From Glomus cerebriforme (Eukaryota > Glomeromycota > Glomeromycetes > Glomerales > Glomeraceae): a stretch of 64,000 nucleotides of DNA. Below, in pieces: positions 1 to 64,000 of this stretch. The translations under genes and the position numbers were made by a program. The stretch spans positions 1 through 64,000 of the forward strand of contig QKYT01000264.1 of assembly GCA_003550305.1 (NCBI GenBank). The letters are read 5' to 3'. Below the pieces are notes generated by a model. The model searched no databases. It saw only the letters and a list, made by a program, of their open reading frames with translations, and was not told the origin of the DNA. Within the stretch, counting starts at the first letter, position 1. Each line of letters begins with the position of its first letter.

Positions 1-1243
1 TATACATATTTTTAAGTAAATAATAATATAATATCTTAATTTTCATAAATCCTACTCACAGTTATCTCTTTCTTTCGATTTTGTAAAAGAAGCCAAAAGA
101 AATGAAAAATTTTTTCGCTATTTTTTTTTTAAAAAAACGAAGTATATGTGTTTACAATTAATTAATCATAATGTGTAATACGTGATACAATTTATAATAC
201 GTATTACAATTAAATTATAAAATACGCGCCACAAATCACGTGGGGGTGGAAAAAGTGAAGGTGATACTGGGGAAGATTATTTAATTAGTAAATATCACGT
301 GACTGTGAATTTTTCATGGTGATGCTGGGGGTAGTTCGCTTTAGATATACTCTCTTTTTGATTGTGAACTTTACAAATTTAACTAGTAAAAACCAGTTTA
401 TATCAGGTTGATAGTTGGAACTAGCCTATAAAATCAATGATAAGTTGTAACATAACTGATCAGCCAATTTCAGCTGGATAAATATAGACCTCTCAATATC
501 TAAAAATTAAACTAGATCTCAAATCTGATTGGTCTATAATGGATTTTGTTAGCCACCGAAATTTATTGGATAAATGTATTTAAAAAAAAAATTTTAAAAG
601 TATTTTCTTTCTTTCCAATAATATTTAATCATGATTATTTGAAGGGTTTAAAATTTGTATGCATCTGCATTAGAGATGGAAAGTTCCAAATGGAGCAACT
701 CAGAGTCAACTTTAGAATGGAATGTCAGTTCATTTTTGAGCTAAACTGAGCAGCTCAAGCATAATGGTCAGTTCCTGCTTTAACTCAGTTTAAAACCAGT
801 TCAGATGGAGATACTATAGATATAGTAGAAAAGCAAAAAGAAAAAAAAAGAATAAATGAAAAAGAAAAAGAAGAGAAAATAAAAGTTGAATTTTGGAAAG
901 AAAAAATAAAAATGAATTATAATGCAATAAAGCAGAATGGATTGTGCAAAATAGAAATAAAAAATTAAGAAGAAATATAGAAAAGAATGAGATATAATGG
1001 AAAGAGTCATATGACTTTATAATGTTAAGAAAAGAAAAACAAGTAATGCAGATATCAATAAAGAACATGAAAAGAAGAAGTTATAAAATAAAAAAATTTT
1101 TTAGAAGAACTACCAATAATGGAAATGATAAATAAATAAAAGAAGTAAGTAGGAAATATTAAAGAAATGTACATAATGTAATATGTAAGAAGAAAATTGG
1201 ATGCATATATGTTAGGAATGTAAACAAAATATAATGTTATTAT
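1..1243. other. AT-rich gene-free tract with purine-rich segment
   Basis: No convincing gene is visible. The tract holds a T10A7 palindrome (121-137) and CACGTG-type sites near 238 and 296. From about 826 to 1243 the plus strand is almost free of C and reads as A/G. Open frames on the minus strand there are low-complexity F/Y/I/L strings. Scattered AACTGA/CAGTT motifs between 380 and 800 may be subterminal repeats of a decayed transposon. Confidence 0.5.
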
Positions 1244-1477
1244 AGAAATCCAAAATATATATAAAAAGGTAAGGTCAGAGTTTGCATATAATGAACCAAA
1301 AAAATCATGTAAATCTTTCTTTTTTTAGATAATTTCTGATAATGTCAGCCAGAAATTTATTACTTATTTTAGTAACTGACTGATATTACCATAATTCTGA
1401 CTCTAAAAAAATACATACAGCTAATAGTAAAATTTTTTTGGCTGAATCTGACCTCTGTATGCATATATTGGAATTCT
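1244..1477. mobile_element. hAT-like MITE, copy A (234 bp)
   Basis: This non-coding element has imperfect terminal inverted repeats, AGAAATCCAAAATATA at the left and AGAATTCCAATATATG read inward from the right. It is flanked by a degraded 8-bp target-site duplication (GTTATTAT / ATCATTAT, 6 of 8 identical). The interior (AATGTCAG near 1340, CTAATAGTAAAATTT near 1420) matches the copies at 3282-3514 and 37105-37550. An 8-bp duplication is the hallmark of hAT-type transposition. This is the most diverged of the three copies. Confidence 0.7.
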
Positions 1478-1954
1478 ATCATTATAAAGAAAAATATACA
1501 AAAATTAACAAAGAAATTAAGAAACAAAAATATAAACATAAATAAAAGTTTATGAATGGAAAGAATTATACAAATATTATTAGAAAAATTAATAATCAAA
1601 AAAAAATCAATTAATAATACATGAATGCATAAAAGAAATATATAATAAAAAATTATTATATATAGACAACAATAAATAGATAAAGCGATAAGTTACATTT
1701 TTCTATATAGAGGATGTATACATACGTAATTTATAGAATGTATTCGTCTTACAACACTTAATACAATAAATACATTTAACTTATTTTAATAAAAAATAAA
1801 TAGATAAAGGAATTTTATAGAAAAAATTGCAAAAAAAATGAAAGAACAAATCTGGAAAGAAAGGTACAATCAAATAAATAGACAAGAGAAATATATAAAT
1901 AATAAAAAAATAATAAGAAATTATAAAAAAAAAATAATAATAATAATAGGGTTT

Positions 1955-2410
1955 TATTTTTTATTATACCTGCAAGCTGCAATATGTCACATGGATTATG
2001 CTACTGGATTTTTATTAGCTAAATTTTTTGTCACATTTGTTTTGTAATAAATTAAAATCACAAAAACTTTTTTATATAATTGTTTATTTTTTTTTTATAT
2101 TTTTTTTTTTTACTACTTTGAACTTTGAAATAGTTTTGTTTTTTATTAAAACTTTTTTTCAAATATATATCATAAGTTTAGTTGTAATATTCATAAAGAA
2201 AATCAATTTTCCATAATAGTACTAATTTTTGAACTTTTTATTTTTTTGTTTACTAAAGTTAGGGTATAATTTCATTATTTTAGATAAAGCAAATTGACTT
2301 CCTTTATTAATTAAAAGTTATTTAGCAGGTTCAAAACTGCTAAATCTTAATTTTCATAAAGGTATAGTTAATACATATGAAGATCTTCACATTTTTCATA
2401 ATAGTACTAA
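1955..2410 (+). repeat. Left arm of a long inverted repeat
   Basis: The arm pairs as reverse complement with 2985-3690. Shared landmarks are CACAAAAACTTTTTTAT, GTTTACTAAAGTTAGGGTATAAT and TTCATAAAGGTATAGTTAAT. The small open frames here (1838-2047) and in the right arm (3470-3811, minus) encode related low-complexity strings only because the arms are homologous. I do not call them genes. The left arm preserves the empty site for the MITE that sits in the right arm. Confidence 0.7.
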
Positions 2411-2984
2411 TTCATAAATTTTATTTTTTTTTTTCATTCTAGAATTTTTGAGTGTATTTTAAGCATTTTGTAAAGTTATTTTTTAAAACTACTTGTATCT
2501 TAATTTCTCTTTCTTTTTATCTCTTGTATTCTTACATATTTTTAACTTTATTAGAATTATTATATAGTGTTTTAATTTTAAAATATCATTCTTAAATTAT
2601 TATTAATATTTCTTTTTGATATTTTGTATTTAAACTTTCCATCTTAATAAAAAAGTTTGTTTAATGTATTCAAAAAATTCAATAAATTACATTTTTTAAG
2701 TATAATTTAAAAATGCACAAATATTGTAAAGTTAAACAAATAAGTATATTTTAAAATAAATAATTTAAAAGTTAGTACTACAGTCATTACCCTATATAAT
2801 CACACCCCTCGGAACTGAAAAAAAAGATGTAATTATAAAAAACCTATATGATGTAACTATAAAGAAGGTTTTTTTAATAATATTATTATTAGTAACTTAG
2901 GCCAAATATAAATGTGATTATAAGGGAAGTGTGACTAAACAGGAGGTGCCTATAAAGAAGGATGACTGTATTATGAAAAATATG
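2411..2984. other. Loop between the arms of the inverted repeat
   Basis: Very AT-rich spacer without a gene. Its right part is a TA-flanked MITE, listed separately. Confidence 0.6.
2781..2968. mobile_element. TA-flanked MITE starting CAGTCAT (188 bp)
   Basis: Both ends read TA-CAGTCAT inward, and the flanking TA is duplicated, as in Tc1/mariner/pogo elements. The interior carries several diverged copies of a GTGATTATA / GTAACTATA motif. The ends resemble those of the better preserved element at 43486-43620. Confidence 0.65.
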
Positions 2985-3690
2985 AATAACTCCATAAGTA
3001 TTAATTATACCTTCATAAAAATTAAGATTCTAATAGTTTTAAACTCGTTGAACAACTTTAATTAATAAAAGAAAGTCAATTTACTTTGTCCAAAGTGGTA
3101 AAATTATACTCTAATATTAGTAAACAAAAAAAAATAAAAAGTTCAAAAATTAGTACTGTTATAGAAAACAAGATTTTTTCCATAAATATTATAGCTAATC
3201 TTATAAAAATTGAAATATATAGGTTTAATATATATTAAAAAAAAGTTTTAATAAAAAACAAAACTATTTTAAAGTTCAAAGAGGACCCCAAGCAATATAT
3301 AAATAAGTAATAAGAAATTGGAAAAAATTTACTATTAGCTCTATACATTTTTTCAGGGCCAAAATTACAATAATGTCAGTAAGTTACCAAAAATGGTAAT
3401 AATATTCTAGCCAACATTATTTAAAATTATCTAAAAAAGAAAAGATTTATATGATTATTTTGGCTTATTCTATGCATTTTTTTTGTTACCTATTTCAGTA
3501 TTGTTTGGGATCCTGTTCAAATTAGTAAAAAAAAATATAAAAAAAAAATAAATAATTATATAAAAAAGTTTTTGTGATTTTAATATTACAAAACAAATGT
3601 AGCAAAAAATTTTAGCCAATAAAAATCTAGTGGTGACCATATGACATATTACAATCAAGTATGATAAAAACAAATCCCCATAATAATAAT
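2985..3690 (-). repeat. Right arm of a long inverted repeat
   Basis: Reverse complement of 1955-2410, interrupted by a hAT-like MITE at 3282-3514. Without the MITE the two arms have comparable length. A transcript across 1955-3690 would fold into a stem of roughly 450 bp. Confidence 0.7.
3282..3514. mobile_element. hAT-like MITE, copy B (233 bp)
   Basis: The termini are AGGACCCCAAGCAATA and, read inward from the right, AGGATCCCAAACAATA. The flanks are GTTCAAAG (3274-3281) and GTTCAAAT (3515-3522), an 8-bp target-site duplication with one mismatch. The left arm of the surrounding inverted repeat carries the site only once (CTTTGAAC near 2120), which is the pre-insertion state. There is no coding capacity. 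Confidence 0.85.
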
Positions 3691-3853
3691 AAAAAAATAA
3701 AAAACAAAATAATAAAAAGAATAAAATGAAAACAAATGACAAAATATTACAATTAACTAAAAATAATAAAAAAATGATAAAAATTTTATAGTGAATAGGT
3801 ATATAGAACAATTATATTAATAGAAAAGAAAAGAAAATTTAGTCTACAATATA

Positions 3854-5150
3854 CAATGTCCGGTAAGGAGTCACTGGTCATGTGATTGTTGATCATTTAT
3901 TTGTTTATCTTCAAAACCTGTTATGTTAATTATTTCGTTATTAATTTGCCTCCAGTTTTTTGTCATGTATTGTTAAGATTCTTCTTATTCAAACATGTTT
4001 TTTAAAAGAAAAAAACTTTTTACTTTTGAATGTAAAAAAGTTGTTGGTGCATAAAAATGTGAAATAAGTAAGAGAAAGATTAGTGAAGCCTTAAACTATT
4101 CTCAAAGTACTATATATGATGTTATTTTTGCATATAAGAATTATGGATATGAAACTCTTCCTTCTAGAACTAGGAGATTACAAATAATGACTGAGAGAGA
4201 TAGCCACTATTTAATAAGAATTTTCAAAGAAAATAGAAAAGCAAATATATAGGAATTACATAAAAAATTTGTCAATTCTATTTCAACAAATGTTTGTGAA
4301 AAGACTTTAAAAAAATACCTTCATGAACAAGATTTCTATGGTTGAGTTGGTATAAGAAAACCCTTTGTAAATGAAAAAAATAAGCAAAAAAGACTTGCTT
4401 GAATAAGAGAAAGAAAAGAGTGGATAGATGAGTGGGAAAATATTATTTGGAATGATAAGTCTAAGTTTGAATTATTTAAAAAAAATAGTAAAAGGTGAAT
4501 GTGAAGGCACCCTCATAAAAAATATGATGTAGAGTATTTAATTCCTACAATGAAATTAGGTTAGCAAGGAGTAATAATATGAGAATGCTTTACTAAGTAT
4601 AATCTTGGTCCATTAGTAAAATTAGAAGGGAGAGTTATATATTGATATATTACAAAATTATTTGTTACCATTCATAGATGATTTAGATGACCAGGAAAGT
4701 TATTTTTTTTAAAAAGATAATGCTCCTATATATACTGTAAGGATAGTTTAAAGTTGGAAAGAAGAAAATGAGATTAATAGTATTCCATGGCCTGCACAGA
4801 GTCCAGATCTTAATCCAATAGAAAGTTTATGGGATAAGTTGAAAAGGCAGGTATGTGCACACACTTCATTGCCAAAAAATTGGAAAGATTTATGGGAAAT
4901 ACTTTAAGAGAAGTAGGCAGATATTGATGTTAATAAATACCAAAATCTTGTTGATAGTATGCCTCATCGAGTTGCTACTGTTATAAAAAGTAAAGGTCAT
5001 CTAACAAAGTATTAATAAAAATTAAAGACTTTGCTATTCAAATAAAAAAATTTTTATTAAATTTGGTGTTGTAATGATTGAGTAATTTGAATTTAAAAAT
5101 TTGTATTAAAATTGATCAGTATTACATAACCAGTGACTTGTTATCGGTAC
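3854..5150 (+). mobile_element. Tc1-like DNA transposon, decayed
   Basis: A 1.3-kb element flanked by TA. Its imperfect terminal inverted repeats share AGTCACTGGTCATGTGAT on the left and AGTCACTGGTTATGTAAT on the right, read inward. The interior is one transposase-like frame full of stops, listed separately. Tc1/mariner elements insert at TA and encode a single DDE transposase, which fits the size and the layout. Confidence 0.85.
3995..5015 (+). pseudogene. Tc1-type DDE transposase pseudogene
   Basis: The order of remnants is an N-terminal helix-turn-helix (SEALNYSQSTIYDV), then IIWNDKSKFELF with the first catalytic Asp, KDNAPIYT with the second, PWPAQSPDLNPIESLW with the catalytic Glu, and a typical tail. 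The length (about 340 codons) is normal for the family. It is broken by at least eleven in-frame stops and by one extra T near 4660 that shifts the frame. Four TGA codons (4400, 4496, 4502, 4580) sit where relatives usually have Trp, and a TAA lies just before KDNAP where Gln is usual. This points to G:C-to-A:T decay. It is non-functional; the family assignment is secure. Confidence 0.85.
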
Positions 5151-5655
5151 TATACATATTTGATTTAGAATATAACATATAGAAAAATAGGATAGCAAAT
5201 TAAATAGAAAAAATTTATTAATATTATTATATTGTATCTATAAAAGCTGATCAGTATATAAAGTTATATGAAAAAAACTGTATAATAATAAAAATTAAAT
5301 AAAAATAAAAAATAATTGCATAATTTGATTTAATTAATAATTAGAGTTTTTTTCATGTTTGGATTTAATAATCAGAATTTTAAATAAGAAAAATTAAATA
5401 AAATAAACTAAATTTTTATATCAATAAAATTTTAGTGTAAATTTATTCCTCATCCTGGATGAGAAATTTATTACTCATCCTTATAATTTTTTTTAAAAAT
5501 AAATAATTATTTTTATTGATAATTTTAAGTTTTTTTTTTTATAGAAGTTTTTAATGAATTTTATTTGATTTATTTTATATTTTTAATTAAAAATATAAAC
5601 AAATTTATTTGAATTTAATGATTGCATTTTATTAGTATTACATTAATATGAAATT
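5151..5655. other. AT-rich gene-free tract
   Basis: No gene or strong repeat is visible. There are two short direct repeats of an ATTTATTACTCATCC-like phrase near 5440-5480. Confidence 0.5.
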
Positions 5656-6690
5656 TTTTCCAAAAATGCATCTTTAATATTATTACAAAAAAATTCATAA
5701 TTCAATAATCACTTGAATTAGTTTTGTAAAAATTAATATGCAATTATTTTTATGCCTATTGAACAACTTTACTTAAGTTTCCTTTGCTTGTTTTCTTTAG
5801 CCAAAGTATTTAAATTACAGAGGACAATCAAATATTATACGGATATTTTATTCTATCCAAATTATGCTGATCATTATGATATATTAATGTAATATAAATT
5901 AATGTATTATTCTGTACTTACAGTCATAATAAATAAACTCCTATACTTAGATTTTTTTGCAAGTATGAGAATGCTCACTGCAAAAATTCTGATTTGTACA
6001 ACTAGAATAATAAATATTTAAAAATTTTAAAAAAATGACGTGGTTCAGTCATTATTAATCTGATCAATATGTATTTACCATCATTTGAATCGTCTTAATG
6101 AGATGAATACAATGAGCTAAAGATCATAAAAGACTAACTATTGGATCCAAAAAATCATAGAAAACATCTAAATTTTTGAAGCGTAATTATATATTGGATA
6201 TTGATCATATAAAAACGATTTTATTATCATTCGAATTCTCTTAATAAGATGAATCTAATGAATATAAAATTATGGAATTTTAATCAATAGATACTGAAAT
6301 ATCTTTAAATGTTCATGTAATATTGATCGCTCTCTATACACTTGAAAGTAAAAAAACAAAATGCATTTAAGTATTTTTACAAAAAATTCATAACTTCACA
6401 ACCACTTGAGCTAGTCTTATAAAAATTAATATATAATTACTTTCATATCTGCTAAACAACTTTACTTAAGCTTCCTTTATTTATTTTCTTTGGCCAAAGT
6501 ATTCAAATTATGCTTAAAAGTAAAAATCAGGATGCATTTAAGTATTTTTACAAAAAAATTCATAATTCTATAACCACTTGAGGTAGCTTTATAAAAATTA
6601 ATATACAAATATTTTCATATCTGCTGAACAATTATTTTAAGTATTTTTCATCTATTTAGTTAACTAAAATAACAAAATTGTGTTGTGAAA
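5656..6690 (+). repeat. Direct repeats of about 170 bp and 160 bp
   Basis: A unit containing TACAAAAAATTCATAA, CCACTTGAG, TAAAAATTAATAT and CTTTACTTAAG occurs at about 5656-5822, 6358-6528 and 6530-6680. Between the first and second copies lies another pair (near 6080 and 6230) built on ATTCGAATT/TTTGAATCG followed by CTTAATGAGATGAAT. There is no coding sequence. The two families interleave, which suggests local duplication of a compound unit. Confidence 0.6.
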
Positions 6691-7439
6691 TCTCTATATA
6701 ATATGAAAAGTACATTTGTTAAAATTATTAAAATATAACTTTATAATAAAATTTTGATAAGTTCTAAATTACTATTGAAAAAATATTTAGCTTTATTAAT
6801 TAATGAAAACTTTTAAAATAAATTTTTTAAAAAAAAGGAAGAAAAGAAAGAAAGGAGAAAAAAATTTTAAAAGTTTATTATTAGAATGATAAACAAATAA
6901 ACATTGTTTAAAGGTAATATCAAAAATGATCAGGAGATAAGTAATATCAATCTTACCTTAGGGTGAGAAATAAATTTTTCCAAAATTTTATTATATTTTA
7001 TATATTCTATTTTAAATACATATCAAATATTTTTGCTAATCTTTTAAGAAAAATTCACATAAATTTTTCTTTGAAAAATTTATTTAGTAATTATATTTAC
7101 ATAGTCATTAAAAATCTAATTTATAAATCATGCAATTATATTGGAACTGAGTTTCAGTCAATTCTGTTCTGAACTCCACTCTAAACCAATTATTGGAATC
7201 AGTTCTATCAGTTTAGCTTACTCCTATCCATTCCAGTTTGCAGAACTAGAGCAATATATACATATCTATAATCACATAGTTTATGATTAAGTTTGATTGG
7301 CTAATTAAGTTTTATATTATAAACTAATAATCTTATTTATTTATTTTATTATATAATATCTCTCAAAGTTTTAGCTCCAAGTTTTGCTTATTCTTGGTAA
7401 ATAAATTAACTATTTTTACCATTTTATATATTTTAATAT
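6691..7439. other. AT-rich tract with AACTGA-type motifs
   Basis: No gene is supported; the 69-codon frame at 6963-7172 is low-complexity. At 7140-7250 CAGTT/AACTGG motifs cluster and resemble those at 380-800. They may be the ends of a decayed element. Confidence 0.4.
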
Positions 7440-7461
7440 TATAAGTTTTCTTTTTTTTTAG

Positions 7462-8940
7462 GTACAGCTTTCTGTTTGATAAATACTTTAGCTAGACATT
7501 CTGTAAATATCTTGAATCTTAGTAAATGGTAAGTTTAGCCATATTTTTTTGCTTTTCTATTCTTTTATATTTTTTATTACTAATTTTTTTTTTTTAGTGT
7601 AACTTTCTGCTTGAGAAATATTTTAGCTAAATGACTTATGGTATTTTGAGTCTTTTAAATGATAAGTTTGATCAATTTTTGTTTTTTATTTATTTATTTT
7701 TTTTTTTGTTCTTTTATACTTTTCATTACTAATTTCATTTTTTTTTTATTGATCAATACCTTGGTAGAAACATCTTACAGGCCTTGGATCTTTTATAAAT
7801 GGTAAGTTTTATATTTTTTTTCTTTATTTTTATTTTTTTTATATTTTTTTTTTGAAAATGCACTGAATCATAAACTTTATTCTGTAAATCAGTGGACAAT
7901 ACCCTGAATACAATATTGAACAAGTCTAATAGTTCAGATGTAAAATCTCCAACTAAATGGAAAATTCCAATATGTTACACTTATATAGCATAAGTCCTTA
8001 AAGTAGGGCTAAAAGCAAGACTTCCTTAGATATTAATATGCTCTGATTCTTCCTCACACCCTAATGCTAGCACCAAATAAAAAACCTTTCAATCAGTCCT
8101 CCCAAATCTTCCCACAAGACACTTGGATTTTCTAACTAATACGATTTGTTATAAAGTCATTATAACTTTATAAGAGAAATTTATAGAAGCTGGCTACTAG
8201 TATTAACCTCTAGGAAGAAAAGCAAACTATATAATATTAATAACTAAAAGATACAAGTAAGAAAAAAAAACTTACTTTTATCCCTACACCTTCCCTATCA
8301 GAATTGGTATCCCAGTTACCCTAATGGATGCTCCAGATGAATCAAAATGACTGCTTATACTGTCTCGTCTGAAGGCCATCACCAGATACTTAACTAATCT
8401 AACTTGAATAAATCCAAATCTATCCATCCCGGTAGGAGTTTTTTCAAAATAAGCTAATTCCTCATGGTTCAGAAGTCTCATAATCCAGCAAATCGAGAAA
8501 ACTTCTTATCCAAAAATACTAAGTGGCATCCAACCCTGTTGAAGAATCTTGATTCTTAATATACCTATTGCAAAAAAAATACAATCTTGCTCCCAATCAT
8601 CCAAACTGATTCTACCTAATTAACGCACCCGACCCTGTACCCAACGTCTTCTGCACCATTTTATTCTTTTTATTAATTTTCTATTCTACTACTAATGACA
8701 TCATCTTAAGAGGCAAAAATAGGGATCACCACTGTAAAACAAAAATAGGGAATGTATACAACAAGAAAATCAATCATCAACAGATAATCAGCTGTCAATC
8801 AAAATTTCCAGTACCCTTCCATCTCCTGCCAAATTTATTTTTTTCATATTATTTATTACTAATTTTTTTTTTTAGATATTTTTTTCATTTATCAATACTT
8901 TAGTAGGAATGTCTTGCTAAGATTGCTTATCTAAACTCTT
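7462..8940 (+). repeat. Mini-exon-like tandem array A (interrupted)
   Basis: Three consecutive units, plus a fourth at about 8876, each have a T-rich tract ending in AG (missing in unit 3), a conserved block of about 64-67 nt (7462-7528, 7598-7661, about 7749-7801), and a donor-like GTAAGTTT (ATAAGTTT in unit 2). The block contains ATAAATACTTTAGCTAGA-like sequence, and the period is about 140 bp. The third spacer is split by about 1 kb of unrelated sequence (about 7853-8845). The splice-like borders are directly visible. Whether they are spliced is unknown. Confidence 0.55.
7853..8845. mobile_element. Unclassified ~1-kb insertion inside array A
   Basis: This block has a clearly higher G+C content than its surroundings and interrupts a spacer of array A. 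The ends could be read as TG...CA, as in a solo LTR, but I found no convincing target-site duplication. A 65-codon frame on the minus strand (8284-8481) matches nothing I recognise. It could be a solo LTR or a fragment of another element. Confidence 0.4.
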
Positions 8941-9692
8941 CTAAAATCCTATGCTTAGTTTCATTAAATTTTTACTATAATTTTATTATAATTTCACAGA
9001 ATTTTATTAGTCTTACCATTTATAATAGGTTTTAATAGGTTTCACTTTTTATCAAGTTTTACTAACTTTTAATTAAGACTTTAATTGCTAATCTGCTTAT
9101 GAATCAGAGCAGTTTATAATAAAATTTTGGAATGATCATCATATGATAACCTTTGAATACATAGTAATCATTTGATATTAGTTATATAAGAATATTATGT
9201 AATAAAAAAAATTTTTTTGACAAATAATATATTGTATCTAGAAATTTAAGTTTTTTTCATTAATAAAACTTTTTATTTTCTTTTTGAGGAATTTTCTATA
9301 GAAGAAATAGAGATTTCAGTTTTTGGTTTAAAAATTAGTAATAAAAAAGGCTTCATACAAAGGTTTTAAAAGTTTTTTTAAGTAAATATGCATATATTTT
9401 TTTTAAAAATAAAGGTCTATATTATGGCTTTTTAATAATATAAATTTTATTCTTTTTTATTAGATATTACAGAAGTTTATATTGTACAAAAAAATTAAAT
9501 ATTACTGTTTTAATTCATAGACAAATTAATAATTAATATAGTTTTGTCAAATTACTATATTTTATTATTATTAATAGTTAAAGTACCTACTTCAGGATGT
9601 ATTAAATCCCATTACTAAGGAAATCTAATACATAAAAAGTAGCAAAAGCAAATATATAATAATAATACTTTTTTATGTATAGCAAATCACCT
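8941..9692. other. AT-rich gene-free tract
   Basis: No gene, terminal repeat or tandem array is recognised. Confidence 0.5.
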
Positions 9693-9911
9693 TAGTGTTC
9701 CAATCTGCGAATTATCTGTCATCTGTCATCTGTTATCTGAAAAACATGTGATCTGTATGATCTGTCAGCCATCAAGGATAATCTAAATCTATGACAGATA
9801 ATCCATATCATCTGTCAGATCATCCATCAGATTGAATCATATAGCTAAATTTAGAAAAAATTTTTTCTTAATTAAAAAAAAATTTACTATTTAAAAAAAA
9901 ATTTTTATGTC

Positions 9912-10400
9912 ACCTCCAACTTGGAATGTAAGTAATAGAAGGGGGGATTTTAACGTATTAAACATTTCTTTCTTTATTTCTTTTTAGATTTCTGGACTTC
10001 TTAGGTGACTCAGACTTAAAATGTAAGGAATTAGAGGGAGAAAGATTTTTTTTTAACATTAAAGAAACGTATTAAACATTTCTTTCTTTGTTTTTTTTTA
10101 GGTTTCCGGACTTCTTAAACAACCTGGACTTGGAATGTAAGGAATTAGAGAAAGGGGAGATTTTTTTTTAATATTAAAGAAACGTACTAAATATTTCTTT
10201 CTTTGTTTTTTTTTAGGTTTCCAGATTTTTTAGATGACCTGAACTTGAAATGTAAGAAATTAGAGGGAGGGAATTTTTTTTAACATTAAAGAAACATACT
10301 AAATGTTTCTTTCTTTATTTTTTTTAGGTTTTTGGACTTCTTAGATGACCCAGACTTGGAATATAAGAAATTAGAGGGAGGGGGATTTTTTTTAACATTA
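9912..10400 (+). repeat. Mini-exon-like tandem array B (35-nt blocks)
   Basis: Four blocks of exactly 35 nt (9988-10022, 10102-10136, 10217-10251, 10328-10362) follow a partial one ending at 9927. Each is preceded by a polypyrimidine tract plus AG. Each is followed by GTAAGG or GTAAGA, with ATAAGA at the last. Spacers are 76-80 nt between full blocks. The blocks read GTTTCCGGACTTCTTA... with an ACTTGGAAT end. In one frame, block plus spacer start gives FPDFLDDPDLE-like peptides. The constant block length with drifting spacers is what selection or templating would leave, but the units are also simply tandem repeats. Confidence 0.6.
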
Positions 10401-10403
10401 AAA

Positions 10404-10945
10404 TTTTATTTTATTTTATTTTATAAAAGCACAAATTTGCTACAGATTAGACAAGTAACAAACATAGTAAAAAACTATCTATAAAATTACTATAAAAAGT
10501 AGCTGAGCCCCCTTCTAAAAGATGAACTGTCTATGCCTAAATGAAAAAATTTAGGTAAAACCAATCCATTAATCTATATAAAATTGTGTAACAAGTATAG
10601 GGTCGTGTAGTAATAGGGGATGAATTATTAAATCTATATTAAATAAAGAAATAAAAGGATTAAAATTTCTATAAGAAGAATATTGTAAAAAAACAGATCT
10701 ATTATGTGTCCATGAACCTAAATGTAAAAAATTTGAAGAGGCCCAAATGAGCCATATTGATGTGTCAAATTTTCTGACTGTATTATGAGATGTAGTAGCA
10801 ATATTGTTGGTCAGTGTCTGTGGGTTTGAGGCAGAATTGAGCTTAAGTGTGTGATGGTGCAGACGTTTAGAACATTGGAAAATGTTAAGAGATTTTTTCC
10901 ATTTGATACGAGCATCACAATGAGCGAGCCATGTGATTTTTCAGA
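10404..10945 (-). mobile_element. 5'-truncated LINE-like retrotransposon fragment
   Basis: A 542-bp insertion is bounded by a perfect 16-bp target-site duplication (TTTTTTAACATTAAAA at 10388-10403 and 10946-10961). On the minus strand its 3' end is an AAAAT-repeat tail lying against one duplication, as expected for target-primed reverse transcription. The minus strand keeps a readable coding stretch (near 10930-10830, containing HCDARIKWKKSLNIF) followed by decayed sequence, probably the C-terminal end of a LINE ORF2. It inserted into array B and is therefore younger than the array. Confidence 0.75.
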
Positions 10946-11313
10946 TTTTTTAACATTAAAAGACATTTCTTTCTCTATATTTAAAATAGATTATGGAGTA
11001 ACATGTTAATATATTAGTTATATGATTTGTATTATATATTTAATTATTGTATTTAATTATTTATTTAATAAAGAATATTATATTATTTAAATGTTGAATA
11101 ATACATATATTTATTAGAAATAAAAATAGTATCATTATTAATTAAAAAATTTTTTTTTTTAAAAAAAATTTATATTATCCGGATCATTCGACCTCATCTG
11201 AGGCAAAACTATAATCTGATCTGTCGACAAAATATCCATCTGACTCATCTGATTTATCTGACGGATGATGGATATCCAAATTTAACACGGATAATCAATG
11301 GATTGGAACTCTA

Positions 11314-11532
11314 AACCAGAATACTTCTAAATGGGCATATGATACTGAGAAAATCAGAAATAAAATAACAGATGTCAAAATGCTCAAATATGGAATTAAC
11401 AATAATAATAATAAAATGATTCAATACAATAATGCAAGTTTAACAGATTCAAATTTAAATTATTTATTAAATTTGGTAAAGATGAATTTGATTTGGTCCA
11501 AAGATTTAGACAAAATCAGTAAAAGCTTATAA
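11314..11532 (+). pseudogene. Open coding-like fragment abutting the TIR element
   Basis: An open frame of 72 codons without its own start begins exactly at the right end of the TIR element and ends with TAA at 11530. It contains SKWAYDTEKIRNKI and SNLNYLLNLVKMN, and composition looks protein-like. No family is recognised. It may be the 3' exon of a gene broken by the element, or part of an older transposon. Confidence 0.3.
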
Positions 11533-12284
11533 TTAGTAAGTTGAATTGGTTTTTATTAATTTTATCACAAACTAAAATTATTTACATTATATTAGCAAAA
11601 AAATCATAAAAAGAAAAGAAGTCAAAAGGGAAAAGAAAAGCTAATCCAGAAGTAAAAGAAACTATTGTCACTATTTTCAATGTGAAAGTAATATATATTA
11701 ATCCATAATTAATTCTGATCTTTACGCTATTACAAGAAGTTTTCAAGTTGAATGTTACATGCATTTTTTTTTTGTAACTTTATTTTTTTTTCTTTTTGTT
11801 ATTTTTATATTGTATAGTTAATTTTATATTATTAAATAGGATTTTTTTTGGTAGTTTTATATAGACATTATTATATGGGTTTTTGTAATTTTATAGGACA
11901 TTATTATTATATATTATATGGGTTTTTTGTAGAACATTATATTATATTATATTAGACACTTTATATAGAATGAATATTGTTGATAAATAAGTTAAACTAG
12001 AACTTTTTAAGAGTTTTTAAGGTGAAATATATGATTTTTTAAACATCAAATATTGATTTTTTTTTTTAAGGTCAAATTATTGGTTTTTAAGGTTAATATA
12101 TGGTTTTAAAGATTGAATATTGTTTTTTTTAAAAGTTGAATTTGCTTTTTTTAAAGTCTAATAAAGTATGAATGATAGCTAAATTTTCTTTCCAAATTTG
12201 TGATAATTGGCAACCTAATTGTGCCAAAAAAATTGACCTTAATTTAATGCAGGTTAGATTACCATTCGACTTATATTTAACCTG
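11533..12284. other. AT-rich gene-free tract with T/GGTTTTT-rich stretch
   Basis: Between 11760 and 12170 the plus strand is T-rich with repeated GGTTTTT / TTATATGGGTTTTTGT phrases. No gene is visible. Confidence 0.45.
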
Positions 12285-12777
12285 CATCACTAAGTTTCTA
12301 ACAGAATGTCCACTCTATCCATTGTTGGGCCCTCTGTAGGTTGGACATTAATAATGGATGTTCACAGACTGTTAGTTATATGTAATACTGACAGAAAATT
12401 TTATTTGATAATATATTTAATAAAAAATTCTTTTTTTTGTTTATATAAGGAATTGAACTAAATATATCTTTAATAATATATCTCACACCCAACAACTAGA
12501 CTATTTGATTTTTTTAATTATATACTAAATAATTTTATTTATTCAATAAAAATCAAAAAATATATAATTTTTTAAAAAAAGATCTACAAATTACCTNTTA
12601 TAAAACGAAATNNTCCAATTACTGTTTATAAGCATGATAAACATACCGTCCAATGAATGTGCTTGTCATCTGACAGTAATTGAATACTTTAAATGTCAAA
12701 TTTACGTTAAATGCTTAACGTAAATTTTACATTTTTGAGTAGCGATAGTCATTGGACCTCTTGAAAATTTAGTGATG
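12285..12777 (-). mobile_element. TIR element with tRNA-like interior, copy 1
   Basis: A 493-bp element with CATCACTAA ends. The left end lacks the AAGAGGTCC part of the repeat. On the minus strand it has a tRNA-like A-box (TAGTCTAGTTGTTGGG at 12503-12488) and a degenerate B-box (AGTTCAATTCC at 12459-12449) at tRNA-like spacing of 44 nt. A CCGTCAG/GGTTGGACATTA body, shared with the copies at 28.4, 49.1, 50.1 and 50.9 kb, follows. Unresolved bases lie at 12597 and 12612-12613. Confidence 0.7.
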
Positions 12778-13174
12778 TGGTCAAATTTAGGCTGAATTGT
12801 CCTATTTCAATTAGTGTCATATTCTGATACCTTATCATTTGACTGGTATGCCCATCCTGAAACTTTGCTTGGATTAATTTTTTAGCAAAAAAATGAAGAG
12901 ATTCTAGAGATGCTTTAGCAAACAAACAGAAATAAATATTTTTTCAATTGGGATGGAAGTGTTTCGATACATTCTCAATATTACTGCAATAACAAAATAT
13001 ACTTATTTACATATATTTTCTTTACTTTTGTTTTATTGTTTTTTTTTTCTGGTATATATTCTCTTTTTTTTAAAGTCACTTCAATTTGAGTTACATTACA
13101 AAATTTACTTAGTGAAATGAGCAAGATCAGCCTATATAATTATTACTCAACCAAAATTTATAATTCAGGCCAAG
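12778..13174. other. Gene-free tract
   Basis: Nothing recognisable; T-rich and A-rich runs only. Confidence 0.5.
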
Positions 13175-14020
13175 ATTAGAGAAGGAAAATCTGGTTTTTT
13201 AAAATTGATTACACGTGACCAATTAAACGTATTTTATATCATGATTATATATCGATTAAACAAACTTATGAAAGAAAAGTGAAATTAGGATTTGATCAAA
13301 GAAAAAAAAATTTTCAAACAAAATGCTTTGTATTACGTTTAAGAAAATATCGTAAACATGAAATCTTTATTAATTAATTATCAGTTATGTAATTTATTTT
13401 ATTTTTAAATTAAATTGTTCACTATTTAATGAGAAATTTAATTATTTTGTATTGAGGATGAAAATAATCTGATATAGGAAGGCAAGTTATTTTTTTTTAT
13501 ATTAATTGGTGTTTGGTGATGATTTGATCTCTGAATGGGCAAAAAAATCATAATATTTAATCGAAACATTGTAAGTGGAGTAAAATTTTCCCTATAATTG
13601 AGCGAGATTTGATATACAATAGTTGAAACTATCAAATAAAAGAGTTAATAGAGGGAATTTGTTCAAAAAAACAATAGATAGATTTTAGGTTAATGTTATT
13701 ATGTATCATGGTTATGTCTCACATCATATAATGATTTTTAGTAACAATATTTTTGCGTAGTAAATATGCTATTTTTAAAGCAAAAAAAAAATAAAGCATT
13801 TTTTTCTCGCTTGATCTATTAATCCAGATTTCCATGATGAAATCTTCAAATCACTCCAACGTAAATATTGTTGGGATGTCTTCTGAAATTCTGAAATCAT
13901 ATAAAAAGAAACGTTACTGGTTCTCTTTATAATTTGTATGAGCCTTTATATGTAAACAAATTCAAGCGAACAATGCAAATTGATAAACTTGTCTTTACAG
14001 CATCAATAAATTGCAAAATT
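13175..14020 (+). repeat. Inverted segmental duplication, arm 1
   Basis: Matches the reverse complement of about 35535-36470. Anchors are AAAGTGAAATTAGGATTTG (13280), GGTTTCAACTATT-type sequence (13620), AAATAAAGCATTTTTTTC (13790) and CAAATTCAAGCGAACAAT (13960). A minus-strand frame (13438-13635) is truncated in the partner, so it is probably not a conserved gene. Confidence 0.7.
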
Positions 14021-16272
14021 GGATTTTAACGCTTGGCCAGATGTTCCATTATTCTTGTTCTTTATCAGCACATTGATATGTAGTGAAATCCCTATAATAA
14101 ACTAGACAAAATTCAACACCTTTTTATTACTGGCAACTAATGACTTTCAAAATATTTAATTTTAATTTTACCTTAAAAATTATGATTCTTTATATATACA
14201 GTAGTACTTAATGAATTTATAATAACCTAAATTAAATTATGAAAAGATCTTTGGAAATATTTAAATAGTGGTGAAAAGGATTCAAAGGAACTGTTATTAT
14301 GCGTAATTAATTAATATTTACAAGATGAATCAAAAAATGATTTAAATCAAACCCTTAATATTTCATATATAAAGACTCTTATTTGACAGTAATACGTTTG
14401 TAGACTTTTTAAAATTAATAAAATAAGAGTTAATTAATGCTTATTATATAATCTTTTTATTGATGGAAATACAAAGCTCACATACCAGATACAACTTGAT
14501 TACTGTTGGAATAAATACCTAATCCAAACGCTTCTTTTCAAACTTGAGGTCTTTAAGTCCCTAATCTGGCTAGGGATATGGTTGAGTTTTAAATTGAAAT
14601 CTCTAAATATTCTTTTATTTGATAATTAGAAAAATAGACACACTAAATGGGCGTAGTAAAGTTTTCCAATTTAATATAGTTTGTAATTGATTTATAACAA
14701 AAAATAAATAAATAAATAAACCTGAATTTATTTTATTTACTTCGTCATGCGTTTTTCGATAGCAGAGAAAATACAATTGTTCAATTTTCTGAGCGATTAC
14801 ACCGGAATTATTAAATAATCAAAATTATCGTTACTATTTCCTGGTGTTATATTTACTTCATCATCAATTTATCAGGCTTAAAAAAAAAGAAAAAAAAAGG
14901 AAGGGAAATTCAAACATAAAAATTTTTTACATTTATAAGGATACAATTTTTTATTGTAATTATTATACCTATTATCGGAAACGAAGGAAAGATTAAAAAT
15001 AAAGAATATTTCGACATTTAGAAATTAAAATTTGTTTTATCGTTATCGTAAAATTATACAATGCTATTTTGTATAACGATTACGTTAAATATTAAATGAT
15101 AGGCAACGCCAAGAAATATCCCAGAAGTTACTCTGACCAATTTTTTTTTTTTTTTTTTTTTGATATTATCTTTGTAGGATGATAAAGTGCTACATTACAT
15201 ATTATTCGTGTTTTATATTCTGTTTACACAAAAAAACAAATATTCTAAAGATTGTTCTAATTTTATCTATTAGAATTCAAGTTCTACAAAAAGAATAAAA
15301 CTACGTTAAACTTTAATACCTTTCACAAAACATGATTTAACTATATCCACCATTTAAAGCCGCAGTTACAGAAAACTTTTGATTGTTGATCGTCGCAAAA
15401 CTCAGCCTCGGTGGCTATGTGGCTATTTGTCATTCCCAATTTTGAAAAAAATAGTGGTTATCACAAGTTGTAGAAACGTGAATTTTCACTTGATAATGTT
15501 TCTAAATATTTGCGCATTGTTACATTTAATCATAATGTGGAAAGAAAAGAAATGTTTTAGAGAATTCCGCAGGATCGCGAGAAAATCTCGGAAATGCGGA
15601 AAGAAAGTGGCGTTCGAATTCTAAATCCTCACTATTCAAACACGTAATGTAACGTTACGTGTTAACGAAAACTATAAATATTTTATATTAATATAATGAA
15701 TATCGAATTATTAGAATATTCATTCAAAAAGTTATATAGATAATCTTCTTATATATATGTTATTTTAATACAACTTAATATTTCTCCTAAAAATCATTGA
15801 TTATATTTACGTAATGATTGGTCTATGCAAATATTACTTTTTTCTTTTTAAAAAAAAATATTTATATTAATTTTTTTACAAACAGAATTTGGAAAACTGG
15901 TCTGTAAGTTGCTGATCATAAACATGTATTTGGTAGCGCATTATTTTACCTGCATTAAGTTTCCAATCGAATTAAACAAATCAAACAAATCTCCTTATTA
16001 AGTAATAAAAAAAGGAGACTTAATTCAATTCATTAGTTTTTGTGACTTGAATCCGAAAAAAAAGGAATTAATTAATGTATTTCATGCTTATAATGACAAA
16101 ATTTTGTACTCCGACGATTAATATTTAAACGAGTGGTGTTTGTTAAAAAAAAATTCTTACAAAATTTAATTAATTAAATTTCGTTCGTAGATTAGCAAAA
16201 ATACTAGCAAAAAAAAAAAATAATAATAATCAGAAAATCATTAAAATCATATCTAAAAAAAAGTACTAAAAA
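14021..16272. other. Gene-free upstream tract of the lipase gene
   Basis: No supported gene; the 81-codon frame at 15379-15624 lacks an ATG. Landmarks are a run of 21 T (15141-15161) and a small palindrome of ACACGTAA / TTACGTGT arms around 15640-15661. The last 150 bp before the lipase ATG are A/T homopolymers, with a weak TATA-like AATATTTAAAC near 16120. Confidence 0.5.
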
Positions 16273-18204
16273 ATGACGCTCGAATTCCAGGAAAAATTCA
16301 ATTCCGAAAAAATATTTATGAAAAAAGATAAAGCTGATGTATCATCGAGCAATAATAAATCTTCCACCATTAAAGATAAATCACGCAATAATGATATATC
16401 AATTATAGTAATTGACAAAATCGTTAAAGTTTATCTTCCACATATTATAGATTTATTCTCTACACCAAAAGGAGTTTTACCTAAATCATTAGAAAATGTT
16501 CCGCTTCTCTCTCCTTCCATTAATTATTTAACTTATTTCGTACAAGTTGTACAACATTTATTTCTTACAATAATATTTGATTGGACCGCGATTATTACTC
16601 ATCCAGTGAATTTCTTATTGACCTTTGTGGTTTTCCCTTTATCTGCCGTTATGTTATTTTTCCTTGAAATCATCTTAAAATTCATATCTTGCTTGAATTT
16701 AGACTCTAATAAGGATGAAACTTTGTTAAAATCTTGGTCTAAATTAATACCTTTATCTGAATTAAGTAAGTGATGATGATATAAAAATTTTTTAGCCATA
16801 TGAAAAGCTAATTTATGCATATTTTGTCTCTTGTAGTGAATAATCTTCATTCGGGAATGAAATCTTTGGACCAATTTTCTTTATCGGATGAAATTCAATC
16901 TCATCAAGGATTCAATCTAGATCGAGCACAATTCTTATTATTTCTTTCATCTATAATGTACGAGAGAAATGAGAAACAAGTTATTGAGGCTCATCATATG
17001 CTTTCCGAAATGAAAAAGGATATTGATTCTGCAAATAATGATGATTTACAAGAAATCGAGAGACTTCTTAAAGAAAGTGAAAAGAGAATATGCGATCAAG
17101 TAAGAGAGTTTAATCTTCAGTTCACTTCACTTTCCGAATTGAATACTCTTGGAGGTCCTTATGTTGGGATGTTTTGGTCTGAAGAAAGTAATTTTATAAC
17201 CATCGCTTGCAAAGGTATATATATATATAAAAATGAATAAAATAAAAAAACTTGTATATATATATATTATTTATTAACGTCCAATTTATTTAATTTTAGG
17301 AACAACCCCGACAAATTTTAGCGAATGGTTGACAAATGCTTCTTTCCAACGTATGGATGCAAGGGGTTTTTTGTTTGGAGAGGTTCATCAAGGATTCTAC
17401 AGTCAGCTTTTCCCTATGAATGAATATGATTCAGCAAGATTAGATAGGATCTGTCCTGCAACAAGAATTATTGAAGCTGTTCGTCGAAAAGGTGAAGAAA
17501 TTCGAACTCGAAAAATGAAGAATAATAATACAACACATGAAAATACACCCCTCGTAAACATATACGTCACAGGTCATTCTTTAGGTGGAGCATTAGCAAA
17601 TTTGCTGTACGGACGCTTAATAAAATTTCCTCAATGTTTAGGAGAACATTGTACATTAAGAGATGGAACAACATTTGCAAGTCCATCAATTGGAGATTCT
17701 GATTTTGCGGCAGAATTTTCATCATTATGTAATCGATCAATTGAAGAATATAAAACATTGTGGAGAATTGTGTGTGATAATGACATTGTACCACGTGTTC
17801 CACCTGGACATCATCATCCAAAATTACGTAGATATACTCAAAAAATCCATATAATGAATTATTTTCATGTTGGTGATGAAGTAAGATTTTATCAGGATGG
17901 TAGTCGACCTTCATCTATGCGTGATATTTTTAGTGACAATAAAGAATATTTATTACTTGAAGATGATCTAGAATGGGATGAATGGAAAAGCTTGTTTGGG
18001 TTTTATGACCCCTTTGATCATAAGAAACATCAAAAGAAATTACCTTTCGATCCTAAATATGATGGAAAATTAATTCCTATTGAAAGTTTTCTGTTATCTC
18101 CTATCCGCAATCATATGTCACATCGTTATCTTGTTGCTTTGGAAAAATCTAGAAAGTTTTTTGACGCTAATAAAGTTGTTAAAGCTGGAGAAAATATGGT
18201 GTGA
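16273..18204 (+). CDS. Class-3 (alpha/beta-hydrolase) lipase, membrane-anchored, three exons
   Basis: The predicted esterase would hydrolyse acyl esters, probably triacylglycerol. Exons are 16273-16765, 16837-17214 and 17300-18204. Introns of 71 bp (GTAAGT...TTGTAG) and 85 bp (GTATAT...TTTTAG) join in frame to give 591 residues. Two hydrophobic segments (about 86-108 and 112-138) suggest N-terminal membrane anchoring. KGT (290-292) fits the oxyanion-hole strand, GHSLGG (382-387) holds the nucleophile Ser384, NDIVPRVPP places the acid at Asp452, and RNHMSHRYL places the base at His562. The first ATG is preceded by A-rich sequence and gives the longest product. A GTGAGT at 18201 could start a further intron, but the stop just after it looks natural. 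The family is secure; the substrate is not. Confidence 0.92.
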
Positions 18205-18314
18205 GTTAATGATTTGGAAGAATTTTTCTCTTTTTTTTGTACATATTAATGTCTAGAATATATAATATTATAACATACACAGTATATATTTACATTAGAT
18301 TTATATCATATATT

Positions 18315-18320
18315 AATAAA
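18315..18320 (+). terminator. Poly(A) signal AATAAA of the lipase gene
   Basis: AATAAATAAAATAG lies about 110 bp after the stop codon, a normal distance for fungal 3' ends. Confidence 0.5.
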
Positions 18321-20319
18321 TAAAATAGATTACAAGACCAAAATTTAGTTATGCTAAATAACGCCATTAGAACTCGCTAATGCGAATAAAAAAAATGATA
18401 AGATTTTAAAATTTTTAGCGCTCATTATTGAGTGCAAAGATTCATCAAAATATTTCTTCAATATTTTGATAAACAGCGCTCATTGATAAAGCACAAAAAT
18501 GGCTCCTAACTGGTTGCCATTTGCCAAATCAAAAATTTTAAATTGATGTTAATATTAGCTCATCTATTTAAACATTAATTTACAATATTTAATACAGGAT
18601 AAAAAAAACATTAGGATTTGAGAATCTATTATTTCAGGGAAATTACCCTATCTTGGCCTTAACCCAAACTATCTCTAATCCATAAATCGTAAGTTATTAG
18701 AAATTCGCAATTCACGTGATGGACGTGATAAAATTCAAAGCGTAAATATGGAGCATCCTTAACCTAAGGTGGGGGATTTAAACCCTTATCCTAAACTGGG
18801 GTGTATTTTATACAGTATGTAATAAGTAGATAATTATTTTTTCGCGGTTTTCAATTTTTTTTTTCGTTCCATTTGCTGCAGATTTTGACCTAGAAGAATA
18901 TGTCTATTTTCTTTTGTTATATATAATTTATTGTTTTATTTTATTTTTATTTTATTTTTTATGATTTAAATAATTTTTAAATATACTAAATATACTAAAT
19001 ATTTTTACTGAAAACTACTAGGGAAGAAGTATTTAGAATATATTGTTAAATTGTTAAAGAAAGTTCTTTTGTACTCGCAATAGTTTATAGAGAAGCTTAC
19101 ATAGATTTGCTAGCTTATGTTAATAATATAGTATTAGGCTAGACTATCTTTGCTCAAATTATGTTTATTTACATTAAAATTTTAAAATGATAAATAGTAT
19201 ATTCAATAAATTTATGAAATAAAAAAAAAAAAAAAAAATTATTCTAAATAAATGTCCTTTTGCTTACTTTTTTTTAGATAAATATTTATTTTAGGTGAAA
19301 AATATCGGAAAAATTTTTTATTTTTAAAATTTAATAGTACGCCCAGGTTTAGGATAAAGGTCGTATGCTCGTAAATATGTACGTGTGATCACCGTGTTAG
19401 GATTTTTATTATGACATTTTAATAAAAAGTTAGAAATAAAAAATAAATTACTAACCATGTTCCATAGCCTGCCGAAGCTGTTCCTAAAAGAAGAAATCAC
19501 TCTGGAGCTATTCCTAAAAAAGTAAAATAAAGTAAAAGAAAATTAATATCATAGTATTTATAATAATTCACAGCATTCATAACATTATATATACCATTGT
19601 GCATGTAAAAAGTAAAATACATCTTTTTTTCCAATTTTGTAATATAGAAATTAAAATCGTTTGTTTATTTGCAATTCATGTATTTACAGTATAATTAATC
19701 GATCCTATCTATTTCCATAGAGTCATTAACTAAATCCAACTTGAGATTTTCCAAAGTATATCATTTTTCTCTTATAAAATGCTGCAACTTTGAACATGCT
19801 AAAGATCCATCACATCTGTAAAGAAAATAAAATCACTATCCTATAAGTTAGTAATTTGATGACAATATCTTTGAGAGATACTACAAAAAAAAAGAGAAAA
19901 TTTAAAAATTGTAATCTCTCAATTTAAAAAAAAATCTAAAAATAACAAAAATAAAACTACTGGAGAACAAAAATATCACAAGCAAATAAAATGGAATATT
20001 AGAAGTGAGCAGTCCTGCACTTGTCACTCACTGTTCACAGATTTATTCTTCATTGCCTTGCTAAGGAGCAGTAGATACCAAATTTTGAAGTCCAGCCCGT
20101 TCCAGAATTTAATATACTTAATATATAAACGTATATGCCGGCCCGGACTGACCCGCATTAAAAAAATTGTTCCATGTTTAATTTAAACATAATAATTTTT
20201 TAAGAATTTTATGGAAATTTTTTTATATCTATATAATTAAATAGTGATACAGTAGTCAAATTTAATATACCGTAATTTGTATTAATGTATGGTACTTTTA
20301 TATGAAAATAAATTGGAAA
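18321..20319. other. Gene-free tract with small inverted repeats
   Basis: A perfect hairpin (ATCAAAATATT, loop TCTTC, at 18444-18470) lies between two AGCGCTCATT repeats (18417 and 18475). An inverted pair, CTTATCCTAAACTGGGG near 18778 and its complement near 19335-19362, may bound a decayed MITE of about 590 bp. CCGGCCCGGACTGACCCG near 20140 is an unusual GC-rich patch. No gene is seen. Confidence 0.45.
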
Positions 20320-20434
20320 TTGCCTGGCGGCCTGGGTGATTGTCGGTCTTTGATCACGTGGCAGATTTAATATTTTTGATGGCCGCATGATCGCGTCATG
20401 TTTATTTGTATATCGAATCTCGTTTTCAGTATAG

Positions 20435-20721
20435 GTTCGTTTCCTTCTTTCGGTCTCAAGGTATTTTTCTTTTTTTCTTTTATTTTTATTTCTAACTTAT
20501 ATTCTTACACTTTATTTCTTACTAACTCTATTTCATTATTTTTAGGTCCTTTAGTCTGCAATTAAGGTTTAGTTGTTTTTCACTTTACGTTTCGTTTCTT
20601 ACTCATTTTTTTCTTTTTTTTTTATTTTTTTTCATTGTTTCTGTTTCATATTTCATTTTTCACTAATTTTATTTTGCTTTTTTTAGATCTTTTAGTTCTT
20701 TCGGTTCTACAATTAATAAAG
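20435..20721 (+). repeat. Mini-exon-like array C
   Basis: Three related blocks (20435-20460, 20546-20566, 20687-20721) share CTTTAGT / TTCTTTCGGTCT / CAATTAA sequence. Each is bounded on the left by AG after a T-rich tract and on the right by a donor-like GT (GTATTT, GTTTAG, GTATGT). The style is the same as arrays A and B, but the sequence is unrelated. The array lies just inside the left end of a TIR element. Confidence 0.45.
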
Positions 20722-20739
20722 GTATGTTTTTTATTTTTA

Positions 20740-21060
20740 CTTGGTTTCCTATCATTATCTACCCAACCTCCTATCATCATTTTTTTATTTTTTGTCTCTC
20801 ATCATTTTTCACCTCCTATTACTTCTCATTATTCCATCCTTTTCGTCTCTCATCATTTTCTATTACATCTTTTCATTTTCCATTATCTCTTTTTTTCTCC
20901 TATTTACTTCCCATCACTCCTTTTCGTCTCCCATCACTTCCCATTACTCCTTTTTACTCCCTTTCATCTACTATTACTTTCCATTACTCCATTATTATTT
21001 TATTTTTTTCCTTCTTGATCATTGTAATTTACTTATCTTTTTTATTTATTGTTATTGTTT
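20740..21060 (+). repeat. Pyrimidine tract of degenerate CATTACTCC-type repeats
   Basis: The plus strand is almost entirely T and C with recurring TCTCATCA, CTATTACTT and CCATTACTCC words. All three plus frames are open here only because stop codons need purines. I do not regard them as genes. Confidence 0.65.
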
Positions 21061-21414
21061 CTTTTATTTGTATCACTTCATTAAAATAAATAAAAACGTA
21101 AATGTGTGACTTTTAAATTTTAATATTTACAAAAAAAAATTTCATAGATTAAGATTTCAAGTTTAGCCGATCAAAAAAATTAGCCAAGTTAAAAAAATCA
21201 GCCTATACATCATGTGACATATTAGGCGACAATCACCCAGGCGACGTTTAGCAACAAAATAAATTATTTAGCTAATATATTTAAATTATAAATTATATAC
21301 ATTATTGTTTATATTAACTTTTGTTAAATTAAAAATTAAAAATTAATACTCGTGAGTTATAAATTTTATTTTGAAGAAGGAAGGATTATGAGAAAGTGGT
21401 TAAAGTCTTTTCAG

Positions 21415-21500
21415 CTGATTAAATAATTTTCATCAACCGATTAAAAAAAATCATCCGACCAAAAAAAATCATCTGATCAAAAAACAGCTGATCACACATT
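21415..21500 (+). repeat. Short tandem repeat, about 20 bp x 4
   Basis: Successive CAGCTGATTAAA / CAACCGATTAAA / CATCCGACCAAA / CATCTGATCAAA units run in one direction. Similar phrases lie at 21165-21205. Confidence 0.5.
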
Positions 21501-21579
21501 ACGTCTCATATTTTAAACAGCTATATATATATTTATAAGTTCACCAATATTTTAGTAGATTCTTAAGGTTATTTATGTA

Positions 21580-21745
21580 TTGGCATTTGGCAAACAAATT
21601 GCATACTTCGAAATTTATGGATTTAGTACGAAAATTTTTATTAATGACAATGAACAATCTCGTAGAATATGAATAACTAACGTCACTGGTCATTCATTCA
21701 GAGGTGAGGAATTAGGATTATTATTCAAAAATAATTCTTATAAGA
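21580..21745 (+). pseudogene. Possible class-3 lipase relic
   Basis: A plus-strand reading contains KQIAYFEIYG and, after one in-frame TGA, ITNVTGHSF followed by RGEE. The VTGHS string matches the nucleophile elbow of the intact lipase 4 kb upstream (YVTGHSLGGA), including the same Thr before Gly. The GG after Ser is lost and no other lipase motif follows. It may be a decayed paralogue or a chance match; I favour a relic only weakly. Confidence 0.3.
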
Positions 21746-24700
21746 GGCTCAATTTTAATTAAATTAATTAAAGCAGAAATTAATTTATTTAGGTATCATT
21801 TCACCATGACAATTACTATCCTAGGATATGATGGATATAATTATTAATATTTATATGAATTTCTGAATTGACCCAAAATATATTTACTTCTGGCGTTGAT
21901 TACAAATGCAAAAAATATACAGTGTCATCTTATAAATTAAGTTTTAATTCAGACTGAAATTTTATAATGATATACTCGCATGTCCATCTTTTGAAGGCGT
22001 TGAAGATTTAAAATGTTTAGTAGTAACACTGGATTCATCTCTGAGACAAAAAAAAAAGATAAATGATGGTTTTTTATTTTAATAAACAGTTCAAAGGTAA
22101 CCTGTTTACTGAATTTAAAGGCGAATCTCCAATATTAAAAAAAAATTCGAAAAAATACGAAACAAAGTTAATTTCCGTGGAATTAAATAAAAAGAATGCG
22201 AAACTGGAAATTAATTTTATTTACTCGGTCTAATAAATTTTTTTTTTTTTTTTTTGCAAAAATTTCCACGAAGAAATGGAGCATTGGCAAAAAAAGTCCT
22301 GCATAACATTCATAAAAGCAAAACATCAGCTTATGCATAATTGGCAAGGTATAGGTTACAACGAGGTTCAAAAGATGATCACAATGATTAATGGTTAGAA
22401 ACTTCTATCAGGTGATATCACTATTTCTAAATAAAATTGTCAGGAATAACCATGTCAAACTTTATTAGATAAAAAAAATATTTTATTTAAAAAATAAAAC
22501 CTTAAAAAAACGATTTACCAAATAATGGTCAATCTAATCATAAATAAATCTTATGTGTCATCAAAAAATTATGAACAAAGAACACGCAGTAATAATAATA
22601 ACAAGAGAATTAGGAGGAAACTCCAAAGCATTGTAAAGAAACAGTAAAGATGAAATAAAAAGATAATTTTTACATACTATTTTTCAAATTTCACTTTAGA
22701 AAATTTACAAAAATAAGCAATTGTTACAACCCAAAATTGCAATAATTTCAATAAATTCTAAAAAATTGGTAAAATAATAAATGATACTAGTAAAAGAAAA
22801 ATTATTTCCTTCCCAATAAACATTTTTGAAAAAAAATTTTTTTTTTTTTTTTTGTTTGTTTGTTGATTGCTATCATAAAAAGAGATTTCTCGAGTATTTT
22901 AAAACCATTTCGTTTCTGCGTTGGTTTCTTCTTAATAGAAAAAATGATTTTAAAATTTATTAAAACTTAATTGACACGCAGAACAAATTCAAAAATATCG
23001 AATTAGTTCAGAAAGGATTTTTTTTCGGTTTTTTTTTCATTTTTTTTTTTGTTTTTTTTTTTTTATATCTTTAACCAAAGAATTGTCAGTGTTTTATATA
23101 AAAATCTATTATACTAGAAGTTTTGTCTTTACTGTATTATTAATCAATCACTATTCGAAATAACAGATTATCTTCATTGTAATTATGCTTAATATCTATT
23201 GCATTAATTTTATTGCCGAATGTTAAATTAACCAATGGATTTGGAATCCTATATAAACGAACTGTATTTTGTTGATTATCGATTCTTTTTAATACGTGCA
23301 GCAAAAACCGCCGACTTTCTTATTAATTTATTGATTAGATGGACAATAAAAAAAACCGTTTCATGTATTATTATGTCATGTGTTGTTGTTTATCTAAAGA
23401 CAATGTAATAACGTACGATTTTCTTTCGGAATTACTCCGAAAATTTTTAATTTCATGTGTTTTTTTTTAATATATAGGAATATTTTAATCTTCATATGAA
23501 ATTTATGACAAATGAATGAGATTTTTAAACTTCTTTTGTTTATATTAATTTTATAAAAAAAGTTCAATGAGACAATCTATGATCAGATTTGTATTTCAAA
23601 AAACGGTTCCGATTAGATAATCGAAAAAAATGGGGAATTTTATCATCGGTTTGAGTTATAATTTATTTCCCAAATAAAATAATTAATTTAACCCCAAATT
23701 AAACGATAATTCGGACCGTCACTATAAATTTTGACCAGAGTTAACAAACTTTAACGCGGTGTGACAAATTCATTCCATTGTTAAAAAAAATTGTCTAATA
23801 ATTCTATTTATTTTTTAATTTGTCCCTTTTTACTGTAATACTTTAAACTAAAATTTGAATAATGCGAAGAAATTTTTTTTACAAAATAACTTCTAATAAT
23901 GTGTAACGGACGCCCGCCTCATAAACATATACAGTAGTATGTATGAAATATATTAACGAAAATGCCAAGTCTGACAAATTTTGTTACATAAACAAAATAA
24001 TACAAGGACAACGGCGTTTTGTACACTTGAAACAATGGAATTATCGAATACAGACTGAGAACATTCGAAATCCTTAATCTTAATTTAGAACGAAACGGTA
24101 AAATTACAAAGATGGATTTTAAGTTTGTGGAATATGTAGCAATAAAAAAAATTGCATATAAAACCAGTTTTTTTTTTTTGCATAAAACTGGAATTCCCAC
24201 GATTTTATATTTATACTAGCTTATTTTAAGCAAGTTAATAATTATATATATATATATTTTATACAAGAAAATAAAAATTCAAAGGTCATTGAAAGTTAAA
24301 GGTTGGTCTTAATTTAGTTCATAATTTAGCATTAAATTAGAAAAATACTAATTTATTAATGAGTAGAGTGAAAAATTTGGTAAAAAGAAATTAATTGAGA
24401 TTATTATTCTTTTAACACAAAGATGTGTGACAAGTTTATTTAGATGACTTCTAAATACATATAGTACATTAATTAAAAATCCAAAACCTAACATTGAAAT
24501 TTGAAACAACTTCCCCTTAAAGATCTTTCTAAATAATGCAAATCAACCTTACCACATATGTTTCTCTTTCATTACACCAAGTATAACGCCGTACACGAAA
24601 TTTTTAAAGCATAGGGTCACGTGATGTGGTTAAAACATCTGATGCGAGGAAACCTGTCCAATTTCCATTAGGTATCTAAGACATTTCCAGAAAAAAATGG

Positions 24701-24757
24701 AAACTTCATTAATACTAGTGTAAACTATATTGAAACTATAACACTTCGACCTTTGAT
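21746..24757. other. Gene-free tract
   Basis: Long AT-rich stretch with A8T17 near 22830 and other homopolymers. Small open frames (22183-22371 minus, 23919-24200 minus) have no recognisable motif and are not supported. Confidence 0.45.
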
Positions 24758-24880
24758 ATATTGCTGCTATTAAGCACCCCTCCTTTTTCGAGTATAATGC
24801 TGGCTAAAGGCATCATAATACCGGTCAAAATTAGATAATGCAGGCCAAGAGTGTTTAATAACAGCGATATACAAACATAC
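24758..24880. repeat. Short inverted repeat (possible MITE)
   Basis: TATATTGCTGCTATTAA (24760) and the complement of TTAATAACAGCGATATA (24858) face each other about 100 bp apart, with two mismatches. No coding sequence. Confidence 0.45.
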
Positions 24881-24910
24881 AGTATATCTAATTTCGAAGT
24901 AACAATTTTT

Positions 24911-25040
24911 TAATACAAGGGAATCCCCCATTCCCTGTTTTTAACTAAAAAAGAATCTAATACAAGGGAATCACCCATTCCCTGTTTTTAACTAAAAAAA
25001 GAAGTCTAATACAAGGGAATCACCCATCCCTTGTTTATTT
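24911..25040 (+). repeat. Three tandem hairpin-forming repeats of about 50 bp
   Basis: Each unit reads TAATACAAGGGAATC-CCC-ATTCCCTTGT or ATTCCCTGTT, then TTAACTAAAAAA in the first two. AAGGGAAT pairs with ATTCCCTT within each unit, giving a stem with a 5-nt loop. The sequence is nearly identical between units, so the array is young or maintained. Confidence 0.7.
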
Positions 25041-25695
25041 AAGCAAAATAAATTAAGAAAAAAAAAGAAAATTAAATAAAAAAGTAAAGTTAATATGTTT
25101 AATAGGCTGCAGTGCTACACCTCGCCTCTTTTTAACTTTTCTAGGTTCCGAATTTTTTTTGCCAGAAATACGTGAATTAAATTATGTAATGGATAATGGA
25201 ATATTCTATTGTTTTTTTTTGCTGCAACCATTAATAATATAGATAATATCTAATATCATAAAGAATTGTCGATCTATTTTAATTATTAATATGCATTATC
25301 ATTCACAATCGATTTCTAAACATTTTTTCTTTTTTTTTTCATATGCATGATTTATTTATGATAAATAAATCCCAAATAAGGGTTCTATTCATTTAGACCA
25401 TTAACAATGGGCATGGCGATCATTAATAAATAATTACCATATAATTCTTTACTTCTATACATATAAAAAAAAGTGCTACAGCAATAATGAATTTCAAAGA
25501 TGGTGACAACGATAAAATATTCTTTTATGTTAGATTGTTAATGAAATTATATCCACAATAATTTATAAAATAACTAACTCAATAATAATATTGAATAATT
25601 TGAATTTATTTAATCATAAAGAATGTATCAAATATATCAAGAAATGACCGAAAATGATAAAAATAATATTTTATAAAATAATAACTAATAAATAA
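25041..25695. other. Gene-free tract downstream of the 129-codon gene
   Basis: AT-rich, no repeat or gene recognised. On the minus strand this is the 3' flank of the gene ending at 25696. Confidence 0.5.
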
Positions 25696-26085
25696 TTAAT
25701 TTTCATCATCGGTACTATATCCAGAATCTTTAGAAGAAATACTNNATNCCGAATTATTTTCGTTATTGTAATTTTGAGTTGTAAAAATTACTAATTTTTG
25801 CAAATTTTCTAACGTGAATTTCGATAAGTCATATTCCAATTCGCAAGGAACATTATTTAAAGTAAATTTTGCGTTGAATACGGAATATTTATTTTCCATT
25901 TTTGGAATATTTTCATAAAAATTGGTAACAATTTCTTCTATTTTACTTACTTTATTAGAAAAAAGCTTAATGCAATCGTTTGTTTCTTTACAATCGGAAC
26001 AAATTTTTGGAGGTTTTTTCCTGATTCTCATGTTATTATTGCTTAAATTGATTTTTTGAACGTATGGAGTATTTTTTGATGACAT
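25696..26085 (-). CDS. Hypothetical 129-residue protein with Cys cluster and acidic tail
   Basis: The protein is not recognised. It starts MSSKN, is basic to about residue 27 (RIRKKPPK), then has CSDCKETNDC with Cys29, Cys32 and Cys38, which could bind a metal. Residues 44-60 look amphipathic, 66-105 form a compact-looking block, and the end is Ser/Asp-rich (DSGYST at 120-125, then DDEN), resembling a phosphodegron. Two or three residues near 113-114 are unresolved (N at 25745-25746 and 25749). A TATA box lies 155 nt upstream of the ATG. Its upstream region (26.1-30.1 kb) is duplicated at 31.5-35.2 kb next to a different small gene. The gene is probably real; no function can be stated. Confidence 0.6.
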   Translation of the reverse strand: MSSKNTPYVQKINLSNNNMRIRKKPPKICSDCKETNDCIKLFSNKVSKIEEIVTNFYENIPKMENKYSVFNAKFTLNNVPCELEYDLSKFTLENLQKLVIFTTQNYNNENNSXXSISSKDSGYSTDDEN

Positions 26086-26232
26086 TGTGACAAAAATTAA
26101 TTTTGTATTTTAAAGCTTATTATTATTACTGCGAGAGAAAATCATAGAGCGATCTAAAGATCGATTAAAAGTTTTATTTTTTTCATATATACAGAAATAT
26201 TCTGTGGAAATATTTTTTACGTGAGTGTGACC

Positions 26233-26240
26233 TTTATATA
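26233..26240 (-). promoter_or_regulatory. TATA box for the gene at 25696-26085
   Basis: TATATAAA on the minus strand, 155 nt before the ATG. P1, P2 and P3 have a TATA box at about the same distance. Confidence 0.5.
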
Positions 26241-28376
26241 TTGGGGTCTATGCTTTGATTTCGGAGATTACCATTCGGCTTCAGCCCCATTTCCCCAATC
26301 TTTCCCTATTTTTTTTGAAATTCGAATAATTAAAAATATTCTTATTTGGTATTTTTCAATACTGTACGATATAATTAGTTAATTATTTATGGAATAAGTT
26401 ATATATATAAAAATCGGTATTCACCATTGCCCTTCTTACCTTTTAAAGAAGACAACTACAAAGATTCTATCTGCGTTATGATTCATGTATATATATAAAA
26501 GATGAAATGTCGTACTATAAAGATACAGTACTTCTGGAAATACTATTAAAAAATTTGATATATTTATATACGTATTATACGTATTATATAACAGGTTGAT
26601 AAACTTTTATAAAGTAATATCGTGGTGTGAATGTGTGATATTTGTATGAACAGCCAATTTTTTAGTATGACCAAACATTAATTTTTCCGATTACTTATTT
26701 TACTAACCCTATTAAGTTACTTGTTAATTTTTTCGACTTTATTATTTTTTCCTTATTTATTTCGAATGGGACATTTCACAACATTTAATATCGACAAAGA
26801 TATACAAATATGAATTCCTTATAACTCGAAAATAGAAAACAGATTAGATTAAAGTTATTTTTAAACGTGTCTAGAACGTGGTTGCATTCAAACTTCTCGA
26901 TATTGTTTATATATAGTCGTTAAACATATTCTAATAGAAGGAAAAAAGAGATTTCTCGGATTTATAAATTAATTTGATGTCCAAAAATTATTTTTAAGTT
27001 ATTAGCTTCCTAAATCAACTATAAAGACTTCCATTTAAATCATTGCCCCACAAATCCGCAAATGTTATGATATGCACATGCATCGTATGTATGTAATTAA
27101 CATGTCAATAAGATTGATTAATTACGCAAATGTAATTTTACTGTAAGATTGATTAAAATATTAAATTACGCAAATGTAATTTTAAGATTATTTATACCAT
27201 TTTAAAAACCCAAAAAATTGTCAAAAGAAATAAAAACGTAAAATACTTGTATCTCAAAAAGAGGATCTTATCTTAATTGGTGTGATCGACCATAAAGCCG
27301 GAAAAAAAAAATCGATTTTATTTTTCACATCCATAAAACACCACCATCGGGTGTAAAGATTTAGGCTTATAGTCAGCTTAAAGTTTGAAGTTAACCGAAT
27401 TAGAAAATAAATTAAATATTATTTGATTGTGAGACAAATTTGTAATTTGTATTTATATTATATTTATAGGAAAACATTTCTGAAACTTGATTTCGAATAA
27501 TACTAAAGAATGTTCTTTTTTGCCATTTTTATATTTATTATCTTCAGATCTCAGCCATTTATGATTTTTTCTTTATTCTTTTTCCCATTTAAGTTAAAGA
27601 CGATATGAAACACATTTCTTTGTTTATTTGAAAAGTCGTTATCTCTAATTATTATAAAAAATACGTATATATAATGGTTATTTTTTTTTTTTTGTGTTTT
27701 TCTTAATATTTTGATACAAAAAAACTTCTCTAAATTTCATTTGAAATTTAGCTAATAGATCTACCTATTAATTACGCGTTAATCAATTAATAATATACGG
27801 AAATTAAATGAAACAACTGTTTTAGGATCATAGGGCTAATTTGTTTCATAATTACAAATCATTGTATTATAAATAGAATAGCTTTAAAGAAAAAAAATGC
27901 AATTTTACTGTGAATATTTCGTAATCTTTTTTATTATTATTATTATTATTTAAAAGCCTACACTTTTATATCATACATTTTGATGATCTCACGCTCTATG
28001 AATCAATTTTCATAAATAATTCATATGTTTGTTTAGATAATTTCGCCAATCGATTACAAATTTACCGATTTTGACCCGATATAGATATAAAAAACGCAAT
28101 GATATTTCCCCTTTTTTTTCACATAAAATAAAATACATCGAAAGAGTGACAAAAAAAATCGCAAATCATAATGATATGACTCAATCACTTCCAAATCGAT
28201 TATTATTGTTGCTTTTCAACCCTAACAAATTAATACACAATTATGTAAAATGTTGCTTCAGAAAAAACAAAATTTTTTTTTTGTATTCACAATTGAACGA
28301 AATTTTATTTTGCCTTAAAACTTAGCTGTCTCTTTTAAAAAAGGGTTGCGCATTAATATCATTTAATATCATATAA

Positions 28377-28678
28377 ACAGTAATTGGACGATGTCGTTTT
28401 ATAAAAGGTATCTTTGATCTTTTTTTTTAAAAAAAAATTATATATATATATTGTTTTTTCTATTGGTTAAATAATTAAAGACATATCTGGTTCGATTCCT
28501 TATACTGTATAAACAAAAAAAAAAAAAAAGGGAATTTTTTATTTATTTATTAATCAAATAAAATAAAATTTTCCGTCAGTATTACGTATAACTAACGAAC
28601 GGTCTGTGGACGTCCATTACTAACGTCCAACCTGCGGAGTCCATTGATGGTTATCGGACCTCTTGAAACTTAGTGATG
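28377..28678 (+). mobile_element. TIR element with tRNA-like interior, copy 2 (left-truncated)
   Basis: Contains a perfect B-box GGTTCGATTCC (28489-28499), then the shared body (TCCGTCAGTATTACGTATAA, GGACGTCCATTACTAACG) and the intact right end GGACCTCTTGAAACTTAGTGATG in two parts (28657-28678). The left end and most of the A-box region are missing. The same place in duplication copy 2 lacks the element, so it either inserted after the duplication or was replaced there. Confidence 0.7.
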
Positions 28679-28818
28679 ATTAAGTTAAATAATGTTTATA
28701 TATTTTATTATGCAAAAGGGCAATATAGAATGTTAATGAATGTTAATATGTTAAGAAATCTGGAGCCTGTGAATTGCAGTTAGTTGCTTTCGACGATTAC
28801 GCGGCATGCATATGCCAT

Positions 28819-29596
28819 TGGGGTGCACTATCAAATAATTAAATCAAAACTACGTATGGTTTTGGGGATTTTTTTTCATATTAAGCTATTTTATACTATA
28901 TTGTTAAATTATTTTATAATAAATTTCATAATAAAATCGTCATATCATTTTTTAATAACTCTGAATTCTTCTTGACATGATTGTCATTAAAAACATTTCA
29001 AATAACTGTCTTTTCATAAAATAGCTCGCTTTTTTTTTTAAAAAAAAAAAAATCCATTAACACTGTGAAAATAATAAAATAAAACCTTCAACTGGAAAAA
29101 AATATTTTTTTTAAAGATTTCGGATATTTTAACGGTAAAATGCCTCGAATTTCAAAACAAAGACTGCCACTTAGGTAAGCTCGTGATATACAAGCTAAAA
29201 AAGTTAGAGGCGAAGAAGAATAACAAAAAAGAAAAATTATAGATAAGATGGATGAACTAAATCTTGACAATACTTTAGAACTAATAATAAAACTGCCAGA
29301 ATCAAGCAAAGAACGAATTAATTTAACTACTACAACAACTATCTGAAGGAGCAGCACCCGCAGCAAATCATCTATTACAACTCAAATTTTTTAATAATTT
29401 ATTGAGTATGTAAAAAAAATGCTACCAATATTTAAAATTTAAAATAAAATCATCACAAATTTCGAAAAAAAAACGCCGGAATACAGTAGTATTTATTATT
29501 TTATAAATCAAAACTATATCGGAATTACAAAAAAAATTCCAATGATAAATTTTTACCATACATAATTTTGATTTAATTAGTTGACAGCGCACCTCA
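28819..29596 (+). mobile_element. Mutator-like element with 9-bp target duplication (778 bp)
   Basis: The ends TGGGGTGCACTATCAAATAA and, inward from the right, TGAGGTGCGCTGTCAACTAA form inverted repeats of about 35 bp. ATATGCCAT flanks both sides (28810-28818, 29597-29605). Duplication copy 2 has the site once (33880-33888) with no insertion, which proves a discrete insertion event. Nine-base duplications are typical of Mutator-like elements. It encloses a short decayed ORF. Confidence 0.85.
29140..29346 (+). pseudogene. Short decayed ORF inside the Mutator-like element
   Basis: From ATG the frame reads MPRISKQRLPLR, a stop, ARDIQAKKVRGEEE, a stop, then QKRKIIDKMDELNLDNTLEL and a Thr run to the final TGA. 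The two TAA codons interrupt an otherwise coherent, highly charged sequence. It may be a gene fragment captured by the element or the remnant of an element-encoded accessory protein. No catalytic motif is visible. The antisense frame is a shadow. Confidence 0.55.
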
Positions 29597-29605
29597 ATAT
29601 GCCAT

Positions 29606-31043
29606 GTCAGGGGTGTTTCCTCTTTACAAGGATTCTCTGGTATCTATATTCTGACTCTAGATACTAACCTGCTATATAGTACGGAATATGGACCATCGTG
29701 CCGAACAACTTCAGTTACTATGCATATATAATAAAGGTAAATGATATCAGGTTTTAAAAATTTCCTAAAGAAATAAAGAGCTTGTTTCTCGATGATGGTG
29801 TTTTAGATGTTTCCTTATATCTCATAGGTCTGGATTTTTCTGGTCATTTATAGCAAACACAAGAAACTTTAACACTATATTTATACTCCTATTCATATTT
29901 TGGATACCAATTTTAGACTTCTGCTTATTTGTCTTTTATAAGTTTGAGTGGATTTTATTTCTTTTAATTCATTAAATCATAAATAATTTAATTTAATTTT
30001 ATTTTCTTTAGTAAACTTAAGTTCAAAATAATAAAATAATTTATTTTTTATTTATTTGCTATTTCTTTTAGAAATTTAGAAAGATGGTAGGATTGAGTCA
30101 TTAACTTCTGTTATTGAACTTGTTGATGAAAATTTAGTAAAGCTACCCTCTATGTACTGATGATACTTGTACTTTATATTAAAATAGAAGCTACTTCGCG
30201 ATCTGATATAGATCAATGGAAGTAATAAATCCGGTATTTAAATGTTGGTTTTCTTTTTAAATGTTTAAATCAAACTTGAAATGAAGAAAATTTAATTATT
30301 ATAGCCTTTTTATAATATATGAAAAAAATACTATGTATATAAATCAGGTTTGAGAGATTATACAAAAAGGATTATTTAATGTTGTACCAAATAATTAACC
30401 ATTGGTCATATGAAATTTACCATTTTTTTCCAAAAATGTAATACAAAAAAAAAAAAAAAAAGAAAAAAAATACACGTAATAATTATGCCGCAGCATTATA
30501 TTCTTATCATTTGGTTTTGAACATTATTTATTTGTCAATTTTTGTTGACTTACAGGGTGAATTTTTCTGGTTTTGTCTAGTTGGATTCATTTCGAGTTCT
30601 TTTTTGTCATTTTATTTTCTTATTGCAAATGTTATTACTTCTTAAACAGTACAATACACATTGATAAGTCAACTTATTTCACTTAATATCAGGTATTGTA
30701 AAATTTATTAATATCGTGACTTGGATAATACATTTGGCAAATGTGCCGATATTAATTTTAATTCATACATAATGGTAATTTGTATCATATAGAATGAATC
30801 TTAAAGTCTTAAAATAAATTACTTATATTGATAGAACGCGATCAAAAAAAGCATATTGTAGAAAGAAAGCTATAAATCTAGAATATAATCATTAAAATTG
30901 TGTTTGTGATAAATTATCAAAAAAAAAAAAAAAATCTTAAATATGGCATAATTTGACTGTTTCGAAAATTTTATAAAAAAAAAAAATAATTGAAACGAAT
31001 GATAAATTTTCTTAAGTAAAATTTTATTAAACAATGAATTTAT
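29606..31043. other. End of duplication copy 1 and spacer before P1
   Basis: 29606-30135 matches 33889-35225, which is longer because of an insertion there. 30136-31043 is AT-rich with poly(A) runs at about 30440 and 30920 and no gene. Confidence 0.5.
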
Positions 31044-31044
31044 T
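31039..31044 (-). terminator. Poly(A) signal overlapping the P1 stop
   Basis: AATAAA on the minus strand shares one base with the stop codon, the same geometry as in P4. Confidence 0.4.
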
Positions 31045-31283
31045 TAAGGAAACGACAAAGATCCTAATCCAGCGGGTAGCATCAAAGACTCGTTCTCATG
31101 AAAATTTATTCCATTAAAAAAATTATTCTCGTAAGAATTATTTGTACTTTGTAATATATTTATTTGAATAATTCGGTTAATGGTATTAGAATTATTAATT
31201 AAACGAATTCGTGAACCGCGATTTATAAACCGTAGCATCCTGAGCATCTTGCGCGTCCCATGTATTCTTCGTTCAAATAACAT
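31044..31283 (-). CDS. P1: small basic protein of the FFNG/LPAG family (79 aa)
   Basis: First of four paralogues in this window. The N-terminal half is Arg-rich (RKMLRMLRF at 11-19, shared with P2 as RRMLRFM), the middle is Asn-rich, and the C-terminal block is YENNFFNGINF (51-61) then LMLPAGL-GSLSFP to the end. It has no signal peptide, transmembrane helix or known domain. A TATA box lies 168 nt upstream and a T10A10 palindrome lies 11-30 nt before the ATG. Just after the stop, TAAATAAA gives a poly(A) signal overlapping the stop by one base. The 5' flank beyond 31530 belongs to the duplication shared with the gene at 25696. It is probably a real gene because four diverged copies keep the same blocks. 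Confidence 0.65.
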   Translation of the reverse strand: MLFERRIHGTRKMLRMLRFINRGSRIRLINNSNTINRIIQINILQSTNNSYENNFFNGINFHENESLMLPAGLGSLSFP

Positions 31284-31293
31284 CGGATTGAAG

Positions 31294-31313
31294 TTTTTTT
31301 TTTAAAAAAAAAA
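31294..31313. repeat. T10A10 perfect palindrome before P1
   Basis: Ten T followed by ten A, immediately upstream of the start codon. It is one of at least thirteen T-then-A palindromes in the window. Confidence 0.6.
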
Positions 31314-31427
31314 TTACTTATATATTTTTTACTGCGAATGAAATACAATGTGAATATTAGATGACGGTATGCCTTTAATGGATTTATACGGTTTAATATG
31401 TAATGAATATTTTTAAAAATTTTAACG

Positions 31428-31463
31428 AAAGGAATTTCAGAGTCTTTTATAAGAAAATTTTGC
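31428..31463 (-). promoter_or_regulatory. P1 core promoter block
   Basis: On the minus strand GCAAAATTTTCTTATAAAA is followed by GACTCTGAAATT and CCTTT. The TATAAAA is at 31445-31451. The same block precedes P2 (39855-39905) and, in weaker form, P4. Confidence 0.55.
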
Positions 31464-31917
31464 AAAAATATATACATATATTAAAGTTTAATCGGAAACT
31501 TTAAATTAAAAACATTCTCTATTTTTTTGACAACATTGTGACAAAAATGATTATTTTATTCACGGAGATTGTCATTTGCCCCATTTCCCCAATAAATCAA
31601 GCGTTAATTAATATTTTCCTTTTTTTTTTGAAATTTCGGAATTTTTATTTGTTATTTTTCAATATAAAATATAATTAGTTAATTATTTATGGAATAAGTT
31701 ATATATATAAAAATTGTTATTCACCATACCGTTTAAAGAAAACAACTACAAAGATTCTATCTGCGTTATGATTCATGTATGTATATAAAAGATGAAATGT
31801 CGTGCTATAAAGATACAGTACTTTTGGAAATACTATTAAAAATCAACCAGAAATACTTATTTGATATATTTATATACGTATTATACGTATTATATCAGTT
31901 TTAACAGGTTGATAAAT

Positions 31918-32240
31918 ATTAGTTATTTGATAGGGATGTTAGAATATCACCGAACTGCGAAGCAGTTCGGATGATATTTTAACACCCCTATCAAATAACT
32001 GTATTATTCTGCAGCTACCCATGATCATGCTGATCATGCTTAAACTATTTTCTGGCTTTTCATGACGCGCCCTTTTACTTTTTTCTTTATTCCTTTTTAC
32101 TTATATTCATATAAAATGCCACAAACAAGTTCAAGAAAGAATGTATAATTTACTTTAAATAGATTTTGCAATTGTAGTTTATTTATAGCTTAATAAAAAA
32201 ATATCACGGTAAAAGAAGCATGATCCTATTTGGTTGTAGG
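31918..32240. mobile_element. Insertion with an 80-bp hairpin at its end
   Basis: Absent from duplication copy 1, where the flanks join as GGTTGATAAACTTTTAT near 26600. GATAAA is present on both sides of the insertion. The left end is a near-perfect hairpin: arms 31921-31958 and 31962-32000 with a GAA loop, arms starting AGTTATTTGATAGGG. The rest is AT-rich and non-coding. It could be a fold-back element or a Helitron-like fragment; the class is not clear. Confidence 0.6.
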
Positions 32241-34249
32241 ATAAACTTTTATATTGTAATGTCGTGGTGTGAATTGTGATATTTGTATGAACACCTAATT
32301 TCTTAGTATGACCAAACATTAATTTTTCCGCATTACTTGATTGTTTTTTCCTTATTTATTTCGTTAGACATTTCACAGATATGAATTCCTTATAATCAAA
32401 AAAAGAATCCTAGTATAGTTGGAAATTGATGATCGGCAAAAAAAATTAAATTTTGAAGTTAGCCGAATTAGAAAATAAATTAAATATTATTTGATTATGT
32501 GTGACAAATTTGTAATTACTGTATTTTGATTGTGTATATATATTTATAAGAAAACATTTCTGAAACTTGATTTCGAAAAATACTAAAGAATGTTCTTTTT
32601 TGCCGTTTTTATATTTAGATCTCAGCCATTTATTCTATAAGTAATTGTTCTTTATTCTCTTTCCAATTCGGTATGAAACACATTTCTTTGTTTATTTGAA
32701 AAGGAAAAATACGTATATAACGTATATAACGGCTATTTTTTTTTTTTTTGTTGTCTTTTTTTTATATTTTGATACACAAAAGCTTCTCTAAATTTTCGCG
32801 CAGTAAGCTAACCTACCTATTATAATTGACGCATTAATCAATTAATAATATACGGAAATTAAATGAAACAACTGTTTTGGGATATTCAATGGTAAATGTA
32901 TCATAGGTTAATTCCCTTGTTTCATAATTACAAATCATTGTAATATAAACAGAATAACTTTAAAGAAATCGATTGGCTAATGAATTACAAATTTACTCGG
33001 ACATAATATCGGACCGATAAATATAGATGATCACCCTTTTTTCACATAAAATAAAATACATCGAAAGAGTGAGTAATGATTGATCTGAAAAACATTCGTT
33101 TTAGATATCTGTCACAATGATATCGATTTCTGATCCCATTTGTCAAATACAAAGCTGAATTTTCTCGTGGAGTTTTTAACTTTTTTCTTCCTTTATCTTC
33201 CCCAGCATCAATTCATAGTCATGTGACAGTGAAAAATAATTGCCACCGATGTCACGCCCAGAAAATTACTATTTATCCTATTTATCTGAATGAAAAAATA
33301 TTTGTCATACCTATTTATCACAGATACACCACATGCTTTCACTTGTGAATATTTAGTTAGTAAATAACACGCGACTGTGTTTTTAATAGTGATGAGATGT
33401 TGAATAAATTTAAAAATTTACTTATAGCTTTATAACTTTTATTTTCCAATCACTCCCAAATCGATTATTAATTTTCAACCATACAGTAACAAATTAATAC
33501 ACAATAATGTAAAATGTTGTTTCAGAAAAAATAAATATTTTTTGAAGATATTCTGCATTCACAATTGAACGAAATTTTATTTCGTCTTAAAACTTAGCTG
33601 TTTCTTTTAAAAGAGTTGCATATTAATGTCATTTAATATCATTTAAGTCGTATATATTTGTATTTATCAGTTTAAAATATCATTAAGTTTGTTGACTTAC
33701 AGTATGAAAAATTTCAAATAATAATGTTTATATATTTTAGATATTATGCAAGTTTATAGGAAACCATGTAAAAATGAAATGAGCGATATTAGATGTTATC
33801 TACTATTTTAAGGACAATATATAATGTTAATGTATTAAGTAATCTGGAGCCTGTGAATCGCAGTTAGTTGTTATGCGGCATATGCCATGTGGTGTTTTCC
33901 CCTTTACAAGGATTCTCTCTGGTCATCAAGAAGATAGATAAATCATGTGATTATTTTCGAAGATTTATCAAATATGGATAATACCTGATGATTTACACCT
34001 GAAAAAAAATGCAGTGTTTTGCTGTTTTATAATGAATACAGTAATCTCTGATTTTGAAGAATTTCATTAAAAAAATCATTTCTTTATTTTTAAAGTTTTG
34101 CTATAAATGTTTAATAAATAGAAAATATAATACAAACTGCAAAAAAAAAAAAATTAAATAGCATAGTAGTTAGATCGCGAGATATGATATATTAATAATA
34201 CAATTCAGGTATTATGGTAAGTAAAAAAAAAATAATAATAATAAATGCT

Positions 34250-34835
34250 AAATCTCACCGGCGGTGATTGTCACCGCTTAATTCTGGCCAAACATGATAA
34301 TTTCGGCCAGAGTTAAGATACTTGAAAAAAAAATTTTATAGTTTAAAAAATTTAAATCATATGTATGTTAAATAAATATGTTCGCATCAAATTTTGAAAA
34401 TATTTTAATTAAAAATTTTTACTTAAAATGTAAAATTCAAATTTTCATGTTTTCTTAAAACTATCTAAACAACAGTTCTTCTAACCTTAGAAAAACTTTA
34501 ATTATTCACAAATTTACACATATTAATAAATATATTAGTCGAAAATTCGAATTTCATGTGCTCCTTTTTAATAAATTCAATTTCAAATAAATTGCGATTT
34601 TTAATTGTTTTTTTTTTTTTGTGGTATTTAATGATTTGCAACAGAGTTTTAATTTTAAAATGCAATATCTTAGAATTTTTTAATTAAATTTTGATTTATA
34701 AAAAAAAATAATTAATTTTGGCCAAAATTTTAATTTCATTCGAGTCTAACCTTGGCTATAATTAATTGGAAATTTTGGCCAGAATTAAGAAATTATGAAA
34801 ATCCGGCCCGGACCGGCCTCTAATTCTGAAGAAAC
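34250..34835. mobile_element. Insertion in duplication copy 2 with TTCTGGCC repeats
   Basis: Not present at the matching place in copy 1. GC-rich ends (CACCGGCGGTGATTGTC on the left, CCGGCCCGGACCGGCC on the right) enclose an AT-rich interior. TTAATTCTGGCC faces inward near both ends, and TTTTGGCC occurs several times. Non-coding, class unknown. Confidence 0.5.
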
Positions 34836-35225
34836 CATATGGACCATCGTGCCGAAGCAACTTTTAAAAATTTCTAAATAGAGAGCTTATTTCTGATGAT
34901 GATGTTTTTAGATGTTCCTTGTATGAGTTGTATCTCATAGGTCCGGATTTTCCCGTGACGTCATTTATAGCAAATACTAAGCAATTCTGCTTATTTGTCT
35001 TTTATAAGGTTGAATTGATTTTATTTCTTTTAATCCATTAATAATTTAGTTTAGGAAACTTAGGTTCAAATTAATAAACTCAAACAATTCGTTTAGAAAT
35101 TTTTTTTTTTTTTTTATTTACTATTTCTTTTAGGAAATATGAATTTAAAAGTATAAATTCAAAATGAATCTGTTTTAATTAAAGATGGTAGAGTTGAGAT
35201 ATTTAAGATATTAACTTCTGTGATT

Positions 35226-35534
35226 ATTACGATTTTGATTTTATGATTTTATTCGATAAATTTTATCAACCTGTCGAATTAGTAATGCATTATTATTTTT
35301 GGCTTTGGAAATTATTGCATTATTAAAAAAAAGTGATAAAGACAAACAGATAAAACAAGTATCCAATCTGAAAATATTTCTAATATCAAAATAAGATTTA
35401 TGAAAATTCATCTTGATGATAGCCTCAGCATTTTTAAAATATGCCTTTAAGTCTCAATAACATAAATTTATTATCTGTACTGATAAATGAAGATATATAT
35501 AACAAATAAATAAATTATCAAATAAGTATATGCG
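35226..35534. other. Spacer between two duplications
   Basis: AT-rich, nothing recognisable. Confidence 0.5.
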
Positions 35535-36470
35535 GATGCGTAGCAAATTATAAAGGCAAGTTTATCAGTTTGAATTGTTCGCTTGAATTTGTTCCATATA
35601 AAGTCTCATACAAAAAATAAAGGGAATCAATAACATTTTCTTTTATATGTTTCAGAATTCCAGCAAACATCCTAGGAATCCCCCTGACAATCCACTTTTT
35701 CGAATATGTTGTACTGAAAGTATCTAGAAAAAAATGCTTTATTTATTTACTACAAAAAAATATTGTTATTAAAAATAATTATATGAATGGTGACATTAAC
35801 TTAAAATCTATCTATTGTTTTTTGAATGAATTTCCTCTATTATCCTATTAGCTTTTTTATTTGATGGTTTCAACTATTATATCAAAATCTTGCTCGATTA
35901 CAAGGAAAAAATTTATCCCACTCACAATGAATAAATGTTCTTGTTAAATATTATGATTTTTTTTTACCCATTCGAAGATCAACTAATCGCCAAACACCGA
36001 GTTCCGTTTTCGTTTACTTGTTTCGTATGAAATGGGTTATATTTAATATAAAAATAACTTACCTACCTATATCGGATTATTTTAATACAAAATAACTAAA
36101 TTTCTCATTTAAATCGTGAATAATTTAATTTAAAAATAAAACAGATCATATAACTGATAATTAATTAATAAAGACCTCACGGTTACGATTTTTTTTAAAC
36201 GTAATACAAAGCATTCCCTATAAAAAAATTTTCCAGAAAAATGATCATTTATTATAGGGATTTAGTTCAAAGAAAAGAAAAGAAAAAAAAATTTTCTTAC
36301 TTGGTCAAATCCTAATTTCACTTTTCTTTCACAAGTTTGTTTAATCGATATATATAAATAATCGTGAATTTAATTAACAAAAATTTCGTGATCGAAAAAT
36401 ATTTGTCAAAATGTCAATTACGTTTAATTAGTCACGTGTGATCAATTTTAAAAAAAAACGGATTTTCCTC
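35535..36470 (-). repeat. Inverted segmental duplication, arm 2
   Basis: Reverse complement of about 13175-14020. Here a short extra segment (about 36215-36285) with CCCTATAA...TTATAGGG ends is inserted relative to arm 1. No open frame is shared along the full length of both arms. Confidence 0.7.
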
Positions 36471-37104
36471 TCTAACATCTAAAATATGATATTCATGTAA
36501 AAATTGATCCACCAACAGGTTGAAAACACTCAATCCTTGGAGAATTATTTTAGATTCCGGAGTACGAACGAAAATTAATGCATTAAGTTTAAACTTTTGT
36601 TTAGAAATACTATAGTAAGGAAGACATGCAGAATATTAATTTAATTAATATTAATTAGGGAACGGTGAACCATTATTGAGTCCGGAATAAGAGGGTTTTG
36701 ATTATTGAACACATGATAAATAGGTGCTTACTTTATTGAGATCATTGCATAATAGGAACCAATAATCTATCAACTCAAAAATTGAGCGGGCGGACAAACG
36801 TACACCGGGCCTAGAAATATATAGTCCTACGCTAACGCTCTGGACTAATAAATTTAATTGAATCGATATTGATATTTACTGCATAATTTATACTAGTAAA
36901 TTCGGTTACATAAAATAGTTTAGAATTTGTTTTAATAGGATCTACTCACCAATAAATTTTTTAGACCATTTATAAAGAAGATATGAACATGAAAGCTCAT
37001 AAAATGTATAGTTGCATTGGTTAAAAGCATGATACTTTATGACTAATATGAAAATTTAATTATTCGTACATTAAAATATATGATGTGTATTTTGTAGGAT
37101 TATT
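36471..37104. other. Gene-free tract
   Basis: No gene or array recognised. 37097-37104 is the left copy of the target duplication of the next element. Confidence 0.5.
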
Positions 37105-37550
37105 AGGACCCCAAAATATGCATACAGAGGTCAGGTCCAACCAAAAAAATTTTACTATTAGCTGTACGCATTTTTTCAGGGCCGGAATTACGGTAATGTC
37201 AGGCAGTTACTAAAATAAGGGTACGTCTAAAGCGGAGCAGAATCACGTGATTTTCGTGAAATTTTTGGCCGGAATTATGGCATTAAGAAATTATGCATGT
37301 GACAAATAACAGGTAATAAATAGGATTTCACCGAAAAATTCTGTCCCTAGAATACTTGGGAAAAATGGAAAATGAAGATGTGACGCGGGGGTGACAGATA
37401 TGCAATATGATCACTCCGCTTTAGACGTCCCCTAAAATAAGTAATAAATTGCTGGCTGACATTATCAGAAATTATCAAAAAAGGAAAGATTTACATGATC
37501 ATTATACGCAAAACTCTGACCCTACCTTTATATATATATTTCGGGGTCCT
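37105..37550. mobile_element. hAT-like MITE, copy C, with a nested MITE
   Basis: The ends AGGACCCCAAAATAT and, inward from the right, AGGACCCCGAAATAT are flanked by a perfect 8-bp duplication GGATTATT (37097-37104, 37551-37558). Removing the nested element leaves 224 bp, close to the 233-234 bp of copies A and B. Non-coding. Confidence 0.9.
37219..37432. mobile_element. Nested MITE with ACGTCTAAAGCGGAG ends (214 bp)
   Basis: The inward-facing ends GGGTACGTCTAAAGCGGAG and GGGGACGTCTAAAGCGGAG differ at one base. A perfect 8-bp duplication TAAAATAA (37211-37218, 37433-37440) flanks it. It sits inside the hAT-like MITE, so it is younger. The 8-bp duplication again suggests hAT-type transposition. 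It contains CACGTGA and a GTGACGCGGGGGTGAC patch. Confidence 0.9.
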
Positions 37551-37558
37551 GGATTATT

Positions 37559-39406
37559 AGCCGTCTTTTTTTAAAAAAAAAAATTTATTATGGTTTTGAC
37601 AATTATAATCCATGGAATTGATTGGTTGAATAAAAATATTTTTGTGATTCAGATTTTTACACAAAATAATATACAATGCAATTTGTCCGGTGTTTATAAA
37701 AATTTTGTGCGGAGTTGTTTTGTTGTCTTTGAATGTGTGAAAACATTCCGGATGTTCCGGACAACCTATAAAAGGAAATTGTTCTATACACGCTTTTTTA
37801 AGCCCTTGTGGACACATTTTATCCGGAGATCGGATGATGATCCAACATAATTATCAATTTTAGTAGTTAAAGACTTGATAATTACCATCCGAAAAAAAAA
37901 ATTATTGAACATCGATCTTAATTATTAGGCGAAGTAAATTTGCGGCTAACCATACTGTACATATTTCAATTATAAATGATTATTCATTTGATTAATCTGT
38001 ATTTAAACTAATCGTTTATAATTTTGTTTTTCTCAATCTATGATTTAAAATATCATCTCTCAATTCGAAAATCAATTAATATAATACAATATTTAATTAA
38101 ATGACTTAAATGAATTACTGATATTAAAGAATTTAATTTTTTTTTTCGAATTAAATTTACATTCAATATTTATATCATTGTATTTATAGTAGTTTTAGTA
38201 ACACAAACTTCATTACTACGCTTGCGACCAGATCTCGGCCGAATTTTAATTTCGGCCGATGGACATAATATTGGGCGAATAAAGACACCGCAGTTAAATT
38301 TCATCAGATATATTCATATATACATTATGAAAGAAATTATTATTTTAAATCATCATGGAAATTTTTAAATCATGAATGTAATAATTTTATGCAAATTGGA
38401 GTTTTGATTAAAGAATCAGTATGATTCTAATATATGGAAAATGTTAAATTGTCAAGCATGTGTACAGATATAAACTGATAAATTGCTTTTATCTGATGAC
38501 TTTTGTACACTTCTGTGCATATTTGACAAATAAATGAATTGATAATGAATTGAATTTCCTTTGAAATAAATTGATTTACACTAACTTACTTGGAATGGAT
38601 AATTCAACGTTATTTTAAGTGCAGTAGAGTTAGGAGATATAATGTTTTTTTTTAAAAAAAAGAAATTTTAATTTTATTATATTATTATAAAAAAATGACT
38701 CGAAAAGTCGTAAAATTTTAAACTAAATCACTGTAATGAACCGATCAAAACTTTGGTTGACAGGATATTAACCGTTAAGATTTTTTTTGGTTGTCTCTAT
38801 GTAATAATACTTTTGCTCATAAATTTAATAGTTATTATATAAATAATGAGATAATAACATATAAAAGGAATCTTCTATATAAAAAATGGTAATTATTAAA
38901 GTCACACATACATTCTATTAATAAAGCTATTTGTCTAGAACAATATCACGCGTCTTAATTTAGAAAAATTCGAAAGAACATTTTTGTGTTTAAAATAAAA
39001 TCATATCTTACCAGATAAACTTTATTCATTTCAACTGTTCTTAACGAATATACTAACTATAAAGAGATTCCATTTAATTAGTGATAATGAGTGGTCCGAT
39101 TTGATTAAAAAATTTATTTATTTATTTGTATGTAATAAATAACTGATTAAATTAAAAATATCTTATCATAATTAAATTATTCTATAATCAAATTTAATTC
39201 TTTGGTTACATAATCAACTACTTGATACGACGTTTTCGTTGTTTGTAGAAAAAAAAATAATCTTTCCTTAAAGAGTACAGTAAGTTATATTAAATAAATA
39301 TCTTATACTAGTTATAAACACCTTATAGGTACATATGCTGTTAATAAAAAAAAATTAAAGTATCTGGCTATTAAAATTCAATATCGAACATAAAATTTTT
39401 TTGTAC
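37559..39406. other. Gene-poor tract with ambiguous overlapping frames
   Basis: Two 86-codon frames overlap on opposite strands (37557-37817 minus, 37590-37850 plus). Neither has a recognisable motif and I cannot choose between them. T7A11 lies at 37566-37583 and T9A8 at 38645-38661. A palindrome with CGGCCGAAAT-type arms lies at 38237-38264. The rest is AT-rich. Confidence 0.4.
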
Positions 39407-39412
39407 TTTATT
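39407..39412 (-). terminator. Poly(A) signal of P2
   Basis: AATAAA on the minus strand, 44 nt after the P2 stop. Confidence 0.45.
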
Positions 39413-39455
39413 TAAAAAAAAGAAAGGGGTGAATAACGAAATACGATGAAATAAC

Positions 39456-39716
39456 TCAAGGAAACAACGAAGACCCTGAAAATCCAGCAGGTAAAATTAA
39501 AGTTTCGAAATTATTTTCATCGTTGAAGTTTGTCCCATTAAAGAAATTACTTTCGAAAAAATTATTCGTAATTTGTGGTGTAATTAATTGAGCGATACGA
39601 TCAATTGTGCTAGAATTATTTATCGAAACACGATTACGGTTCGAATTATTTCTCATAAATCGTAACATTCGGCGTGTTCGATTATGATTCCTTTGTCTAT
39701 AGTTTCTTGATAACAT
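39456..39716 (-). CDS. P2: small basic protein of the FFNG/LPAG family (86 aa)
   Basis: Best preserved member. It starts MLSRNYRQRN, is Arg/Asn-rich to about residue 31, then has ITPQITNN (45-52), FFESNFFNGTNF (53-64), and ends LILPAGFSGSSLFP. I chose the ATG at 39716 rather than an upstream in-frame one at 39809. The extra residues would come from an ATT microsatellite, and MLSR matches the starts of the related proteins. The TATA box is 160 nt upstream in a block shared with P1. There is no signal peptide or membrane segment. Function unknown; a nucleic-acid or protein-binding role is conceivable from the basic N-terminus, but this is a guess. Confidence 0.7.
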   Translation of the reverse strand: MLSRNYRQRNHNRTRRMLRFMRNNSNRNRVSINNSSTIDRIAQLITPQITNNFFESNFFNGTNFNDENNFETLILPAGFSGSSLFP

Positions 39717-39740
39717 TGATTTTTTTTTTATGAAATTTAT

Positions 39741-39763
39741 TATTATTATTATTATTATTATTT
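39741..39763 (+). repeat. ATT microsatellite in the P2 leader
   Basis: Seven to eight ATT units lie just upstream of the P2 start codon, within the presumed 5' leader. Confidence 0.7.
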
Positions 39764-39854
39764 TGTGGTAATGATCAATTACCACTCGGATTAAAATATA
39801 AAGGTACAAATTTTAAAGAAATAATGACAATTAAAATCTTTTAAAAATCTCTAA

Positions 39855-39905
39855 AGGAAATTTCAGAGTTTTTATAAAGAAAAAATGTCTCCCAAAATCT
39901 TGCGA
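39855..39905 (-). promoter_or_regulatory. P2 core promoter block
   Basis: On the minus strand CGCAAGATTTTGGGAGAC precedes TTTATAAAAACTCTG, AAATTT and CCTTT. TATAAAA is at 39870-39876. It matches the block upstream of P1 in order and spacing. Confidence 0.55.
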
Positions 39906-41155
39906 AACGTATTATTATAACCTAAGTTCATGAACAAAAAAAGATTAAAATTAATCAAAAGCAATGTTACACTACACAAAGTTTTCACGCGTGAACCGGG
40001 AGACTTTAGCATACCCAACTAAATTCCACTGATATTGCATAAATAAGATAATTCAATTAATTTAATTAAATTCTCTAACACGAAAATAAAGGTTATTTTT
40101 TTTGGAAACGAATTCCGGTTCTAAAAATAAATTTGAATTGAGCTAGCCATAAAACGCGTTTTTATTAAACGCGTAATTTCCACAACTTATAAACAGATGA
40201 AAACAGATGAAACTTTATCTTTCGGCTGTGATAATAAGATTTAGAATTCACCAATCAACTTATCAAACGTGTATATATTAAATGTAAAAGCTCTAAGAGT
40301 TACAATAAATAAATATATATATTTTACCTATATAATTGGTAGTCAATAATCATTGAATAATGAAATTTGCAGATTCTATTGTTAAATATTGCACGATCAT
40401 TATCATTCATTCTATTGATGTACGATGATTCAATTGAAAAAAAAGAATTACACATATTTCGCTTATAAAAACAATTATTTTTGGTAACTAATATCACCTC
40501 AAATATTTATATGTATTAATATTAATTTATAATATCGCTTTTTATACAACAAATATAAACAATTAATTTAGTTAAAACCATTGATTGTGATTACCTTTTT
40601 TATATTAAATTCCTTTTATTCCTTTTACTTTAAAAGAAGAACAAATGATTGATTTTTTGATTTGTAATTAGTTACATGAAAATATTAATTTCTATACATT
40701 AGCTAATTGATAGGAAATATCCGCCGAACCGTGGATGAATTATATATATATATATTTTTGAATATAATTTTTTTTTTAATATACTCAATATTAGGTTAGT
40801 TTTTGTGTTACATTGATCGGCGATTTGCCACAGTTAACTATTTTTGTATCTATTATAAACGCCACGGTGGCTGTAAACTACTATTTTGGTCTCTTTTATC
40901 CTTTCATATTAAGTTTCGCCCCTCATAATCAGCCCAAGTAAAAGGAATCTTTTAAATATACGCACATTAAGAAGTTTCATAATTAGTACATATTTAAAGT
41001 TTGCGCCAATTTTAATTATGTCGCGTGATCAGAATCGACAAATTTAACATCCCTGCGTACAAATCTTTAATTATATTTTTTTGCTGCGTATTTATATTTA
41101 GTATTTGATGAATGGTAATTGAATTTAAGTGCCGATATGTACATATGTAGTTCAA
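39906..41155. other. Gene-free tract
   Basis: AT-rich, with a near-palindrome ACGCGTTTTTATTAAACGCGT at about 40150. No gene is seen. Confidence 0.45.
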
Positions 41156-41398
41156 TTAAATTATACTTATTATAGTTATATAATAATGGAAATTATAATC
41201 GGACATGGATCCGATGATTCCTCGACAATCAAAATTTTGCCAAATTTGGGATAAAATGACTAGATCAACAAACAAAAATATGAGTAAAAGTATCAATACC
41301 ATATATGCGAGCCAAGTTAACCATGTCTTAAAGGAGGATATAACCGCTAACATGGCTAGAATTATTGCCAAAATTATCATTCTGATATAATTGTCCAT
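41156..41398 (-). CDS. Hypothetical small two-helix membrane protein (80 aa)
   Basis: From the ATG at 41398 the frame gives two long hydrophobic stretches (about residues 6-23 and 27-49) separated by SFKTW, then a polar tail (QIWQNFDCRG...). This would form a helical hairpin in a membrane. Codon use is mixed rather than homopolymeric, and a TATATAAA lies 200 nt upstream on the same strand. No family is recognised. The antisense 61-codon frame is a shadow. It could be an isolated exon of a longer gene or a chance frame. Confidence 0.4.
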   Translation of the reverse strand: MDNYIRMIILAIILAMLAVISSFKTWLTWLAYMVLILLLIFLFVDLVILSQIWQNFDCRGIIGSMSDYNFHYYITIISII

Positions 41399-41590
41399 AT
41401 TAATCTTACTATTTTCGGCTTAAAATACGTTTTTAAAACCATTATAAAAGCGTACTTATTGTTTCAAAAAATAATTCCTCATAATAAAGTGTAATTTTTT
41501 TCTCATGAAAAAAAACAATGAATCAAAAACTAATCCTTAAAAATAATATATGCAATGCTAGTATGCCTGCCGCCTGCGAACTCACCTTGA

Positions 41591-41598
41591 TTTATATA
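41591..41598 (-). promoter_or_regulatory. TATA box for the small membrane protein
   Basis: TATATAAA on the minus strand, 200 nt before the ATG at 41398. Confidence 0.35.
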
Positions 41599-41692
41599 GT
41601 TTATTTGGTTTATATTATAGTATGGGGAAGCATGTGCAATAAATAATCGGTATAATTTTGTCACGTCACAAAACACATTTCACAGGAATCAC

Positions 41693-41830
41693 TATATAAA
41701 AACTTATTTAACAGATATATCAGACATCATATACAGATTTTAAGCTCTACATCATATTCTAGCAGAGAGTCAGCCTCAACACAACAACAGCGACAGACTC
41801 AACATTAACAACAACTTTAAATAATAAAAT
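41693..41830 (+). promoter_or_regulatory. Plus-strand TATA box and CAA-rich leader
   Basis: TATATAAA at 41693-41700 is followed by a low-T, CAA-rich stretch (CAACACAACAACAGCGACAG near 41780) and an AATAATAAAAT at about 41821. No start codon with a usable frame follows closely. It may be the promoter of a short non-coding transcript, part of an LTR, or the leader of the decayed gene at 42.2 kb. Confidence 0.35.
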
Positions 41831-42156
41831 ATTTATATTATATTTTAAATTTTTTCCTTTTTTTTTTACCCATTTTATTTCAACATTTTATTTTATTTAT
41901 GGAAATTTAGATTTTATGCATGGTGTATTTTATGCACCCCGAATAATACTTTTTGTACGCATGTGATTTAAATTATATTAATTTTTTTTCCCCAGCGTAG
42001 TGTTTTTTTTTGTATGTGATATTCGTGTGAGTTAAACTTATTAAACTTTTTTTTATCCATAGTCACATGCAAGTCTATAACTAGTTCATTTGCTTTCTCA
42101 CGCTTCTCTTCTTCCCTCTTTTTTTTTGTTTAATATTTACAGTTTTAGCAATATGG

Positions 42157-42447
42157 ATGGGTTCTATTTGCAAAGAAAAAAATCAGAAAAAGAAATTTTT
42201 AACAATAGTGTGAAAATATGGATATCTTGCCGAAACTTGGTCAGAAAACATTAGAAATCCTGTAATTAGGCGTCAAAAGGGAAGACCACCAGGAAATGCT
42301 AGATTTAAAAAACCCTTCGGAGTTTCATCTACTTCCGATGAAAATGCTAAAGCGAACTTAAAAAAATGTAGCTTGTGTAATAATATAGGACACGATCGTG
42401 TTGTCCATCAAACTTCTAATCGAAAAAATAGAATGAATGACAAATAA
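42157..42447 (+). pseudogene. C-terminal remnant of a zinc-knuckle (MULE/FAR1-like) transposase
   Basis: After an in-frame TGA (42211) the frame reads AETWSENIRNPVIRRQ, KGRPPGNARFKKP, a Ser/Thr/Asn linker, then KCSLCNNIGHDRVVH before the TAA at 42445. A GRPP...RFK segment ahead of a CX2CX4HX4C knuckle is typical of the tail of Mutator-type/FAR1-like transposases. Here the last Cys is His. The catalytic part is absent. Downstream, 42575-42600 is a GC-rich hairpin (GGGTCCC...GGGGACTCC). The superfamily is likely but rests on the tail only. Confidence 0.5.
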
Positions 42448-43485
42448 GAAATTAGTAAGTTGTTAATACTTGTAACATTTGGTTATAACATTAGTTTAGG
42501 ATATAAGCGTTAACCATTGCTTGCAACATTGGTTGGTTTAGGGTAAGGATAGGAAGGTCATTTAGAAAAAAAACGTTTGGAGGATGGGGTCCCGGTAGGG
42601 GACTCCATAACTAAAACTCGCCTAGCTTATCGTGATTTTTTTTTTATTATGTAATGTAGGATTGGGAAATTATAGTTTTTTTACTTAATTATGTAAAATT
42701 ACCAATATCCTGTAATAATCTCGATTATATAAAAAGATGCGTACAAAAAATTATATGCATTGTATACTTAATAATTTTTTTAAAAATTTTATCCAATGCG
42801 TAAAATTATTTTTCTGCATTTTGTGCAGATGCGTAAAAAATACAAACCCTTTATTTATTATTATAATTCATAATAGTATCATAATACCATTTTATTATTT
42901 ATGGCCTATTTCCTTGTTGTTTTTCGCAAAATTTCAAAATATATCACAACAACACCAACAATCGCTTTTATGATTTTTTACAGTAAGTTTGTTAATTATC
43001 CAAAAAATTATAATAGGTTTAAAACTAATTAGACTTCAATCTAGTCCTTTGTTTAAACAATAAGTAAAAATATTTATAAAACATTGAGTAAAGAGACATT
43101 AATTAATTTTAAATGGAAATATTATTATCCATAATTTGGATTTCATTTAAACAACTTTTGATAGTTTCAATTCTATTTGGACCTATATTCATATTCATCT
43201 GAGCTTTGAAATTCGATAGTATTACTGTAAATGGATTTATGACTTTGAAATATATTTTGTATGTATATGTTTGATTTAATTACATTCCTTTAATAAATAT
43301 GTGATATTAATTATATTATAGATATAATTGCATATCTGCTTTCAATATCCACAATTGATATGAACAATCATATAATTCAGTTGAATTCACTTAAGGTTTT
43401 TTTTTGTATTATGCGTACTCAGTGTAAAAAAAACGGTAAAATACGGGATATTTGCTGCTTCATTTCGTATAACAAATGATAAATA
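42448..43485. other. Gene-free tract
   Basis: AT-rich. The 78-codon frame at 42737-42973 is low-complexity and unsupported. Confidence 0.5.
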
Positions 43486-43620
43486 CAGTCAGACTTCTAT
43501 ATAGTCACAGAGTCGGTTACATAGTAAAAAATATATGAGTTTGTTTTTTCGAAGGTGTGATTATATAGGGGAATTTTTATGATGTGACTATATGGGTGTG
43601 ACTATATAGAGGTCTGACTG
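43486..43620. mobile_element. TA-flanked MITE starting CAGTCAGAC (135 bp)
   Basis: The inverted repeats CAGTCAGACTTCTATATAGT and CAGTCAGACCTCTATATAGT differ at one base and continue with CACA. TA lies on both sides. The GTGACTATATAG motif is repeated inside. Tc1/mariner/pogo-type, non-autonomous, and much better preserved than the relative at 2781-2968. Confidence 0.85.
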
Positions 43621-43625
43621 TATAT

Positions 43626-43681
43626 GTTGTGACTGAAATTGATTTTCATAAATTCAGATGAAAATCAATTTCAGTCACAAC
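43626..43681. repeat. Perfect 24-bp hairpin with 8-nt loop
   Basis: Arms 43626-43649 and 43658-43681 are exact reverse complements (GTTGTGACTGAAATTG...). It starts 5 bp after the MITE end. No decay has accumulated, which implies recent origin or maintenance. Confidence 0.8.
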
Positions 43682-46675
43682 AATAGTAAGTCAATCTGAT
43701 TTGACACACGTGATTATTATAGCTGTTCAAAATCGGTCAGTTACATTTTTCGGTTGGAATGTACAATAACATGTGCAAAATCCGACCTTTTGACCCAGAC
43801 CAATAGAATTGTTTTTTTGCAAACCAAGATTTTGAACAGGGCTATTAATATCAAATAATGACGCACCTTCAAATTAAGCTATTGTTTATGATTGTAAATT
43901 TGTAAATTACAGACCCTTTTTTCACAATTAATTAATAATTTTGATGACTATTCTAAGGTCGGAAAAGAATATGTATCTTAGCTTTTTACGCAATTCAAAG
44001 AATAAAAAATTTTCTCTTTATATATGAAAGTAAAACGAATCCAATTACTGTTGCCAACCTATTTTTATTTCAGTAACGGAAAAACCACTCGACCCTATAA
44101 TAAATACTCCATAATGTACAAAAAAAAAATTCATGACTCAGACAGATGCTTCACAATTTTTTTTTTTTACTTGGGTTCGAATGAAATATAATTGGCTGGT
44201 ATTACAATAAATATATAATAATACTTTATTAATCGATTCTGCGCCAAATTAATTACGAAGTAAACTACTATAAAACTAAAGAAAGTATAATTACATATAA
44301 ATTTGGGCAATTGTTTCAGTATTATTAAAAATCATATATCCTTACGGAGTAAATTTATACCGTCTCACTCTTCATATATAAGCAAAAAAAAATTTTTATG
44401 TGATTACATCTGATCTAAAAAAAATGGTAGTCAATAAAACAGATTTTATCATTTGTCGGAACATTTCTACCGATTTATGTATACATCTATAGACATGTTA
44501 TTTATGGAGCGGAAATTTGAATCCTTTCCTCTAGCATATGACATTTTTATATTATATTGTTCATGCTATTAATCGTCATATCAAATTAGTTTAAATTAAT
44601 TTTTTTCTTTGTATTTATGGCTGAATATGATAGTTAAACTTACATATATGTGTACGTTAAATATTTGGTAGATCACAATAAACTTATTGTTTCAAATTTT
44701 TTAAATTATAATAATTTTCTATGTTTAAAATAAACAAATTGACCCCTTCTTGGATATAGCTCATCGAATATTTTAAGGGGTTAAACCAATGTTTGGGTTA
44801 TTCAGGTTTAATTATTACCGGGTTTCGAAACTAGACCTAATTATCAATCGTAGTAAAGCTTGTTTAACTTAAAAATTGAAGTTAAAAAATTGTAGCTATC
44901 GAAGATCTAATTTGCTAAATTTAGCAAGAAAAATACAATATAATGATAAATAAAAATCAATTAATACATTAGGTTGTTAAGTTTGGACATGATGTAAGTT
45001 TAAATTGGCGCGAATTTTCGCACGAAGTATTAATGTATTAATTGCTTTATGTTTGATTTCATTGTATAGATTATTAGATAGAATCCATCTTCAGTTGGCC
45101 AATCGGACTTCGCCGTAATTATTTACTCATTCACACGCAAAATGCACAAATTGATTGAAGTACATGTAGCTATTATTATCATAAACACATGATAAATCAT
45201 TATATACATGCCAATCTACATAATGTAACAAACAAACAAATAATTAATAATTAATTTTGGATAACTTAAAGTAAAATTGATATGTTTATATATATCTCTC
45301 GAAGATTTATTCTTCTTGATTAATTAATACATCCTTGAATGCTTCGAAATTGACATATAACTGATAAATTTTGTGATTGTACATTTGTGCACAATTATAA
45401 GCATTAAATAATTAATTCGTTTTTGTTTAATTTTTTTTAGGTCAAATATTTATTTTATCCCGTAGTGTGATAATATCTGATATTACAATATTACTTAGTA
45501 AAGAAAAACCATCACACATTATAAATTAGTTTTGTACAATTTCAGAAAGGATTTACTGAAAAATGTGACTTAACGTACATAAATTTTTTTTTTTTGAGAG
45601 ATTCCTATTTATAATAATTGAGGAAAACAAAAAATCCTACTAAGAATTGTTTTTTTTTAAAAAAAAAAAAAAAAAATTCGGACGTACATTCTGACATTCT
45701 TTTGTATAAATAGTATAACCTTCCAAATCTATTGATATTTTTGTGGCGTAACCATTTCTAAAAATAATACTATAATTTTGAAACAATTAAACTAATATAG
45801 AAGGAGATTAGATGGTAAATACATAACTGATAAAAATGTGAATTCTAATATTTATCTTATAAAATGACCCCCTTTTCAAATTCCTAACAAGGTTCAAAAA
45901 ATTCTACTTCTTACAAACTAAAAAAATGAATCCAATTCCGGCCTGTTAAACCAATTGTTATGGAGTGACAGAAAAAAACTCAACCTTATAAATCAATACC
46001 CTATTTTGATAATGTAAATCTTCAAGAAATCAGATGATCACAACTTTTTTGTCACAATAACTACAATAAAATGAATCCTTTTTAGGTTATTGAAAAGAAT
46101 TTTTGGGGTAAATTTTCTATTTTTACATATTATTTGGTGGGGATTAAAAATTATATTATAGTAAATTATTAGGGATAATTGCTTGTGCAATGTTAGTCTA
46201 TTTTCCAGTCCAAATTGCAAACCGGAAAATGTTCCGAAATTCGATGTTCCGACATCCTTTTTTAATTTTTTTTTCTTTTGAAAAACAAATTTATGTAATT
46301 ATACTTATCAGAATTAGGGAATACTAATAGATTGGTCTAGATCGTTGGACAAATACGGAAAGACATAAAGCAGTAAGGAGAGATGCATTTATAGATATTT
46401 ATTTAGTACAGCTGGCTGAATTTTTTTTTTCTTTCTGTGATTGATCGAATATTTACAAGGGATATAGTTAGAATTATAAAATTTCAATAGTGATTATTGA
46501 AGTTATGTTAAATATTCAAATTAATGATATATTGATTTAACTAATATAAAGAAAAAAAATATTATCAAATAATTGTATTGGAAGAAAAACTATCTAACCA
46601 ATTTAATTTAATCTTTCAAATTGTAATAAATAGATAAATGAATTTTTTTTTTTATGGGAGTAAAATAAAATCACG
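43682..46675. other. Gene-free tract
   Basis: About 3 kb of AT-rich sequence without a supported gene. T9A19 lies at 45650-45677. A short frame at 46038-46220 (minus) is unsupported. Confidence 0.5.
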
Positions 46676-46684
46676 TATATAAAC
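46676..46684 (+). promoter_or_regulatory. P3 TATA box
   Basis: TATATAAAC, 158 nt before the P3 ATG; TATATAAACTC precedes P4. Confidence 0.5.
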
Positions 46685-46833
46685 GCTTACTTGCTTTGCG
46701 AAAATTTAAATATTCCATACTAAAAAAAAAAAATAAATAAAATAATCAAGTTATTAATTTTTATAATTGCAATAATAAGCTTTACTATTTACATCAAAAA
46801 ATTTCATAAAAAAAAAAATCATTTTTCCTTCAG

Positions 46834-47076
46834 ATGCCACCAAGAAGGTTATATGAACAAAGACGAGAACGCAGGGTTCGATTTAATAAATGCCAAGACC
46901 GCGTTTCGCGGATTAAAACCCCTGATTTCACTGATCAAATTGTTCGGATAGTCACTCCTCAAATCACAGAAAATCCTCTTGAAAAAGATTTCTTTAACGG
47001 AGGAAACTTAAATTATAACGTTAGTAGTCTCGAACCCTCTGGATGTGGATGTTGGGGATCTTTAATGTTTCCTTAA
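46834..47076 (+). CDS. P3: small basic protein of the FFNG/LPAG family (80 aa)
   Basis: The N-terminus is strongly basic (MPPRRLYEQRRERRVRF), followed by IVRIVTPQITEN (36-47), LEKDFFNGGNL (49-59) and SSLEPSG (64-70). The C-terminus ends SGCGCWGSLMFP, so the LPAGF of the relatives has become EPSGCGCW with two extra Cys. The final (L)FP is kept. The ATG lies in CAGATGCCACC, after a T-rich stretch ending in TTCAG, so a leader intron is possible. It is divergent from P1/P2 but clearly the same family. Confidence 0.65.
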   Translation: MPPRRLYEQRRERRVRFNKCQDRVSRIKTPDFTDQIVRIVTPQITENPLEKDFFNGGNLNYNVSSLEPSGCGCWGSLMFP

Positions 47077-47389
47077 AACAAATTTGTTATTATCAGATTT
47101 TTGATTTTTACGAAATATGTAGCTGTAGCTTTTTTGAAATTTCTTTTTCCTTTCGTAGTTTTAGAAATCGTTCTTTTAAGTTTTAGTGGTACTCTTTTTA
47201 CATTTAAAATTTGAAAAAAAAAAATTTCATGTGATTGTATTACTGTGTTTTTTATTATAAATCATAAATATTATAAAATTTTTTGTCTGGCTAAATATCA
47301 TATCATAGACATACTGTATATTGTTTATTTTATTATTGTCTGCAAAAATTTAACTAAAGTAAGTGTTATTACATGTTAATTTGGATATT
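47077..47389. other. P3 3' flank
   Basis: AT-rich, no clear AATAAA close to the stop. Confidence 0.4.
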
Positions 47390-48660
47390 TCTCGGATGTT
47401 CGGCCTATACGATGCTTGACGATCTTTGTTTCAGGTTTTTTTTTTTTAATTCTAGAAAAAATACTTTGTGGGGCATCGTCAGTTTCAGATTTACTTTTTT
47501 AAACCCCAAAAAAGAAACACTTTGTAGAGCATCATTATTTATAAATTTAAAAATAACTTAACATTGCGTTTTATATAAAAAAAAAAAACTTCTTTATACC
47601 TGATCTAAAAAAAAACAGAAATAACGTTCAAATACGGTAACAATAAGCCTCTCATTCAAGCATTTCTTTTTATACCTAAGAACAATAATGTTTCTTTTAA
47701 AAAATTACATGCTTACAATGGCTTATATTCTTTCTCATTTCACTTTTAATAGTTATAGCTTCAAATAATTTCAAATGATTTATAAACCTACATGTATGAT
47801 ATCATCTTTTGTTTCATAAATTGAAATTACGATATTAAATATTTAGGATAATTAAGTAACCGACCTGAATTATGATGATTTTGGCCTGCATATAAGGCAT
47901 TATGCGCAAATAAAGGGTTTAATTTTCGGAAAATTTTCCGAGGTGGATTAGTAAGCAATAAATTTTTTTATTGACCTAAATTATTATAGTTTTAAATATT
48001 GGTATATCATTTTATATTTATTTATTTATTAGTTAGGTATTATTTATAATAATAAACTAATTTAGGTTTAGTATTTAAGGCTCTAATTTAAGCATAAATA
48101 TCACAGGGTATGATGCAAAATAGGTTAGGATACATTACATAAACGTGGAGTTTGATATGCATGATTAATTAAACTATCTGATATTAGACTTTCACACTAA
48201 AAATAAAAGAATTTCTTTTTAATGTTACGAACAAAAAAAAAATGGGTTTATTGTTCTTTTAATGTAACTTATTAATTATACGATGAGTAACGGTAGCACT
48301 AGTAACGGTAGCAATTCGCATAACTTTATCAAATAAATTAATAATTACAAAATAATATACTTCAATATATATTACTGTATATATATTTTTTTTTTTTAAA
48401 AAAAAAAATATTCTTTATCATTTTATGGAAGTAGTATTTTTATCGTTATCTAATTATTTTTAGATCCAAATGAGATTTTTTTTTCGTTATGTATAAAAAT
48501 GTGAAAATCGTGCGACAAAGTATATAACAAAGTGAAAGTTATATAAATTTGGACTGATTGAACCATTGAAGTGAACACTGAGTGAACTTTATTTCTAATC
48601 AAAAATACAATATATCTTTAATATTCAAATGTTTATAAATAACAATATAATGTTGTATTA
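47390..48660 (+). repeat. Segmental duplication downstream of P3, copy 1
   Basis: Same-strand homology to about 52130-53480. Anchors are ACGATGCTTGACGATCTTTG/TATGACGATCTTT, TTCAAATGATTTCAAATGA (47760, 52520), CTAATTTAGGTTTAG (48057, 52875) and ACATAAACG (48137, 52962). T12A11 lies at 48386-48408. Short frames (47373-47561) are not conserved in the partner. Confidence 0.65.
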
Positions 48661-49112
48661 GAGACGGAAGTCCAATAATGATATTATCCATTTAATACAT
48701 AGGAGTGTAGCACAAGCTGGGGCGGTCAAAAATAGTCAGCATGTCTATCCCCGTTAATTTTTAAGTTAATGTAAAATAAATATATTATTCATTATTAGGT
48801 TAAATAATGGATTAATTTAAACTGATTTCGACATCTACACGATTAGATATATACTGTATCTATCATAGATTTAATTTTATTATTTTAAAAGACTTTGTAT
48901 AAATTAGGCTGTTCGAAATTTAATTAATAAGTTAGGTAAGTTAAATATTCACATTAAACAAAATTTCTAATTTACTTAACCACAAAATTACAAAATCAAT
49001 GATCCGCAAAATAAAGTTTCAAGAATGTTATCTGTGCGTGAAACCAAATAAATTTTTTTTATAATAATTTATTCTAATAATGTGAATCTTAACATTTTCT
49101 TTTGTCTGAGTA
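48661..49112. other. Gene-free tract
   Basis: Nothing recognisable beyond AT-rich sequence. Confidence 0.5.
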
Positions 49113-49585
49113 CATCACAGTTTTCAAGAGGTCCGATAACCATCAATGGATGGAATGTCCACTGACTATCCATTGTCGGACCCTCCGCAGGTTGGACGTT
49201 AGTAATGGACGTCCACAGACCGTTAGTTATACGTAATATTACTGACGGAAATTTTTATTTGATTAATAAATAAATAAAAAAATTCCTTTTTTTTTTGTTT
49301 ATATAAGGAATCGAACCAGATATCTCTTTAATAATATATCTCACAATTCCAAAATTAGACTTTGTTTTTTTTTAAATTATTTATTTAACCAATAAAAAAA
49401 AACAAAAAAATATATAATTTTTTTAAAAAAGATCTACAAAATACCTGTTATAAAACGATATCGTCAAATTACTGTTTATAAGGTAATTAAACACTTTGAA
49501 CTTCAAATTTACGTTAAATTCTTAACGTAAATTTTACATTTTTGATCTGCAAATGGTCATCAGACCTCTTTAAAATTTAGTGATG
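49113..49585 (-). mobile_element. TIR element with tRNA-like interior, copy 3 (complete, 473 bp)
   Basis: Best complete copy. It is flanked by TA, with inward ends CATCACAGTTTTCAAGAGG and CATCACTAAATTTTAAAGAGG, both continuing TC-GAT-ACCAT. On the minus strand a perfect B-box GGTTCGATTCC lies at 49317-49307, preceded by an A-box-like AGTCTAATTTTGG about 45 nt earlier. The 3' body contains CCGTCAG, GGACGTCCATTACTAACG and CCTGCGGAGGGTCC. No ORF. Confidence 0.8.
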
Positions 49586-50099
49586 TATTATAAATATGAT
49601 TTCATTTCATAATATTAAACAAATAACAAAGTTCAAAAATAAAATTCCCTAACTGAAATCAAGCGAAACATTAAAAAAACCCCCAGACTTTTATATAAAA
49701 ACAAAACAAAACAGAATGAATTAAACCAGGTCACATCATTAAAATTCCAAGCAGTCCGATGACTATCACTTGACAAATAACGTGGATTTACGGTCAACAT
49801 TTTTACTAAAAATTGATGTAAATGCCCAATCAAAGTCCAATTATATGTCCAATAGCTGTTAATTTACAAATACATTATCGGATGTTATTTATGGACAATA
49901 ATCAAACAATACTGATTTATAAAAGTTTAAAATAATTATGAAATTTTAAAATTTTACAATATAAAATTTAATTAGAAATATAATTTTAATGATTACAGTA
50001 ACAATGTGATCAATCAAAACAGTAAATTTTATGAAATAAAAGAAAAAAGCAATTTATTAACTATATATTTTTTTTTAAAAAAATTATTTTGTCTTTATA
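49586..50099. other. Gene-free tract
   Basis: AT-rich, with T9A7 at 50068-50083. The frame at 49633-49833 (minus) is unsupported. Confidence 0.45.
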
Positions 50100-50361
50100 A
50101 AATGAATTATAACTAGTCCAGTGAGATGATTGTAAGTATATATTATTAGGAACACTTATTTGGTTCGATTCCTAATAATGTAAGCAAAAAAAATAATCAA
50201 TTATTTTATTTGTTTATTATCAAATACAGAAAAAAAATTTTTTCCATCAGCAGTATTACCCTCAACTGATGGTCTGATTATCTGCGGAGGGTCTGTTAAT
50301 GAATAGTTAATGGACATTATGTCCACTGATAGCTGCCGGACCACTTGGAAACTTAGTAATG
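50100..50361 (+). mobile_element. tRNA-derived repeat, copy 4
   Basis: A-box TAGTCCAGTG (50114-50123) and B-box GGTTCGATTCC (50162-50172) are 48 nt apart, as in tRNA genes. The body shares CTGATGGTCTG, CTGCGGAGGGTCTG and ends CCGGACCACTTGGAAACT...TAATG. It belongs with copy 5 to a subfamily with ACTTGG instead of TCTTGA near the end. A B-box falling inside a short minus frame (50201-50407) nearby is coincidental. Confidence 0.75.
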
Positions 50362-50859
50362 CAGTAGTTTCTGAAGTAACAAAAAAACCACACAATCTTA
50401 CAATCAAATAATTTTAAGACCTCAAATGATTACTCGTTAAATTTTTGTGATATCTATTAGTGTCGAGATTAAGTATAAAATGAAACTGTTTATGTTAGTG
50501 CGTCAAATGTTCATTGTGCGTCAACTGACCTGACCGACCTGACGTGCCTAATTTCCATAATTTAGGTCGAACTCCTGACAATTTCAACACTTTTCGATTT
50601 ATATGGAACTCGTATTTCACAAATAGTATTTTACTTTCTTGTGTATTCGGATATTTTCCAAAGTCATTCCTGGAAACCCATTTTTTTCTAAATTATATAA
50701 TTCATAAAGAAATTATTTAACATATACAGTATAAACCAGTGTCCCTTGCCGTACGTGCTTTCACATTATGTGTCACTTTATGAGTAATTGTATGGTTGTA
50801 TGGGATAAATAGGTGACGGGATTGCCAGATGTAATGTAACTTTAAAATTTAAAAACTTT
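50362..50859. other. Spacer between two convergent tRNA-derived repeats
   Basis: No gene. GTGCGTCAACTGACCTGACC near 50515 is a locally GC-rich phrase. Confidence 0.45.
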
Positions 50860-51090
50860 AAGTTGAATTTCCAAGTGGTCCGGCAATTATCAGTGGACAT
50901 TATGTCCATAACTATTCATTAACAGGTCCTCCGCAGGTTGGACGTACATAATGGATATTCACAGTCTGTCAGTTGAGGGTAATATTGACGGAAAATAATT
51001 TTTTTTTAATTCATTTTATATTTATTTAATTGATAAATTTTTTTTTAATTCATTTTATATTTATTTAATTGATAAATTTTTTTTTTTTTA
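50860..51090 (-). mobile_element. tRNA-derived repeat, copy 5 (head truncated)
   Basis: Reverse orientation, sharing the CCAAGTGGTCCGG end, GGACATTATGTCC and CCTCCGCAGGTTGGACG with copy 4. The tRNA-like head is missing. Instead a phrase AATTCATTTTATATTTATTT is present twice in tandem (51008-51080), ending in T13A9. Confidence 0.65.
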
Positions 51091-51442
51091 AAAAAAAAGT
51101 ATAGTTAATAAGTCGCTTTTTTCTTTTATTTTCTCAAACATACTACGCGACGAGGTTATCATAAACATCGTAATGGGAACTATCACACATATTACATGCT
51201 TTATCAGGACGACAAGTCTTTTAACATATCGATAAACATTATTAAGTGTAGCACCGATTAACTTCATTATTATTTAGGATATATGTCATTATTAATTATT
51301 TCTATAAATGAGGTGGTAAATGAATGGTAAAGTATAATATATACATTATTACCCTATGAAAAATGAAATCCAAAAAAGTCCGAAATGGTTTCAAAATATC
51401 CGAAAATTGTTCTAAATTTGAACCTATTTAGGACGCAGTAGG
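51091..51442. other. Spacer before the 72-codon frame
   Basis: AT-rich with a GC-richer patch (CTACGCGACGAGG near 51143). No gene. Confidence 0.45.
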
Positions 51443-51661
51443 ATGTTTTCTGTACCTTTTTTTTCATGGGGTTATTGTTTTTTGAAACACATTAAAAAAA
51501 GTGTACACGGGATTGTCCTTGTGCCACCTGTCACCCAAAATTCCACAAAATTTAGAAAAAACGTGGTCGAATTTCGTTCAATGATGAAAGAAAGAAAAAG
51601 AACGACTTTGCATGAGATTATCAACCATTTGGAATCAAGAATTAAATATTTCAAATGGTGA
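51443..51661 (+). CDS. Hypothetical 72-residue protein
   Basis: A frame with protein-like composition. It has a hydrophobic start (MFSVPFFSWGYCFL), a short VHGIVLVPPV segment, then a basic helical end (EFRSMMKERKRTTLHEII, then NHLESRIKYF). No known domain. The N-terminus might be a signal or anchor. The antisense frame is a shadow. It lies upstream of the second copy of the duplication, in the place where P3 lies relative to the first copy, but the two proteins are not similar. It may be a terminal exon or a chance frame. Confidence 0.35.
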   Translation: MFSVPFFSWGYCFLKHIKKSVHGIVLVPPVTQNSTKFRKNVVEFRSMMKERKRTTLHEIINHLESRIKYFKW

Positions 51662-52129
51662 CAAAAATGATTTAACTCACAAAAAAAATATATTTATTTT
51701 ATTATTCATTAAAAAACAGTCATATATATATACAGTAATATTATATAATATGGTAGTACAAGAATATAATAAAACAATAAAACGACCATTTATAGATTTT
51801 TTCTGGGGATAACTAATCATAATATTTTTTTCAAAAAATGTAAATGTAACTTTCCTTAAATTTAACTATTTATTAAATAAATATTTATTGTTTATTATAT
51901 CACACAAATTCGGCAATATGGCAAATTATTCGTGCAATTACTTCTTGTCCCCAATTTATTTTTACCTTCATTTTATTTATTAACAGTGGAAAAGTGGATA
52001 ATTTTCTAACTTTAATATTAGATAACCAAAAAATGTCTCTTGAGGAGTAATTTTAAAGCAACCGAAAGTTAAGTTTATTAATGTTTATAATGCTAGCCGT
52101 CATTATAGTAAATATCCCCTAACCTATCA
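51662..52129. other. Gene-free tract
   Basis: AT-rich, nothing recognised. Confidence 0.45.
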
Positions 52130-53480
52130 ATATAGAGTTCAGGGTCCTCGTTTCATCGTGTATGACGATCTTTTATTTTTTGTTTCATATTTCATGCATC
52201 CCTTAAAAAAAAAATACAATTTCGTCAAAATTATAATTCACTAATCAGGATTGGCATGTATCCGCATAAAAAAAATTTTTCCGCTACTCAAAATACGGTG
52301 GTGTTCATTTAATGATTTCTTTTTATAATTTAGTTGATTTATTATTGGAACAATTATAGAGTGATATTTATTGAAAAAATGCATTTTACTGCATCCATAT
52401 GAACTGCTTAATCATAATCTTAGAGACGGAGATTTTGAATTTTATATTCTTTATACGAAAAATAAAACCACCTCATTTAGTTAGTCAAATTTTTTTTAGA
52501 TTCAATTAATACTATTTTGTTTCAAATGATTTCAAATGACTAAACTTACATGTTTATAGCGTCATACTGTATATTATTTTATAAAAAAAGTCATTCAAAA
52601 TAATATTTAGCCTTATCTAGTATCGAGATATAAGTCCCAAATATTAAATTATTTAAGCATATATTAAGGGGTATATTATAAAGAATTTCCTAAGAATAGA
52701 TGGCGTTTATAAGTAAAAATATTATTTTGATCCTTTGTTTTTTATATTTTAAAAATTATAACTTGTTTAACCTTTAATTCATTTAATATTTGATTATTTA
52801 CGTTATTTTTGAAATAAAATTCTTTTTATCTATTTGTTACATATTTATATTCTGTGGGTTTTATAATTATATTCTAATTTAGGTTTAGAATATACAGAGC
52901 ATATAAAGCATAAATTCATTAATAAATACAGCAAATATGCTAGGGTATTAAGCACACATACATAAACGCGGGGACTTGATGTGCAGATCTAGTGTTATAT
53001 ACTAATGTATAGTATATTCGGAGTTTTCATACGAATAAACAATCATTTTCATTGTTCTTTCTATTGTATTGACCTGTTCAGAGAAACTAAAAAAAAAAAA
53101 AGAGTAACATACTGTACATGAGTACTTCTAAATAAAAATTCAAAAGATCCGTAACCATATCTAATAAATGAGATAAGGATAATTATTATTATATAAAATA
53201 TTACAGTACTTCCATAAAAATACTTATATATATATATATTTGGAAAACAAAGCTTTATTTTCTTATATATTAGGTCATTACTGCTGGTAATGAATTTTAA
53301 TTATTTACAATGAATAATTACTTTCTCCTCTCTAAAAACAAGATGCATAGATTATGCAATAAATTACATATCTTACTGAAAGTGATAAATTTGGATCTGT
53401 TGAAATGAAGGTTGAAATGAACTTTATTACAAAATTATTTTATTAGAATATACAGTTTTAATGGATAATCACAAAAATCT
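52130..53480 (+). repeat. Segmental duplication, copy 2
   Basis: Partner of 47390-48660, moderately diverged with many small indels. No gene inside. The shared end (ATGAACTTTATT / GTGAACTTTATTTC) lies near 53420 and 48590. Confidence 0.65.
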
Positions 53481-54544
53481 CAGTAATTATCATATATTGA
53501 TTACAACTTTTTAAAGGAAAAATTGTTTAACCGACTTTCGATCATCCGATCATCCGTAATGCTAGTTAATACATGGGCCTATAATATTAGGCCAGAACGT
53601 ATAGAATGATCGACAACGGATATTAAGAATTATTATAAATTGCATTATCATGAATATCGATCTTGGAATAACTGTATTTATGTCATTGAATTTTTGATCA
53701 AATTTAAATTTAACCCGGTGCCAATATGAAAGATTTTATTATCTCTGACTAATAATGTTTCAATATAAATGTAATAATAAAAAAAAAAAGAATTGATTTT
53801 CAGATTATAATAAAGCTGTTCGTATGATATTACGATAAACAAAAGTGTACAACATTTTTGATTTAAGATATATATGATGCCAAATTTTTTATCAAAAATC
53901 ACAATATGGTTGGTCCCCTTAAAGTATTCGGTTACAATAAGATTGCCTGATAAACGTTTTCTCGATGACTAACAAGGATTTTAGTAATTCAAATACAGAA
54001 ATTTTGTTTGAATATTAAAATAGTCCAATCAATCGCTGAATTTCTTTTTTAAATAAAATGGTTTATATATATTCACACGAAAATAAAATAATATAATTGA
54101 CGGAACTGTACGTACATGTATAGTACGTCATAGTAGCTATTTATAAAACTCACGTCTATGTACGCCATTAACAGATCATTGTTTAATTTCCTCTAAATCT
54201 TTGTTATATGTCACGCATAGATTTTTTTTTAACGAACGACTATCGTTACTTAAGTATTAAAATATTAAATAATATCGTACATTTTTTTTTTTTGTAGCGA
54301 AAAGGGAATTAAGGTTCAATAAGATAACATAATAATAAGTCTTAAAATATATATTATAGTGAAACCGATAATTGTCAACCAAGCAAAATCAATTAATTAA
54401 AAAAGACAACAATGAAAGCGACGTACGCTCACTCCTCAGCAAAATTTCATTGTCAAGCATATCCCTTAAAAGTTGTACATATTAACCGGATTTAGTTTTA
54501 TACGTATTTCTTTTTAAACGACACTATTTTTGAAAAAAATTACT
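53481..54544. other. Gene-free tract upstream of P4
   Basis: No supported gene; the frame at 53678-53902 (minus) is low-complexity. ACGTACATGTATAGTACGT near 54110 is a palindromic patch. Confidence 0.45.
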
Positions 54545-54553
54545 TATATAAAC
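54545..54553 (+). promoter_or_regulatory. P4 TATA box
   Basis: TATATAAAC followed by TCAAAAAAATTCCCT, a weaker version of the P1/P2 block. It is 86 nt before the ATG, closer than in the relatives. Confidence 0.45.
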
Positions 54554-54630
54554 TCAAAAAAATTCCCTGATAATTTTTTTTTTTTAAAGAAAATGACTTC
54601 ATATTAACACAAAAAAAAACGATATTCAAA

Positions 54631-54879
54631 ATGGCATCAAAAAATTATATACGAAAACGCAGGACATCACGATTATTCAGCCGCAGAATCAATAATTTTA
54701 ATACAATTAGTCGATTACAAAAACTTCCACCGCAAATCATAAACAATAATTTCAATGATTTCAATGATTTCGCAAATAATTTGTTGAATGGAACAAGTTT
54801 TTTTGATAACAATAGTCTTGAATCCTTAATTTTTCCAGCCGGATTTTCGTCTTCGCAAGATATCGGATTTTCTTTTTAA
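54631..54879 (+). CDS. P4: small basic protein of the FFNG/LPAG family (82 aa)
   Basis: It starts MASKNYIRKRRTSRLFSRR (basic), then LPPQIINNN (32-40), an Asn/Asp/Phe repeat (FNDFNDF), NNLLNGTSFFDN (49-60) and SLESLIFPAGFSSS (62-75). The C-terminus is SQDIGFSF instead of SLFP. LLNG replaces FFNG. The MASKN start recalls MSSKN of the gene at 25696 and MLSRN of P2. It has no signal peptide or membrane segment. The ATG is the first in a leader of about 60-80 nt after the TATA box. The TAAATAAA at the stop repeats the arrangement in P1. Confidence 0.65.
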   Translation: MASKNYIRKRRTSRLFSRRINNFNTISRLQKLPPQIINNNFNDFNDFANNLLNGTSFFDNNSLESLIFPAGFSSSQDIGFSF

Positions 54880-54884
54880 ATAAA
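54879..54884 (+). terminator. Poly(A) signal overlapping the P4 stop
   Basis: AATAAA shares one base with the TAA stop and is followed by further AATAAA-like repeats. Confidence 0.4.
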
Positions 54885-55869
54885 TAAATAATTATATATC
54901 TATTTTTTTAATTTTATAACAAGAACATTTGGAGATGATGCATCTTTAATACTTTATACTGTGAATATTTTATTGAAAAAATATTTTTTTTTTTAATAAT
55001 CGGAAATTAAGCCCCGGATTTTCAGTATGACTACCCCCCCCCCCCCCCCNNCATATGTTTCAAAGTTGAAGATCATTCTTTTTAATATCAAATAATTGTA
55101 GGATATTTTTTTTTTCTTTTGCAGATCCGGGAGATAATCTAAATATTTATTTATTCAATGCTTAGATAACTTCTGTTAAAGAATTCTTTTTTACATTTTA
55201 AGTTAGAAATATTAATTTTTGAATTTTTAATCTTTTTTTTGTATTATATACATAAACGGAATATTCTTCGTGTTCTTTGAAAGAAAACTTTTGTTTCGTT
55301 TTTAAGTCTTTAATAAAATATTCGGCTATTTTTAAACCAACTTTTCTATAAATGTTGTAAAAAAATAATTTAAATCGATTGCCCTATTTAACGATTTTAC
55401 GTATAACAATAATCGTTTGTTTCATAAAATTATTTTGTTTACTTGGATATTCGGTATATTTAGAGTGACAAAAGTTGCGTAACAAAGTTAAAAATAATCT
55501 ATCTAATTTTAAGTTGAGCTAAATTAAAGTTAGATAAACTAAAACATCCAAATAAGCAAAATAAGAAATACAGGGAATACAGGGGTAATCTCTTTTTATA
55601 AACGTGTGTGAACAGACGGTGTTTTTTTTTGTTTCAAATTTAAGTTTATGATGTTTGTATTATTGACTATTTATAATTTTTTTTTAAAAAAAATTATTCC
55701 ATAAAAGGAAATTCGGATAAAAATCACTGATTCACGGCTATTTGATAGCTTATTGCATTAAAGAAAATAATATTAGAGATACTCATTTTAGAAAATGTTC
55801 CTAAAATACTTGAAACTCCATATATTGGATGTACTACTGTACAGTACATATGCTGATCAACATTATATT
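54885..55869. other. Gene-free tract with an assembly blemish
   Basis: Sixteen C followed by two N (55034-55051) marks an unresolved homopolymer. T9A8 lies at 55677-55693. No gene. Confidence 0.5.
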
Positions 55870-56312
55870 GCTCAAACTCGACCATGTCCCAGATCAAACT
55901 AAATCGGAAGTTCGATTTCGGTCATCCCAAACTGGAATTTGGGATGATCCATGTCCCAAACTTTAACCATGGCCCAAATCCAACTTGGGATATCCCAAAT
56001 CAGATCTAGAACATGGTCAAGTTTGGGGCATCGAATGTTCCAAACTCGATCATATTCCAAATCCATCTAGGTTAGTTTTGAACATGTTTTGTATGCTCCA
56101 AATTCAATCATGTTCTAAATTAACCTGGATGGATTTGGGGTATGGTCAGGTTTGGGGTATTGAATGTCCCAAACTTGTCCATATCCCATGGGATGTCCAG
56201 GTTAGATTTGGGTCTATGATCATCCTAATCGAAGTTCCAGTTTGGGATGATCGAAATCGAAATTCCGATTTGGGATATCCCAAGTTTGATCTGGAGCATG
56301 GTCGAGTTTGGA
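55870..56312. mobile_element. Fold-back element rich in CCAAA/TTTGGG
   Basis: About 80 bp at each end are inverted copies. The left has CTCAAACTCGACCATG, AGATCAAAC and CATCCCAAACTGGAA; the right, read inward, has CCAAACTCGACCATG, AGATCAAAC and CATCCCAAACTGGAA. The middle repeats the same words (CCAAACTTGTCCAT, GGTATGGTCAGG). It is clearly richer in G+C than the surroundings. A 125-codon frame across it (55985-56362) is a by-product of the repeats. Confidence 0.75.
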
Positions 56313-56484
56313 CTACAACAACTGTTTACAATACTTTTCTTAGACCTTTTCCTACTATTTGACTGTATAATTTGCTTACGTTTTAAGGTACTGTGTTTTT
56401 TTAATTTGGGCATTAGTTAATATGTAAATAATAATTTATTTATTAAATTAAAAGGTAATAATTAATCTTAATAATGATAAACAT
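56313..56484. other. Spacer
   Basis: AT-rich, nothing recognised. Confidence 0.4.
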
Positions 56485-57250
56485 CTTTATGTAATCAATC
56501 TACCTTGACGTTTATTGGACTGAATATTACGAGCAATGAGACCTTTATTACGTCCCTTGTACTTTTGATGAACATTAATAGCAGTAAATCTTTCTTGTCC
56601 AATTTACGTCCCCTATAATAAAAAATAATTATTTTCTTCAAAAAAGAATAAAAGCTTTATTAAAAATTTACTTAACTGTAAAATAGCTGTTACTATTTTA
56701 AGATTTTTCCCACGACGATTACTTAATGCATGGGCGGATTCTGCAGCATTAATATATATATATATAAAATAACAAATAAATTATCTCTAGGTCTTCCTCA
56801 TATATAATATCAGTTTCAGTTTTTAAAAAGTTTAATATAAAAAATTTTAATATGTTTAATTATTATTTAACATGAAATGTCAGAACGCGAACGCGTAAGG
56901 AACAAAAAAAAATTCACCTAATGTTTCAGTTTTATATTTTTGTGATGTCACATTATAATTATATCATACACTCATACCAATATACAAATTAATAGCAACT
57001 GGTATCCGTATTACTCCAAAAAGTGATAATTTAACGCAAAACTTTCACAGGCTAGTAGCTAGTTCATTGATAAATCCTAATCGTTTTCTTTCCAATTAAT
57101 TTCTTGACATTCCAAACATTTTTCTTGTGATTGTTGATTTGTTGCCACATCCTGAGCATATCTTCTTATTTATAATGTCTTGTGGTTCCCATTCATATTC
57201 ATTTATGGTTGGTGATTATAGTTCTCCATGGGTTTTAAATTCTGTTGGCA
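56485..57250 (-). pseudogene. Decayed coding remnants, minus strand
   Basis: Separate readable pieces survive in different frames: ESAHALSNRRGKNLKIVTAI (about 56755-56690), a possible intron, NVHQKYKGRNKGLIARNIQ with SNKRQGR (about 56575-56505), and further upstream EYEWEPQDIINKKICSGCGN (about 57200-57140). I recognise no family. They may be the 3' parts of the hAT-like element that lies just upstream on the same strand, or of a second transposon. Confidence 0.4.
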
Positions 57251-57439
57251 TGATAAAATAGCACACTTTAGGGTCTTGATCCTCCCATGATTGCCATCAC
57301 TTTCTATAGAAGGAATCATTTTTACATACAACATACATAAATTATATACTATATCGTAATATATAAACACAAGTAAACAATTTTATGAAAAAATCTGCAG
57401 TATACTTTAAAACAAGTTTATCATATTATTATTTGTAAA

Positions 57440-58585
57440 GTCAAGCTTTGTCTATTTTGCATTAAGGAGGTTTAATCAAATAATTCTATCCTTTGTTTAT
57501 AACATAATAAATTTTTCCAAATGCTTTTTGTTCAAAATGATTAAATATTATTTGTACAATATGAAGCCCACAACCAATTCGAAAAGCATTTATGCCAGAT
57601 TTTTTATTAAAAAGAGAAACAGCACCATTTTTGTCACTTGACATATATGCCGTATTATCAGTAACCCATAAAATATATTTAGTAATGTCAAGTCCATTTT
57701 CTTGTATTGATTGAATAACTACATTAGAAACTGTCTCACTGTTACATTTTGGAATATCTTTAAGACTTGCTGTAAAAACAATTGGAGATTGTTTTTTATC
57801 ACTCCATACTTAATAGCAAAGAACAAAGTTTTTAATTTCTCCACGAGTAGATTCATCAACCATAATTTCAAAGGCTGGTGCATTCATGATTTGAGAAATG
57901 TGATTATTAATATATAATTGAGAGACATCTTTAAGTCACGTGCATAATGTTGAGGTTGACGTCCAATTTTGTGGAGATCTCCAGTTAAAAATCCATAAAT
58001 TAATTTGGTGCATTCAATTGTAGAACGTATTGATATTTCTCCTGCTTGTGCAATGCTAGTTGCAAGCCAAACTGCATTGGAATTATATTTTCATTTATTG
58101 ATCATAAAGTGAGATTTATTTTATTTTTAAATATAGCAGCATCTGATATTGTTGAAGATTTTCGAACTAGAGAGCGAATTTCTGATATGTGCTGTGATTT
58201 TTGATTGCGCAAGTGCCCAACTTGCTCCAAGTGATTTTGTCCTTCTGATCAATTTTTTTGTTTGATTATGAAGCCTTTTATTTTTCAACTTTAGTTGATT
58301 CTTTTCATCCTCTAAAGATTCATCTGATAGTTGGTGTTTATAATAACTATCAATAGAATTATAGTGATAGAAGTTTGCTCGCATTTAAACCTTTTGGATA
58401 ACGCATAGTTTCAATAAGGTGATTAGCTTCTGGGACCTCCTTATCAGATAATTGTTGAACTGCAGATATTAACTTATTTCGTTGCCAGTCCATTTGGTTG
58501 TCATATTATTACTTTTTTTCAACTTTATCTTTTGTGCTCGTATTTCTTCTTTCAATTGACGAGCAGTGAAGACATTTTCCCGTTA
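57440..58585 (-). pseudogene. hAT-like transposase pseudogene
   Basis: Read on the minus strand: a charged start (MDWQRNKLISAVQQLSD at 58493, with QLKEEIRAQKIKLKK before it in another frame); a coiled-coil-like part (DEKNQLKLKNKRL, 58127-58384); VDESTRGEIKNFVLCY with a catalytic-type Asp (about 57880-57825); DKKQSPIVFTASLKDIP; WVTDNTAYMS with a second Asp (about 57670); and CGLHIVQIIFNHFEQ (about 57570). A D...D...CxxH order is the hAT arrangement. Frameshifts and stops break it throughout. The C-terminal dimerisation domain was not identified. Confidence 0.6.
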
Positions 58586-59309
58586 AATAATCCGAAATCT
58601 TAAAATTTCGATAACTTTGCATTTAATTGACATTCAAACAATGTAAAAAGTTAAATGAATACACAATGACCTTTAAAATAAAGTGACAGTTTTTTTTTGA
58701 AAACACTAAAGAAAAAATTTTTTTTCCTTATATAACTGAAATTATTACTTTATTATTTTTTGAAACGTGAACGGTCTTTTTTTGGAAAAATCAAATTGTT
58801 ACACGAAATTTAGAACACTCTCGCGAAATTTGGAATATAAATAAAATAATAAGAAGAGTTTAAAGTTATCAAAAAAATAAAACTCACTGGTTTAATAAAA
58901 AATTTATTATAGACCTATAGTTTATTATAGTTTATTATAGTTTAATACAAAAAAAAATTCAATAGTAAATTTTTATATGATACCAGTTGACAGCGCGTGA
59001 CTTGATCAAATTATGGTCGGTTGATATTTCATTATTGAATCAAATTTCTTTTGCACTTTAAATTTATACAGATAATATTTTGATAGAAATTATATATATT
59101 CAATAATCACTTTTTCAATATGAGGCGCAGGAATGCCATTTTTCCTTTCTTTTTGTTCAGCATATCAGCAAAAAATTAAATTTTGTAATTTTTTTATTGA
59201 TGGGCATAAAGTGTTGTGAGGACGTATACAATACTGAATTGAATATAAAGACAAGTGAATTATAACAAAGAGAAAGAAACTTTACTAATCATCATTGACG
59301 GTGTTTATA
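58586..59309. other. Gene-free tract
   Basis: AGTTTATTATAG is repeated three times near 58916-58950. GTTGACAGCGCGTGAC near 58987 resembles the right end of the Mutator-like element (GTTGACAGCGCACCTC), so a fragment of that family may start here. Confidence 0.4.
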
Positions 59310-60265
59310 TATGGAAGATTACCTTCTCTAAACACAGAGGACATACTTCAGTACTAGCTTCCATTCACCATACTTCTTCAAAAGACGCGCTTTATTTGGC
59401 TTATCAGGACCACTTCTAATATCAAAGAATAATCCTTCCATCATTATCTATAAGCTTTTTAGTCTAAATTCGGGTTTAAAATTTGAGACCAACTGAACTA
59501 TGGCAACATTTTCCTCCTCTAAAATATGAGCTCCTGCGAAATTATCAGAAAGAAGTTGTGGTAATTTAGGAGCTTTAATATTATTACTAATAATTCATAG
59601 TAGTGTCAAATGCTTGGTTACTTTTACTTTTGGTTATATTGATTACATTTAAGTTAAGTTGCTGAGTCCATTATAATGCATGTGTGCTTGCTGTTTCAAT
59701 TTCAAAAAGCGAGAACGAGGCTTTTTTAAGCTTTCCACCCCTGTTTTGAGACTTGTTATCTAAATTTTTTATTTCTTGTTTAATCTTATAAATAGATGGA
59801 TTGTGACTTTATATCTATATTTTCTATATGATACTGTTGCGATTTTTTTTAAAGGGTAGATAACAGGAAGCTTTATTAAAATAATCAGAAATTATAACTC
59901 AATATTACTTCCTTTGGCGCTCTGTTATTTTAAAACTATTGAATTTCTTTCGAACCCCTCAAACTTTATAATCGTCATTTTGATGTTTCAGCCACACCAT
60001 TGTGAGATTCCTCCTAATACATTATATGTTTATGCTGATAGCAATAGCAATTGATTCTTCTTGTTCTAATTGTGAATCAATAAATAATTTGTTTAAACAA
60101 GAAGTTTGGCTCATAAACAATTTAAGTATTGCCTGCAAAACTATATGTGTGTTATCATTTATTTTTGCAATCTCATTCAATACTGATGTGGCAATTTCTA
60201 TATAATCTATCTATAACTTCATCAGTAGTTTTATTGAGTAAATTGAGAATTTTATTTAATAATAC
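59310..60265 (-). pseudogene. Decayed protein-coding region, minus strand
   Basis: Readable pieces in order: LNKILNLLNKTTDEVIDRLY (about 60260-60200), VLNEIAKINDNTHIVLQAIL with KLFMSQTSCLNKLF (about 60185-60090), KIKQEIKNLDNKSQNRGGKL (about 59790-59730), then KAPKLPQLLSDNFAGAHILE and RSGPDKPNKARLLKKYGEW (about 59575-59365). Stops and shifts separate them. Probably part of a mobile element, but no diagnostic motif is present. Confidence 0.4.
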
Positions 60266-63200
60266 GTTGAAAAAAAATAAATTCTTTTCTTGCGGTTAGG
60301 GTTAGGATTTTAGTTCTTTAGTATTTTCTGAATGAAAATTGCAATAGAAATTTAGCTGTACTGCCAACATCGATAAGCCCATAATTTTAAACAATATAAT
60401 TTAGGAAAAAATTTTTTCTCTGTTTTCTTTGGATTATCCTTTCAGATTTCAATTTTTTCATATTTTGAGAAGAATCATATCATTTGATGGAAGTATGGAA
60501 CAGTTGAATTATCTTTTGGCTGATTTAGCATTTAAAAATTTTGTCCAATTTTTGATTTGGTTTGATTTTTGCAATATATAGAATAAGGCTGTAATTGATG
60601 ATCATGTGTGCAGATTTTGTTAATTCTCAATGTTAGACCACTCAAAAAAAAAACGTATTGGTTCCCATGACGATTTATTTAACACTAAAATGATGAATTA
60701 TGAGATTAAAAAAATTTATTGAAAATATAAAAAGTGGGAAGCGAATACGCACATAATTTATACCTCTTTTAATGTTTAGTGATAATTCCGCATGTTATTA
60801 CGGTAAAAAGTTATAAACAAAAAAAAAATTGAAAACTAGTTTTTGTTTGCTTATCACAAAATCTAAACCATAATGCTTTTAATATTTTAATATTTATTAC
60901 CTTTATTCTTGATCAAATTACATTATAAAATAATAGACAAAGGTTTCAACTTTTAGAAAAATTTCTCAGCCCGATATTGCAATGTGCATAAAAAATAAGA
61001 AATAAAATAACAATTATTTTTTATTAACTGATTTATTAATTATTATTATTAAAGAAAAATATTGTAATACTGTAAAGAAATATGTTTAATTTTTTTGCTT
61101 CTTGGATTGATCCTGATTTGATAACTGGCTTGGCTTAGTAAACATAATGAATATGTTGGATCTAAGCCATTATTGTATTAGGTCAGGAATCTCCTTTGTT
61201 CAAATTCGAACAAGTTTTGTGCAGAAGCTGCATGAAATAAAATTAAATTATGTATGAAGATCAATTTGATAAAATGAAACAAAGAAAAAATCGAATCATG
61301 TGTTAAGGCGCAATTATGTTTGTTCTATAATTATATAATTGTCATTTTACCCCACATTCACCCGTAATTTCTCGATTATAAGCCCATTACAAGTTACAGT
61401 TACACCTAAAAAAAAGCGGGTAGCGGTTTTTATTCCGAAAAACTTGATAAAACACAATTTATAAAAAAAAAAAAAAAAAAAAAAAATTTAAAGCCCCCCC
61501 CCCAACAATTATTCTTTGTGAAGAATTATTCGATCAGAAGCGCCCAGACCATTTTTTATACTTAATTGTAAAAAAATCACCTTTATTAATAAATTTTAAA
61601 TGATAATAATATGACCAAAGGTCGGAAATTTTATTACTTTTATTGATGAATAAACTAAATTTTCATTAATCCTGAAATTACTCTTTTTTTTCTAGCGATA
61701 AAAATGTTTTTCAGTATATATTTTTTATTTGGTTTTGTAAAATTTCAATGATTTTCAATTTCTCTAAAAAATTCGTATATATATGAGTTTCTATACATAA
61801 AATTATGACGTTATTATAAATTATTAAAATATGCCATAATTAAATTTTTTCATTTTACATTCGATATCTAAGTCCGAAACCCCACTTTTATATGGGGTTG
61901 GTTAAGAATTCAGCAATCTACTGTAGCTTGGTATTACAACCATTTCCACAATTTCCATTATTTTCTATAAATAAGTATGATAATGGAAATCCGTCTTCCA
62001 TATACTACATATAGTTCCAATGAAATTTGGTCCTTGTGATTTTGCCATATATAGGGAGTGCCATATTATGGTGCAGACGTCATTGAAATATCGACCTTCA
62101 CATTCAATCAATATTATACCATAATAGCTAGAATGTATTCCCTAATGAATGGTACGTTCTATTCTATACTAGATGATTGTTTGCGAATCTAAATTCATCG
62201 CTCAAATTTAGAGTTAGTTGTGTTGTGCCTTGATGTTCTATTTAAAGAAACCTCATTTTTTTGACCATTAACAAATTGTTATGATACAAGATTTAGATTT
62301 TGATTATTCACAAAATTATTTTTATTGTTTTGTACTTTTAAAGTTTTTGATCAAACATTGAATATTTGGATGATTTTTATTAGAGAATAAAAGGAATGAT
62401 TGAATACTTTTCAATCACAATTAATTAGATTTTGTTATTGTATTATTGATAATATTTTTTTTTCAAATGTGTTAAACAAGTTAATGAAAAATCAATTAGG
62501 CGAAGTAAAGAATATGATTTCATTTAATAAATAGAATGTTAGTATTATAAACAAAAGAAATATATCCTTTTTATAATAAAAATAAAGAATAAAGGAATAA
62601 AAGATTTAAGTTTTACATTATATTTAGTGGCGAAGTTGAAGCCTACATCAGTAGCTCAGCCCGATAAAAACAATTCCACTAATCGATTTTTGTTCATAAA
62701 TTTTAAGTAATAATATTTAGCGAAACAATTGTATCAATATTTATGATTTTAACAATCAATTGTAATATGTATTTATCAATTAATCAAAATAAAAAAAAAA
62801 ATAATAATAATTTTTGCTAATTATATTGTAATTTTTTTTTTAATTTCAGCAGTACAGTAATTCTCTACCGTAAGTTTGTAAGCAATTTGTTTAACAAAAA
62901 GACTACTGTGCATTGGCATGAGTTATTATTAAATTTGATGAAAACTTTCAAAACGTATCGGTACGGCCTTTAGATAATACAATAAATTTGATATAATTAA
63001 TTGTCATTTAAAAATTATATTTCACACCGTGGTGTTCAACACCACAGTCATATGTTTTATACTGATTGTATTAGTACAAAATTTATATTTTACAACGTAG
63101 TGTTTAATGTTGTATTATATACTTCATACATGTTTCCATATATTTCTATTTTTTTTTATTTTTGTAATAATATTTGCAATATAAATTAAGCTGAATTAAT

Positions 63201-64000
63201 ATAACAAAAAATAAACGTGCGGTATCGGAATTTTTGGAGGTCCATTATTACTGGGTCACTTAACATGAATTTGTAGATATTACGTCGACAAAAATTTCGA
63301 AAGAATTCATGGTTTAAATTATAACCGTTTTTTTTTTTTAAAAAAAAAAAATTATCATTATTAGATATACTGTATTCAAAATAGACTCACGCCAGATGCA
63401 TAAATTAGCTGCATATATTAAAAGTTGTGCATAAATGATGTGTTTCTACATGTTGCCTATGAGATTTATGTACCGTTATTTTAACTATTCCAAAAAAGAA
63501 ATAAAAAACTACAAAGAAATCTTTTTTATTGACAGTTAATCGATTTTTATTGTAGTACACTTGATCCTATTCACATAAACCTATTTTAGAACAAAGACTT
63601 TTCTGTGTTATCCAAACCTTAAAAATTATTTGGAAAATCTATCAAAAATATAAATATTGATCTGATATACTATACAATAATTTAAAGAGTATTATTTGTA
63701 ATGAAACGCAATATATTCATAAGAATTAAAGTTACGATTTAATTTCCCACAGAACGTTTTTTGGCGGAACTTTGCAGAAAGCCACCAATAACCTTGCCAA
63801 AACTGGTCTGTTATCAGTTGATAATCATCTTTGAAACTCGGGGGACTTCACAAAAATTGAATTATTTGAATAAAGTTATATCTAATTTTTAATTTTGTAA
63901 TTTTGTGAGGAATAAAATTTTGGAAAAAAAATTAGATATGCGGAATTTGCGGATCGCTGATCAATACATATAGTATCTTCATATAAAGTCATATCGGCGG
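60266..64000. other. Gene-free end of the window
   Basis: No supported gene. Landmarks are 24 A followed closely by ten C (61463-61503), a small AACCCCA...TGGGGTT hairpin (61878-61899), an ACCGTGGTGTT / AACACCACAGT inverted repeat (63026-63048) and T12A12 (63328-63351). Frames at 60002-60205 and 63001-63189 are unsupported. Confidence 0.45.

Follow-up and report, generated by a model that had tools for sequence, protein, structure and literature searches.

Short arginine-rich proteins of Glomus cerebriforme and their possible place in an expanded HMG-box family

Introduction

Positions 1 to 64,000 of the forward strand of contig QKYT01000264.1 of Glomus cerebriforme (assembly GCA_003550305.1), a stretch of 64,000 nucleotides hereafter called the window, carry four short open reading frames, P1 to P4. 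A sequence-only reading had presented them as four paralogous proteins, nearly regularly spaced, kept by selection and belonging to no described family. The questions that this locus raises are whether these frames are genuine genes under selection, to which family they belong and what their products could do.

Four short genes in the window

Translation showed that the four frames are intact, with coordinates that include the stop codon: P1 (31044..31283, minus strand) encodes 79 aa, P2 (39456..39716, minus strand) 86 aa, P3 (46834..47076, plus strand) 80 aa and P4 (54631..54879, plus strand) 82 aa. At the local composition, the chance that an 80-codon frame stays open is about 7e-4. When P2 was used as query against the 112.5 Mb host genome, P1 was recovered with an E-value of 1.5e-11, P3 with 2.5e-6 and P4 with 8.7e-5, a kinship beyond chance that confirmed the proposed four paralogous proteins of 79–86 residues. 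Their alignment contains 11 invariant columns and keeps the order of blocks previously described, including the absence of the TPQI middle from P1, in which NILQSTNN occupies the position of TPQITNN. All four display an Arg-rich leader followed by a conserved tail, which in P1 includes NNFFNGINF and LPAGLGSLSFP and in P3 terminates in EPSGCGCWGSLMFP. The charge is split, from +7 to +10 in the N-terminal half and from −3 to −5 in the C-terminal half.

The AlphaFold model of P2 (pLDDT 56) is uninformative as a structure and fits with disorder; a helix is weakly predicted at its residues 12–22. Pfam searches at E ≤ 1 gave no HMG match for any of the four proteins, and no transposon domain was present; P2 and P3 had only sub-threshold, unrelated matches and P1 and P4 none.

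Family size, spacing and architecture

Five queries, namely P2, P3 and P4 plus a long member and a foreign type-B protein, together identified at least 93 loci (E ≤ 1e-3), which are spread over 29 contigs of the host genome and of which 26 are on contig C2. This number is a lower bound, as only the best candidates were scored; a few broken copies are counted in it, and three HMG-type loci are left out. The search with P2 gave 58 matches at E ≤ 1. Thus, the four members first noticed are real paralogs but an undercount of the family. Among the broken copies are C186:2072, with three stops, and C800:142415 and C800:142543, which lie in different frames.

The contig of the window (C374) harbors eight loci, seven from the union and one (77603) from a local HMM. 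The near-regular spacing claimed before holds for the starts of P1 to P4, which are 8.4, 7.4 and 7.8 kb apart, but the family as a whole does not share it: the following gaps on this contig are 22.9, 7.8, 14.3 and 4.1 kb, and the gaps between neighbours among 65 listed loci (a list including matches up to E 1 and leaving out many type-B loci) extend from 0.9 kb upward with no period. Regular spacing was consequently rejected as a meaningful feature.

Three architectures were distinguished, with lengths that assume the first ATG of the frame as the start. Type A, to which P1 to P4 belong, comprises proteins of mostly ~74–99 aa with an Arg-rich leader and a full tail resembling INNxNTIDRIxRITTPQITNNxxENxFFNGTSFxDNNxxESLILPAGFSGSSLFP; a few type-A-like members (L014 and L028) have Arg-poor leaders. 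Type B (~55–111 aa) also has an Arg-rich leader, and its tail ends near FFNGSSFY. Type C, the long form (120–179 aa), consists of a domain of ~110 residues and then the type-A tail.

A tree of 69 tails separated type B from the rest by a supported branch (99/94) and showed types A and C intermixed, with 6 and 7 changes, on the basis of 66 columns that leave many forks open; several independent losses of the box, also considered, are beyond its resolution. The nearest relative of P1 is at C800:246356 (L016; fork 100/84) and P2 has a duplicate at C524:179472. P3 is the sister of the database protein P0034 (fork 100/90), with which it has in common the start MPPR[RK]LYEQRR, and P4 is the sister of P0010, from an ENA contig of 655 bases (fork 98/92). 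Since P3 and P4 group with these proteins and not with their neighbours in the window, P1 to P4 would represent older lineages rather than a recent tandem array.

Relationship of the long members to the HMG box

The profile of the long members aligned with a profile of HMG-type relatives with an hhalign E-value of 5.8e-11. The latter was built from seven rows chosen among the weak matches of the protein P0012, four of which pass the Pfam HMG_box model, and the HMM of the long form matched all seven. In addition, the predicted fold of residues ~50–118 of the long form resembles the HMG-box domains of SOX, HMGB, LEF1 and UBF in the PDB, with 7–13% identity in the ten best rows. The segment preceding the box reads LDRxKIFPPYYNNP in the long members, versus INYNNIYLLPYNNN in the HMG-type relatives of the same genome. 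A profile search of the PDB by sequence returned four weak matches, none of them to an HMG protein. Pfam gave no HMG match at E ≤ 10 for any of eight long members of the host genome, nor at E ≤ 1 for P0014, P0023 and P0033. The [PS]NxF motif, which plays a minor-groove role at the start of HMG boxes, was found in none of 20 long members. From these profile and fold comparisons, we consider that the domain of the long members is homologous to the HMG box, although diverged and below the Pfam cut-off.

Of the 65 loci in the above incomplete list, five have an HMG_box match at a distance of up to 10 kb, versus 1.65 expected if loci were uniformly distributed and with clustering uncorrected; this would agree with a partnership of the short proteins with boxed relatives. 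The long member at C711:33149 adjoins a series of HMG_box genes on its contig.

Sequence comparison showed a common conserved tail, which follows an HMG-homologous domain in the long members and stands without a box in the short ones. Its presence in canonical HMG proteins was suggested by eye from the C-termini of L050, L052 and L054 and was dropped as unproven; the HMM of the tail recovered none of the seven HMG-type relatives within its 17 best rows, all of which were shuffles.

As for the box itself, P0012 aligned by tblastn to most short members only from its residue 86–120 onward. Its match runs upstream of C374:103702 over three stops and of C622:300831 over one; a box remnant beside these two loci was discarded, as the long-form HMM found none there. 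The same HMM detected no box in the window and gave only noise-level matches at the other short-member loci (0.98 at L036 and 0.43 at L048, the best of the reversed control being 0.08), most loci outside the window being covered with 1.5–2 kb on each side, so that farther remnants would be missed. The HMM of the type-A leader aligned to residues ~97–119 of several long members, with 5 of 20 above the best of 2000 shuffles and 14 of 20 below 7 bits. This is only a hint that the leader may descend from helix 3 of the HMG box and keep its final turns, a reading weakened by its Asn-rich composition.

Selection on the family

The family is under purifying selection, in its leader and tail alike. 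On trees, omega was 0.28 for type A (n = 18; 2dlnL 133 versus omega 1), 0.26 for type B (n = 17; 2dlnL 117) and 0.22 for the long members (n = 9; 2dlnL 175). Within type A, values of 0.37 (2dlnL 25.9) and 0.24 (2dlnL 102.7) were obtained for leader and tail, respectively. Five simulations at omega 1 yielded estimates of 0.84–1.25 with 2dlnL ≤ 3.2. These values refer to paralogs and were calculated with a custom script on FastTree topologies from 44 of 57 frames (18 type A, 17 type B and 9 long). The 13 fragments and broken or atypical frames left out were L009 at 407, L010, L019 (twice), L020, L021, L022, L024, L028, L030, L035 at 3343, L040 at 928 and L048.

On terminal branches, neutrality was rejected for P3 (omega 0.33, 2dlnL 4.9) and P4 (0.20, 2dlnL 10.4), was borderline for P2 (0.10, 2dlnL 3.4) and was not rejected for P1 (0.47, 2dlnL 2.1). 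Pairwise codon maximum likelihood on the 16 closest type-A pairs gave omega values of 0.09–0.55, with 2dlnL above 3.8 in 11 of them. Neither the pair of P2 and its duplicate (0.42) nor that of P1 and its closest relative (0.55) exceeded this value. The selection on the protein that had been proposed from conserved blocks is thus supported by a family-wide dN/dS well below 1, the terminal branch of P1 not rejecting neutrality.

Genomic context of the genes

P2 and its duplicate on C524 have 93% aa identity, and their genes are 96.6% identical with 12 gap columns. Their downstream flanks are 80–96% identical per 200 bases, with 20–112 gap columns in each such interval; upstream, a stretch of ~0.8 kb that only one of the two copies has breaks the alignment. 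For P1 and C800:246356, identity falls from 92% in the gene to 84% immediately outside it and 45–66% farther out. Around P1 to P4, blastn matches in other members were mainly the genes themselves. Segment 31390-31461, ~110–180 bases upstream of P1, matches the upstream DNA of L008 and L009 and, partly, of L037. Dispersed repeats (28362-28691 and 37111-37550) have counterparts at several loci and elsewhere in the window; homologs of the second were found in L014, L017, L026, L027 and L039.

That P1 to P4 form part of a mobile element spreading the gene is extremely improbable. The 93 loci on 29 contigs, the duplicated stretch of P2 and C524, which spans 3.86 kb of the window, and the dispersed repeats near several members would agree with such an element. 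However, P1 to P4 lack a transposon domain in Pfam, the 37.1–37.5 kb repeat recurs at 1250-1471 and 3322-3392 of the window, away from any member, and the similarity of distant members is mainly confined to the gene, element ends being judged by how far the blastn matches reach at P1 to P4 and four other loci. The sequence-only reading had named a known transposon protein as what would refute it, and the data give this no support.

Relatives in databases and literature

One long member (L012) matches the hypothetical protein C1645_823475 of Glomus cerebriforme (Glomeraceae) without a difference over 174 aa; on this basis the genome is assigned to that species, in agreement with a fungal origin. 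Long relatives were found in Rhizophagus clarus, R. irregularis, Funneliformis mosseae and F. geosporum (23 proteins, E ≤ 1). Searches for short relatives gave 7 proteins at E ≤ 1 and, in another search, 35 at E ≤ 0.01; those with a species name belong to R. irregularis and R. clarus. All tail relatives with a species name come from arbuscular mycorrhizal fungi, and none of the database relatives listed carries a precomputed Pfam domain. P1 to P4 were absent among the database matches for short relatives and, as a result, they appear to be unannotated.

Titles and abstract openings of the top-ranked papers, with few subscription journals among them, contained no account of box-less short relatives. 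The claim that no described family bears this signature agrees with this and with the sub-threshold Pfam matches, but the tail ties the short proteins to long ones with a diverged HMG box. According to three articles, large HMG-box families and homologs of SexM occur in arbuscular mycorrhizal fungi, whose sexuality is debated; jointly, these articles describe more than 100 HMG-box factors for Gigaspora rosea and, for R. irregularis, five HMG-box genes arranged in tandem at one locus (PMC7490403, PMC3834313, PMC4771724).

Interpretation and alternative functions

Because P1 to P4 have their tail in common with long proteins that carry the diverged HMG box, they would belong with the expanded HMG-box family. 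The explanation that we favour, with about even confidence, is that they are short, probably functional members of a Glomeraceae family within the expanded MATA-HMG/SexM-like HMG-box genes; they look like shortened offshoots of expanded mating-type-like regulators. From the charge split, the pLDDT of P2 and the HMG kinship, we infer nuclear regulators whose leader is basic and whose acidic-aromatic tail serves for docking. The leader would serve for nuclear import and nonspecific nucleic-acid binding. The tail, acidic, Phe/Leu-rich and probably disordered, may dock on the partner that the long members also bind, either a co-activator or an HMG relative. The short proteins could then tune the HMG network as microproteins that titrate this partner or, alternatively, recruit it to nucleic acid with none of the DNA specificity that a box provides, either competing or cooperating with their HMG relatives.

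Among the other possibilities, the most probable, though rather unlikely, is an action outside the nucleus. The N-terminus would then be a mitochondrial presequence or an RNA- or ribosome-binding arm and the HMG link merely historical, as the positive, acid-poor N-terminal half and the weak helix of P2 could suggest. Nevertheless, the leader of P2 is rich in Asn and that of P3 includes Glu, and the acidic tail, unneeded in the passenger of a presequence, is more constrained than the leader. It is somewhat less likely that the short members arose by decay from long genes with an HMG box, the box having been deleted or eroded and the rest of the frame lasting only for some time, so that the family would be mostly debris of birth and death with few functional copies. 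The broken copies on C186 and C800, the P1 branch, which does not reject an omega of 1, and the mixing of type A and long members in the tail tree, as repeated loss predicts, with many forks open, argue in its favour. The constraint on both the leader and the tail of type A, outside the range of the neutral simulations, is difficult to reconcile with decay, as are the rejection of neutrality on the P3 and P4 branches, the recurrence of the start and Arg-rich leader of P3 in P0034, and a window in which the long-form HMM found no box remnant. Finally, small, multi-copy and lineage-specific proteins are typical of fungal effectors; yet the Arg-rich starts of P1 to P4 have no hydrophobic stretch, as judged by reading the sequences, and kinship with HMG-box proteins also makes effectors or signalling peptides leaving the fungus very improbable.

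The family of P1 to P4 is, on present comparisons, real, selected and apparently undescribed, with a putative function as nuclear regulators. Its box-less selected members add a testable layer to the debated sexuality of arbuscular mycorrhizal fungi and raise the questions of the stage at which they are expressed, of the partner of the tail and of whether the long members, with their diverged box, still contact DNA. More speculatively, and we consider this doubtful, there could be a two-layer system in which boxed regulators are accompanied by dozens of selected, box-less, Arg-rich mini-proteins with a common docking tail, acting as diverse competitors or adaptors and possibly contributing, in this multinucleate symbiont, to a code for self/non-self distinction or nucleus compatibility.

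Comparison with known systems

The MATA-HMG/SexM-like HMG-box genes of arbuscular mycorrhizal fungi, reportedly treated by Riley et al. in 2014, are among the closest known systems. The family resembles them in its large copy number and in the long members' domain and pre-box segment, homologous to those of HMG-type relatives. In contrast, the long members have neither a Pfam HMG match nor [PS]NxF, P1 to P4 have an Arg-rich leader instead of a box, and the tail was undetected in the seven HMG-type relatives. Microproteins are small relatives of multidomain regulators without the DNA-binding domain, and the short paralogs likewise keep the non-box part of a longer, regulator-like protein; however, the part kept by P1 to P4 is a predicted disordered tail and no known dimerisation domain. 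With respect to SOX, HMGB, LEF1 and UBF, and despite the low identity in the ten best rows and the absence of [PS]NxF from the 20 long forms, the likeness lies in the predicted fold of residues ~50–118 of the long form.

Distribution of the P family and of a second small family

On contig C2 of the host genome (476 kb), 26 loci of the P family were found, spread from about 35 to 474 kb, and the majority of them came from the query of type B, the short members with an Arg-rich leader and a tail stopping near FFNGSSFY. Among the relatives of HMG type, locus L050 (C711:29500-30400) was matched by the HMM of the long form at 1.8e-8, and a Pfam search of it gave no match. L050 is a relative intermediate between the boxed and the degenerate forms.

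An open frame unrelated to the P family (MSSKNTPYVQKINLSNNNMRIRKKPPKICSDCKE..., window 25696-26109, minus strand) gave 39 matches with E <= 0.01 when the host genome was searched, and its only Pfam hit, DUF7222, was below threshold. These matches make up a second small family. Fifteen of the 39 matches were located on C800 and others on C299, C400, C723 and C374, the contig of the window; all five contigs also carry the P family, and both families are possibly co-clustered.

Lipase gene and repeated DNA in the window

A class 3 lipase gene occupies several frames at 16270-18204 on the plus strand, of which the one at 17278-18201 matched Lipase_3 in Pfam (E 1.2e-18), and this gene likely contains introns. 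A tandem array of four copies with a period of 115 was located at 9952-10402. Pieces of a dispersed repeat (37111-37550) were detected both within the window, at 1250-1471 and 3322-3392, and in the loci L014, L017, L026, L027, L034, L039 and L048.

DNA around P1

Beside P1 there are pieces of a duplicated stretch (26297-28786 and 31610-33870), about 5.1-5.6 kb apart, and P1 itself lies outside the duplication. Upstream of P1, the segment 31390-31461 matched DNA upstream of family loci L008 and L009, and partially L037; it could be a shared promoter piece. Finally, a near-palindrome of 92 bases (31915-32006) had 58 matches in the host genome with E <= 0.001, on both strands at many places, and it resembles a short MITE-type hairpin element.
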